Assembly: GCF_963675165.1 (NCBI RefSeq)
Contig: NC_087377.1
Span: 14,938,198-15,002,197, forward strand
Source: Halichondria panicea
Taxonomy: Eukaryota > Porifera > Demospongiae > Suberitida > Halichondriidae
Reading direction: 5' to 3'
DNA: 64,000 bases
The position numbers and the translations under genes are program-made. Position 1 is the first letter of the stretch. Every line of letters begins with the position of its first letter. The notes beneath the pieces were generated by a model. That model was not told the origin of the DNA, ran no database searches, and worked only from the letters and a program-made list of their open reading frames with translations. Below, piece by piece: positions 1-64,000 of the stretch.

Positions 1-946
1 GACAAACACCACTGGCTGATTTGCAATTAATCAAAGACCTCTACATTCGATCTGAAGATAGCTTCACTGTGACGTATCTCGATCGAGCCAATGTCAAGAC
101 GATCGGATACTTTGCAACAGAATGTCTTAAACCTCTAGTAGCGAAACTTAATACCATATCTCTCGAGAACAAACATGATGTCGGCTCTTTCGTTGAAGCA
201 AACACCAGAAAACTAAGTAACCTATGCCATATGTACAATACTGTCACATATGATAATTTTCTGATGCCATGGAGTGGACTAACAACAGTGGAAGCCAACC
301 GTCAATTCTTAGTTCAAGAGAAGGCTATCGATAATACAATCAAACTTCTTTCAACTCTACTCGATGTTCCCATGGAAAGCAAGCATGAAATGTTTGATGA
401 CTTGGTGGAGAGTTGCCTAGGTTTGCTATGGAATTTTGCGGAAACTCGACAATCGAGGTTGCATGTTGTGAAGCGTGGTGGATATCAGTTGATGCTCCGA
501 ACACTTGAATTGTGCTCCCGTAGTGAAACAGATGGGAAGCGACCTTATGACATGTACGGGCTGTTTGACAGATCTGTTGGATGTGTCTCCAAGTAAGGTT
601 TCTGTTGTGGTTATAATTATAGACTCCGTACTCATAAAGTTGCAGCTGCACTCGATCCCCTGTATATATAGTGATGCATGTACGTGGTAGTGCCGACCTC
701 TTGTATAAACTTACAACCTCAATTAATTAAGACATATGGCTCTATGTCCATTTTGCTATTTCTGTATTATAGACTTTAAAAAAGCCTTGTCCCCATAATC
801 CGAATAGAGCAGGACCAGACCCATCCGAATACCTTAATGTTACTATATGTATGCATGGGTACTAATTTTGGCAGATTTGCAGTACATTTATTAACATAAT
901 TATTATTATTTAGTCAAAGCCTCAGTCTGTATTCAACATTTAATTT

Positions 947-977
<31 letters not shown>

Positions 978-2148
978 AGCTATAGTGAGATCTCTCAATG
1001 TCAGATCCCACTGGCCAGCAACAAACGTGTTATGAATAGCCTCCTAGACTTCTGCCTGGAGGGTCCCTCTCTGAATGTAATCACTAAACTGCTCATAGCC
1101 AACTGTCTCTTTCGACTATCGCACAACATTAACACGCACAAGTACTTGCTAGAAGCTGACATACTGAGGAAAGTGCTGCTGTTCTTCTCAAAATTTAAGG
1201 ACAATTTGACGTACAGAACAAGTATGGTTGTTTGGTAAGTATAGATTGCATTTCGAATGTTTTGCGAGCTTAAACTTTTGCGGGTGTGTATGCACTTATC
1301 AAAAATCTCTGCCGGTATTTTTTTTATGACATCACAATTTTTGCTAGTATATTTCGGCTCATTTGCGCACTCACAAAACATTCTAAGGAATACGTACATA
1401 ATTATATAAAGCTGCCTGTATACGTTGTACAGATCTATGACATTATTAATTGACCATTGTACACAGTTGTCTCAAGATCATAATTATTATGCCCCAGTGT
1501 ACTGTGCTTATAAGTATCTATAATTATACACCAAATACAACAGTGTGAGTGCATGGTTTCTATTCTTGTATGATACTTTGTAATTATCATTGCTCTTCCC
1601 ATGCACTGTGCAGCTACGCTCTGGCGGTGACATTGTCTCGTCTGCTCTCATTTTCACCCTCTCAAGTCCCCCATCACTTAATGGTCGAGTCTCTTTCCTC
1701 ACTTAAATTATTCCTCGCTTCCGTAAAAAGAGAAAATATGACGCCAGCTTTGGAAGAATACCAGTGCAATTGGATCACTGTTGCTCCATTTGTGGACGTC
1801 TTTTTTTCGCCAATTCATAATCGTACTAACGAACAGGAGTCTACCCCTTCCCAAGAAGTTGATCTACGTGCACTGTGTATGCAGACTAGCTTGATGGCAC
1901 TGAGTGTGGAGATGAATCGACCTTGCCACAGGAGACTGGCTCTAAACCAAGGCCTACTAGATACTCTGATTTGCTTATCATGGGCGGTGGAAGTCAAGTG
2001 GCGTCATCAAGTGTGTGCGATTGTTGAACTATTTAGAAAGGACAATGAATCACTTCATCTACCTGTGCCAAAGTTGCATACACTAGCTGCAGTTTGTCTG
2101 GCTAGAGATAATTTGTTTTCAATCAGAGACACTTTCAACTTTTCATAA
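1..2148 (+). CDS. ARM/HEAT-like alpha-solenoid protein, C-terminal part (5' end off window)
   Basis: Three exons join in phase: 1-592, 980-1234 and 1614-2148. They give 459 residues ending at a TAA. The first exon is open to the left edge in the frame whose first full codon is at position 3, so the start is missing. The donors read GTAAGG and GTAAGT, and the first acceptor follows a long CT tract. The protein is leucine-rich and helical with no membrane segment. Stretches such as GLLWNFAETRQSRLHVVKRG and LLIANCLFRLSHNINTHKYL look like ARM/HEAT helical pairs. I do not recognise the family with confidence. The C-terminus of a centriolar ARM protein such as rotatin is one weak possibility. The gene ends 237 bp from the stop of the convergent giant minus-strand gene, so the two are tail to tail. 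Confidence 0.7.
794..832 (+). repeat. Relic of a pogo-type MITE end
   Basis: The stretch from CCATAATCCGAATAGAGCAG to about 832 nearly matches the subterminal sequence of the intact element at 11925-12305 (AATCCGAATAGAGTGGGACC). No second end is seen here, so it is a fragment inside the first intron of the ARM-like gene. Confidence 0.6.
953..977. repeat. (CT)n tract at an intron acceptor
   Basis: A CT dinucleotide run sits directly before the AG acceptor at 978-979 and serves as an extended polypyrimidine tract for the second exon of the ARM-like gene. Confidence 0.8.
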
Positions 2149-2385
2149 GGCTATAAATAAGCTCATGCAACACAGTTGCACAAATCATTAATAATTATTA
2201 TTGTTTCTGTAACTATAAGTTAATATGTACATTGATGAATTTATAAAGTGACCAGGTTGTTATTAGAGTCCTTAAATTTTGTCTGAATATTAATATTGTA
2301 ATCTAGCTTCAGGTTATCAATCTGCATGGAAATACTGACTAATTAATTGGTATTGCATTAATTATTATAGATAAATTTGAAAGTA

Positions 2386-4105
2386 CTAAACCTCCAGCCA
2401 ATTTGAGTTGGGTACCACCACTCTCGTCACAGTCCCATCACTGGACGACACTCTCCTGTGATCAGTGGCAACTCTTTCACTGACTTCCTGAAGTGGAACA
2501 TGCGTGTGCGTGTGGTATGACGTATATTTATTAGTGAAGTGCATAATTATATGCAGCTTATTATTGTGGTATTTTTATATGGACCATTATCAGTCGCTCA
2601 TCTACATGCACAGTTCTCTAAAATCACAGTCTATAGGCTTGGCAGATTATGCTTAGGTTCTCCCGAACATTGAGAATAATGCTGGGAAAAATAGGAGGGA
2701 AAAACTGTCAGCAATTTGTTTTCTTAACTGCATGTTTTCATATTCTACATGTAGAAGACTACCTACTTTATAATACGACATTGATGATGTATTAATACGT
2801 CCAACTATTATGTATATAGCTATTGGGTTGATACTGCCACTCACCTCTTTAGTCTTTTGTGACGGCACTTCCAAATCGACCAATTCCCTGACTGTCCGCT
2901 CACGGTCCTCCCAAGAAGTAGCTCGCCCCACTATTGTCTCCAGACTCCTCCTTTCTCCTCCCACTATGGGTTGGGTCGCTCGAGATAAAAACAGCTCCTG
3001 GCAAATTGTTTGAATGGCCTGTACAATACACGTGTGTATACCATTATAATGATATGCTGAGAGTTAATACAACGATATAATTATATAAAAACACTGTTAC
3101 AGGAATCATAAATTATAATTATTATGCACATGCATACTATTATACATGCATGCAGGTAAGAGGTACGGGTACGTATGATTAGCTATAGAAATAACTCACA
3201 GAGTAAAACTCCCTGAGAAAGAGAGGATTGTTGTCATCAGTGATGTCTCTACACTTGAGATGGGCCAGGCAGTGAAGCATAACTAAAACAAACTCTCCAA
3301 TACTTTCCAGACGCTGCTTTCTAATATAAAGAATCATAGTCGAGTGTTCGTAGTAGAAAGATTTTCGGAAACAGTTTCGAGCGTAGTTATTGGGTGGTAG
3401 ATTGCTTGCAATGAGAATTGTGACTTCTGGCAGATGATTTTGAATGTGAAGGAGCTTGGAACAAAATAATCCAAATCGATACACCACAAAATCGACCGGT
3501 TCCAGTGACTGTACTTCAGTAGGTACTAGTTCTCCATTGCATTCCCACTGTGCATCACGTACATCAATGTAGGGGGTGGAGTTATCGGCCGGAGGGGGAT
3601 TACCAATCGAGAACATTTGCGTTTGAAGGAGCTTCTCTATCTCTGTGAGCTGATTGAAGAGAGGTGTGGCCATGATCAACTTCGTGATTTCAGACTCTTC
3701 ACTGAGCACATTCTGAGGCACTGCGAGCACATTTTGAGGTACTGCTAACGTACTAACTTGATTGACAATATTCTCAGGTATAGATTCCATCCTAGTTGGA
3801 GCGGCCAGATTCTTGGTCGGTAGAGTCACTACCATTGGGGTACTGGGTCGTCTAGTTTGAGCCAGTTTAACTTGCAGCTGTTTCGCCTCTTCTGTATTGA
3901 CCTCGTCCACTCTCTGTTGCTCTTCCTCGTCATCGGCGTGCACTGCTATGGCCTCTTCTACCTCTAACTGCTCGCGTCGCCGCTGTTCCTTTCTCTCCCG
4001 TCGGCGCTTTATCTCCCCCTCTAGACGGTCGACTTGTCTCCTCTTCTCTTTTTCCATGCCCTCAAGCATCTTTCTCATTGTCTCCTTGTGCTCAGCTATT
4101 AGTTT
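2386..4105 (-). other. Exons 36-38: end of coiled coil and compact C-terminal domain
   Basis: Exons are 3200-4105, 2845-3018 and 2386-2487, all joined in phase 0, ending at TAG. The start of exon 36 continues the coiled coil of exon 35 (KLIAEHKETMRKMLEGMEKE) across an 8.9-kb intron. A non-coiled domain follows, with FVVYRFGLFCSKLLHIQ, VTILIASNLPPNNYARN, LYIRKQRLESIGEFVL and LHCLAHLKCRDITDDNNP. The even hydrophobic pattern and complex composition suggest a real folded domain of about 170-200 residues. The HCLAH motif is not a metalloprotease HExxH. I do not know the family. Confidence 0.75.
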
Positions 4106-7100
4106 CTGTGTGTAAATTAGTACACTTGTTACTATTGGTCAACAGGTGTAGGATACATATATAGATAATATACAGCCCCAAGACATGCACGTGAAATGCA
4201 AGCTTTTTCATTGGTTCAAGAAAGCACGAAAGAATACCACAAATGTGTGAGTATAAATTATAGTTGTAATTGTATAAAGATCAAAGAAACCACTGTGCAA
4301 ATAATTATATGGTATATTGCACAGTGATGGTACATCAAAGCTATAGTTACCAAGTCCACAGTGCAATTAGCCTCCTTCACCGGCCTTCATAGAAAAGAAG
4401 GCCTGCTATCGACTGCTTGCGCATGCGCTAAATTATTGGATATTTTTTCCCGTAAAATTGCCTATAATACAGAATTCATCAGAGAAAATATCCTAAAAGT
4501 CATACACAGAGCTATATAGCTAGCTAGCTAGAGACAGAGCTGTGTAGGTTTGTTGTACAGCTATTTTCTTCTGATAGAATCAGTAGCAGTAGTATAGTAG
4601 ACTTTCACCAAAGTTAATGTTAAATGGGCGTGGCCTGTCCATATAGGCTCTTGTCAGCTTTCACTCCATTCAAACGATTGTCATCCACGCTGTTGCAGGC
4701 TGTGAGTCTTTTGTTAACATAGCAGGCTAAGGGTAGCTATCAGAGAATGCTATCGGATGGGCTAGAAACCTTCAATCGAACTTTCTATTCTACTTCCTTC
4801 AATCCACTTCCGTTTGTTGTGATGTCATAGTTTTACTGAGCATATACGATGTTATCCAAAGCCCCCAGATACCGGGGGGATATTAGCGTATGCACAAGCA
4901 GTCGATACCAGGCCCACTTCCCTAAGTGAAGTGGGGCGGCTACAGTGCAATATGCTATATTTTTGCATTCCTTATATTTTGCATTCCTTATATCAAAATA
5001 AGGAATGCAGAATGTATGAATCTCATTATAACTATGCCGCTTCTCCCACGCAACAAATCAGTTATTGCATAATCACTCGTGCAATATGCCTGATATTGGC
5101 TCAGTAGCATGGTTGAGGGCTGTATGCACTCGTGCTCATGCAATAACTATAATACATATCTTATGATTGGAACATTTCTGCTGATACCGTACCAATGTCA
5201 ATGTGTAGGTGAATGAACAAGCTACAACATATATCCAAAAATGTTTCCATAAGGTGGTGGGTTCGTGGTGATTAATAAACAATTGTTATAGTGGGTAAAT
5301 CGGTTAGGGAGAGAAAAGACCAACGGTTTCCGGCTAAGATTTGGCTTTGTCACAACATCTACAGGGTCGTAGACAGCGGGGGGGGTAGGGGGGAAGTTGC
5401 CCCCCCTGACATTCTAGATCTGCCAAAATTACTGATCATGCCCAATGCTTTCATCGATTAGAATGATGTAATGAAATTGAGATATGGGCAGGGCTATCTG
5501 ATGCGCATGGCTGACTGTTGAGAACGAGTGATGACCTTTTTTTAGGTAAAATTCTGAGCTCCACTGCGCCTCTGGAAGCAGGAGTACCTTTCTAGCTCAA
5601 GTTTAGTTGGTCTAAGTTGTGCCACAGCAAGTTGGAAGTTGCCATACTCAGAGGATATGAAATAAAACAGTTGACCTTTTTTTAGGAAAAATTTTCAGCT
5701 GTTATTTTGCCACCCCTGCAAACCTAAGCTATCTACGGCCCTGATCTATATAGATTTAGTTTGGTTATCTTATGAAAGGACCATGCATGCAACTTGGAAG
5801 TGGGAGGGTCAGGATAAAGATTATAATATTCATTGACCTATAACAGTCACACAACACAACCTCTAACAAAATTCATAAGATGCGTCTCTATGCCAATAGA
5901 ATCACCCTCTAACAAAATTCATAAGATGCGTCTCTATGCCAATAGAATCACCCCATGCATGCACATGCACAGCAGTACATTTAAATTCTATCTTGTAACA
6001 GTAAACAGTATAGTTATAGTACACTGCCTAAAACTAAGCTTTTGGCCTGTAATCTCACAGAAAAGTACATTAATGATGGCTACTGGCGGAGTTGGAATAT
6101 CAGACACTTATAGACAAAGTGGAAATCCAAAACACAAAGCCCTCAAGAAGTCACATATCATTCTTGTGAGTTGTATAAAACAATCGCCACAAACTATTGT
6201 TGGGAGACTGATTCAACTCGATGTACTCTCGAGAGATAATAGAACCGAACTTACAGATATGAACGACAGAACCGCTAAAGCCACAAAGATTGTGGACATT
6301 ATAACAGACAGAGTAGAACAAGAGCCTTCTTTCTTTAATACATTTATCAGTGAGGTAATGGAGAAGGAACCATGGATGGAACGGTGCTTAGAAAAAGTGA
6401 ATAAAAACTTTGAATATGCCCGAGCAAAAAGCAGTCACAACTCCAACGATAACTCTGATATAGAATCTGAAAGCTCAAGTTATGTCTCTGCTGTTTCAAC
6501 ACAACCTGTTGGCCTGTACAAACACTTAAATGAAGCAGAATCTGATCAAACAGTTATTATTACGAAATTTAGTGAGGTCCACTTGGAAAACATGACTATT
6601 GATATACAGCGAAAGTTTGTTTCTCTGGAAACGCGCGTAGCTGATGCCTTGGAAAAGAATGGGGTCACCTCTCGTAGCCTCATATTCTATTTGAAAGGTT
6701 TAGAGGCTGTTAAGTCTGATAAAATTAAAGTGAAAAGAGCATGCCTATATTTTGATGAAAACTTTATCAGAAACGTAAAAAGAAAATGTTTAGATGTGTA
6801 TGATGTTTTCGAAATGATCAGAGATTATTATTCTTGGGTTAATTATGGACTTCTTGAAGATATTATAGATACTTTCTTGTGTGAGAATGATGCGATACAG
6901 AAAAAACTACGAAAATATGAAGATCAATACAAGAAATATTGCGAAAATAGAGTTTGTGATATCCCAAGAAATGGATTCATGCGACTTAGTAAACGACGTA
7001 AAGGTATTGAAAAAGTTTTCAAGATAGACTACAAGTGGGATGAAATAAGAATGGATAGGATAGAAACAATCCGAGACAGAATCAACACAGTTTTAAATTT

Positions 7101-10100
7101 TAATTCTCATACACTCGGTCTCAAAGTGTTACGAAATGGATGTGTAGAAGTCACGTTTGAAATCCCCGAGCATGTTGCAGATGCGGTGTTTCCATTGACA
7201 GAAGACCAGGTCCAAATACTCAAGCAACATTCTATTAAATTCCTTGGTGAGTTAATGTATATTAAGTTGTGACTAAAACAGTTGTTGCTTTTGACCTCTG
7301 AGATCAAAGGAATAGCAGTGCCAATATAACTAGAGCACTAAAGTGCAAACCCTCAGCTGGTGACATGATTACAAAGAAACCAGAAGAACTAGGTACCAGA
7401 AGAACTAGGTAGTGACTGAGCTGTCTAGCACAGCAACTCAGAACTAAACCAGACTACAGCAGAGAGAGAGACATGCTGAAACATTAGGCTGATTAGAGAA
7501 CAGAGTTTTAGTGGTACATATATGAACTGTGGACTAGGATCAAAGAAGCCTGGAGTCTCAGAGAAGTATAATAGTATGGCTCCTGGAGTAGGATCCCAGA
7601 GTCAGCTATCAAGAGAGGAGACAACATCCAGTTACAATTCTAGCTTTCTATTGTAGTGACCCTTTTCCATTGTGCCTGGTACAGGATCACTTCATCTGTA
7701 AGTAATAAAGGCCACAGCAGAGGAGCAGAGGAGATTGGTCACGATTGTTAATTAATCTTCTAATTTTCTTTGTAACCTCCAATTCCGTGGAAACTTGAGA
7801 GAAAGTAGCTATACTATATACTAGCTAAGCCAAAAGGCTGAAACGATCATAGCCTTTTATACTAGATCTAGTAGGAAATGATGCTAACAATACTCAGTGA
7901 TACTAGAAAGTGAGTAGCATAGTCATACTCGAAGTAATAAGCCAGAAACTAAGATTAGTCACAAAGTTCCAGTTGTTGCTGCACTTTCCTTATTTCTTTG
8001 ACTCCTGTCTTAATATAGCAGGTGTAGCAACGATAGTTTTAAACTACTACGACTCCTAGACTAACAGGAGACGTAATACAAGACAGATAAACGCTCAAGA
8101 ATGCCAAAATAAGATAAAAGTGCTAACTCAGCGGGTTGGGGTTCTTTCAATGGCTTCTGTGCATTACTGTAGGAATTGGAGGTTACAAAAAAATTAAAAG
8201 ATTAATTAGCAATCGTGACCAACCTCCTCTGAGGCCACAGTGTAGCTTAGACTCGCAAGCCACTCCCTTTTCTCTGATTGGATGGGGGCGGGAGAAAAGG
8301 GACTGGTGACTCTGGGCTACAGCTTGTGTAAATCAGGAATGCTATTAAATATCAGGCCACTCCAAATGAGACTGTAGTTTTCCGTCAGAGACTCCAGTAA
8401 ATTATAAGCGGATGTGAGCAGTATTATCATTATTCATTGCTATGAATATCATTATAAATTGATACGTCATTAATTAATTAGCCACAATAATTCAGCCAAC
8501 CATGCGCTTAGAGGCCAACAAAGAACAAGAAAAATTTTATTTCAATATTTCATTGGATAATTAGAGAAATACTGGCAATGACTATTATGAGGTAGCTAAA
8601 GCAGGAAGTGCGAGTTGGACGGGAAACTACAGTCTCATTTGTAGTGGCACGTGCAAATTATCCAATGTGTCAAAGCAGAGTCAAAGCTAAAGACAAGTAC
8701 ATGTACACAGATCTATCTAGCCAGCCTTTTGATATTAGGCCACTGTTAGTTGCATACTTGTATCAGATCAACCTCCCTCCCCGTTTTGCTCACCTCCTCA
8801 ATTAAGTCATTATTGCTGATGTCAGCCATTATTTGAGGTCAAAGTTCTTTTTTTGGCTGACATTGCATTATTTTACCATGTACCATGTGCAAGTTGCATT
8901 CTTCCTGCACATGCATGCATGCAGCAAAATTAAAAATGTTCATCATGATATAATGTGTGTATAAGCTATATGTAACTTTGGCACCTCCACCGAGGCATCA
9001 GCACCAGCGGTGCTTTCATTCGCTGCATATGTACAGAGCCACTTAGCACATTACAAACGAGGAAATGCGGTTAAGACAATAGTGAATCCGCAATACTATG
9101 CATAGTAAGACACATACTCCTGCCAATACAATAGAGCTCCGCTCCGTATTATAGCTGGTAAATTTGATAACAAATAATTAATTTTAGTGATTCGAATCAA
9201 GGTAAGGGTTGCCAAAATCAATATTTTAGCTTGCAGTATGTGACATGCAACATGATTGTATACTAGTCTTGATCAGAGGCCGTGGCTACTATTATGTTTC
9301 ATTTTGCTGGCAGACGAGGCTACTATTCGAGAGAGGCCATTGTTCGAGAACCCACCACAAAAGACAATATAAGTACCTTTAATTATATGGAGATATTTGG
9401 TCAAACCACTTAGACAACAGCTCTAGCTTGTACACAGTTATAGATGCCTGCTCTTTTGCTCAATTAAGTCCTTATGTGCTCCTGCCGGGCCATTATAGTT
9501 ATTGAAGATTTGAGGATTCATGTATAACAATTATGTGTCCTTACAGAAACCAGGCCTGGATACAAAACAAGCACTAATTTGACTCCTATAAATCAAGATT
9601 ATAAGCATGAAGCTGTAACAAATTGGCTTGCACAATATTTTCAAAGAATGGGAATCAACGACGTTGAGGATGACTCAGATTCCATCTCTGAGATGAAAAC
9701 GGTTATTGAATTCAAAGCCCCTAAGCGTCAATCAGACCACAAACAGCCTGATACACTAAACTGGAAAATAGTAGCATTTGGTCAACAAAACGCAAATAAA
9801 TCTAGTATCATAAATGGGATACTTGGTCAAAAACTAATCAGCTATCCAGCTGCTCAAGATTATTTTAAGAAAGAAATTAACGGAGTTAAAGTTGAAGTTT
9901 GGGATATCGATAGTTCTATCAGTATCAAGCACTATGAAACGGTACGCAATGCAGACACCATAATCTGTTTTCTGTCCATGGTAACTACAATGGAAGACCA
10001 TACGCAAACAATAAAAACTCTATCAAGGCAATTTGGTCAGAGCTTTTGGGAGAGGTGCGTTATTGTATTGTACGATTCATATATACTTCAGGAACAAAAA

Positions 10101-13100
10101 TCCACCCAAAAAAATAATTCAGAAGCTTTTGAAAAAGAAATGATGAAGTACAGTTTGTGCATTAGGAAAGCCCTTCTTAGCTTCAACATCACAATGGAAG
10201 TGACCGAGAGAATTCAAATAGTCCCGAGTGGCAAACTTGGCTGTCGGGACTGGTTTTCTAACATATGCTGGCAAGTACTAAGAGTTAGCTCATCACAAAA
10301 GCAAATCGCTGAAATTTTTAAGCCAAGGATAAAGATGAAGACACTTGGAAAGTCTGATAAATGTGCAGGTGAGCTGTACTCCCAATCCATTTATATATCC
10401 ATTGCAAAACTAAAAACATACAATCAAGGTCTGAGAAAGCACAGTAGCGATTTCAGTGTGTATCTTGCGGTGATAACAGCTTTAATTTTTACTATTTGTG
10501 GTTTTGCTGCTGCCGTATTTGGTCGTATTCCAGTTCTTGATGTAGCTGTGATCATTGCTTCTGGATTTATGATATTATTTGTATATATGTTTATAATACC
10601 GAGTTCCATGAGGAGAGAGACACTGGAGATGTATGATGTATGATGATCGTGTTGAGCTACATGGGGTTATACCTTGCAAAACGAATACCAAGAAAACATT
10701 TTTGGGCCAAATTTAGTATTTTGTTTATTATGGTTCATGTTCTTATTGGCATTGTCCGACTCCTTGCTGTTCATCTTGTTTTTAACGGTGTTTTACTTAT
10801 AAATTATACTGTTGTTCTTGTTTGTGATGTTGCGGTTCTTGCTGTTTTTGTTTTCGCTGTTGTTATAATAATTGTTTCGACTAGATTTTTCAAAGTATTG
10901 TTTTCGACATGATGATAAATTTTTACGCTCATACTTTTCTAATCATCTCTTATAAAAGTGTTTTTTTTCTACTTTTTCTCCTACTACCGCTGTGTTTTTT
11001 CAGTCCTTGTGTGGATTTTAATGTTGTTGTTTTGATTTTTTGGATGCTGTGCTCGATCCTGTTGATGCTATTTTTTTGCTGTAAAATTATTGTTTTTGCT
11101 GTAATTGATTTACTGTCGAAGACTGTTGTACAGGACATAACGAGTGTTGCAAGCGTGCGCTTGCTAATGCCTCTCGCCATGTTATGCTTTCGCTCTAGTG
11201 TTATAGTAGTTTCTATAATGAAGTTAGCTTATCTATATAAAGTCACTGAGAAGAAAATGCTTATTTACATGCATCTAATATGGCTTACCAGAAAGGATCT
11301 GTAGTTCAGTGTATATGATATCTAAGAAGAAAAGACTTGTGTACATGCATAATAATTATTGTAATATCTAATTATGGTAGTGTTTTGTGGCTTACCAGGC
11401 CCTCAGTCAAGAAAAATATGATTCTGCCAGGTGGATCTGGATCTGGATCTTGGATATTATTTTCTCACACATGAGGAATGAGCGCGCATGCGCACTACAT
11501 CCACAGGAATAATTAATGGGTGTGTCCAAAGAGATCAATTTCACAAATGGCCGGCTACTGCTAGCTAGCTGTTTTAACAGATATTTTCTGAGTCTTGTAG
11601 CTAACAAAAAGCTAGCGCTTTAGTGCAAGGCTAACTCATTATGTTGAATAGAAAGTTTGTGCGAACAGATGATACTATGAAAAATTCTGAAGAGACTGCA
11701 ACAGCGTTCAATGTGAGTCAAACTAGCCATAACTCAAGAAAGAAGCTTTAGTTTGCTAATCCACGAATCAAAATCCAAGAGAACGTGGCTAGAAGCCTAT
11801 AGAAGCTGTTAGCTTTCGTCGCATTGCAACCGTTGAGCAATTACAACTGGAACAGACACACACAGTCTGCTTTACCGTATCCCTCGTGCGGCTACGCCTC
11901 GAGGCATAATTATAGTTCTCAATACAGTAGAACCTCGCTAATCCGAATAGAGTGGGACCAGACCCCATCCGAATACATGAAATTTCCGGATTAACAGATG
12001 TCATTAATTGATTATGAATATCGATCATTAACGAATACACTTTTGTACATGTATTATAATATTACTGTGGCCAGAAGGGAAGCTGCTAGTGAGTCTTGGA
12101 GCTCTCTCTTTGTTTTCTTTGCAGTGGCCATTGTCTTAATTGAGCAGTTTATCAATAAAATTATTGCTGATTTAGCTAAGCAATTTACATTGCGCATGCG
12201 CAGTACTCTATTCTACTGACAGCCCCTCCTCTTTTTCAGTTTGCCATTTTGTCCGGATTTGCGAGGTTTCGGATTAAAGGGGTCTGGATTAGCGAGGTTC
12301 TACTGTAACAACTTAATTTTACATCAGTACCTAATTCTATACATTGTTTTTTGTAGTTGTAACTATAATTATAGACAATTGAAAAGACACGTACAGTTAT
12401 TACATGCACCTTTATACATAATTATACTATGAATACAATTTCTTCACCTATAGATATGTACATGCTGCTAGTATACACATGGTACGGATACAGCAAGAGC
12501 AATTAAAACAATTATTGCTCCAAACACCATGCAAATTAACTAGGACTCGATTGTAAACCTCACACTATAGCTTTAGGATATACTTGAGCCTATATACTTG
12601 TCTCTAAACAATAATTATTATGACTGTACAAATACGTATAATACGAAGATCTTACCATTGTATGAAGCTATAATTATACATGTCTACGAAGCTATGTTCG
12701 TTGTCTAACTGATTACCCTACAGTGCTAGAGAAATATATTATGGGAGCATAAAGCTATGCATTTTGAAAAGTTTTAAGGATCCAATTTTACATCATTATG
12801 CAATTAACTTATTTCCTCAACTAAACACCGCGATTTTTTAATTAATTGTACACACAAATTATGCAAATGATAGCCGTTCGCATATAAATAGCATTAGTTT
12901 TACCATGCACACATTATTTTATAGTGCTATAAACGGCAAAATGTAATCAGATGTATGTATTAGTTCTCACCTGTCTCTCTTGCTCTGAAATCCCTGCGTT
13001 CCCATCCAGGGCCCTCTTATGTATGGCCTCTTGCTGAGCAATCCTCTGCTCCTGCATCACCTGATACCGCTCCGACAGCTGCTCCTGTCTCTGCACGTCT

Positions 13101-16100
13101 CTCGTCTTCTCATGCTCAATCTCTGCCTCTAGCTCTCGTAATTTCGCCTCTCTTTCTTTCTTTCTAGCTTCTTCTTTTTGACGCCGCTCTTCCTTCAATA
13201 CGGCAAATTTTTTTACACGTGATTCGATAATGTCTTTACGGAATCGCTCAGCCTCCACAGCGGCTCTCTCAGCTTCTATCTCATAGCTCTTGACCAGTGC
13301 TTGCTCTGGTGAATACACGCTAATGACTTGAGCTAGTTCTTTGATCTGCCTCTCCCGTAGTGCAAGTACTTGAGAGTTGTACTGAAGCTCCTTCTCAGGA
13401 TTTGGCTTATTGGTGGTCTTGTCTATAGATTCTTGCGTAGCTTTGTCAAACTCAGTTAACTGTTTCTTGTGCTGTTTTTTCAGTTCTAGCTTCTTCTTAG
13501 AGAGGTCAGCATTGGACAAAGACATCACATTCGATACCACTTCCATCATATCTTTTCTTTGCTCGGCTAGTAATGTTTCCTTTGCTTCCTGCCTAGTTGA
13601 AGTAACTGCACTGATTTTCTCACTGATGGTAAGTTCTTTTTCCCTCTCATATTGAGCGGCTAGTTGCACGGTCTCCTCGAAGTGGCGCTGCTTCAAAACT
13701 TGGTAGACAATTGATTCTATTTTTTCAGGGTTCTTGTCTTTCAATAGCTTATCGAGCGTTTCCTTCTCATCATCTCTTTTCTGTGGGCAGAACACGTATA
13801 TCGTACGTACGTCAGCATGCATGTTAAAATAAGGAATTGTTTTGTTAGCTATATTGTATTTGTACTTTCTCCCAGCTAATTTCCTACCAGTTGTATTACG
13901 GACTCTGTATACTGCAACTATATCGTATAATTAGTGCTAAGGAGCTTTGTGACTATAATGATACTGCCCACCTGTTCCAGTTCCAGTTGTGTGCGAGCGG
14001 TTGATTGGTCCAATAGCAATTTGTCCATCTCAAGTTTCTGTTTCTCTTCCAACTTTTCTCCTTTTTTATGCTTTCGTTCAGCTATCTTATTGCTCAGGGC
14101 CTGCAAGAGAGGGTAAATAATAGCAGCTATGAACGAAAACGAAGCTTTAAGTTGTCAATTAATGCTTGGCCTGGTATATAGGGAAGCTGCAATACAGGAG
14201 TTCATTTGGAACTGTAGCATCTATTCAGCACCTTCTTTTGTTGATCCTCCTCTGCCTTCATATTATCCCTCAGAGCTGCCATTTCCCTTTGATGTTCGGA
14301 AATAAGCTTATTGCTCTCCTCTAGCGACAGCTGCTGACTCACTAGCTGCTCCTTAAAATCCGCCTCTTTCTTACGCAGTGAGGTCTCTATCAACTGTCTA
14401 GTTTCATCACTGTGTTTTGCTAGCGTGTCGACTTGCTCGTCTTGTGATTCAAGCTCTAACGCGGACAGTTCCTTCCTGTGTTTGAGGTCGACCTCAACCT
14501 GTGTGTATATATGGCAGGGATGAGATAATCTACTTAACTGAGTGTTTAGGTTGTGGTTCAAAAGTTACATGTATGGTGTGTGAGTATAGGTGTGTATGCG
14601 CAATAATAGGGTATATAGGAAGCATAAATTATGTGAATGTGTTACCAGGTCAGATGTGGATATCCATTATTAGGTATGCAGGGAGTGTGACTTTTATGCT
14701 GGGAAATGTCTTAAGCTACCCGCTACACTAAAACATTTCCAGCTTGCCTGATCTTTGATCTGTTCATCCAGCAGTCCCTGCTTCTTCTCCCGGTATACGC
14801 TAGTATCCATAGAAACATTGGGTATACTCGTCACTGTATCACTATAGCCACCAAGAGCTACCTACAGAAATGAACAATACGGCTAGTCTTGCTGCATGGC
14901 CAGGAGCGATAATTATATTAACTGTTATTTATTCACATGTTGTGTAGAATAAACGACTGTAACAGAATGCAAGAAGTACTAAGTATACTGTTGTATCGTG
15001 TAGAAACATGTAAGCAAAGTAGAAGTAATATGAAAGTGTATGCGCAGTAGGTTGTTAAAAGCTAAGCAGTAACATAAAGACAGCACCTGTTTAGACAGAG
15101 ACAACTTCAACTGTTCCTTCTGCTGTTTTTCCTTCTTTATCTCCAGCTGCAATCTCCACTGGGCAGCCTTCATAGCAACAATAGCCTCACTCCTATCCAC
15201 ATCAGTCATCACTGCATCGTCTCCTAATCCTTCTTGATCATACTCATCGAGGATCTCAACAAAATTTGGTCTATTTCCACCGATGCTTATCAAAGCGTCC
15301 CGGCCAAATATTTTCTTGGTTTTAAGCCCTTCTTTTCGGGCTATTTTAGACATGGCTACTTGTATGAGTGCACTGTTAGCTTTCTGTTGTATAGAGGAGG
15401 CAGAACTGCGGTTCTTGCCTAGAGAACGCCCACGCTCTTTAAAAATTGAGCTGACTCGATTCTTTAGGTTGTTTTGTCGTTCAGAGAGAGTGGTGTCAAG
15501 CTGTTGTGGGTAAGAAGTGTTAAAGATTATAGCAAACCGTTCGTTTTATTGTATACAATTCAATCTGTATACATGAATATGCCAGGTCTATGCACACATT
15601 TACATATGGATGATATAATGCACTATCCAAGAAGTACAAAGGTATATAGCTTATGCACAGTTCCATTTGTTTCTCTTACATTGTTTAATTCTTTGTGCTG
15701 TTGTTTGAGGTCGTCTTGACCCGCGTCCAGAGAGGTTAGCCGCCTTATGATGTGTCTGCTCAGAGAGGCTGCACGAAGCACCTCATCTTTCTTAACACGC
15801 TCCTCCTCTTCTCTTGCCATTTCTAAACTGTATAATTATACGTACGTATAGGGCGATAGTTGCACTTGATATTGAGAAGTTGTGTAGTAAACTATAGAGA
15901 TGACTTACTAGCTAGAATAAAACTACGCATATCCAGTTATAAAACAAAGTTAAAGAGACACATTCTTATACACAAATCCTTTCATCTTCTGTTGATTCAT
16001 GCTCTGTCCCATGCAATGGAATATCAAGCTATCAACCCTCTCACACAGTGGTATCCTCACCTGATCTCTGCTCTGAGTCTCTCCTCTTGCTGAGCCAGTA

Positions 16101-19100
16101 GATTCATCTCCCGCAACAGGTGCTCCGAGGGAGGAGGGGGCGTGGTCACTAGGTGGGACACAGACACACTCTTGTCCCTGGCCTCGTTATGATGGGCTCT
16201 GCAGGGAGTTGTTAGTATAGCTTATACAAATGTGAGTTACAATTTCAAAGTATAGCGCTGCTCTAGGTTACACACATCAAGAATTGACCTCCTAGAACGA
16301 ACAAAGGGTATGGTTTATATAATTAGATCCGCAAAAATGGTTCAACAATAACATGCCAAGAGTCTGTAATACAGCAACACTGTTATGTTAACTAACAGGA
16401 CTACAAAACAACAGTTTCCTCACTTAATTAGTTTCTCTTTCTCTTTCAATCTCTCCTCTACTAGCCTAGCCACGATTGACTCAATCATTTCATTCTTTTC
16501 TACCTCCAGCGTCTCCAGCTTGTCATTCAGCTCTTTCATTCCCTCCAGTATGACACTTTCATTGGACTGTGGCTCTACAGTGGTGAGGGCATCTTCCAGA
16601 CCAACTTTGGAGTCATTTATTAACTGGAGGGGATGCATGAATTATGGTGCAAGTATTAATTTTGAATCATGTGCTTGAATATAGAATTCGAGCACAAACC
16701 TTCGCTTTTCTTTCTTCAATCCTTGTGTACAGTTTCTTGAGAGCAGTGCTTTCTTTCTCCCTCAGTCGGTTTTCCAATGTCATGTTCTCAATCGTGTGTT
16801 TCTCAATCAGTTGCTTAGCAACTCGTTTCAAGTCAGGAGACATCACAGGTACACCAAGGGAACTCATGGTAGATGGCTTGTCTTCAAACCATCCCACTTT
16901 AGGGGTCTGTGATGGTTCCACCTCCTCCACAATGACCTCTAGGATGGTGGGTGAGTGTAACTGTACGGGGTGTGGTCTTACAGACTGGGAAAGCAGAGAT
17001 GTTTGACTGGACTCAGCAAACTCTGTAGTGACATAATTGTATAGTAACAACAAGTGCCGATAGAATTCAGCGATTATCGTGCATGGTTTCATTAGCTGGA
17101 CATTCTTGCTAAGAATGAGGCAGTTTAATACCTTCACTCTCTGAGTCTCCCCCTTCGTCCATTAACCCTTCAGTTCCTCGCTGCTCCACCAGTTGTACAA
17201 GCTTCTCAAGTAAAGGGACCAGAGCACCATTCTCCTCACTCTCACCTTTAGCGACACTGTAGCCGACACCAGTCATTGCATCTTCTCCTGTCAAAACACT
17301 CTATAGGGTACCAAGAAAATCAATGCATGGTCATTTTTTATGTACTTATACACTAGATTATGGATTTATTATTATTATTCAATTCATTTACGGATTTCCT
17401 TGAAAATTGACCTAGCTAGCTACACAAATTATGCGTAACAATTGTTGTAGAGCAACAGAGTGACTGTATTGAATTGAATACAATCTCACCTTTGCCAGTT
17501 GAAATGACAGCTCAGTTTTGCTCCTAAGGTAATGCAGTAATGTGTGACTCTTGTAGAGCAGTTGTCTCTGTGAGAGTAGTTGCTTTTTCAGCTCGCCAAT
17601 GAGAGTGATCATCTTGTCATTGTAGTTCTGGGTGAGCTGTCTCTTTGCTTCCGGATTTTTGACCTCCTGCATGTTGTGCGTATATGTTGTGTGTAATTGT
17701 GTGTGCTCATTGCGTATATATATGCATGGTGAACTTGCAGGCTACTTATTTTAATTGCAGCTGGTATGATTACCCTAAGGTCTTTACTGAAAATGTATAC
17801 AAGCCAGGGGAATCGTTGTGTATAGGTACATTGTGTACATCAATAATTATGTATCATAATAAGTTGTATACACCAATTAACATTCTCAGCACATACCACA
17901 GCTTGTTGTACTTTTGCTTGGTAACTCTTCTTTTCATTGCTTATTCTGTCAATCAGTTTCTCAGCCACTTCCACAAATCTTTCATTAGCAGAGGTGTGTA
18001 CTTCAGTAGCCGCTAACTCATCCTCTGTCGGCATGGTTACCAGCTGGTGGACACCAGAGCAGAGTTTGGTCACCAGCTCTGAGCGACACGACTGGAAACG
18101 TTGCTTCTCGGCATGTGACATCTGCACACACACACGCACTCATTTGAATGGGAAGGCTTGAGATTTGCTTCAATACGTCATCATGTAAAGGTATAATTAT
18201 AAGCGATACGAATTCACTAAATAGCTATCTGATGTAAAAAGTGAATATCTGTAAAAGATTAATTAAGCAAATGCATGCATGCACGTGCTGTATTGATGGC
18301 TCAGTGTGCACATGCATACCAATTGTAGCTCTCTGCTCGACATTGAGACTGCTTGCAACTGTTGCCTGCTGCTCTCACAGTCAAAGTCTGCCCCTGAGCT
18401 CTGGACATAGCGACAGACAGTCTCCAGATGTGAGGTCATGTCTCCCATGAACTGTGTAGAACGTCTCCAATAGCTACCCCTACTCACCACCTCCCTCTCA
18501 AGCAACTGAACCTGAGGGAGAGAGCACATGCACCGTCATACGCATTATCCAGTGCATCACACAAACATGTATTACAGTAAACTGATTGGGAGAAATAATC
18601 GATTCAAATGTATTGAACACATGCAATAATAGTTGTAAGGCTCATGCAGATTGTATGTATTGGAAGCAGTATATAGGCTAAACCTTATAGCAACAACATA
18701 ACAGCAAGCTTAAGCATTGTATAGTTTTTCCACGAATGGCACACATGCAGTTGACTCACCATTCCACTGTCCACACGTCCCCCTTCTCTCCCTGTAAACA
18801 CGGCCGCGTCCTGAGGCACTGGCACCACCACGCCATTCTCCGAGCTCCTCTTGGCCCCCACCACAGGGACCAGCCCACCCCCCTCAGAGTTGTACATCCT
18901 ACTCCCCACTGTGATGGGTATCCTCCCACCACCATCCACTGACTCCATGGTACCAGCAAAGGGCTCTCCAATACCTGCGAAAGATGTGATAGACAAGTAA
19001 TAAAAATAGAATACGCATATTATATGACTGACTAAACGATTACTGTGTGTAGGTACAAGTACGAATTTAAATTTACGTTTTTCTGTACCATGCATACGCA

Positions 19101-22100
19101 ACATACCAGTAATAGAAGAGATCTCATAGTCCAGTACAGGGACACATGTATTATCTAATGGATCTACGATAGGGTAGCCTAGCAAAAGAGGAAGGGGTTG
19201 ACCAGTTGCTTTGTGCTCCATGTAACAAGGACTGGCTCCATTTTGAGTAAGTTCATAACAAGAATCAATTCGCTGTTGTGTATCGTGAAGTAACTTCATA
19301 CTATGTGCCCGAGAAATTGATTGAGTGCGAGTTAGCTTCGAGTGGATTGTTTCAACTTCCTCAAACTTTTCAGCAAGTTGAGATTCATGTTGCTCATTTG
19401 GAGGAGTTTCTGTAATAGTGTGAAGAACGGTCAGATTATCGAAAAGTCTTGTCTGCCAGTCAAGCTCAGTGGAGTCGAGGAAGGTTTGATAATTTCCTGC
19501 CACCGGAGTCAACTCAATTTCATCAGTACTCAACGCAGCCGATGCTACTATAGCAGGCAGTTCAGAAAGTGGATCGATGAAGTTCTCTCCAACCAGCAAA
19601 GTTTTCCGTTCCCCTTGTAGACTTGTACTACCTCCAATTGGTACGATTTTACCAGTTTGGGGATGAATATCGATACCTAGTATCGGTACAGGCTTCATTG
19701 TATGGGAATCAATCGTGATTGCTCCAATCTGAATAGGAACGAGTAGTCCAGTCACAGGATCACTACAAGTGCCTCCTATTGGTAGTAAGGATTTCGTGTG
19801 CGGGTGTACAGTGACTGCACAAATGGGTACACAGAGGTCAGAAGTGGGGTCCTTCATAGCTCCGCCTAGTTTTAATTGAGAGGCGTACTCTAGTGGTTCT
19901 AGTCCGATGTCAAGTGCTTCACTAGTCTCAGCATTGAGGGGATACGGAATAAACGGAATGAGGGATTGCATTTTCTCTGGCGAGGTATTGGGGAGGTTAT
20001 ACATTGTAACAATTTTTAGGGATACAGGATCAAAGAAAACATTTCCACGAATTGGGAGCACAGATCCAGTATTTAAATCAATGAAATTGTTAGGAAGAAC
20101 CTCTTTTGTGCTTCCAGAAGGTAGACTGATTTTAGTCGATGTACCCGGTTTCACAAGGCCAGTGGTAACGTCTCTAATAGCTACCGATTCGTTACTGTTA
20201 GCGAGTGCTTCTTGTATCTGTTGTACGCTGACTAATTGTCCAGTTTCCATAGAGACAAGCCTCGCTCCTGCATTGTTTTGAGAGACGCGAGTCAGTCCAA
20301 ATTGAGAATCTATGATTGTCTTTAGCTGATTAAAGAGAGCCCCTACATGTGAGTCAAGTCTGTGGGGGGTGAACTTAGTATGATAATAGACTGCTGTACG
20401 TACGTAATGATGACATCGTGTGCCCTTATTTATATATAGTTACAACACAATGGATTTCGACCAAGTAATTGGAGCAGAAATCAAGTTGATGTGCTAGTAT
20501 GTAGTTTGTCAAGTATATCACACTATTGTATGAACTGCTCACTGCAAGCATGGCTAGGAAAGTAACAAACATTCACCTCTCAATCTCCTCAGCATTGCTC
20601 CCACTGTGCGATAGCTTCAGTTCCCTGAGCCAGGTGAGCATTGTCCTGATCTCCATGACAATGGAGTCGCAGCCCACCCTCTGTTGTTGTCGTTGATCCT
20701 CCAGACCCTGTAGTAGACTCAACTGTTGCTGTAGCACGTTACCAAACTGCTGACCAAGCGCCTTCCTTCTCTCAAGCTCCACATAATACTATAAATTGAA
20801 GAAGATAAATGCTACAACAACTTAAGTGCTTGGATCAAATTCTTCCTATCACTATAAACTAACAGTTTAGGAACAGTCAAAGTGAATGGCTCACAATTAA
20901 GGGTATTATTATTATCACTAGCTATTTGCAGAAAAATTATAACAAGCCTTATTATTTCATCTATTCCCCACTCTTCTTCCCTACTCTTCACACAATTAAT
21001 CTCCAATTTATGATGAAAAATGTGGGTCCGAAATCAATCGCTGATAAAATAATGGTGTTATAACACTATCAAGGAACTACTATACAATCATATATAAATC
21101 GTATATGCATCTTTTAGTATTGAAAATGGACGTTCCTAACTCGATTAAGATGCCCACTCCAAACAACAGCAAGCCAAAACAAAGCCATGCCCAATTCCAT
21201 GTTTGCACATACAGATAGACACATTTCAGTTTGACGAACAGTACCAATGTAATTAGATGTTTTTGTGGGGTCAAAATAATTAAATAGCAATCAATTAATG
21301 AAAACAGTTTAGGCTCACAAGTCCCATATTTTGGCTAATTACCTTATCCCTGATGACCTCATAAGCTCTTAGTTCCTCGGGAGAAGCCAGCTCTGCCCTC
21401 CCCCGAAGGTTGAGCTTGGCCACCCACAGCCCTTTCAAACTGTCAGCCTCTCTCTGAAGTTTCTGGTACAGCGCCTTAGCCTGAGGAGAGGACCAGTGAT
21501 GCAAAACACAATTTTGTGCTAATACTCTACACACATACAAGTGTATTCTGCTTTCGCTTAAGGTCTATATACAACTTGTAATGTACAGCTCTCCTATGAC
21601 TGTGTATGTACATTATTATTATTATTAGGCTCACCTCCTCTTTTTGACCTCCAATAGTGGCCACGACGTGATGTGATTGGTCGGCCAGTTTACTGTACAG
21701 CTGTTTAGTGGAGAATGCCTCTAAGTCCATTTGATCATCATAGTCCCAGAAATCATCATTCCTAACAACTTCCGATACTGCAACACCACCTGAAGCATAA
21801 GATGTTACGTAAATGCAAGGTTACAACTAATAACCTTATATAACCATGTACATTGCACGCCTAGCTTCCTATTACACATTTCTTTATAGTTATACATGGC
21901 AATTTGAGTGAGTGATGATATCGACCTATTCTGCATTGAGATGCTATAATAATAGCTGTGTTGTATAAAGTAGTTACATAATAACAGGCCAAAACAAAGT
22001 GTCATGTTTGTTATGTTCACATACAGATAGACACACTTCAGCTTTCGTTTACTCTTTTAAGTTTAAACTAGTAGCTACAGGTATAAATAGCTGCTATATC

Positions 22101-25100
22101 ACAATAAAATTCGTTGTCCATGAATGAAGGTGATGAATTCTACAAACTATAGCATTGTCGAACCAGGCACAGTCTACATTGCCAGTGGAGTCGCTCACAT
22201 TCTGCTTGTGATAATCCCCACTATAATTCTCGGGTCTATTGTCCTCGCCATTTTCATCTCCAACAAGAAACTAAGAGACCCCGTGTCTGTTGTGTTCATA
22301 TTCAGCAGTGCCTGGAGCATTGCCGGTCCACTCAGCTATGGCTTACTAATGGACGTCAGTCTAATTACCGACCGCGAAGTAATTGGATCCTGCCAAAATT
22401 ACAGCTCGAGAATCTTTTGGATTGCCTTTGCCACCTTTCAAGCTGGTTTACTTGTCATCAACGCGTACATGTCTATCGTTCATTATCTAACTATACGATG
22501 GGGAATTAACAAAGTTTCTCTTCGAGTCACTGCAGCAGTATTGTTCATATCTTTGACGGTCACCCTACTAATTTGCATGGTGAATTTCGTTGGACTTTCC
22601 AGTCCGCTGAAAGTAAGAGGATCTTTATGCTTACATCCAAGCAGCTTCACGGACACAATGGTAATCGGAGGATCTGCATTGATATTCTTATCTTTACCGA
22701 TTTGCATAGTTGTTGGAGTGTTTTTCTCTCTCACAATAAGGTACGTTAAGAAAAACACGATAGCAAATACAAATCTTGTCAAGAGTGTTACCAAGATTAT
22801 TGTCTCCTGGACGATATTTGTAATTGCCTCTCAATCAGTTCCTGTAACTGCATTTTTAATACGCACCCACTCAAAAGGAAGCATAGTTGTTTACAATGTC
22901 GCCTGGTTCTTCATATACTCCGTGGAGATAAGCTACCCTTCGTATCTGCTACTTGTACTGTTCCTACACAAGACTGTTCGAGAAACATTCATTGGAAAGT
23001 GCAAAAAAATAAGAGACAAAATGTGTCGTAGAAAGCAGCCAAAAACTATTGAAGTCAAACAGCAGGTATTTGATATCAATATTATCTGACATCCCACATA
23101 TACACATGCATGTAATACACTGTTGATGTTTGATTTGGTTACACCTACATTATAACTTTATTGTCCTCGTATCATAAGAGTTATAAACTTTATATAGTCA
23201 TGCTCAATGTGTATTGACTAGCTCCTATTGTTAAAACATTAATAAATGTAGTCAAAACAGGATATTGAAATTGCAAGCTAAAGCCATAAAAGTATTTGCA
23301 TGAAAAATAGAGCACTTAATTATGAGGGGCAAGGGTTACATGTACACCATGCAGAGCAATGGGCTGAAATAATATGAGGTATATACAACTTCTGTATACG
23401 TATATATGGTCTTAATACATTAGGCTTGAACTTTGAATCTTAAGAACAAAAGCTGATGATTTGTATAATTATAACAAGTAAGGAGGCTATATTCGTTCTT
23501 ACTATTGAGAGATTCGAATTGTACCCTTTCAATGTACTTTCCTATCAAAAAGAATTAACTTGGGAAACATCACACCATAATTGAGCTGCACAAAAATCCT
23601 TGGGCTTCTCTACTTGTGGCTGGGTAAGTAAGAGGTTTCACTATATAATTTATAGCCATATTTTTTTTAGTGCCCATTATTACAGTATGCAGTTTCACAC
23701 TTGTAAATTAATACAAACATTTGCATTAATGAAAATTACACGCTAGACAGTAACATTGACCTTGAAGAGGCCTACCTCTGTCCAACTCTTGCATGGGGTG
23801 TGTCCTCTTCTTAGAGACAAGAGACGAGCCCTTAGAAGAATAGTGGGCCATGTTGAGACGTTTGTTGGACTTTCGGTACTTGGGCTTGTGGAGGACTGGC
23901 TTCGACCAACCATACCTCCGGAATAGAAGCTGTATAGAGTAAGGGTGTACAGTATATGTACTAACTGTAATACTACGGCACTTTGGAAGGAATTTGGCTA
24001 CAAACGGAATTTCAAAGTAGTTTAGAGAGTAATGATTAAGAACTTCTAACAGAGTATACCGGTATAGTATCTAGATTAAATTAAATGAATGATTTGGTAT
24101 AAGTAGCTTAATTAATAGGACGGCATGCATTATGTCATTCCAAACAACTATAATTATAAACAATAATTATAAACTCACCAATGCAATCACTATCCCAACC
24201 ATGACAGCCACTCCCCCTCCGAGCAGTCCACCAATCAGAGCCCAGTTTGGATCCTGTATAATATTACTGCTACGTACCATACCCAGTTGAACGGCTCGTG
24301 AGGGACTTGCAGGATAAAAAGGACCAACTTCCGGACACTGGGAACTTGGCTCAACGACACGCACGTACATGTACCTCTCAGTGGCATCGCTCAAATAGAA
24401 GGAAAACACTCCACTCTGGGTGAACCTGAATGCAAAGAATAAGTTGTCTCCAGTAAGAAGTTGGTCTTCCACGAGTTGGTTGAATAGCCCCAGGTCATAA
24501 TCAGCGTTTATATTGAGCAGATTGGTCTCATCGTAGACTGGGTAAGAAGAGTTTGAAAGAAAGAAGAACAGTAATTGGTCGACTTCAAGGCACACTAGGG
24601 GGTCATCGATGCCATCAAATTGTGGTTGATTTGCAGGATTGCTGGTTGCTTGTCTTCTTCTTCTGGTGGTGATATTGGCTGGTTGGTTGATGGGAGGGGA
24701 GAGGAGAAGGACGAGGGAAACAGGGTTCGGCAGGTAGTTACCACGGAAACCATTGCCTGCACGAGCAAGAAACAGTGGCAGTAGTTATTATTACTCGCAA
24801 TACCTGAGCCTTATACAACAGCATCAAATTCAAGTACGCTTTTTTCAACACATAATCTTATTTATTAAAAGAAAATATTCTTGCAATTTTTATGCACATG
24901 CATTAGTACTCCATGCATGTACATAATTATACGTATAAAGTGCACACTGTTCTAAGTTCTGCTCACCTGCTGTGTCCACAGTGAAAGCTGCAAATGTCCT
25001 GCCGTCCAAAGACGTACACAAATCAGTGGAAAAGAGACCAGGGATATCCGACAGTGCTATCAGTGTCTGCAATTGTGCAGGGAAGGTGAAGTACAAGTAA

Positions 25101-28100
25101 TTTCACAATCCCTATAGATCTAGGACCAATTCAAGGGCATAGCGATTACTTTTTCTTTATACGCCCTTGCTAGGATACCTTCATATAATTTGGAAAACTA
25201 AAATGGTTGTATGGCCATGAAACACTGTTTGATTCCGCTAAATGTTCATACTGCGTATAGTTTCACAAAGTGACCCAATAAATAAATTGGTACCACCTTA
25301 TACTTATCAACTCTAATAATGCATATACGTACCTCATTTCCGTTGTTGTCAGTGACAACAGCCGCTGGAGGAGCAAAGCACCTAATCTGGAGTCTGTTGA
25401 CGTTCCTCTGCTGACAGTTGGCATTGCACACATCTGCCAGCACTTGAGTCTGTATACGTGCATGATCAGATGTTACACATAAATAACATTATTTTGTCTC
25501 ACATCATACAGATTTTTATACTGATCTAAGTACTTATATATACTTCCTATTTGAGTACAAAGATCTGCGAATGAATCAAATGTAGTCCAGATAATATAGC
25601 TACTACCCTAAAAAGTCAACAAAAAGTGCCACAAATAAATAATTTCTTTTGCACACAAAATAAAGAACGGAGAAAATTATGTTAGCTTTTAGATGTTGCC
25701 TCAATTAAAGTGACGGCCTCATTTAAATTGCAGGACAATATCTTTAATGGCTTCATTTGAGGCACGATTAGAGCCTATAGGCTTTTCAAGTTCTAAGATT
25801 AGAGTGACACCTTTGTTAGATTTTAACGGCAAGCATGTAAAACAGATCCTTACTTACACACATGCACACTATACACACATGCAGACCACACGCACACACT
25901 GACTCACCCGGCACACACAGATGCCTCTGTTCCTATCCAGTTCCACGTACAGCTCAGGACTCCTGCACCCAAGGCTGGTACAGAACTCTTCCCACTCACT
26001 GAGGGTACGACACACCCCGTCATGTGACCTGATCTGATCTTCCCCACACAGGGGATAGATGATAAGCTGACAGTCTCCGGCAGTGCGTCCCTCATACTGT
26101 GTGAACCCAGCTCTGCACGGGCACCGTCCATCACTCGGCTGTACATGTGTGTGTGTGGAAGGAGGAGGAAAGAATGGACTCCTTAACCGAGTGCATGTGA
26201 CTAAATCCCAACACACAATTTATACAACCATGTATGCAAGCAAGTACACAAATGCATATTTTATAGCATGCTTTCCCTAATACATGAACTTCAAAAATAA
26301 TGCAGTCATGCAACAATCAGCTGGAAATCTTATTTTACCACACAGTCTATTTAGGGCTGCTACAAGCAATTCAATTCGAAAAATACAATTATTACGTACA
26401 TTATACAACTGCTTATTTTATTGTCTAATACACTACACTGATATAGTCTCACCTGAAATCTCCTGTTGTTTCCGCTGCATACACACTCCACCGACCCCTC
26501 GGCTATTGTACTGGCCTCAATCGAGCAGTTGAAGCATGCTCTCTGACCAACAAGATGGCTGAAGCTACTCAGAGGACAAGGCATACACACAGACGAATTG
26601 CTCTGCCCCTCAAGAGAATTGAACATGCCCATTTCACAAGGAGACGGAGATAAACTACCAGCTTCACAATAATGACCAGCCGGGCATATGGAAGCATTGA
26701 AAAACGGCAAAATTCCAGGATCACCAAAAATAGAACCTCCAACACAATAGTACCCCTCAGGACATGTTAGACAAATCCTCTCTTCTGTTAGTGACGATGC
26801 ATTGCTGTATGTTCCCCCGGGACAAGGTTCACAAGTGACATAAAGTGAACTTCTGGTAAAGTTGTCACCCAAATTAACAATCTCTCTGTAGCCAATTGGA
26901 CATATTTCAGGCCGAATAGCTCCAGCTCCGATGATGAATGCACCCTCACAACCAGGTTGCTCGCAGTAATGATCTCTAGGACATTCAATAAACCATGCCA
27001 ATCCTTCAGGGCAATAGTAACCAGAAGGACACGGCAATTGCAGGTCCGTCCGTGGGCAGTAGAATCCGGCTGGGCAAGGTGTAGGGGTGACAGTGCCCTC
27101 AAGGCATATATCCGATACGTTACAAGGAATGCCGTGTATGGTAGCATTGTCAGGACAATAAAACTGCGCAGGGCACAGATAGCAGTCATTGGAAGTAGCA
27201 GCCGCAGTTTCATTTCTGTGGGTGCCCTGAGGGCAAGGAGTGGGTGTAATCGACCCACCTAAGCAATAATGACCCAATGGACACGGATCATGTAGGAAAG
27301 TCACCATTGATTCGTTAGGGCAGAGATATCCAGGCTCGCAAGATATACATTCGCTGATGAGAGAAGCACCTTCTAAAGGATTGTAGGTACTTGGTGGGCA
27401 TGCCATTGCAGTGCCTGACAGACAATAGAATCCAGGAAAGCACAAAGTGGCAACACTTCCCGAACACATTCGACCAGCAGGGCAGTCGGTACAGTCTTCA
27501 ACTTGTCTACCTCCTCTGAGAACGTTAAAAAGGCCCAGGGGGCAACTAGTTCCGTTTACAGCACCCTGAAGACAGTAGAATCCCTCAGGGCAAAGTTCAC
27601 CAACACTTAAATCGGTACCGTCTGGATTAGGTACAGCAGAGCCTTGATAACAGAGATAACCAGCTATGCATTCACCGACTATTGCACCAGCAATACAAAA
27701 GTGGCCTGGTATACACGGTGTACATTGCTCTGGCAATGATAACCCATTTGTTTCACTGTTTGTAAAGGTACCATTCGGGCAAAATATCGGCTCAAAACTT
27801 CCTTCAGGACAAAAATGTTGTGGAGGACATATTTCGGGTTCAATGGTACCTATAGTACAAATATGGCCTGCCGGACAAATGGTGCAATTACTAGCACCAA
27901 ACAGACTTGAAAACGATCCTTTCGCGCAAGGTGTCGGGATGATAGTACCTTCAGAGCAAAAATGACCCAATGGGCATGCAAAGTCACTCGGATTCGGCAC
28001 AGATATCGAAGAATTGTGTGGGCAATAGTAGCCAGAGTTACATGGACCAGTAGGTAGCGTGGAATTGAGATAACCACAGTAGAAGCCTCCAACACAAGGA

Positions 28101-31100
28101 ACGCAATCACTTTCACTTTCAAGTCTCAGGGCAGGTATCGGAGAAAGTGTGGTGTTCAACTCGCAAACAAATTCTAAGAGATATGAAGTTTCATTAGCGG
28201 GTATTGCATTGCTGAATGGGGCTGTAGTTCCAAGCGGGCATGGTTGAGGATTTGAAGTTCCTTCCGTACAGTAGAAACCTGCCGGACAGGGGGTATTGAT
28301 ACCATCAAAGGGAGCTCTGCTTGCAGACCCAGCCACACATACAAATCCTGCACTGCACGTTCCTGTTGGAGATAGGAGACCAGTTGTCTCACAATACATA
28401 CCACTCGGACAAGGCAAGCAATCTGTGACATTTGTATTACCAGAAGAATTTGAATACGAGCCAATTGGACACGCAATTCCATCGGTCGACCCTTCCGTAG
28501 GACAATAGTGCCCCAGGGGGCACATGGTAAAATGGATTTGTGCAATAGACTCACAAATTGCTCCTGCTGGGCAGACAATACATTCACTCTGGCCTGCATT
28601 AGGCTGATAACTTCGAGGTAGACAAGTCTCTTCTGACAATGCACCACTTACACAAAAATGACCAGCAGGGCATGAGTAGCCAGTCACATTGTCGACAGGG
28701 TTCGCCACAAAAGCTCCAAACAGACAGACAAAACCCGGATCACATACTAGAGCAGTTCCGTTGACAGACGCCTGAGGACAGTAATGACCCGGGGTGCATG
28801 CTATGCAGAAGGTCACGTTGTGGTTGAGTATAGAAGCAGAGTATGTACCAGCAGGACAAGGTATTGGGTTAGTACCACCTATAGGACAGTAGTGGCCAGC
28901 CGGACACATTGTATCTTGTGGCGAAGGGGTAATACTTCCTGATAGACAAAAGTAGCCGGCAAAACACAGTCCACTTGTCTCAGTAATACCAGGCTGATTG
29001 CAGTAGTGACCAGGTGTGCATGGTGTACATTCTGTTGAGTCAGTTAGTCCTGTGAGATTGCTGAATGTTCCATTTGGGCACGGAAACTCTGTCGCAAATG
29101 ATGTACCGTTAGGACAATAGTAGCCCTGAGGACAAATTGAATTGTTGAGGAGTACAACTGGTTCGAAACGATTATCACAGTGGAAAGAAGCTGGGCATAT
29201 TTTACAGTCTGTCTGTCCGATTTCATCTTGGTAAGTACCTGACACACATCTCATCGGCTGTAGTACACCCGCAGTGCAGAAGTGGCCTTGAGGGCAGATA
29301 AAATCAAACGGATTGCTCACTCTCTGTCCAGGGGGGCAATAATAGCCCCCATCACATACTCCACTCGGAGACGACAGTCCGTAGTCACAGCAATACATCG
29401 TAGCAGGACATAATTCACAGCCTTCCGATTCGTTTCGAGCTTGCAAGACTTGTCCGAATGTTCCCGGTGGACAAGCAGTGAAATTTATACTTCCTTCCGT
29501 ACAATAGTGCCCTGTTGGACAGACATCTCCAATCATTCCATCAGTAGGCTGGGGACTACTTGCTCCACTAATACAATAATAGCCATTATTACATAATCCC
29601 GTTGGTGCGATATTTGCGAATCCAGCACAGTACATTCCAGGGGGGCAGGAGAGTGGAGAATTCGCATCAGGAGGGCAATAGAATCCAGGCTCGCATGGCT
29701 CTCCTGTCGGTGAAATAGAACCGGGAGCACAAAACGAGCCTGCATTGCAAATACCACTTGGAGCATCAAGTCCAGTACCATTGCAAAACAACCCTGCTGG
29801 GCACATTAGGCAGACAGACGAATCAATGGATGTTGTGCTTGGATTGTACGTTGACAAAGGGCATGGAAATTCGAATGCAAATCGTGTTCCAAGAGGGCAA
29901 TAGTAGCCTGAGGGACAAGGGTTCAGTGCTGGATCTTCAGTGGAACCTTCACAGTAGAATCCCGCTAGACAATTTGAGCAGACACCACTGCCAGTGCTAT
30001 TAGTGTAGGTACCAGGTAAGCATTGCATAGGAGCAGAGGAGCCTTCAAGACAAAAGTGCCCCTTTGGGCAAGTATCTCCGCTTGGTATATTCAATGGGAA
30101 AGAAGTTGAACTGCCATTAATACAGAAGTAACCTTCAGCACACAATCCAGATGGAGAAGTGAGACCTGACTCATTGCAATGTCTACCGGGATCACACAAT
30201 AAACAGTTCCCTTCTTCGATATTGAACATACTTGGGGAGTAGGTGCCGGGTGGGCAGGGGGTGGGCGATGAAGAGTTCAAAGGACAATAAAACCCTGCTG
30301 GACACGGTCCGTTTGCCACAGAATCCAAAGGTCGAGGGTTAGTACTTCCTGATGAGCAGAAATAACCAGGATCACATGGTCCAGATGGTGTGGTTAGTGC
30401 GTCAGAATTGCAATAATAACCAGCAGGGCATGATATACATTGAGACTCATCAGCCAAACCTTCTCTAGTTCCTAGTGTACTAATCGGACAAGCGCTGTAG
30501 TCAAGACTATTGCCACCAGGGCAGTAAAAACCTGCCAGACAAATTGCAGGTTGAGTCGTCGAGCTGAGATGACAAAAATGACCTGGGGGGCAGGTTAAAC
30601 AAACGCTAAAACCGGTAGAGTTGGAATATGTTCCAGATTCACATGGAATTGGAATCGAGGTTCCAACAGTGCAAAAATGACCAATAGGGCACGCATCACC
30701 CATTTCTCCGTCACTTGGAGAGCCAATTATGGCCCCGCCAATACAAAAATAACCAGAGTCACACATACCACTCGGAGCAGTTAGCCCGCTAGTATTGCAA
30801 TGCATGCCTGGAGGACATGGTATACAGTCTCTTTCGGTAGCAAGACCTCGAGATGAGGAAAATGTACCCGCAGGACAGGGAAATCCTCCTCCAGATCCCT
30901 CAGGGCAAAAATGACCGGCCATACATAGATCACCAAACGTGACTTCATCAGATTCAATCGGATTTGGTAGATTAGAATTTCCAAAACACGCAAAACCGGC
31001 TAGACACAAACCCTCAGGCTTGGTAAGTCCTCCGCTAGCACAGAAGTACCCAGGGGGGCATGAGAGACATTCGGCCAGTGAGGATATTCCAGTCTGATTG

Positions 31101-34100
31101 TTATAGGTACCTGGAGGGCACGGGGCTGGATCAAATGAACCTTCTTCGCAGTAGTGACCTATCAAACAGAGAGTGACATTTGTACTGCCATGATCGGGAC
31201 AGTAGTGTCCAGGGGTGCAAGGGTAACATTCACCAGCTGCAGTACGAGGCATCCACGTTCCTACATCACAGGGTATAGGTGCTGCAGATCCCACGGGGGT
31301 GTAGTGACCAGCCATTGTGACAGTATCGTTAGGAGTTTTAGCGCCCCCAGGGCAATAGTAGCCGGCATTACATGGGCCAGTAGGTTCAGGAGTGCGAGCA
31401 TTCGAGCAGTAGAAACCGGGTGTACATTCGGTACAGTCGAAGGTATTCGTCGATCCAGACGTGTTACTAAAGGTGCCTGGTGGACATGGCAAGCTGACGC
31501 TTGAGCCTAAAGGACAGTAGCCTCCAGCAGGGCAAATTTCTCCAGAACTTCCATCGGTGGGTGTCGAAGTATTTGCTCCAAGATAACAGACAAAGCCGGG
31601 ATCGCAGGGAGCTCTTGGACTAGTTAAACCTGGTGAATCGCAATACTGGCCAGTAGGACATGGTACACATTGTAGTACATCAACAAGACCAGTATCAATA
31701 CCAATAGTTCCTACAGGGCATGGAATAGGAGCTTTAAGCCCAGCTACGCAATAAAATCCCATTGGACATACGGCTGGATTCGCCGACCCTTCGACGCAGA
31801 AACTTCCCTCAGGACATTCAACACAATCACTTAACTCGGCACTTGTGAAATTGTCTTGATAGGTTCCCCCAGGGCATGGTATTTGGGTTGGCCCGTACGA
31901 GCCAATATTCCTGGATAGTTGACCGTTGCTGATATTAGTGGGACAGTAAAAACCCGGCTGGCACGGCCCTGTGGGAAGAGTGGCGTTCTCGAGGCAGTAA
32001 TAGCCAGCTGTACACGAGAGACAGTCGGAGAGAGAGGATTGACCTTCGAGGGGATTGTACGTACCGGGAGTACAGGAAAATTCCCGGGGGGTGCCTATGA
32101 GGGGCGGGACAGAAGCAATGATTTCAAGAAAACATACAGAGTACAATGTTTCACTCACTTTATGCATATCAAATTATAAGGAGACATGGTATAAACTTTA
32201 CAAAACATAAGACAATGGGATGTATTATCCTGAAACTGTGTACAGAAACAATCATGCTTCCATGCAAACATTCAGTCATCAACATAGTTGTAATTGACAA
32301 TGAAGTAGTCAAAACAATTATTAGGCCCTCTATATAGCTAGCTCTGAATAATGAACGCTGTATAATTATACTTGTAAACGATTATAATTATTTCTGTCCT
32401 CAACTTTACTTTTCTACACAAAACATAATATAGACTAATTATTATGTCATTATGATAACATAACGTATATAGACTAATTATTATGTCATTATGATAACAT
32501 AACGTACGTATATACATGCAGTAACATTAATTTTAACCATTGCGATTGTGATCCATCAGCTCACCTTGTGGGCAGTAGAATCCAGTAGCACACAGTACAC
32601 TCTCTGCAACGTCACTCAGACCGGCAACGCAATAGTTTCCAGGTGGACACTGTTTATTCACTCTCATATTTTCTTCAGACGTTGTATTCTCATCGCAATA
32701 ATGGCCCACCAAACAATCGAAACAAAATACCGATCTTGGTGGTGAAAACAAACCAAGACCGCAATCAACTGGAAAAATACTACCCTCCACACAAAATTGA
32801 CCTCCTGGGCACACCAAACAGTCACTCTTGTTTCCGATAGGATCGCCAATGGTTGAGTCTGACACGGCGTCATAGCCATGGGGATTATATGTGCCAGCAG
32901 GGCAGGCCTCAGGGGTTGCAAATCCACGTTCGCAGAAATGTCCTATAGTACAGTTTAGGCAACTAGACGTCGAGTTTTGACCAAATAGGGGGTTATAAGT
33001 TGTTTTCGAACATGGGAATTGGTGCGGTAGTGAAGTATCCTCCGGGCAATAGTGACCCCTTGGACATACGTCCGTGGGGCCACCTCCTCCCCCTATACAA
33101 TAGTGACCAGCTGGACAAATCGAGCACTCGATTGCTGAAGTGAGATCGGAAGATTCTGTGAAAGTTCCTGAGGGACAAGGGTACTTGTTAGGGGCGGGCG
33201 TGCCCATAGGACAATAATGGCCCGGTGCACATGGTAAAGGCTCGGAGAAGTTGAATCCAGTCGCAAAACCACAAGCCTGGCCTGCCGGGCAAATATCACA
33301 TTGTTCAGGACTTTGCAGGTCAATTCTGAAAGTGACAGTTCCTGGAGGACATGGGTACTGATTCGGATAAATAGTTCCATTTGGACAATAGTGACCCTCA
33401 TTACAAGTGTGTGAAGGTTCTGTGAGAGCGATGGTTGGACACGACATTCCAGCAGTGCATAAAATACAGTTAAATTCGTGGCCAGTTCCGTTCAGAGGAT
33501 TGTACGTACCTGGTCGGCATGGCAATGGAGACACAGTCGAATGAGAGCTATTTCCCGATGGACAATAATGGCCGACAGGGCATTCTATACACTGGCTGGC
33601 TTCGTGGAAACTTGACCCTGGTCCATAAGTGCCGAGGGGACAGGGAGTGTGATAAGGGGTGGGTGTGCCTTCAGCGCAGTAGAATCCTGCCGGACATTCA
33701 AGACCTCTGCTACTACCCTGAGGACAGTACATGCTGGCCGGGCATATTGCAGTGCATCCAGTCTCTACGCTTGTCTGCATCGTCCGATTGTTGAAGGTGC
33801 CCGCGGGGCATGGGAATTCTTGTGCAAATGTCGTACCAGCAGGGCAATAATAGCCCTCGGGGCATGTATTGGAATCGAACGAAATGGAACCCGGATTCGG
33901 ACAGTAATATCCCGGAGGACATAGTGTACAACCTTCTTCTTGGCTTCCGGCTCCGGTAACATTACCATAGAAACCGACGGGACAGAGGAATAAGTCTTGA
34001 CCGTCACACCACGCACCGATTGGACAAATTTGATCAAGTGGAGTGGGGGTAGTTGATGTTTCGAGGCATTGGTAACCATGGTTGCAGGGCAAACAGATAA

Positions 34101-37100
34101 GGCTGGCAGGTTGACTCCAGGTACCCAGAGAACAAGCCAGCGGTAAAACTGGAGAGGGGTGAATTAGTGATTAAAATACGCATGTGTACAGTAATGCTAT
34201 AAATATGCATACCACATTGAGCATAAATTATAGGTTTTACGTTGATTCTATATTTATATGACATCTTGAGCCTTCCCTTATCATCACAATTATCATTGTC
34301 AATTTGTCTGCTAACTTGTCACATCGGCACATTTGCAATGGTTTTTCACTTGCTAAACGCTTCAGTACAATATAATTTTACTCCACATTCATGCAAAACG
34401 CGATCATGCATACACTCACTGGTAGGATCCTGACACGTGTATCCAGCATCACAGAGCGTGCAGTTAATAGACCCGTCTAAACTGTACGTCCCTGGAGAGC
34501 ATGGAGTGGGTGTGGCTTCAGGAACGGGGCAAGCAAAGCCTCGGGAACACATGAAACAAGAGGCAGAACTACCAGGAGAGTAGTAGCCAGTAGGACATTG
34601 GGTTCTGGGGAATGAGGAGTACTTTGAATGAACTGTGAATGAAGCATAATTTATAGAGCACAAAACCACTATAATTATGCTCTGTAAATGGTACTACAAA
34701 GCTATATTGGAGTAAAACAGGGTGCATGTATATATATATATGGTGACATTTCACAGTACACAATGAGCTTATAGTGTGCATGCATTACATGCACACACAG
34801 CGCTCAACCACTCACTACCATGAAGCTAATCAGAAAGCTTCACACTAATAGTAGTGTATATAGCGCTCACCTGGTATCCATAGTGGTGGATGGGCACTCA
34901 TAGCCGGGAGGACACTGTGTGCAGGAGCTCTGATTGCCAAGAGAGTATGTGCCTGGGGAACAGTCTATCATTGTGGCTCGATCAACAAAAGGACACTCCC
35001 TGGGAAAAATATTGTTGCTGCATAATTTTTAACTTACTTTTTTTGATACATAATAATTTATTACAAAATGCAGCAATATACACACTATAGTATTACATTT
35101 GAACATTCACATGCTCAGTGATATACTTACATTCCAGCCGGACACATTGTACACTCAGTCTGCACCCCAGTAGAGAATGATCCAGGCACACATGGCAATT
35201 CCAAAGCCTGATCAGAGAGAGGACAAGCAAAGCCAGGGGGACAAGACACGCAGATTTCACTCCTAACCCTACTGTAGGTGCCTGACGAACAGACGAGGTT
35301 TGAGGAACCATCGCTAGCTGAGCAGGCCATTCCAGGTGGGCAGGGCGTGCAAGACGTCTGGTTACCGAGGGAGAAGCTGCCAGGCTCGCAAGGAAACTCA
35401 ATGGCTGAGCTATAATGAAAAGCAGAGTTTGAAAGATACTATAAACACAACTCAATAATTAAAGTCATAATTATAGAAATCGACTTTCAACAGATAATCA
35501 CACTCCTTTTCCAAAGTGTAGCGTTCACCCCTGACGAAAAGTCAGGCACCCATGTCCCAAATAATAACAGTTCACAAGGTAACCTCTGTAGAATGGCCAA
35601 CATTTATTTTCCAAAAGTTTATAAAGAGGCAACTAGACACGTACTATTTTGATTTAGTTTATAGTCTTGGTTGCTACCAATAGCTTAAGTTTCGATGTTT
35701 AGAAATTGTTCGGCGAACGTAGCTAACGTGCATTGACATAATTATCTTAAACGGGCAATTTATTCAGTTTTAGAGGCAATTCCACAAAAGTTAAATGCCT
35801 CAAAAATGTCGCGTATACTACATACTCACCATGCATCAGGACAGTACATTCCAGGAGGACAGCTAGTGCAGGTCACCTGACCTCCAGGGGAGTAGGTGCC
35901 GGGAGTACAAGGGGTCATAGTGACAGAGGTAGTGGTGTCTGGACAGGAGTGACCCGAGGGACAAACAGTACAGTTTGTAGACCCTCCATCACTTACATAG
36001 CCTGAATGGAATGAATTATACAAAAAGTTTCATCTGTTACTGTTTGTAACAAAGTAATACACATGCAAAATGAACCTATTTGGCTTGCACACTTAGTCTA
36101 GTAGAACGTCAAGCAATATTCTTACAAAACGTTCACCCCACATAATCAGCTCACCAGGTGGACAAGGGCTGGGAAACCGACTCGTGAGCGGACATTCAAA
36201 TCCAGCAGGACATAATGTACACACCTCGTCACCAGCAGCACTGTAGTAGCCATGGTCACAGGGTAGAGGCTCCAGGGCAGGACCAAGGCAGGAAAAACCA
36301 GCCTCACACAGAGAACAAAAAGTGGCATTCTCAACAGAATAGGTACCTGGAGGTAAGTTTTTGCTAGCTATACATAATGAACCTTTGAGTGGATATAAAA
36401 TCCATGTACTGCCAATTTTGCTAACCAACTTTGAGGGCCATATAAAAACTTCACCTGCTGGACAGGAGAGTGGGGGGTTGGTGGTGGTGGGGCAATGATT
36501 TCCAGGCGGGCAAAGAATACACGTAATGCTAGACTCATTGGAGTAGGTGCCACTAGGACAGGGAGAGGGCAGATCGTAGGTCGTCAGACAATAGGATCCG
36601 GAAGGACAAGTAGTGCAAAGTGGATCTAGAGGGTATAATATGATTGTGATTTTGTGCATTCGAGGGGACTATTATACCTCAAGCAAATAAAATGTAGCAA
36701 AAGAAAGCAAATCGTATAATACATGGTTCATTAGCCTGATAATTAACAAAGCATTTCTAGGATTTTGCTGACGAAATTATCTTACTCAATTTTTCCTTTT
36801 CAAATTTCAAATTTCAGGAGTATTATACCCTCAACAGGACACGTCGTGTATATATATATGTATATAACTATACCTCCTTGCAAGCTGTACTCTCCGGACA
36901 CACAGGGCATTGGAAGACTTCCATTGGAACATGCAGCACCAGCTGGGCAGAGCAGACACTCTACACTCCCTAACGGTGAGTAACTCCCAACAGAGCACAA
37001 TAGTGGCAGAGCATCTTGAACGTGGCACGCATAGCCCTGAGGGCAAACGATACATTGTGTATTTTGGCCTGGTAGGGTGTAGGTGCCGTTGGAGCAGGGT

Positions 37101-39222
37101 AGTGGTGGTTGTCGGGGGTCAGGACAATAGTGACCCGCTGGACAGGCAGTACAGATGCTGTGAGTGGAGTCAGGAATTGTTCCTGTATGGAGAATTAGCA
37201 ATATAATTATACTTCACACAATTATACAACGTATGTGTCAGTGTCTCCTTAACAATATTATATGTGTGAGCTTATTAATTATGTGTATATCATTTAAAGT
37301 AGGTCATTCAATGTAGCTATACATTGACCTAATATTTAAGCGAGAACATGCATACATGCAGGTACAACAACTATAATTGTATATAGACACTCATGATAAT
37401 TGGCAATAATTGCATGCACTCACCACTATCACACAGTGTGCAATTGTCCTGTCCTCCCACTGCAATGTATCCAGCTTGACAAGGCAGTGGTACAGATGCA
37501 GGACTGCTGCAGTAATGACCCGGTGGACACACGATACACTCACCAGCACCCTCAGTACTATAAGTCCCAGTATTACAAGGAGTGCAGTCTACTTGTAGCT
37601 CCAGGCTGAATGTACCAACCGGACAAGGTAACGATTGTATTCCATTCAAGCACTGGCGTCCTATTTCACACAATGTGCAATTCAATTGTCCAGTCACATT
37701 GTTGTAAGTACCAGAAGGGCAAAGTGTAGGTACGAGAGAAGGATCAGTGCAGAAATGGCCAACTGGGCACAGAGAGCAATTACAAGATCCGTTGATGGCG
37801 TACTGACCCTCTGAGCAGTCTTGAGGGATAGTAGTGGCTGCCTGAGGGCAAGAGGTACCCACAGGACATTGAGTACAACTTACAGAGCCAGCTGCAGCGA
37901 AAGAGCCGGGGTTACAGGGGTCAGGAGAAAAGGATGGATCAGGACATCTGTGACCACCAGGACATTCTGTACAATTTGTTGATTCAGTTTCATTCGAATA
38001 GAATCCCGACGGACAAGGTATTGGAACAGAGAATGAAAAAGGACATTTAGCTCCAACCGGACATTCCATACAGTTTATTGCCCCTGTGTCTCCACTGACG
38101 ACAGCGTACAACCCACTGATGCAGGGTGTGGGTGCGGAGGTACTGATGTTGGGGCAAGCTGTCCCACTCGGACAAGAGAGACAACTAATTGAACCTGTTT
38201 GTCTAGCATATGTGCCAGGCTGGCATGGCTGCAATAGAGAGCATTTCTTAACAGTATAATGCAAAATGTTTACCACAAAACCACAGTCATGCAATGATAA
38301 ACATCAATATAATTATATATACTGTTCTTTGGACGCAAGCAAGTAAAACTCCCCTCTATATATGCAGGGGCGGATACAGGAATATTGGAAGGGGGGGCTA
38401 ATCACCAGAACATTTTCCTAAAAGAAAGAGGTCAATCGTTTTTCCAGTATAGCAATTTTGAACCGTTTTTTGGTATCGTATATATGCCCTTTGGAAGAGT
38501 ATAGACTATATAGCTAGCAGTGTTGTTGCATGCACAATAGGACGTGCACTGATACATGCAGACTTGCATGCAGCCAGCTTGCTCCACCTGGGACAACTGC
38601 CCTGCATTCAATGGCTAGCTATTAATTAACCTTGTTTTTGCAGCATAGCAAGCACATTCTCTTCCTGCACCTCCATGAGTTTATAATTATAGTGTACTCC
38701 CATTGTATTATAACTCTTTGCTATTGGATCAGCACAATATTAAAAGCTGCATGCATGGAGTTAGGGCTGAAAATCAGCACTCACTTGACAAGCGGAGCTG
38801 TTGATCTGTCCTGTGATTTTATTGGCTGTTCCAGGGAGGCAGGATTGAGGTGCTGATTGGGAGCCTTCACAGCTAGAAAGGAACCAAGTTGATATTAAGG
38901 TGATAACCAACTAATACAAAGATTGCACAAAGCTGTCAAAACACAAAAAGTACACATTACTCAGCACGCAATCGATTTTAAAATTCCTTGCATTGTGCAA
39001 GCAAGCGCAAGCGCTGTGTGCAGTGATTGCTAACTTAACTTACTAGAATCCGGATGGGCATTCTACACATTGTCCAGTACCATTCCCATTCACCAGTACC
39101 AGATACTCTCCGGGATTGCAAGTATTACTGCATACAGTGGAGCTACTACAACCCACATACAACACAAGCATCAGCAGAAGTGACAATGGCAGTACTACCT
39201 CGTTAGAGGAGAGTAATGCCAT
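2386..39222 (-). CDS. Giant single-pass membrane protein: GCC2/GCC3 cysteine-repeat ectodomain, TM helix, PIGG-repeat and coiled-coil cytoplasmic tail
   Basis: I assembled 38 exons by hand. Every junction keeps phase and the coding sum is 17,376 nt, about 5,791 residues. The start is the ATG at 39222-39220, which opens a clear signal peptide (LPLSLLLMLVLYVGC core). The stop is TAG at 2388-2386. In order the protein has a signal peptide (about 1-29), dozens of Ephrin_rec_like/GCC2-GCC3 repeats (about 31-3240), a membrane-proximal region with an RRRR site, one TM helix (about 3562-3587), a short basic tail, a P-[IV]-x-G repeat region (about 3807-4296), long charged coiled coils (about 4297-5480) and a C-terminal domain (about 5550-5760). 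Exons are listed in the sub-entries; exons 18-20 are 21635-21789, 21343-21480 and 20577-20788. Three plus-strand loci lie in its introns. The ectodomain suggests a surface receptor or adhesion molecule and the tail a long scaffold; both roles are inferred. A split into two genes is possible but disfavoured, because phase is kept across the TM and both giant introns. Confidence 0.8.
4368..4942. mobile_element. Mutator-like MITE with 9-bp target-site duplication
   Basis: The 575-bp element starts TAGCCTCCTTCACCGGCC and ends with its inverted partner GGGGCGGCTA. Subterminal arms pair over about 70 bp (GCTATCGACTGCTTGCGCAT against the reverse of the segment near 4890). It is flanked on both sides by CAGTGCAAT (4359-4367 and 4943-4951), a perfect 9-bp duplication. 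No transposase frame is inside. The TAGCC ends match the elements at 54371 and 59039, so these form one family. Confidence 0.8.
5362..5743. mobile_element. Short DNA element with CAGGG termini
   Basis: The left end CAGGGTCGTAGACAGC is the imperfect inverse of the right end CTATCTACGGCCCTG. ATCTA occurs immediately outside both ends, a possible 5-bp target duplication. The body contains two near-identical segments around GACCTTTTTTTAGG at about 5535 and 5673. The CAGGG ends recall hAT elements, but the 5-bp flank does not fit the usual 8 bp, so the class is open. Confidence 0.55.
5861..5952. repeat. 46-bp tandem duplication
   Basis: A 46-bp unit beginning CTCTAACAAAATTCATAAGA occurs twice in a row (5861 and 5907) with no visible difference over most of its length. 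It lies upstream of the CARD-like gene and outside its likely coding start. Confidence 0.85.
6073..7272 (+). CDS. CARD/death-fold domain protein, intronless coding region, nested in an intron
   Basis: The likely product is 399 residues from the ATG pair at 6073. The frame stays open upstream to 5833, but that part is low-complexity and includes the 46-bp duplication. A good acceptor (CTGTAATCTCACAG, ending at 6060) suggests a 5' UTR exon further up. Residues about 22-110 look like a six-helix CARD: helices around SHIILVSCIKQSPQTIVGRL, DVLSRDNRTELTDM and FFNTFISEVMEKEPWMERC. A Ser-rich linker (SSHNSNDNSDIESESSSY) follows. The C-terminal half contains IQRKFVSLETRVADALEKNG and DYYSWVNYGLLEDIIDTFL, patterns I associate with sponge and cnidarian death-domain proteins (from memory). 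A role in death-fold or innate signalling is inferred. It lies in intron 35 of the giant gene, on the opposite strand. Confidence 0.7.
   Translation: MMATGGVGISDTYRQSGNPKHKALKKSHIILVSCIKQSPQTIVGRLIQLDVLSRDNRTELTDMNDRTAKATKIVDIITDRVEQEPSFFNTFISEVMEKEPWMERCLEKVNKNFEYARAKSSHNSNDNSDIESESSSYVSAVSTQPVGLYKHLNEAESDQTVIITKFSEVHLENMTIDIQRKFVSLETRVADALEKNGVTSRSLIFYLKGLEAVKSDKIKVKRACLYFDENFIRNVKRKCLDVYDVFEMIRDYYSWVNYGLLEDIIDTFLCENDAIQKKLRKYEDQYKKYCENRVCDIPRNGFMRLSKRRKGIEKVFKIDYKWDEIRMDRIETIRDRINTVLNFNSHTLGLKVLRNGCVEVTFEIPEHVADAVFPLTEDQVQILKQHSIKFLGELMYIKL
7273..7717. other. Non-coding stretch downstream of the CARD-like gene
   Basis: No gene is supported. It contains a short direct repeat of ACCAGAAGAACTAGGTA near 7378-7410 and otherwise unremarkable AT-rich sequence. 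Confidence 0.6.
7718..8231. mobile_element. Foldback element with about 65-bp inverted repeats and 9-bp target-site duplication
   Basis: The left arm (7718-7787, containing GGTCACGATTGTTAATTAAT) and right arm (8168-8231) are inverted copies ending in the same TGTAACCTCCAATTCC inner sequence. The termini are CAGAGGAG and CTCCTCTG. The 9-mer AGGCCACAG flanks both ends (7709-7717 and 8232-8240), a perfect target duplication. The 514-bp body has no transposase. A 9-bp duplication fits Mutator-like elements, but the ends differ from the TAGCC family, so this is a second family. Confidence 0.78.
8242..8320. repeat. Imperfect hairpin related to the 50610 palindrome
   Basis: An arm beginning GTAGCTTAGACTCGCAAGCC (8242) pairs with an inverted arm ending at 8320 (GACTCTGGGCTAC). 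The motif CTTAGACTCGCAAGCC is shared with the perfect palindrome at 50610-50670, so both may be ends or solo copies of one repeat family. Confidence 0.6.
8321..9546. other. Intergenic AT-rich stretch before the GTPase gene
   Basis: I see no supportable gene. If the GTPase exon at 9547 begins at a splice acceptor, its first exon should lie here, but I could not identify it. Confidence 0.5.
9547..10643 (+). CDS. Degenerate GIMAP/AIG1-like GTPase with two C-terminal membrane helices
   Basis: The frame is open from an acceptor-like TTACAG ending at 9546 to TGA at 10643, about 365 residues. No ATG occurs in frame before 9648, so either an upstream exon supplies the start or translation begins at RMGIND. 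The P-loop reads GQQNANKSSIING, so the usual Gly before Lys-Ser is Asn. The switch region reads VEVWDIDSS, lacking the DxxG glycine. FWERCVIVLYDSY lies where AIG1/Toc34-type proteins carry their beta-strand and guanine motif, and DWFSNICWQVL is another family-like patch. Two helices close the frame (YLAVITALIFTICGFAAAVF and DVAVIIASGFMILFVYMFII). GTP binding is doubtful given the altered motifs. It is nested in intron 35 of the giant gene, opposite strand. Confidence 0.6.
10640..10912 (+). CDS. Small hydrophobic ORF overlapping the GTPase stop by ATGA
   Basis: The 90-residue frame starts at the ATG inside the motif ATGATGAT that also holds the stop of the GTPase frame (ATGA overlap, -1 frame). 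It is mostly membrane-like (KFSILFIMVHVLIGIVRLLA, VLVCDVAVLAVFVFAVVIII). It may be a continuation of the GTPase membrane domain lost through a frameshift, or a separately translated ORF. No family is recognised. Confidence 0.35.
   Translation: MMIVLSYMGLYLAKRIPRKHFWAKFSILFIMVHVLIGIVRLLAVHLVFNGVLLINYTVVLVCDVAVLAVFVFAVVIIIVSTRFFKVLFST
10909..11304 (+). CDS. Second hydrophobic ORF, again coupled by ATGA
   Basis: The 131-residue frame starts in another ATGATGAT motif overlapping the stop of the previous ORF by four bases, again moving to the -1 frame. It has several membrane-like segments (VFFLLFLLLPLCFF, VVVLIFWMLCSILLMLFFCC, FAVIDLL). With the preceding ORF it makes a run of about six or seven hydrophobic segments after the GTPase. 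Function is unknown. Confidence 0.35.
   Translation: MMINFYAHTFLIISYKSVFFLLFLLLPLCFFSPCVDFNVVVLIFWMLCSILLMLFFCCKIIVFAVIDLLSKTVVQDITSVASVRLLMPLAMLCFRSSVIVVSIMKLAYLYKVTEKKMLIYMHLIWLTRKDL
11305..11924. other. Non-coding stretch after the GTPase cluster
   Basis: AT-rich with a short GGATCT repeat near 11432-11452. A short open frame from 11641 ends at a GTGAGT and could be mistaken for an exon, but nothing supports it. Confidence 0.55.
11925..12305. mobile_element. pogo/Tigger-type MITE with TA target duplication
   Basis: The element starts CAGTAGAACCTCGCTAATCC and ends with the inverse GGATTAGCGAGGTTCTACTG. TA flanks both ends (11923-11924 and 12306-12307). At 381 bp it holds no transposase. 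CAGTA termini with TA duplications are typical of pogo/Tigger-like Tc1-mariner elements. A relic lies at 794-832. Confidence 0.85.
12971..18511 (-). other. Exons 23-35: long cytoplasmic coiled-coil region
   Basis: Exons are 18320-18511, 17897-18121, 17490-17666, 17132-17300, 16700-17022, 16424-16623, 16061-16198, 15680-15827, 15087-15500, 14748-14861, 14232-14498, 13972-14100 and 12971-13780. Most junctions are phase 0. The product is rich in Glu, Lys, Gln and Leu with heptad patterns over hundreds of residues (KLEEKQKLEMDKLLLDQ, KKQHKKQLTEFDKATQ, REAKLRELEAEIEHEKTRD). One less helical patch (KKIFGRDALISIGG) lies in exon 31. The intron after exon 32 appears to use a GC donor. The region probably dimerises or spans distance to the cytoskeleton, a role inferred from composition only. 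Confidence 0.78.
18760..20359 (-). other. Exons 21-22: P-[IV]-x-G repeat region in the cytoplasmic tail
   Basis: Exon 21 (19107-20359) and exon 22 (18760-18974) encode about 490 residues. Short units of roughly 18-20 residues recur with the form D-P-x-T-G-x-x-x-P-[IV]-x-[IV]-G, for example DPVTGLLVPIQIG, HPQTGKIVPIGG and HPHTKSLLPIGG. A second block in exon 22 repeats the idea (GGRIPITVG, GGLVPVVG, NGVVVPVPQ). The spacing suggests a beta-strand repeat, perhaps a solenoid or beta-propeller-like fold. I cannot name the family. It lies between a short helical segment and the coiled coils, so it may be a docking platform; that is inference. Confidence 0.75.
22124..23089 (+). CDS. Rhodopsin-like seven-transmembrane receptor, intronless, nested in an intron
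   Basis: The frame encodes 321 residues with seven hydrophobic helices at about 20-44, 52-75, 95-118, 133-155, 179-205, 218-243 and 256-281. N-glycosylation sequons lie at the N-terminus (NST, NYS). Cysteines in the first (GSCQNYS) and second (GSLCLHP) extracellular loops could form the usual disulfide. The DRY position after helix 3 reads SIVHY, and the NPxxY position in helix 7 reads SYPSYL, so both activation motifs diverge. A basic C-terminal tail (KCKKIRDKMCRRKQPK) follows. An AATAAA at 23241-23246 is a likely poly(A) signal. The gene lies within intron 17 of the giant gene (21790-23775) on the opposite strand. The ligand is unknown. Confidence 0.75.
   Translation: MKVMNSTNYSIVEPGTVYIASGVAHILLVIIPTIILGSIVLAIFISNKKLRDPVSVVFIFSSAWSIAGPLSYGLLMDVSLITDREVIGSCQNYSSRIFWIAFATFQAGLLVINAYMSIVHYLTIRWGINKVSLRVTAAVLFISLTVTLLICMVNFVGLSSPLKVRGSLCLHPSSFTDTMVIGGSALIFLSLPICIVVGVFFSLTIRYVKKNTIANTNLVKSVTKIIVSWTIFVIASQSVPVTAFLIRTHSKGSIVVYNVAWFFIYSVEISYPSYLLLVLFLHKTVRETFIGKCKKIRDKMCRRKQPKTIEVKQQVFDINII
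23247..23775. other. Intronic stretch between the 7TM gene and exon 17
   Basis: AT-rich sequence with no gene or repeat I can support. Confidence 0.6.
23776..26138 (-). other. Exons 13-17: membrane-proximal region, RRRR site, transmembrane helix and juxtamembrane tail
   Basis: Exons are 25908-26138, 25333-25449, 24967-25066, 24179-24756 and 23776-23929. Exons 13-15 encode a region with several cysteines that lacks the GCC pattern (CRAGFTQYEG, VCNANCQQRN). Exon 16 has the dibasic run TTRRRRQA near residue 3426, a candidate furin-type site. A beta-rich segment follows (FAFRFTQSGVFSFYLSD), then a glycine/valine-rich TM helix (ALIGGLLGGGVAVMVGIVIA). Exon 17 continues straight into LLFRRYGWSKPV, a basic stop-transfer tail with many Ser/Lys residues. 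The charge pattern places the N-terminus outside and the long tail in the cytosol. Confidence 0.8.
26453..38872 (-). other. Exons 2-12: extracellular GCC2/GCC3 (Ephrin_rec_like) repeat array
   Basis: Exons are 38785-38872, 37424-38228, 36874-37182, 36455-36625, 36155-36346, 35830-36001, 35131-35409, 34871-34999, 34420-34604, 32565-34148 and 26453-32094. The repeat is about 40-60 residues with the pattern C-P-x-G-x-Y/F...C...C-P-x-G-x-Y/F-C, for example CPAGYYCNSDALTTPSGPC and CPPGTYSPSMFNIEEGNC. Several dozen copies run without another domain type, with many N-x-S/T sequons. Exons 2-11 are mostly 90-800 bp, but exon 12 is 5,642 bp and codes about 1,880 residues without an intron. The family is known as GCC2/GCC3 or Ephrin_rec_like cysteine repeats. 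Such arrays are stiff disulfide-rich stalks, and any ligand is unknown. Confidence 0.85.
32429..32506. repeat. 39-bp tandem duplication in an intron
   Basis: The unit around TAGACTAATTATTATGTCAT occurs at 32431 and again at 32470, in the intron between exons 11 and 12 of the giant gene. Confidence 0.8.
39044..39222 (-). other. Exon 1 of the giant gene: signal peptide and first cysteine module
   Basis: The exon runs from the ATG at 39222 to a GTAAGT donor at 39043-39038. It encodes a hydrophobic leader (LPLSLLLMLVLYVGCSSS) and then the start of a cysteine module (TVCSNTCNPGEYLV, CVECPSGF). It ends in phase 2, and the next exon (38785-38872) completes the Tyr codon of the repeat signature GFYCEG. 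No other upstream ATG in this frame is needed, so I take this as the true N-terminus. Confidence 0.82.
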
Positions 39223-39426
39223 CTTTATATCTTGAGTATTAATGATCCTAGTCTCGAATTCCAGCCAATTGGGGAGGGCGTGGCACTACTACCGACGGCC
39301 GGAAGTAAGATGATTTCCTGCTACAGCCACACCTATATAATTTTCCAAGCACAATAAGTATGGGCGGGGCTCAACACCGCTTGCACGTGACCTAGTGTAA
39401 CATTGGACTGACCCTGACCTTGTCAA
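39223..39426. promoter_or_regulatory. Divergent 204-bp promoter between the giant receptor gene and ATP5MG
   Basis: The two start codons face away from each other with 204 bp between them. Visible motifs are CCAAT (39265-39269), an ETS/GABP-like CCGGAAGTA (39299-39307), TATATAA (39334-39340), a GC box GGGCGGGGC (39362-39370) and an E-box CACGTGA (39384-39390). ETS/GABP and E-box sites are common in promoters of nuclear genes for mitochondrial proteins. Which gene each site serves is inferred. Confidence 0.6.
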
Positions 39427-39760
39427 ATGGCTGGTAGATTAGCCTCTCTGGGAACCAAACTGGTCTCAAAGACCACATCTACAGCATCAAGTAAGTGTTG
39501 AGGAGTGCGTGACAGTTTCTGTGAGCTTTTAGCTATTCCTTGAAAAATGTGGGCAGCTTTAATTAGAAAATTCCTCAGTTAACTGTAAACTTTTCATTGA
39601 CCTAGCCATTTTATACCTTTAGCACACACACACACACACACACACCTAATGCTATTGCCTTGAATACCTGTTGATTGAGTACCTCTTGACTACTTGTACT
39701 CCACACACACACCCTCTGCTATTGCCTTGAATACCTGTTGATTGAGTACCTCTTGACTAC

Positions 39761-39791
<31 letters not shown>

Positions 39792-40059
39792 ACATACAGC
39801 TGTCCTCAGAACAGCCCAGCCACACTTACAGACGTTCTGGGGTCATGCTCGAGTGGAGTTAGGCCCACCCACCCCCGGACAATGGCCACAAATAAAGACC
39901 GGCCTCTCTAAGCTCTGGAATTCCACACTAGCAGGACGATTCCTAGATGTGTCAGTGTCCGAGGCAACAAGAAATACACTTATTGCTGTTGAAACAGGTT
40001 GCTGGTTCTATGTAGGACAAATAATTGGCAGGAAGAGCTTGATCGGTTACAAAGTGTGA
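39427..40059 (+). CDS. ATP5MG: Mitochondrial ATP synthase subunit g
   Basis: Two exons, 39427-39490 and 39800-40059, join in phase 1 to give 107 residues, close to the roughly 103 of the animal protein. The start ATG opens MAGRLASLGTKLVSKT, with the basic character expected at a mitochondrial N-terminus. The family signature is clear: FWGHARVELGPPTPGQWPQI near the middle and FYVGQIIGRKSLIGYKV at the C-terminus. Subunit g is a small membrane subunit of the F1Fo ATP synthase that helps form enzyme dimers and shape cristae. The single intron is full of CA and C repeats. The gene is head to head with the giant receptor gene. Confidence 0.93.
39620..39798. repeat. CA/C microsatellites and a duplicated unit in the ATP5MG intron
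   Basis: A (CA)n run is followed by two copies of a unit containing GCTATTGCCTTGAATACCTG and GTACCTCTTGACTA, then a long poly-C run and another (CA)n run just before the acceptor. The homopolymer makes assembly errors likely here. Confidence 0.85.
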
Positions 40060-40328
40060 ACTGTGGAACACTGGTTGTAGATCTAGCATTATCATTCTAT
40101 TAGAGGTGTAATGACTCTATGTTCATGTTAGTCTGATAGTAATATTTTGTCTAAAACCTCAAAATGTGTAGAATGTGAAGAGGCAATCAACATTACCTCG
40201 AGTCTAGGCCGCTTTTGGGATATTGTTTTATTATAGAAGGCGGCGTAAATCAGGTAAAAGTCTGCACAACATTGAAGGTGTGGCTCGTTCAACTATATAC
40301 TAGTGTACACTGAACATCATGCATGAAA

Positions 40329-42360
40329 ATGGACTACAAGTTGTTCTTTGTACACTCTGCAAAGCATCTGGGGCTGAATAATAAGGATCCAAACGTCACC
40401 ACCATTTATTTGATCTCATTTTGCCATCTAGACGTTGAATTTGCCAACACTGCACAGAACATTGTCAAAGAGTACGGCTTCGATAAATATTTTCCAGATG
40501 CTATAAAAATAGCTCGAGATCTCAGAAACCTAGGAGGAGAGGAATGCCTTGTCTTCACCACTCATCCCTACCTAGTCTACCTTTACACCAACTGCCTTGT
40601 AGCCTCAAAGCTTGGCTTGCACTGCCCCAGTGAGACTCAGCTTCAAGATTTCACTGATGCTGTAAAGAGAGGAGATATCGTCTGGCATGTTTTCCCCTTC
40701 AATGCTCAGATGGAGTTCTACGATAAGACCCTGGCGATGGCTGATTTTGGTTTCCAACTGACACATAAATTGGATGCTAAATTTGGACGCAATGCAACTG
40801 TTACTATGAGCCATGCAGAGAGATATTCCTGGGACTACCAGATCGATTATCCCCATCATGAAAAGGAACGGAGTCAAAGCTATTACAGTAGGTGTAAATA
40901 CTGCCTCAATGCCTCCTGCTGTTCCCAGTGTGATCAACTGGAAAGATTCAGTAACAGGAGATCAGATAATTGGGATGTGGCACCCTCACGGCTACGGAGG
41001 ACAGCACGGCCCTTCCCTCGTGATTGTTCCGGGATTAACGGAAGCACTGGCTTTTGCTATAAGGAGAGACAACATGCAGTGGACCACCCTCTGTCATTGA
41101 AGTGTTTAAGAATTATGCAACACTTAGGAAGCTATTCCCAGGTGCAAAGATAGTTGCCGCTGCATGCTTATGATATATTCATTGAGAAACTGTTAACTGT
41201 AGTTGACAAGCTACCAACTTATAGTCAAGAAATTGGAGACATTTGGATTCATGGTATTGCCTCTGACCCTTTTAAGACAGCGGCTACACGTGTCTTTATG
41301 ATAGCTACTTCAAAATGCTCTCTAGACAACCCCGATATTGTAAACTTTGCTGCTCTTTTCTAAGAATGGAGAACATACATGGGGTAAGGACATCAAGAAA
41401 TACCTCCATGATACTACACACTGGTTGAATAATGAATTTCATTCACAGCCTAATTTTCAAGACATTGTGAACTCCTGGATAGAACAAAGTAATTGGGGGC
41501 TTAATTATGCTCTTGATAATTATGCTTGAAGATAGTAATCCTCTTAAAATGGACATTGTGGCTGAGCTCAATCAACTGTTATTCAATGGTCACATTGATA
41601 CAACTTCTTTCAACCGGTTGATATTTCTACACTAGTGACTTGTGGCACTCTTAAGATTGGATTGTCATCTCAAACTGGCCATCTGTAGTACCTAAACTCC
41701 AAAACATTTGCAACAGATGCTAACCCCATCGCTCAGATTATCTATGAAACTTACACTGCAGAGGATTTTAAATACTTTCTTGGATGAGTACGTGTACAAT
41801 TTTGGGCAAGGCCACATATTTTTGGACACTTACTGGACTTAAAGGTACAGAGAAATTTAACTTGTCTCCTAGTGCTAAATCACTGTGGTTAGAGGAAACT
41901 GACAAATCTTGTGAACTTCTGCTGGAATCGAGCTTTGAGAGACCAATCTTGTTTCAGATTATGGTGCTCCTCAAGTGATTTGGACTCGGGTCGAAATTCC
42001 TAAGATTAGCAAAAATCCAGAGCTATTCTTCACTCTTTAACTTGTTAACAAGACGATTCCAGAGTCTCTATCCTTGTACTTCAACCCCACTGGCGTGGAC
42101 CCTAAAAGCATGATGATGAGTAAGCTAGGTCAACATGTTTCAGCACTATAGATGTGGTTAAAAACGGAAGCGATGTGAATGGCATATCATACAGCAATAC
42201 AAGCATGAAGATTCAAAGTAATTACACTGCTCTCGTATGCATCGGCTATCCCACCCCATTTCCTGGAAACACCCGACGTTAATAAGGGGTTCTCGTTCAA
42301 TATTGTGAACAATATCTGGGGCACTATAACTACGTTATAATTATGGTATCCATATCTTAA
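40329..42360 (+). pseudogene. Decayed GH38-like (DUF5054-type) glycosidase gene
   Basis: Family-like segments occur in order but in different frames. Frame one (about 40323-40815) has LISFCHLDVEFANTAQNIV, with the His-x-Asp pair placed like the first metal ligands of GH38 enzymes, and HVFPFNAQMEFYDKTLAMAD. The frame shifts near 40816 to RDIPGTTRSIIPIMKRNGVK and GMWHPHGYGG, again near 41085 and 41163 (AYDIFIEKLL, IWIHGIASDP), and near 41360 (NGEHTWGKDIKKYLHD). Stops follow, and the C-terminal patches LYLYFNPTGVDPKSMM and FSFNIVNNIWGT appear near 42075-42330. Several independent shifts and stops argue for a pseudogene rather than missed introns. The family name is from memory and moderately sure. 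Confidence 0.7.
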
Positions 42361-42730
42361 CAAAGAAGCTTCAACAAAGTATCAATTCCATATGACTGTA
42401 TATACAACCATAATTATAGCTAAACTGTCGATTTAGTTGTCCGTACACAGCACAATAATAACATTGTAACTTTATACCCAAACAAGTATACAAAATTGAT
42501 TTGTTAGAATTAAAGATGTAATTTGAGTTAAACTATACCTGCATTAGTGACATGCCTTATGCACCTTGCAGGCTCTAGGTACAGTTATTCTCTACAGTTC
42601 TAGTCATAAGAAAAGTATATACCAAAAATGTTCTGTGCTTGACTAAATTAGTGTACTGTAGCTAGCTAGCTAAGCATAATTTTTATAGTGAGTATATCAT
42701 TTGTCTCACAGTCAGTACAGTTGCTATATA

Positions 42731-45700
42731 ATGATGAGCTACAGAATTGCTATTTTGACCCTGACAATATTCATAATCACATCTGCTCAAAAGAAAGTAC
42801 TTTGTGATGCAGGTATTATAATTATCTGAATTCATTCTTGCATGTATATATAACACCTGTGAATTGTCCTAGATGTGACCTCATCAAGTGTTGGTAACAT
42901 GTTTGTCGTTGGTTTCCCGATAAATTCTGGTCAAGAAAAAAAGAACCAGTTGTTCTTGTTCATTACAAAACCAGATTCAAGTGATGTTAGTTTCACAGTA
43001 TCTCCAATCAATCTTAGCAGGAACATTTCTAACTCTTCAACTGTGGTAGTCATCCCGCCCAGTTTTGAAGTTTTTTCTATCAATGAAAGGAATAAGGGGA
43101 TCCTTGTTGAAGCTGACAGAAACATTAATGTGTATGGAATGTCATATAATGCTAGGACTACAGATGCTTATTTAGCATTACCATGTATAAGAATGGCAGT
43201 GGATGAATACGAATATTATGGAATCTCGTACGATATACTTGGTAGTAGCTTTCCTAGCGTGATTTTGTTGGTGGCTTGTGAAAATGAAACTGTTGTCAAA
43301 TTCGATTCCTCAACAATAATACTCAATAGTATGGAAACATATCAGATGAAAAGCAGTGTTAATGATCTCACAGGAACAAGAATAACTAGCTCCAAACCCT
43401 TGTCTGTGTTTAGTGGATCTGATTGTGCTAACGTACCACAACATATAGCCACTTGTGACCACCTGGTTGAACAAGTGCCTCCGACTGTGACATGGGGCTC
43501 AAAATTCCTCGTGGCATCTCTCGAGGGTAGATCATCTGGTGAACGTATTCGTGTTCTTAGTGCCCGAACAGCAAGTGTAGCTGTGAATTGCAACACTGTG
43601 GTATCAGTCAGTGAATTCCAGTTACAGAGTGGAGGGAGCTACCGAGAATTTGAAATTCCTATTAACAGTTCCTGTAGCATTGAATCCACCTCACCAGTAC
43701 TGGTCGCCCAGTATGCATATGGTAGCGAGAGTGATGGCATAGGAGACCCATTCATGATGATAATCCCTCCAATTGAGCAGTTTACAAACAACTATTCAGT
43801 TGCAGTGCTTCCTGATTTTGCATCCAACTATGTCACGATATATGTTGCTTCTGAGTTTTTTCAAGCTGCACAAATATTGTTAGACATGTCTTCCATTGTT
43901 ACTGAATGGCAGAACGTTACATGTTCAAGTGGAGAGGTTTGTGGCCACATAAGTAAAACGAGTGTGTCTTCTGGAGCACGTTCTGTCTGTCATCAAAACA
44001 GATCAGCTGTTCTAGGTGTTTCAGTGTATGGATTCGACTCAGACAATTCTTATGGTTTCCCTGGAGGCATGAGATTATCTCCCATACAATGCAACTGTGG
44101 TCAAAATTCTACTTGTATGCAACAATTCAACTGTAGCTGCTTGAATGGATTTGGTGCTTTATTATCTGGAACCGGTGAAGTCGTCTGTAACGGTAAGTCA
44201 AATTAAGTAGAAGGTCATTATGCTAATTATTGTACCATAGCTATAACCTGTCCCCCCTCAACTGCTCCTAATAATGGATCTGTGGCATACAATTCTATGG
44301 CTGATGAAAACGGCACCTATGCCTTTGACACAGTAGCTATTTACAGCTGTGACACTGGGTTTTCTCTGGTCGGTGACAACTCAACAACTTGCACTGGATT
44401 TGATACTGATAGTGGCACAAGTGGTGCTTTTGAAGGAGAACCACCAACTTGTGAAGGTGAGTTGCTTTTATATTTTAATAATACGTTTTACTCCATCACA
44501 CTTTATACAGTGATTACCTGCCCTCCGCTGAATGATCCTACCAATGGAACTGTGACTTACAATGTTGAGAGTGATCATTTGGAATTTGGAAAGCAAGCTA
44601 TCTACAATTGTAGCACTGGGTTTGCTCTGGTTGGTAACACAACTAGGACATGTACTGGAGATGGTAGTAGCATTACTGGTTTTTTTGAGGGAGAAATTCC
44701 AACATGTGAAAGTGAGTGCATGAGATCTAAGCTCTTATTAAGATCGTTATAATTTATACAGTGATTACCTGCCCTCCGCTGAATGATCCTACCAATGGAA
44801 CTGTGACTTACAATGTTGAGAGTGATCATTTGGAATTTGGAAAGCAAGCTATCTACAATTGTAGCACTGGGTTTGCTCTGGTTGGTAACACAACTAGGAC
44901 ATGTACTGGAGATGGTAGTAGCATTACTGGTTTTTTTGAGGGAGAAATTCCAATATGTAAAGGTAAGTGCATGAGATCTAAGCTCTTATTAAGATCGTTA
45001 TAATTTCTACAGTGATTACCTGCCCTCCGCTGAATGATCCTACCAATGGAACTGTGACTTACAATGTGAAGAGTAGTAATTTGGAATTTGGAAAGCAAGC
45101 TATCTACAATTGTAACACTGGGTTTGCTCTGGTTGGTAACACAACCAGGACGTGTACTGGAGATGGTAGTAGCACTACTGGTGCTTTTGATGGAGGAACA
45201 TCAACTTGTGAAGGTGAGTCTCCAATTTGCATCCTATTCCCAGGAAAAGACTGTGGGCTATAAGTGTCTTGTGACTCAAAGTACACTCCATTCTTTTGAC
45301 CATTCCTTGCAGCCATAATCTGCCCTGCTCTAAGTGAACCAATGAATGGTCAAGTGAATTATAGTAATGCAAGTTCTTCTGTAATAATAGTTAACAACCA
45401 ATTTCGAATTAAATTTGGTACGACGGCCACCTACACTTGTGTCAAAGGGTTTTCTCTTGTTGGTGTCAACACAAAAAATTGCACTGGTGATGGCAGTAGC
45501 ACCATTGGTGCCTTTAGTGGAATTGATAATCCAACTTGTGAATGTGAGTGAGACCAACGTACGTATGTTTTGTTTCAATACACTAAACCATCACTATTAT
45601 GCAGCCATAACCTGTTCTCCGTTGATGAGCCCAACCAATGGCACTGTGTCTTATGGCGGAGTCGCTACTGATGTAAATGGCAACTTGTTGTTCAATGTAA

Positions 45701-48700
45701 TGGCTGCCTACAGTTGTGACACTGGGTTTGCTCTGGTTGATAACAGCTCAAGGACTTGCACCGGAGATGGGATGAGTGTAAATGGTAGCTTTAATGGAAC
45801 AGCTCCAACTTGTGACCGTGAGTGCTCTTCACACACTTAACTTGCATCTGTAAACCCTCTCTCCTCTCCAACTGTCTACAGCTATAACCTGCCCTGCTGT
45901 GGCAGCGCCGAGTAGTGGTAGTGTTGACTTTGGTGGAGCCTCATCTGATGGAAACAGCAACTATGCCTTTGATGTGGTAACTAATTACAATTGTGATAAT
46001 GGATTTTCTCTGGTTGGTAATAGCTCGAGGACGTGTACTGGAGATGGCAGTAGCAATACTGGTGCTTTTGATGGAGCAGCTCCAACTTGTGAACGTAAGT
46101 GCATAATTATGCTTCTGTTATTGGACATTTTAACTCCCCTCCCATTCCACTCCACCCACCAGCTATAACTTGCCCTGGTGTTCCCACACCAAACAACGGC
46201 AATATTGACTTTGGTGGAGCCTCACTTGATGAAAATGGCACATATATTTTTGCTGTGGTGGCTACCTACATATGTGACACTGGGTTTTATCTGGTTGGTA
46301 ACGACTCAAGGATTTGTACCGGAGATGGGATGAGTGTCAATGGTAGCTTTAATGGAACAGCTCCAACTTGTGACCGTGAGTGCTCTTCACACACAATGTT
46401 TAATTTGTAACTGTCAACCCTTTCCCCTCTCCAGCCATTACCTGCTCAACTGTAGCCATTCCGAACAACGGCAGTCTGGACTTTGGTGGAGCCTCACCTG
46501 ATGTAAGGAACAACTATGCATAAAATGTAGTGGCTACCTACAACTGTGACACTGGGTTTTATCTGGTTGGTAACGACTCAAGGACTTGCACCGGAGATGG
46601 GATGAGTGTAAATGGTAGCTTTAATGGAACAGCTCCAACTTGTGACCGTGAGTGCTATTCACACACAACGTTTAATTTGTAACTGCCAACCCTTTCCCCT
46701 CTCCAGCCATTACATGCTCAACTGTAGCCATTCCGAACAATGGCAGTCTGGACTTTGGTGGAGCCTCACCTGATGTAAGGAACAACTATGCATTAAATGT
46801 AGTGGCTACCTACAACTGTGACAATGGATTTTCTCTGGTTGGGGACCGAACAAGGATGTGCACTGGAGAAGGCAGTAGCAGCTCCATTGGTACATTTGAT
46901 GGGGTGGATCCAACTTGTGAACGTAAATGCATCATTATTTTGATAGTAATTGTGTTAAATTCAAAGGATATTTCCTCTTTTAACTCCCCCTCCAGCTATA
47001 ACTTGCCCCAGTATTCCCTCAACAAACAACGGCAGTATTGATTTTGGTAGAGCCTCGCCTAATGAAAACAGCACCTATGCGTTTAATGTGGTGGCTACCT
47101 ACAACTGTGACACTGGGTTTTCTCTGGTTGGGGACAACACAAGAAATTGCACTGGAGATGGCAACAGCATTATTGGTGCCTTTGATGGGTCAGCTCCGAA
47201 TTGTCAGCGTGAGTTATAGGGCTATTATATTATATCGCTAAACCACTTTTATTCTCTTTTTAACAGTGATTACCTGTTTTCCGTTGACTGATCCTTTCAA
47301 TGGTTTTGTAACATACAGTTCTACTGTAAATAGCAATTACGTCTTTGATGTGGTGGCTACCTACAGTTGTGACACTGGCTTTTTTCTGGTTGGTAACGAC
47401 TCAAGGACTTGCACTGGAGATGGCAGCAGCATTACTGGTGCCTTTGATGGCCTAGTTCCAAGCTGCGAAGGTAGACTGTAATTAAAAAAATATTGTGTTT
47501 TAAGATTTGGATTATCATTTACGCTACAGCTATAACATGCCCATCACTTTCCAATCCAACCAACGGCTCTGTTTCTTATTCGAATGTGCCTGATCAAAAC
47601 AACAGATACTCTTTCAATGTAACAGCTACCTACAGCTGCAACTCTGGGTTTACTCTGGTTGGTAACAAGATAAGGAATTGCTTTGGAGATGGCAGTAGTA
47701 CTACTGGTTTATTTGATGGGTTGGCTCCAGCATGCAAAGGTATACTATATATAATTATACATGCACTTCTAATGAAACCACTTACTTGTATTTACAGCAA
47801 CAACTTGTTCTCCTCTTGCCGACCTACTTAACGGGACTATATCTTATTCTGCTGCCGCTGATGGTTTGGGAAATTATGTATTCAATGTGACGGCTAACCA
47901 CAGTTGTGACACTGGGTTTGATCTGGTTGGTAACAACCCAAGGACTTGCAGTGGAGATGGCAGTATTATTACGGGTACTTTTGACGGAGAAGCTCCATCT
48001 TGTGAACGTGAGAATAATTAATGCATGATGGCATTATCTACAAAAACCAATCTCTCACTGACAAGATTATAGTCGATACGCCCTCGATAATAGTTAAATT
48101 ACGAGCATGCATGAGATATGTTTTTGGTGTTAATATTATAGTGTCCCAATGGACCCCTTAATTGAGGGTAATCCGTATAGCCCTGAGTCAGAAGGAAAAC
48201 TATAACATTAGTGCTGGCACATGATCTCTAACCAATAAAGTTAGTCACATGACCATGCTTTAAGTGTGTCTTACGTTAATATTTCCTGCAATACAAACAA
48301 ACTGAGACATTGATAAAATGGATTCAAACGTAGCCAGGTACAAGCTGCATAAATGGCAGGCTGTGCAAGGCTAGAGGTCACATGACTAGCACTGATCCTT
48401 TATAGAATACACCTAGCCAAGATCATGTGTTTTAATGCTGGTGTAGCTATATACTTGAATAGATTATGTGGTGCACAGGCAAACACAGATTACAATACCT
48501 AATCTTATAGTGTGTTCTAATAATTATTATGCCTAGAGCTTTGGCTAAATTTATAGAGGTAGCTAGCTAGCAAAATGTGTTATAGTTTCAAAACAACTGA
48601 TATATATGTTACTGTACCTATTTTCATCACAGCTGCAGTTGCCTCATCTTCATCACTTATCCGAGATGTTGTCGTACCTGTTGTGAGTGTGATGGCTGTA

Positions 48701-48805
48701 CTAGCTCTAGTTGTACTGGGTGGAGCTGTTTATGGATACATTAAAGTGATAAGCCATCTGTTCAAGTTACAAAAGGCTGAAACTGGGACTGCTAAACTGT
48801 TGTAA
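42731..48805 (+). CDS. IgGFc-binding/EGF/sushi single-pass membrane receptor
   Basis: Seventeen exons join in phase: 42731-42812, 42873-44192, sushi exons 44241-44456, 44511-44711, 44762-44962, 45013-45213, 45313-45543, 45605-45817, 45882-46094, 46163-46375, 46435-46647, 46707-46922, 46996-47208, 47267-47470, 47530-47739, 47798-48007, and TM exon 48633-48805. This would give 1,509 residues. Exon 1 is a signal peptide (ILTLTIFIITSA). Exon 2 is an IgGFc_binding-type domain (PLSVFSGSDCANVP, CDHLVEQVPPTVTWGSKF) plus an EGF-like module (CNCGQNSTC, CSCLNGFG). Each sushi exon is a symmetrical 1-1 module with four cysteines (ITCP, YSCDTGF, RTCTGDG, PTCE). The last exon holds the helix (VVVPVVSVMAVLALVVLGG) and a 20-residue tail. 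The ninth sushi exon has an in-frame TAA at 46521. Recognition or adhesion is the likely role. Confidence 0.82.
44511..45213 (+). repeat. Three near-identical 251-bp sushi-exon tandem duplicates
   Basis: Units start at 44511, 44762 and 45013, spaced exactly 251 bp, each covering a sushi exon and most of the flanking intron. Copies one and two are almost identical. Copy three differs at a few codons (NVKSSN for NVESDH, and TTGAFDGGTSTC). Confidence 0.92.
46435..46647 (+). pseudogene. Sushi exon 9 with an in-frame stop codon
   Basis: This exon reads NNYA then TAA (46521-46523) then NVVATYNCDTGF. The next exon has the same sequence with TTA (Leu) at that place. Splice sites look intact and the exon is phase 1-1, so skipping it would restore the frame. 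Confidence 0.8.
48008..48632. other. Long last intron of the sushi receptor gene
   Basis: AT-rich intron between the last sushi exon and the TM exon. No further sushi module or gene is visible. Confidence 0.6.
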
Positions 48806-49369
48806 TCAAAACTTTATGTGCATCTGATTACAATCAACTGCAAGCTAGCCATTTTGATATAAGTCACCAGTTTCAGTGATGCTAATAATTATATGTTTTA
48901 TCAGTAATTGCTTAAGATAAAAGCTTCTTCTATACGTAAGTAGCTAGTTGACAACATAATTGTAATATAGAGTCTACTATAGTCGACATAATAACACTTC
49001 ATTGATGTTATATTTTAATTATAAGTTGTATGGTACAGTAGAGTTAGCATTGATCAAGTTCTTTTGTTTGTATTTAGTAGGGGGGCACAGCTGATAAATG
49101 GTATTCATTCAGAGGGGGGGTGTTCTCCCCCGCCAGAGACGAACTTTTTTTATATTCTCAGAGATTATTTTTAGTGAAAGATACATATTAAACTGCATGT
49201 CTGCATCACTGGGCCAAAAATTGAATTTCCTATACTTCTTGAAATACAGGATCTGTGTATGGCATATAGGTTGTCGTTTCCTGCTGATTTCCTCTCAAGT
49301 AAAGTTGACATTTCGTCATGAATTTCATAGTAATGGAAATGCTATGTATAATGCTGCTTTTTGGTAGTG
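48806..49369. other. Intergenic stretch after the sushi receptor
   Basis: No supportable gene. G-rich tracts near 49080 and 49116 look like decayed transposon ends. Confidence 0.5.
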
Positions 49370-49760
49370 GACATGTCATATGGCCTACACATACCCTGTA
49401 CTACACTGAAGATGGCATGTCGGTCTATATTTCATCTACTTGACATGTCATATGGCCTACACATACCCTGTACTACACTGCAGATGGCATGTCGGTCTAT
49501 ATTTCATCTACTTGACATGTCATATGGCCTACACATACCCTGTACTACACTGCAGATGGCATGTCCGTCTATATTTCATCTACTTGACATGTCATATGGC
49601 CTATACATGTACTGTACTGCAGTACAGATAGTCTGTTGTCCTATATTTACTTCACTTTACATGTCACATAGCCTATACATACACTGTACTGTAGTGCAGG
49701 TGGCCTGTTGTTCAACATTTTATCTACATGTACTTGACATGCTATATACATGTACAGCAC
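49370..49760. repeat. 72-bp tandem array
   Basis: Units begin with GACATGTCATATGGCCTACA at 49370, 49442, 49514 and 49586, with two more decayed units to about 49760. Because 72 is a multiple of three, a repetitive open frame runs through it, but nothing suggests it is a gene. Confidence 0.9.
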
Positions 49761-50117
49761 TGCACGCAGACCATCTATACTTGATGTGTCGTGATTTTAT
49801 GTGCCTGACTCAGCGCTGTCAGAAAGCAAACGTAAATTTAAATTGTTAAAGAACATAATAGTGTATAATAACAATGTAAAGTGTCCACAATAATTATTTT
49901 TGATACACATATTCCAGGCATGCAGACTTTTGACGTCCCGACCGGTGTGACAATTCGTTCCATTATACAAACTGTAGAAAAGAAACACTATAAGCACTGT
50001 TCATTTACAAAGCCAGTCATAATATTACTAGGACACTGCTAAAGTCGACTAGCCATGCAGCTAGAGCTGATATATATATAGTATATACTCACAATGCTCT
50101 GTACACACACACACCCA

Positions 50118-50500
50118 CTGCCAAAGTCGACCAGCTAGAGCTGATTTAACTGACACGGGGACACATAATGCTCACTATAACTATAGTACACACACCCACT
50201 GCCGAAGTCGACCAGCCAGAGCTGATTTAACTGACACGGGGACACATAATGCTCACTATAACTATAGTACACACACCCACTGCCGAAGTCGACCAGCCAG
50301 AGCTGATTTAACTGACACGGGGACACATAATGCTCACTATAACTATAGTACACACCCACTGCCGAAGTCGACCAGCCAGAGCTGATTTAATTGACACGGG
50401 GACACAATGCTCACTATAACTATAGTACACACACCCACTGCCAAAGTCGACCAGCCAGAGCTGATTTAACTGACACCAGGGACACATAATTATTAATTGT
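50118..50500. repeat. 79-81-bp tandem array
   Basis: Five units start with CTGCCGAAGTCGACCAGCCA or a close variant at 50118, 50199, 50280, 50359 and 50438. A decayed unit lies just upstream near 50036. Confidence 0.9.
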
Positions 50501-50609
50501 ACAAAGCTAATTTACTGTACAACACAGTACAATGACAGTATTACACCTAAATCTAACATGTACAACATCTTATCTTATATAGTCCATCCAATAATGCATC
50601 TCCAGAGCT

Positions 50610-50670
50610 AGCTTAGACTCGCAAGCCGTCACTGTTGCAGGCGAACAGTGACGGCTTGCGAGTCTAAGCT
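50610..50670. repeat. Perfect 27-bp palindrome with 7-bp loop
   Basis: Left arm 50610-50636 (starts AGCTTAGACTCGCAAGCC) pairs perfectly with right arm 50644-50670. The arm motif recurs in the hairpin at 8242. Confidence 0.9.
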
Positions 50671-50717
50671 TATGGAGCGCCATTCAGGTCAAAAATGCAT
50701 GACAGAATCATCGATCC

Positions 50718-50800
50718 AATCGGTTTGTCGATCACATCAATCGGTTTGTCGATCATTGCCAATCGGTTTGTCGATCATTTCCAATCGGTTTGTCGATCAC
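50718..50800. repeat. Short array of a 17-bp motif (AATCGGTTTGTCGATCA)
   Basis: The motif occurs four times at 50718, 50739, 50761 and 50783. The same motif occurs in reverse orientation around 56215-56330 and 57130-57185, next to shared flanking sequence (TATGGAGCGCCA). Confidence 0.85.
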
Positions 50801-50956
50801 CACCGAGGAGGTCGGACATCACTTGAACTTTCACTAATTATGACCTTTTAATGACATTCCAGGCCAAATTGCTTTTCGTTTTTTGTTGACTCAGCAGTAG
50901 CGTCTATGTACTTCTGCTAGTCTCTATTTTAGCCGCCCTCTAAAAGTTGGGCGGCC

Positions 50957-53475
50957 TTTTTTTTTTTTTTTTCTTTAAAATTTTTGATGCAAAAAAGCAT
51001 ACAGGGTTTACAACAAATAGTGCTAGGCTAATAACGTTGTCTACCTGGGAACGAACAGACGAACAAGGCAGTAAAAAACAAAAAAAAACAAAAATGAAAT
51101 GTTAATTATAGGTTTGTTCAGAGCATGCAGTAACTACGGAGTGCAGGTATACAAACGGTGCAGGTGGTTTTTAAAAATGAGCGGGGTCTGTGCCGAGACA
51201 ATTTCATCAGGCAAGGCATTCCAATGTTTGATGACATCTATGAAATATGAAAATTTATGTGCATCTGTTGGTACAAACAGGGTGAAGAGTTGGACTGAGT
51301 TTAAACTTCTTGGAGATGGTTGTGGGTGGGGAGTGAAGGCTGTTGGAGGGATGCATGATTCTTTTCTTAGGATTTTAAAGCAAAGCTTCAACTTTTGCAT
51401 GCGTCTTCGGATAGACAGTGGCTTTAGGTCCATGCAGGGAGGAGCACAGAAACGGGTAGCTTGATGACCAGTCTTGGGTTATAACTCTTCCCGCAAATTT
51501 CTGAACGTTTTCCAGTAATTTTGTGGATTTGAGTTGGTGGGGGTCCCAAACTGCCCCACAGTAGTCTAGCTTCGGGAGTACAGTGGTTTGATATATCTTG
51601 TGGCGAAGGTGTTTTGGGGTGTCACGAAAGTTCCTATGTATTCTACCTAGCAGTTGTTTGGAAGACTTGGAGATGTTCTCAATGTGGGTAGACCACGATA
51701 AATTTGGTGTTAAGGTGACTCCAAGGTATTTAACTTCACTTGATGGGTTGATAGTCTGACCATTTAAGGAGATGGTGAGCCTTGGGCCGTTTTTGGATCG
51801 AGAGATTGGGAGGTACTGAGTTTTCTGATGGTTAGGGGTGAGACCGTGTCTTTGTATCCAGTTTGTAACCTGGTGAAGGTCTCCCTGAAAATCCTCCAGC
51901 TTGGCGTTTGTGTTGATCGGTTTAAAGAGTAAGATGTCGTCGGCATAAAGCATGAGGTGGCAGTCTCTCGAAAGCGATAGTTTTGAAATGGAGTTCATGA
52001 AGAGGTTGAACATGAGGGGTCCCAGAATGGACCCTTGAGGGACGCCTGAGGTCACAGGCACAGTGGATGATGATTTACCGTCAAGGACTACTTGTTGGGA
52101 TCTCGAGGTGAGATAGTCCCTGAACCAATTCAGTAGTGGTCCCTGGATTCCAAACGAGTGGAGTGCTTTGATGAGTTGGTTGTGCGGTACCGAGTCGAAA
52201 GCTTTCCTGACATCAAGAAATACCGCAGCAATTTGGGAGTGTTTTGCAAGCATGGAGTGCCAGGTGTTAGTGACTTTTAGGAGAGCTTCTTGAGTGGATG
52301 ACCTGGGACGGAATCCAAACTGGATGTTTGAGAGCAAGCTGTGCTTGGTTATGAACTTGGAGACATGGACATGAATTAGTCTTTCTAAGATTTTCGAGGG
52401 AAGGGACAGGAGAGATATAGGTCTGTAGTTTGAGCATTTGTCCATGTCTTTAGATTTGGGGATGGGGTTGATGTTCGATACTTTCCAGGCATGAGGGACT
52501 TTTTGATGAGTGAGCGACAACTGGAAGATTTTGGTGAGGTCACGAGAAATGGATGATGCAGTGCCTCTAAGCATGTGACCAGAGTTTCCATCTGGGCTAG
52601 TTGCAGTGTTGGTTTTTTGCTGAGACAGGAGTTTGTGCACTTCAGTTTCTTCAGGAGTAATGACAGTTAGTGTAGGATGACCAGGTGATGTTTTGATGGG
52701 GGATTTGGTTGAGGTGGCAGTTGTGAAACAGGAAGCGAAAAAGCGGTTTAGAAGATTTGCTTTGCCTAGAGAGGTGGATTCCGAATCAGTGCCAAAAGTG
52801 AGATCAACTGGGATTCGACTTCTTTTTGGAGAGAGTTTGTGAAACGACTTCCAGAAGTCCTGGGGGGATTTTAGTTTGGATGTGAGAGAGTCTAGGAAGC
52901 GGGAGTGAGCAGCTTTGAGTACTGCAGTGGTGTGGTTTCGGATGATTTTGTACTTGGACCAAGCTTTGTCGGTTGCAAGGTGACTGGCTTTCTTGAAGGT
53001 TTGGTGTTTCTTACGAATGAGCTTTAGCACTTCAGATGTGAGGTAGGGGAGGTTGTTTGTACGCTTCACAAGTCTTGAGGGGATGGAGTCAGACATAACA
53101 GACATAAAATGTGTATGCCAGTCTTTCCAGGCCGAGTCGATTGGTGAAGATTTGTCTAGAGAAAAGTTGGTTAGACTGTCATTCGCTGATTTGAAGTCAG
53201 CTCTTTGGTAAAGCCACATTTTTCTTTTAGGGGTTTTAGCAGGGGGGGACTACATTAGTGAGAGTTAGAAGGATGCATGAGTGGTCAGATATGAGGAGAG
53301 GGGTGACAGAATTGAGTAGGAGTGTGATAGACAGTTTGAGAGGTAAATATGATCAATTGTGGATGAGGTTGATTTTGAAGACCTGGTAGGATGGGAAACC
53401 ACTTGGGACATATCGTGTCCTAATCGCGAGTCTATGTTATAGAGGGCGACTGATTCATGAGACAATATTTAGGCA
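50957..53475 (-). mobile_element. 5'-truncated, frameshifted non-LTR retrotransposon (CR1/Jockey-like)
   Basis: On the minus strand the element runs from a partial endonuclease end (53465-53265, SSTIDHIYLSN) through a reverse transcriptase to a C-terminal segment (WNALPDEIVSAQTPLIFKNH) and a poly(A) tail, seen as a T run at 50957-50973 on the plus strand. The frame breaks between the endonuclease and RT, and again near 51400. It is therefore inactive. Confidence 0.88.
51134..53465 (-). pseudogene. LINE ORF2 remnant: endonuclease end, reverse transcriptase, C-terminus
   Basis: The main open block (53219-51375, 614 residues) carries the RT motifs AVFLDVRKAFDSVPHNQLIK, TSGVPQGSILGPLMFNLFM, the catalytic LMLYADDILLF and the thumb-side EVKYLGVTLTPNLSW. 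The upstream endonuclease part and the downstream C-terminus lie in other frames. Only the last part of the AP-endonuclease domain remains. The RT order and the WNxLP C-terminal motif fit the CR1/Jockey group. Confidence 0.85.
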
Positions 53476-53659
53476 CGGTTTCTGTCGCTGATTCTGTTGA
53501 CAACTATAGTTGTGTTTGGTGTCTGTGATGATTACTGGACCTAACCCTATCAGCACATAATACCTATACTAGCTAGATCCGCCTAGATCCAGTCAGTTCT
53601 GCTGCTGATCAGCAAAAACGAAAAGCAATTTGGCCTGGAATGTCATTAAAAGGTCATAT

Positions 53660-54361
53660 TTCCCACCTACTACACTTTTGCCATGTAGTCTAGTGGGGTT
53701 TAACTGTCATAAATTGGCACCTCAGGGCTACAAGGGAAAATATGGCTCATAAATTGGCACCTCAAGCATATGCAACTAAAATTAAAATAATGGTGTTTTC
53801 GATGAATGAAGATGAATGAAATGTCTTGCAAGAGAAACAAAATATCATAAATAAAACACATAGAGTCGGGTGTAGTCTGTAAGACTAGTTCATCAAAAAT
53901 TCTGCTGTGTGCTTGCAGAAGGAGCTGCTTTAGAGAGACTCTGGGAGACTAGCTGGCTCAGGCAGACTTGCTCACTAGCACTAGTACTGCACGCACTGCA
54001 CTAGGCCTGTTCAGCTTCTGTATTCAAAGAAAAAGAAGCCAGTTTAATAATAATATAGGAGTGGCTAATTTAAGCTTACCTTTGCTTGCTTACTAGCCTG
54101 GCATAGCCAAAGAGAGCTAGCTGTGTTGTTTTTTCTGGCTGGTTCAGTGCTGCAGCACTAGATGGAGGGAGGGGCTGACTAATTGCACAGAGCTGTACCG
54201 GTCGCTTGGAGGGAGGGGCTGGCTGCTCATAATATTATTCTGTCGCAAGGCTTTGAGTGTGGACAGGAGCCCTGGTGTGGACGAGCTCTCTTTTTCCTAG
54301 TTGTCTTCTTGTTTGAATAGTGTTGCTATGTGGTATCCATGCAAGCTTATATAGCTGGATG
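53660..54361. other. Repeat-derived stretch without a gene
   Basis: Contains a duplicated phrase (CATAAATTGGCACCTCA near 53710 and 53749) and decayed transposon-like sequence. No coding region is supported. Confidence 0.5.
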
Positions 54362-54370
54362 CATAGCAAC

Positions 54371-54970
54371 TAGCCTCGATTCCAGGCCGATTAAAATACG
54401 GCCTGGTACCTATTGCAGGGGTGATAGTGCGCATGCGTTAGTTTATTCTCCAGAATCTGGGGAATCCCCTTTTTCTTTCTCTCATCTCTTTTCTATCTTT
54501 GTACATCAGCTTAGCTCTCTATTGCGTTGTTCCAGAAGGCTTTCACACTAGTCTGAAGCCAGAAGAGGCTCTCATCTACCTCTATGACGGTTGTATGGTC
54601 AGGATGTCTTACCTTGGATCTGTACAGGCTATGGGAAGTGCATGGTGCCTCAAACTGCTACTTGCGAAGACAACCCGGCTATAGGACCATCCTAGACGTA
54701 GATGAGAGCCTCTTCTGTCTTAAAACTAGTGTTCAAGCCTTCTAGACCAACGCAATAGACGGCATAAGCCACAGCTTTACAGAACTCAGTCATAGAGATA
54801 AAGTATTACGGAACATATTTTTAGTAAACGGACTAATTTCCTGTGTAATTTACTAAGGTTTTACGTTCGTAGTACGATTACCCATATTCTGGGTAATTTG
54901 AAGCGCATGCGCACTATCACCCCTGCAATAGGTACCAGGCCGTATTTTAATCGGCCTTGAATCGAGGCTA
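54371..54970. mobile_element. Mutator-like foldback element with 9-bp target-site duplication
   Basis: The 600-bp element starts TAGCCTCGATTCCAGGCCGA and ends with the inverse TCGGCCTTGAATCGAGGCTA. Terminal arms pair over about 70 bp (GGCCTGGTACCTATTGCAGG shared). An inner inverted pair (AGAAGAGGCTCTCATCTAC) extends the foldback. CATAGCAAC flanks both ends (54362-54370 and 54971-54979). No transposase. Confidence 0.88.
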
Positions 54971-55026
54971 CATAGCAACCAGTCAGCCAATCAGATGAGA
55001 CATATATCAGTTAATGCACAGTGCCT

Positions 55027-55107
55027 CGGGGTTTATGTGACAGTAAACCACACCTCCCCCTCGGGCTTACGCCCTCGTAGTCGGGAGGTTTACTGTCATA
55101 AACCCCT
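55027..55107. repeat. Hairpin with 20-bp arms
   Basis: GGGGTTTATGTGACAGTAAA near 55027 pairs with the inverted GGTTTACTGTCATAAACCCC near 55088. A related single arm occurs at about 53697. Confidence 0.75.
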
Positions 55108-55199
55108 CTACACTGTACATTAACTAATACATAATTAGTGAAAGTTCAAGTGATGTCCGACCTCCTCTGGATCACCACACCAATCGGTTTGACCCTTGA

Positions 55200-55819
55200 C
55201 CTTTCAACTTTAAAGTTTCGCTAGAAACTTGTATTGTATGTGCGCATGTCAATTGATATATAATGCTGGAATACAGAAAACAGTGTGAGACAATACTGGA
55301 TGAATAAGTGACGCAAATTACATGATAACACGCATGAAAACATGGTCCGAAGAGGTTAAATACAGAAAACATGTTCTGGCATAATAAATGAAAGTGTGTT
55401 TACAGAGTTATGAGTTATGAGCAACACTTAGCGCTTCCCAAAACCTCCATGGTTCTTGAGGCCATACAGCATTTTTCTTTGAAAAGAGCTGTCTGGTTGT
55501 GGTACTGTGTTGGTAGTGTAAGGTGGAGTGCACAGGTTGATGATGTGGGGAACATTCCTTTTGGGCAGAATGCGAGTACAGGCGACAAGTCTAACCCCAA
55601 TGGAGGCACTGACTCTGCCCCAGTGAAGAAAGCCAGCTCAAAGTGACGACATCACTTCCTGCATAAACACAAATACCAAGGATAAAAGAAGAGAGGGCAT
55701 GCAACTTGGGAAACATCAGAATTCATAATACGACTGGCCCTCTTGGAGCTTCACTTCTGTCTTGATCTTTAATAGCTAGCTATAGATACGTAATACGTAA
55801 GTAGTCGAGTTCCGGTCTA
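55200..55819. other. Stretch without a convincing gene
   Basis: A 78-codon open frame at 55410-55646 has no recognisable domain, splice signals or conserved composition, so I do not call it a gene. Confidence 0.45.
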
Positions 55820-56150
55820 GTCTAAGGCCATGCAAAGTCAATTTGTAGTTTCTCAGGCCCTCGCGCTTGGAAATTGGCAGCTTTACAAAAAAGTTAAATA
55901 TCACGTGACCTCAAATTAAAGGCACTAAAAGAAAAGAAAAGGATAAATTTGTATGGTTTTTTGGTCATGAATATAATTATGACTAAAATTAATAAGTAAA
56001 AATTATGCACTTCCGCTTATTGAGGAAGTTAGGGGTGTGTTTTCAATTAAAATTCTATGAATATCATTATTATTAAATGCCTCAATCCGCTTGCTATTTT
56101 AGGAATAATATATAGCCTGAGAAACTACAAATTGACTTTGCTTGGCCTAA
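55820..56150. mobile_element. Small foldback element
   Basis: The left arm (AAAGTCAATTTGTAGTTTCT near 55836) recurs inverted near 56116-56142 (GAAACTACAAATTGACTTTG). The ends GGCCATGC and the inverse of GGCCAAGC have TA just outside, which suggests a Tc1/mariner-type MITE. Exact ends are uncertain. Confidence 0.55.
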
Positions 56151-56214
56151 TATAGTGTCAAGGTGAAGGTTAGGAGCTCAGGTCAAGGGTCAAGCATAGA
56201 GGCGGCATGGCAAA

Positions 56215-56330
56215 GCGACAAACCGATTGGAAATGATCGATGAACCGATTGGTGTGATCGACAAACCGATTGGAAATGATCGATGAACCGATTGGTGACA
56301 ATGGTGTGATTGACAAACCGATTGGAAACA
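56215..56330. repeat. Reverse-orientation array of the 17-bp motif
   Basis: Variants of GATCGACAAACCGATTGG and GATCGATGAACCGATTGG recur about five times. They are inverted with respect to the 50718 array. Confidence 0.8.
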
Positions 56331-56339
56331 GGGGCGTTT

Positions 56340-57119
56340 CTAGAGATTGAAGCAGGAGGGTGCTCAAAAGTACAGAAAAAAAAATGAAGCCGCGCGCATA
56401 GCGCGCGCGATTTTACGCCCCCGCATTTATTGCGGCATATCTTTCATACATCCAGCTCCTCCCCCATGCAGCCTTGCAGCAAAAAAGTACAGCACACTGC
56501 CCAAGAAAAGAGCGGCTCCTACTATTCTCCTCTAGAGCTTCTCTCTTCCATTCTAGTTCTGTTACTATGTTACTAGTCAAAGCATCTAGCTACAATAATT
56601 TTTCTGTGTATCTTCTTGTAAATGACAATATAATGTATAATGTTGTAGTTTGTAGCCCAGAGTAATCTATAGTACCGGTACTATAGCTCATAGTTCCCTG
56701 CTAAATACACTCAAATGGGATCTAATGCATGCATAGCGTGATAATAAGACGTAATTATGAGTCAGTCATCTTGTAGGATCTCCATGCACTATTCTTCTGG
56801 GGTACATCCTAGCAAACTGGTCAATCACAATGGGGATGTCCAGTCATTCTAGTGTTAGTCATTGCTTCTCAGTATCTCTCAGTGGAGCAAGAGGTGACTG
56901 AGATAGTGCAGAGGATCTATTATGCATGCAATTAGCATTACATAACAACATTGGAATGGCAATACTGATTGCACATGCTCAATTGGGCGTGGTCATGACT
57001 TGTAATCGTTGTGTCAATGAGATAGAGCTGCACAGTTAGCTAGCTAGCTACTGAGTGATACGATTAGTTTCATGGTTGTCTGGGAGGACAGGGGGGTGCT
57101 CAAGCCCCCAAAGCCCCCC
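56340..57119. other. Stretch without a supportable gene
   Basis: Includes a CG-rich palindromic spot (GCCGCGCGCATAGCGCGCGC near 56388) and decayed transposon-like sequence. Confidence 0.45.
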
Positions 57120-57245
57120 ATTGTACACGCCACTGGGAAATGATCGATGAACAGATTGGTGTGATCGACAAACCGATTGGCAATGATTGATGATTGACCT
57201 GCCATCCCCATTCTGTCATGCCTGAGTGGCGCTCCATATAAGCAG
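57120..57245. repeat. Inverted copy of the 50668-50800 repeat unit
   Basis: Read on the minus strand from 57245, it gives GCTTATATGGAGCGCCACTC and then copies of the AATCGGTTTGTCGATCA motif, the same order as at 50668-50800 on the plus strand. Confidence 0.75.
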
Positions 57246-57967
57246 AGATTGAAGAGAGAGGGATATGAAACTTGATGACGTGTACATACAATCTGTGTTG
57301 CCCAAAATGGGCGTGGCACATTGTCTCTTTACTGCAAGTTCTATGTAAAATCATGTAAAATACTTTGTGGGACTGTATCTCTGGACTTGCTGCTACATAT
57401 AGAACAAAGTTGATATTAAATGCAAGAGTGGACCTTTGGGAAGTGCAACAGCTCATCAACTAAGAGCCAAGAGACAGCTTGTTCGATCACTTCAACTTTT
57501 TTGACCTCTTGTACTTGTCCTGGAGCAAAATTTTGCAAAATTGTACACTAAAAATCAATTATACTTTCAGCATCAGAGCGATCTAGCCTTTGAGACAGGC
57601 ACAAGTACATAGAATACATAGCTAACATTAAAACTCATCACTGAACCATCTTATGAAAACCAACTTGCTTTCTGCTACAGTCCCACAAAGGCTAGTATAG
57701 CCAATAAACCAGGGAATCTGGCGTTCTGGATTTTATTGCCACCAAATATATTTTAAAACAATCTGTGGCTAGTCAATTATATGATAATAATTCTTCAAGT
57801 GAGTCATCCAGCTTCCCATGGGCCTGTTTTGTTTTATTTACAAATTAAACCGCCATTTTTATAGCAACACGGAGTGCCTAAACTTTTTACTCTGATTTAC
57901 ATTGAGCACATAAGCTCACGTGACTAGTTTCATATCCCCTTCTCTTCAATCTCTGATGAGTAAGCTA

Positions 57968-58608
57968 CAGAGTTTTTCAGGTTGCTTGCAAAAGTTGAAT
58001 TGTGGAAATTTGACTCGCGTGTGTTTTGCTCACGTGCCTCAGCCTTATAAGTCAAAATTAAAGTGGGCAGGGAGTACAGGCATTGTAGCTCGATTGTAGC
58101 TAGCTAGCTGAACAACACACATTCAAAGCTTTGTACTAGACTTTAAGTTGCTAGACCCTCAGAGAAGAAGTGAGTGGGATCTTAGATCTGTAGTGTAGTA
58201 TTACTTGCTGGAGAGCATAATTCACCAGCATACATACAATAATAATTGAATTGTGTGTATGCTGGAGAAATCCTATATGCTCTCCAATAATATATACTGC
58301 AATCCTAGAATCCTATAGGCTGGCTCCCAATTCTTCTGTTTTACTGCTGAGTTGAGTATTTTCTGGGGATCTGTCTTTAAAAAGTCTAGACGAACCTGTA
58401 TGAATTTGACAAAATATATTACAGTGTCAGATTATCACTCCCTTCATTTGTATGAACACTGAACAACTTCTAAAATTGTGCTGTTTTTTGCTATCATTTC
58501 TCTCCCCCACCCACTCTTATAAGCTAATTAAGGCTAAGGCACGTGAGCAAAACATCACGTGAGTTAAATTTCCACAATTAATTGTTGCAAAAACTCTGAA
58601 AAACTCTG
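57968..58608. mobile_element. Foldback element with TA target duplication
   Basis: Termini are CAGAGTTTTTCAG and the inverse CTGAAAAACTCTG, with TA outside both ends (57966-57967 and 58609-58610). Arms of about 85 bp pair imperfectly (GTGGAAATTTGACTC, TTTTGCTCACGTGCCT). An inner hairpin (TGCTGGAGAGCATA with TATGCTCTCCA) lies at about 58207-58288. No transposase. Tc1/mariner-like. Confidence 0.75.
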
Positions 58609-58610
58609 TA

Positions 58611-59029
58611 GCTAGCTAGTGAGCCAGCCAACAAACTATTCCATGTGGTGATCACTCAACTCCAAATAAAGATCACCATTAGGTCATTGAGATAAGAGCC
58701 ATGTGCTTCCAGAGATGTGCTTCAGCTAGCCATGTGCTTTTATAGAAAAGAAGTTGAACTTTTGTCTGGATGTAGGTACCTAGTACCTAGTTTGGAGAAA
58801 AATAGAGGTGCATTCAGGGCCACAAAAAATGCTGCAGATTTCAGGTGGGAAGATCGGATTTAGCTGTTGCTACAATACTGAATTATTCTCTTTTATGTCA
58901 GATGGTGGTGTTTCGAGCAATGACTATTTGTAGACACCAAAACGACTAGAAAGAGGAGGAAAAACATAGTGTGAGCCATGCAGTATGATGTTGATGTATT
59001 TTTAAACGTTTGTTTTTATAAATACGTAG
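58611..59029. other. Stretch without a supportable gene
   Basis: AT-rich sequence between two transposons. No coding or repeat structure seen. Confidence 0.5.
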
Positions 59030-59038
59030 TGTCTCCCC

Positions 59039-60100
59039 TAGCCTCGACTCCAGCCCCTTGAATAGTGGGCCTGGTATTTACTGTTGGCGCGTGGGTGGAC
59101 AATTAATTTATTATTTACCGTATTTTATCTCATTGAACGTTAAAACAGTATTTTATCTTATTGTGATAAAGAACAAAAAGGAGAGGCTACCTCTCTGTAT
59201 ATACTGTAGACAGAGACAGCTAAGTAAAACATCAGCTCTGTAGATTTATTCATTAACTTGAGGCTCGGATCGGATACACACTCAGGCGACAAGTTAATCT
59301 TAGTTAAACCTGTGGGTAAAAAATAAATGTGGATAAGTACAGTGGCTGTGACGTAACATAATGTGAGGACTACTTATTGATTTACACAATAGATTTACCA
59401 TTGAAAGCACTATCCATTAATACACACTCAAGCAACAAGTCCCTCGGATCGGATACACACAAGTCCCTCGGATTGTAAACACATTCAGGCCACACAGTTC
59501 TCGGACCAGATACCACGTACTTACTCTGTGACCAATTTTCGGCAAATGTCACAACAATACTGCCTTCCAGAGAGAATGGCACTGAACGTCGAACAGACAC
59601 ACCAACACTTTGAAGATGGCTTCACTCAGAGAAACAAGAGGAGAAATCACCATCACAACACTTCTTTCAGAGAGAGGTGCACTGGTCCTGTCAAGCTTCA
59701 CATCAATCAAGAAAGGGAGTGTCTGGAAAGCAGATGGACTTGCTCTGGGACTTGCCATAGCCTAGCCGGTCGGTACGGTACCCACATAAACACCAGCGTA
59801 CAGACACTTCAACGCCTCCAGCTGCTTGTCTTTCAAGACTAGACCTGGTTTTCCAACACAGGATAACACGTACGCGAGAGCAGAAGAGAAGGTAGCAGCC
59901 ATTACACAACTTGGACTAGATTTCTTTTTTCAATGACATCATTATAAATGAAACGGATATCAATGTTTTACAAACTAATGCGGAATAAGAATACTGATAA
60001 ATATACTGCAATTTACGATTACCCAGATTCTGGGTAATTCTGGCGCATGCGTAAACAGTGTATACAGGCCGTCTTTCTCAGCGGCTTGGAATCGAGGCTA
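59039..60100. mobile_element. Mutator-like element with 9-bp target duplication and captured gene fragment (Pack-MULE-like)
   Basis: The 1,062-bp element starts TAGCCTCGACTCCAGCCCC and ends with the inverse GGCTTGGAATCGAGGCTA. TGTCTCCCC flanks both ends perfectly (59030-59038 and 60101-60109). The terminal sequence matches the elements at 4368 and 54371. No transposase is seen. Instead the interior carries a RecQ-like helicase fragment on the minus strand and a short direct-repeat patch (AAGTCCCTCGGAT, GGATACACAC) near 59270-59480. Confidence 0.85.
59540..59902 (-). pseudogene. RecQ-like DNA helicase N-terminal fragment, broken
   Basis: From the ATG at 59902 the minus strand reads a RecQ-like order: LKDKQLEALKCLYAG (the Q-motif side), then VPTG followed by a stop where the Walker A loop should continue. 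After a frame change come GYGKSQSKSICF, VVMVISPLVSLSE (motif Ia-like), and after another shift LQSVGVSV. The three frames and the stop show it is not functional. It lies wholly inside the Mutator-like element. Confidence 0.7.
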
Positions 60101-60109
60101 TGTCTCCCC

Positions 60110-60687
60110 CATCTCTAGCTATAGCTCCTGTCCAGAAGTAACACCCTCGCTCGAAGAGTCTCTCAGGATAAGTTTTCTTTTTTTATGCCAATAGTACACT
60201 TATTAAGGTAGCTTCAGTGTTACGGATTCACTATAATTATTTCGGCACAAATTGTTTTCTTAGTCTAATTATTCGCATATAACTTAGGTAATTTCACAGT
60301 TTTGATTTTCTAATTAATGCTCTAAACACGAAAAATGTGTAACACACCAAATAATTTGTAAGAAATTGTTGTCCTAACCGTTGATTTCTCCCTTACAGTT
60401 GGATAGGGATCAATTGGATCTGGTCACCTATATACAAGCACTCATCACAGCCACAGGACCGTGCAGTGGGTATATACAGATCAAGATGTCTTCTCTGCCA
60501 ATTCCATATGGTATGCCTACTTTGACTCAACTCTTGTGTTTTGTATAATTTTCTGTCACGCATATAGATTTTGTGTTTATGATTATCAATGCAAACATTT
60601 TTGCGAAAAGAGAGGAGGGGGTGTACTGCATGCGTGCATGGTATTTTCAATGGGTTGGAAGTCATGTAACCTATATGTTTTATGCAC
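60110..60687. other. Stretch without a supportable gene
   Basis: AT-rich sequence. Short open frames on both strands lack any family signature. Confidence 0.5.
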
Positions 60688-60970
60688 ATGAAAGGTGGAA
60701 CCAACTGGTAGAATGTCTGCTACATGAAACATGATATATTGTCTTATAGATTTCATGTGCATGAAAGGTAAAACAATTGGTAGAATGTCTGCTGCATGAA
60801 ACATGATATTGTCTTATAGATTTCATGTGCATGAAAGGTAAAACAACTGGTAGAATGTCTGCTGCATGAAACATGATATTGTCTTAGAGATTTCATGTAC
60901 ATGAAAGGTGAAACAACTGGTAGAGTTTCTGCTGCATGAAACATGATATTGTGTAGGTGTTTCCTGTACA
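60688..60970. repeat. 70-73-bp tandem array
   Basis: Units with ATGAAAGGTAAAACAACTGG and GCATGAAACATGATATTGTC start at 60688, 60761, 60831 and 60901, followed by a decayed copy. Confidence 0.9.
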
Positions 60971-61239
60971 TGCATGGGATTTAGCCCTATCTTGTACCTG
61001 TCACACAGCATGAAATTCTATGTTTCTTGTAGGCAGAAAATGTAATTGAGACACTATGTGTCATCCACATTTCTTTTAAAACCCACAGAATGAAATGTCA
61101 TTTTTGGTCCAGTGCATGAAATAATCTGTAGGTTAGTTTGAGCAGGTGAGCCCCCTAGCCTCCCTGGTTCTTACGGCTATGTTAAAGGTACAGATAAAAT
61201 TCAACGTGTGTTTTGTGCTCTGCGCATGGTATGTATGAG

Positions 61240-61345
61240 TATAGATAAACGTTTATATGGTATAAGGTTTCCCTCTCCTGTTCCATGAAAACAAGCAAAG
61301 TTAATAAGGGGTTTTCTTAGAAGTATTGTGGACAATCATAATCAT
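61240..61345 (+). pseudogene. Possible 3' remnant of the GH38-like gene, second copy
   Basis: The segment with GTTAATAAGGGGTTTTCTTA and then ATTGTGGACAAT resembles the pseudogene tail at about 42275-42315 (GTTAATAAGGGGTTCTCGTT, ATTGTGAACAAT). Its position upstream of a second sushi-type receptor mirrors the first locus. Confidence 0.45.
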
Positions 61346-62021
61346 TAGTGAATAAAGGAAGTCAGGGCTTGTACAAATGTACTTTGTTTATATCACTTGT
61401 TAGGACTCAGGAAACCTTGTAGAAGCAACTACCTAGAATGAAGCTAATGAGGTGTGTATTATGCGGCAACGTGGTCATTACTATATACCTGTGCATTCTT
61501 ATTGGGCACCTTCCTGTGAGACTGAGTGACTGAGTGTTGTACACAATTTTATAGTGCTGATTGCTATCTTTTAAATCTGGGCTGCTGTAAATTGTATTGT
61601 GTACATCATCATGAACACCATGGAAGAGGAGTAAAGATCTATAGGTAAAGCCTGTAAACGATTAACTTCATGCATGTATGCATGCATGTGGTGCCCTAAA
61701 TTAACACAAGCACAAAATAGATCACACCGACTGGTACAGCCACAGCCTAACTCTGCTTTAGCCGTAGTCTGTAGCAAATTGTGATAATTAATAATTATTG
61801 ATCTCACAACCTTTTCTTTGGCATCATACTATCTAAAACATGCATTAATAGCTTTTATGGTTGGCTCCTTGGTCTTGTTTACTTTGATGGGCTCAAGAAA
61901 CCTTATACCCTTATTGGATGTGTTAGTGATTTGGAACAAAGTCACTCCTACCTACATAATAGCATATGGCTCGCATACCTTGCACAGGTGTATGTATGAA
62001 TTTAATGAGCTATTTAATGAG
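61346..62021. other. Decayed duplicate flank
   Basis: No intact gene. Phrases such as CAGGAAACCT (61419) recur at 62258, suggesting repeated decayed copies of a receptor 5' region. Confidence 0.4.
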
Positions 62022-62066
62022 CTACAGAATTGCTACTCTGGACCATGACATAATCACGATATAAAA
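62022..62066 (+). pseudogene. Relic first exon of an IgGFc-binding-type receptor
   Basis: ATGAGCTACAGAATTGCTAC matches the signal-peptide exon at 42734 (ATGAGCTACAGAATTGCTAT) and at 62484. The match fades after about 45 bp (GGACCATGACATAATCACG) and no following domain exon is present before 62484. Confidence 0.6.
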
Positions 62067-62483
62067 GTGTGCATTCGAACCATACCAATATCAAACCATA
62101 AAACATCAAAGCCAACCAATCTTGTTTTCGTGTGTGTGTGTGTGTGTGTTTCCCCACTTTGAACCAACTAATTGCATGGATACAAACATTTTCAAGCAGT
62201 TTCATCTTTATTGCTATCTAGTCAGACACATTCAGCTTGTACCATTAGCTAGGCCTCAGGAAACCTACACTCTAATGCAAGTACCTAAAATGAAGATGAA
62301 GTGTGTTATTGTCACTCCTACTTGTATTGAGTGACATGCCTCACATACCTTCCAGGAACTAGCTATCATTTATTATTGCATGTGGTAGACCTCTACAAGA
62401 AACTGTAATTTATAGCTCATCTAGTGAGTATTGTTTGTCTCACTGAATAGACAGTTAATCAGTAACTAGATCTAGCTGCTAAA

Positions 62484-63938
62484 ATGAGACACAGAATTGC
62501 TACTCTGATCCTGACAATAATCGTAATCACATTTGTTCACAAGAAAGCATCCTGCAATACCCAAATCACAGGTAGGACGAAAAACAAATAGGCCTTAAAT
62601 TTAAATTTGAATTGTCTATTGATCCTATAGATGTGACCCCATCAAGTGCTGGCAATAGATTTGTGGTCGGTTTCCCCATAAATTTTGCTCTTGCAGAACA
62701 GTTGTTCTTATTCATCACAAATCCAGAGTCAAGTGCTGTTAGCTTCACAATCACTCCAATTGATTTTAGCGGTAGTGTTTCAGCATCTTCTGCTACTGTA
62801 AACATCCCATCCAGTTTTGAAGTTGTATCTATTAATGAAAGGGACAAGGGGATCCTTGTTGAAGCTAACGGAAACATCAATGTGTATGGGCTGTCTTATG
62901 ATTCAGGTTCTGCAGATGCCTATTTAGCATTACCATGTACTGTAATGGCAGTGGATGAATACGAATATTATGGAATCTCCTATGGAACCTTTTGTAGTAT
63001 TATTTTGGTGGTGGCTTGTGAAAATGAAACTGTTATCAAATTCAATTCCTCAACAATAACACTCAATAGTATGGAAACCTATCAGATGGAAAGTAGTGAT
63101 AATGATCTCACAGGAACAAGAATAACAAGCTCCAAACCTTTGTCTGTATTTAGCGGACATGATTGTGCTAATATTCCTCAAGGTAACCAAGCTTGTGATC
63201 ACCTGGTTGAACAAGTGCCTCCGACTGTGACATGGGGCTCAAAATTCTTCGTAGCATCTCTTGAGGGTAGATCTTCTGGTGAACGTATTCGTGTTCTTAG
63301 TGCCCGAGCAGCAAGTGTAGCTGTGAATTGCAACACTAATGTATCAGTCAGTCAATTCCAGTTACAGAGTGGAGGGAGCTACCGAGAATTTGAAATACTT
63401 ATTAACAGTTTCTGTAGCATTGAATCCACTTCACCAGTACTGGTCGCACAGTATGCATATGGTGGTGCGAGTGATGGCGTGGGAGACCCATTCATGATGA
63501 TAATCCCTCCAATTGAGCAGTTTACAAATAACTATTTAGTCGAGAGTTTCACTAATTTCATATCCAACTATGTCACGGTGTATGTTTCTTCTGAGTTTTT
63601 TCAAACTGAACAGATATTATTAGACAATTCCATTGTTACTGGGTGGCAGAATGTTGTCTGTTCAAATGGAGAAGTTTGTGGCCACATAAGTAGAACAAAT
63701 GTGTCTACTGGAGCTCATTCTATCCGCCATCAAAACAGCTCAGCCGTTTTAGGTGTTTCAGTGTACGGATTCAACTCTCTTAACTCTCATGGTTACCCTG
63801 GAGGCATGAGGTTGTCTCCCATACAATGTAACTGTGGTCAAAATTCTATTTGTTTGAATAACATGGGACAGTTTAATTGTAGCTGCTTGATTGGATTTGG
63901 TGCTAAATTGACTGGAACTGATGGATTCACCTGTAATG
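62484..63938 (+). CDS. IgGFc-binding/EGF receptor paralogue, 5' part (runs off right edge)
   Basis: Exon 1 (62484-62571) encodes a signal peptide (TLILTIIVITFVHKK). Exon 2 (62631-63938) joins in phase 1 and stays open throughout, ending at a GTAAGT donor just before the window edge. Exon 2 is 1,308 bp against 1,320 in the first copy and is clearly paralogous: FVVGFPINF, KPLSVFSGHDCANIPQ, CDHLVEQVPPTVTWGSKFF and the EGF-like CNCGQNSICLNNMGQFNC. A distinct change is HSIRHQN where the first copy has RSVCHQN, which loses one cysteine. Downstream sushi exons are expected beyond the window. In total about 465 residues are visible. Confidence 0.85.
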
Positions 63939-64000
63939 GTAAGTTGAGTGTTTCTATAGTAATAGAAGAGGTCATGTCACTGTTTCTTTCTTTTCATTGC

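Follow-up and report, generated by a model that had tools for sequence, protein, structure and literature searches.

The window, that is, the whole stretch of 64,000 nucleotides analysed here from the sponge Halichondria panicea (NCBI RefSeq assembly GCF_963675165.1, contig NC_087377.1, positions 14,938,198 to 15,002,197 of the forward strand), carries on its minus strand a giant gene for a predicted membrane protein with an ectodomain of GCC2/GCC3 repeats and a long coiled-coil tail (Table 1). An independent exon-chain search followed by hand correction gave a chain of 38 exons from an ATG at 39222 to a stop ending at 2386, with a single open frame of 5,791 aa and one terminal stop. The initial annotation, in which 38 exons had been read in phase from signal peptide to stop and a protein of about 5,800 residues proposed, is reproduced in both exon count and length. 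Phases are compatible at every exon junction. The introns are all GT-AG, the sole exception being the GC-AG intron after exon 32. Two introns are long, intron 17 with 2.0 kb and intron 35 with 8.9 kb; the remaining ones measure 76-556 nt.

Table 1. Parts of the giant GCC2/GCC3 gene, in window positions (aa, residues of the predicted protein)
Feature	Position	Strand	Basis
Entire coding region, 38 exons, 5,791 aa	2386..39222	-	continuous frame, GT-AG introns, one GC-AG
Signal peptide, about aa 1-28 (MALLSSNEVVLPLSLLLMLVLYVGCSSS)	39139..39222	-	hydropathy peak aa 1-19; direct reading
Exons 1-12, GCC2/GCC3 (Ephrin_rec_like) array	26453..39138	-	Pfam PF07699, motif count
Exon 12, 5,642 nt, GCC array	26453..32094	-	Pfam PF07699
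Exons 13-16 (5' part), membrane-proximal Cys-poor region	24608..26138	-	partly alignable with C9 paralogue
RRRR tetrabasic motif, possible furin-type site	24653..24664	-	aligned to paralogue RRRRR
Juxtamembrane extracellular domain, ~110 aa	24275..24607	-	29% identity to paralogue
Transmembrane helix WALIGGLLGGGVAVMVGIVIAL, finished by LLFRR of exon 17	24179..24244	-	hydropathy
Exon 17, transmembrane end and basic juxtamembrane cytoplasmic segment	23776..23929	-	hydropathy, exon chain
Exons 18-20, conserved tail start (LEAFSTKQLYSKLADQ etc.)	20577..21789	-	paralogue match E 2.2e-4; spanning match E 2e-17
Exons 21-22, PIGG-type block	18760..20359	-	pattern count; paralogue without it
Exons 23-35, charged coiled-coil scaffold	12971..18511	-	composition; exon 35 alignment to paralogue coil
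Intron 35, 8.9 kb, holding two plus-strand ORFs	4106..12970	-	
Exon 36, coiled-coil end and most of C-terminal domain (from about 3703)	3200..4105	-	36% paralogue identity, 295 aa, E 7.6e-30
Exon 37, last C-terminal-domain helix (AIQTICQELFLSR) and linker	2845..3018	-	aligned with paralogue FRALSLICNDLFLSK
Exon 38 and stop codon	2386..2487	-	exon chain

Other open frames occur on both strands of the window. A 321-aa ORF nested in intron 17 (22124-23089, plus strand) has several hydrophobic stretches and is 7TM-like by eye, with no Pfam match. Of the two plus-strand ORFs of intron 35, one encodes 371 aa (9528-10643), has hydrophobic segments towards its C-terminus and weakly matches AIG1/GTPase (E 7e-4); the other encodes 481 aa (5827-7272) and weakly matches CARD (E 0.0023). 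Both scores fall below the cut-off. Two IgGFc-binding domain genes (PF17517, E 6e-52 and 1e-53) are found on the plus strand at 42863-46842 and 62576-64000. Sushi repeats follow the first of these. One sushi unit of 251 bp recurs 2.9 times at 94% identity, which points to exon duplication in the recent past. A LINE-type reverse transcriptase ORF (RVT_1, E 6.5e-43) occupies 51375-53249 on the minus strand.

A chain for which the GCC ORFs had served as training set collapsed in the tail and was dropped; the tail exons come from a tail-trained chain with hand correction, and the start of exon 37 was set by alignment with a paralogue that lies elsewhere in the genome, on contig C9. Because the chain was built under a phase-consistency rule, agreement of phases is by itself no proof of the gene model. 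Two independent checks back it, the frame preference of a codon model and the joins supported by the paralogue. With training only outside the tail of this gene, the model frame was the top of six in 21 of 21 tail exons. Scores per 100 nt averaged -11.6 in introns versus about -1.5 in exons. The check as a whole gains in part from the fact that the frames chosen contain no stops. At the level of sequence, the giant GCC gene is confirmed as real, with 38 exons in one open frame.

The GCC2/GCC3 array spans aa ~30-3240. A pattern count gave 102 CxxGxxC motifs (about 100 modules), spaced at a median of 32 aa. Several modules exceed the curated cut-off for PF07699 (Ephrin_rec_like), and exon 12 alone matches this family with an E of 4.2e-17 and 62.1 bits against a cut-off of 23.1, over 19 stretches. 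When exon 12 was compared with PDB sequences (phmmer), no cysteine-rich chain was returned. The same module is also found in Eph receptors, SCUBE and ELAPOR-type proteins, but these have few copies of it and other intracellular parts; no kinase or ephrin-binding match was seen in the exons scanned with Pfam.

Between the array and the membrane lies a different kind of sequence. The conserved tetrabasic site in this region suggests proteolytic processing. The juxtamembrane domain that follows gave no match in a Pfam search; by eye it looks like a degenerate cupredoxin fold, a reading based on GVFSFYLSD...YMYVRV here and GTYVFADS...MTVIMV in the paralogue.

Hydropathy over the full protein shows the signal peptide, one transmembrane helix (aa 3566-3590) and one marginal peak within the GCC array. 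The RR stop-transfer of the helix is encoded by the following exon. The ectodomain contains 371 Cys and 73 N-glycosylation sequons versus only 16 Cys in the tail of roughly 2,200 aa, as expected for an extracellular/cytoplasmic split. Helix and cysteine contrast together bear out the single crossing proposed from first inspection, with about 3,560 residues outside and about 2,200 inside.

In the tail, a conserved starting segment is placed at aa ~3650-3720, and an LYxKLxDQ segment is common to both paralogues. The PIGG block (aa ~3870-4275) is small, with about 7 short DxxTGxxVPIxG units, and the coiled coil (aa ~4300-5500), at more than 1,100 aa, is the main part. The tail had initially been described as long, PIGG-repeated and coiled-coil. 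The coiled coil stands, while the PIGG portion is reduced to its few units and a separate conserved C-terminal domain ends the tail. A pattern count over 3,715-3,724 kb of the paralogue found no PIGG-like motif, so the block is a peculiarity of the window copy and does not define the family. Modelled from single sequences with AlphaFold2, the PIGG exon and the C-terminal domain reached pLDDT 37 and 45, and no fold was assigned.

What such a tail might do can be approached through the domains it has and lacks. By eye the DxxTG units are plakin-repeat-like, and the stalk is large and, with its 73 predicted sequons, glycosylated. These features would suit a non-ciliary protein of the general cortex that attaches cells to each other or to the matrix, with the coil as a plakin- or keratin-linked type of anchor. 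However, exon 21 gave no plectin-repeat match in Pfam, Pfam found no plakin or adhesion domain, and the paralogue does without the PIGG units; a role of this kind seems rather unlikely. A signalling or endocytic receptor, in which the array would bind soluble ligands or particles and the tail would recruit signalling proteins rather than bear load, can be considered on account of the receptor-like topology, the presence of GCC2/GCC3 modules in Eph receptors and the RRRR site, which would permit regulated cleavage. It is judged unlikely: searches of Pfam and NCBIfam brought out neither a kinase, SH3 or death domain nor any other signalling domain in the tail, and a coiled coil longer than 1,100 aa would be unusual for such a receptor.

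The C-terminal domain, about 170 aa within aa ~5540-5730, is separate from the coil. It is the most conserved part of the tail, with 40% identity to the paralogue versus 27% for the ectodomain base, transmembrane helix and tail start, and because of this excess it is probably a functional docking head. Searches of Pfam and NCBIfam gave no match, those of PDB sequences (including a pair profile) nothing significant, and a scan of viral contigs no relative. The domain carries GEFxLVxxHxLAHxK in a helix with HxxxH. By eye this helix is zincin-like but lacks the catalytic Glu, a lead to what is possibly an inactive zincin fold.

Relatives were sought in the whole genome (131 Mb, 39 contigs), whose small size, short introns and about 28 homeobox matches would suit a sponge-like animal. 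The tail start matched C9 at 3,716.6 kb and the C-terminus matched the same contig at 3,722.2-3,723.0 kb (E values in Table 1). In the 36 kb read around these matches, array, transmembrane helix, coil and C-terminal domain follow one another in the same order on one strand within 23 kb (3,700-3,724 kb). The GCC array of the paralogue extends from 3,700.5 to 3,715.1 kb. It is followed by an intronless frame of 551 aa with the Cys-poor base, RRRR, the juxtamembrane domain, the transmembrane helix and the tail start, then by coil exons, and at the end by a 621-aa frame with the C-terminal domain. The two genes have in common the GCC array, RRRR site, juxtamembrane domain, transmembrane helix, LYxKLxDQ segment, coil and C-terminal domain; the paralogue differs in its missing PIGG block, fewer introns around the transmembrane helix and a longer C-terminal extension. 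A third gene with the C-terminal domain was not found in the genome. With array, transmembrane region, coil and C-terminal domain in a common order, the window gene (contig C1) and its C9 paralogue look, from their predicted products, like an uncharacterised animal protein family.

Some other matches turned up elsewhere in the genome. A weak one at C1:3822635 (E 0.55) was taken as chance. Further GCC2/GCC3 exons are clustered on both strands at G000:C3:6679312-6812807, with no match to the tail or transmembrane region of the window gene. A weak match at chance level (L028, G000:C6:2431105-2431413, minus strand) lies inside an intronless open frame of 6,172 aa, a very large single-exon gene.

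The paralogue also bears on whether two or three genes have been read as one: a gene for a surface protein with the GCC array, one for a coiled-coil protein and, past the 8.9-kb gap, one for a protein with the C-terminal domain. Introns 17 and 35 are far longer than the rest and hold plus-strand ORFs, and a 2014 survey suspected gene-model fusions in other animals (PMC4132317). In the paralogue, however, ectodomain base, transmembrane helix and tail start share one open frame, and one tblastn match crosses the helix together with window introns 16 and 17 (E 2e-17). The coil exons of the paralogue keep phase 0, and the gaps up to the C-terminal domain are all shorter than ~700 nt. Homology is collinear on either side of intron 35, with phases that fit throughout: ~230 residues of exon 35 align with the part of the paralogue coil that immediately precedes its C-terminal exon (z 6.8, 0/500 shuffles). 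A short junction test at this intron (90+60 aa) was not significant by itself, so the join at intron 35 is a little less certain than that at the transmembrane helix. Separate genes are very unlikely, and this alternative is, as far as sequence comparison goes, largely excluded. The equal order of parts in the paralogue favours the one-gene, single-pass, receptor-like reading proposed at the outset.

The size of the family matters for another alternative. An immune or allorecognition receptor might be suspected from the huge, repetitive ectodomain and from the IgGFc-binding and sushi genes nearby on the opposite strand. Yet only two genes of the genome have the C-terminal domain and an expanded family with this tail was not seen, which makes such a receptor very unlikely.

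Proteins of a similar general layout have been recorded before. The 2014 survey came across giants resembling synaptonemal coils in a number of phyla (PMC4132317). GCC2_GCC3 repeats occur with a Trichoplein domain in the tunicate Oikopleura (CBY10027.1) and in a hemichordate protein of 3,906 aa, and with a myosin-type domain in molluscs; placozoan proteins of up to 7,710 aa have Trichoplein and myosin domains and were not described with GCC2_GCC3 (PMC4132317). Compared by description, these giants resemble the window protein in their very large size, GCC2_GCC3 repeats and long alpha-helical C-terminal region, and the window protein has the thousands of residues, the GCC array and the charged coil of this layout. 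The Trichoplein/TPH domain is not part of the likeness, as the 1,102 aa of coil searched against Pfam at E<=1 gave no match to it or to any ciliary or cytoskeletal coil family. Transmembrane helices, a C-terminal domain and the unity of the genes were outside the scope of the survey, which asked if such giants are two polypeptides joined through assembly error (PMC4132317). It had been proposed that no named animal protein has this tail. A literature search for a named family with the layout found only these giants, but since the survey had met GCC2_GCC3 with alpha-helical sequence earlier, the general architecture is known, though uncharacterised.

A structural parallel comes from Chlamydomonas. 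The cysteine-rich domain of MST1, about 678 aa, forms a 26 nm rod in the mastigoneme filaments of cilia (PMC11015965). This domain is GCC-like and, likened by description, of the same general module type as the window array. MST1 differs in that it contains Ig-like domains and a poly-hydroxyproline helix and has its own filament, and the paper on it describes no long cytoplasmic coiled coil (PMC11015965).

We consider that this one gene encodes a giant type I membrane protein acting as a mechanical linker, most likely at the cilium or ciliated apical surface, and give this about an even chance of being right. The ectodomain would form a stalk that is stiff, glycosylated and, extrapolated at the MST1 scale of 26 nm per ~678 aa, of the order of 125 nm long (PMC11015965). 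Furin-type proteases may cut the RRRR site, giving a two-chain receptor or shedding. The coiled coil would dimerise, start at the membrane and extend into the cortex or the base of the cilium, where the conserved C-terminal domain may dock it onto a partner, and an extracellular fibre would in this way be tied to an internal scaffold. The predicted anatomy fits the large surface stalk tied to an internal scaffold that was first envisaged; the adhesion or ciliary/cortical role suggested with it is putative. A linker is favoured by the likeness of the array to the GCC-like domains that build mastigoneme filaments. The ciliary site is plausible by analogy; the lack of any Pfam match of the coil to ciliary or cytoskeletal coil families speaks against the linker reading as a whole. 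The putative role of ciliary fibre anchor is attractive because the composition of the flagellar vanes of collar cells has been called mysterious (PMC9671500).

GCC2_GCC3 and coiled-coil giants have earlier been put down to possible annotation errors (PMC4132317). Here two paralogues in one genome conserve the order of parts, which argues that the join of array to coil is real, and such joins can thus be real. The anatomy is now precise, with a tetrabasic site, a juxtamembrane domain, a transmembrane helix, a conserved tail start and a C-terminal domain absent from the domain registers, and a structural class of surface-to-cytoskeleton linkers becomes testable. That the two genes belong to an old animal family of fibre anchors crossing the membrane, with a stalk on the order of 100 nm, a coiled-coil scaffold and a new C-terminal docking domain, is quite unlikely as it stands. 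The window protein is, by its shape, a candidate for the so far missing membrane anchor of collar-cell vanes and ciliary hairs. If the broader reading were true, the family could supply the anchor in the membrane that the flagellar vane or the ciliary glycocalyx would need in a sponge-like animal.
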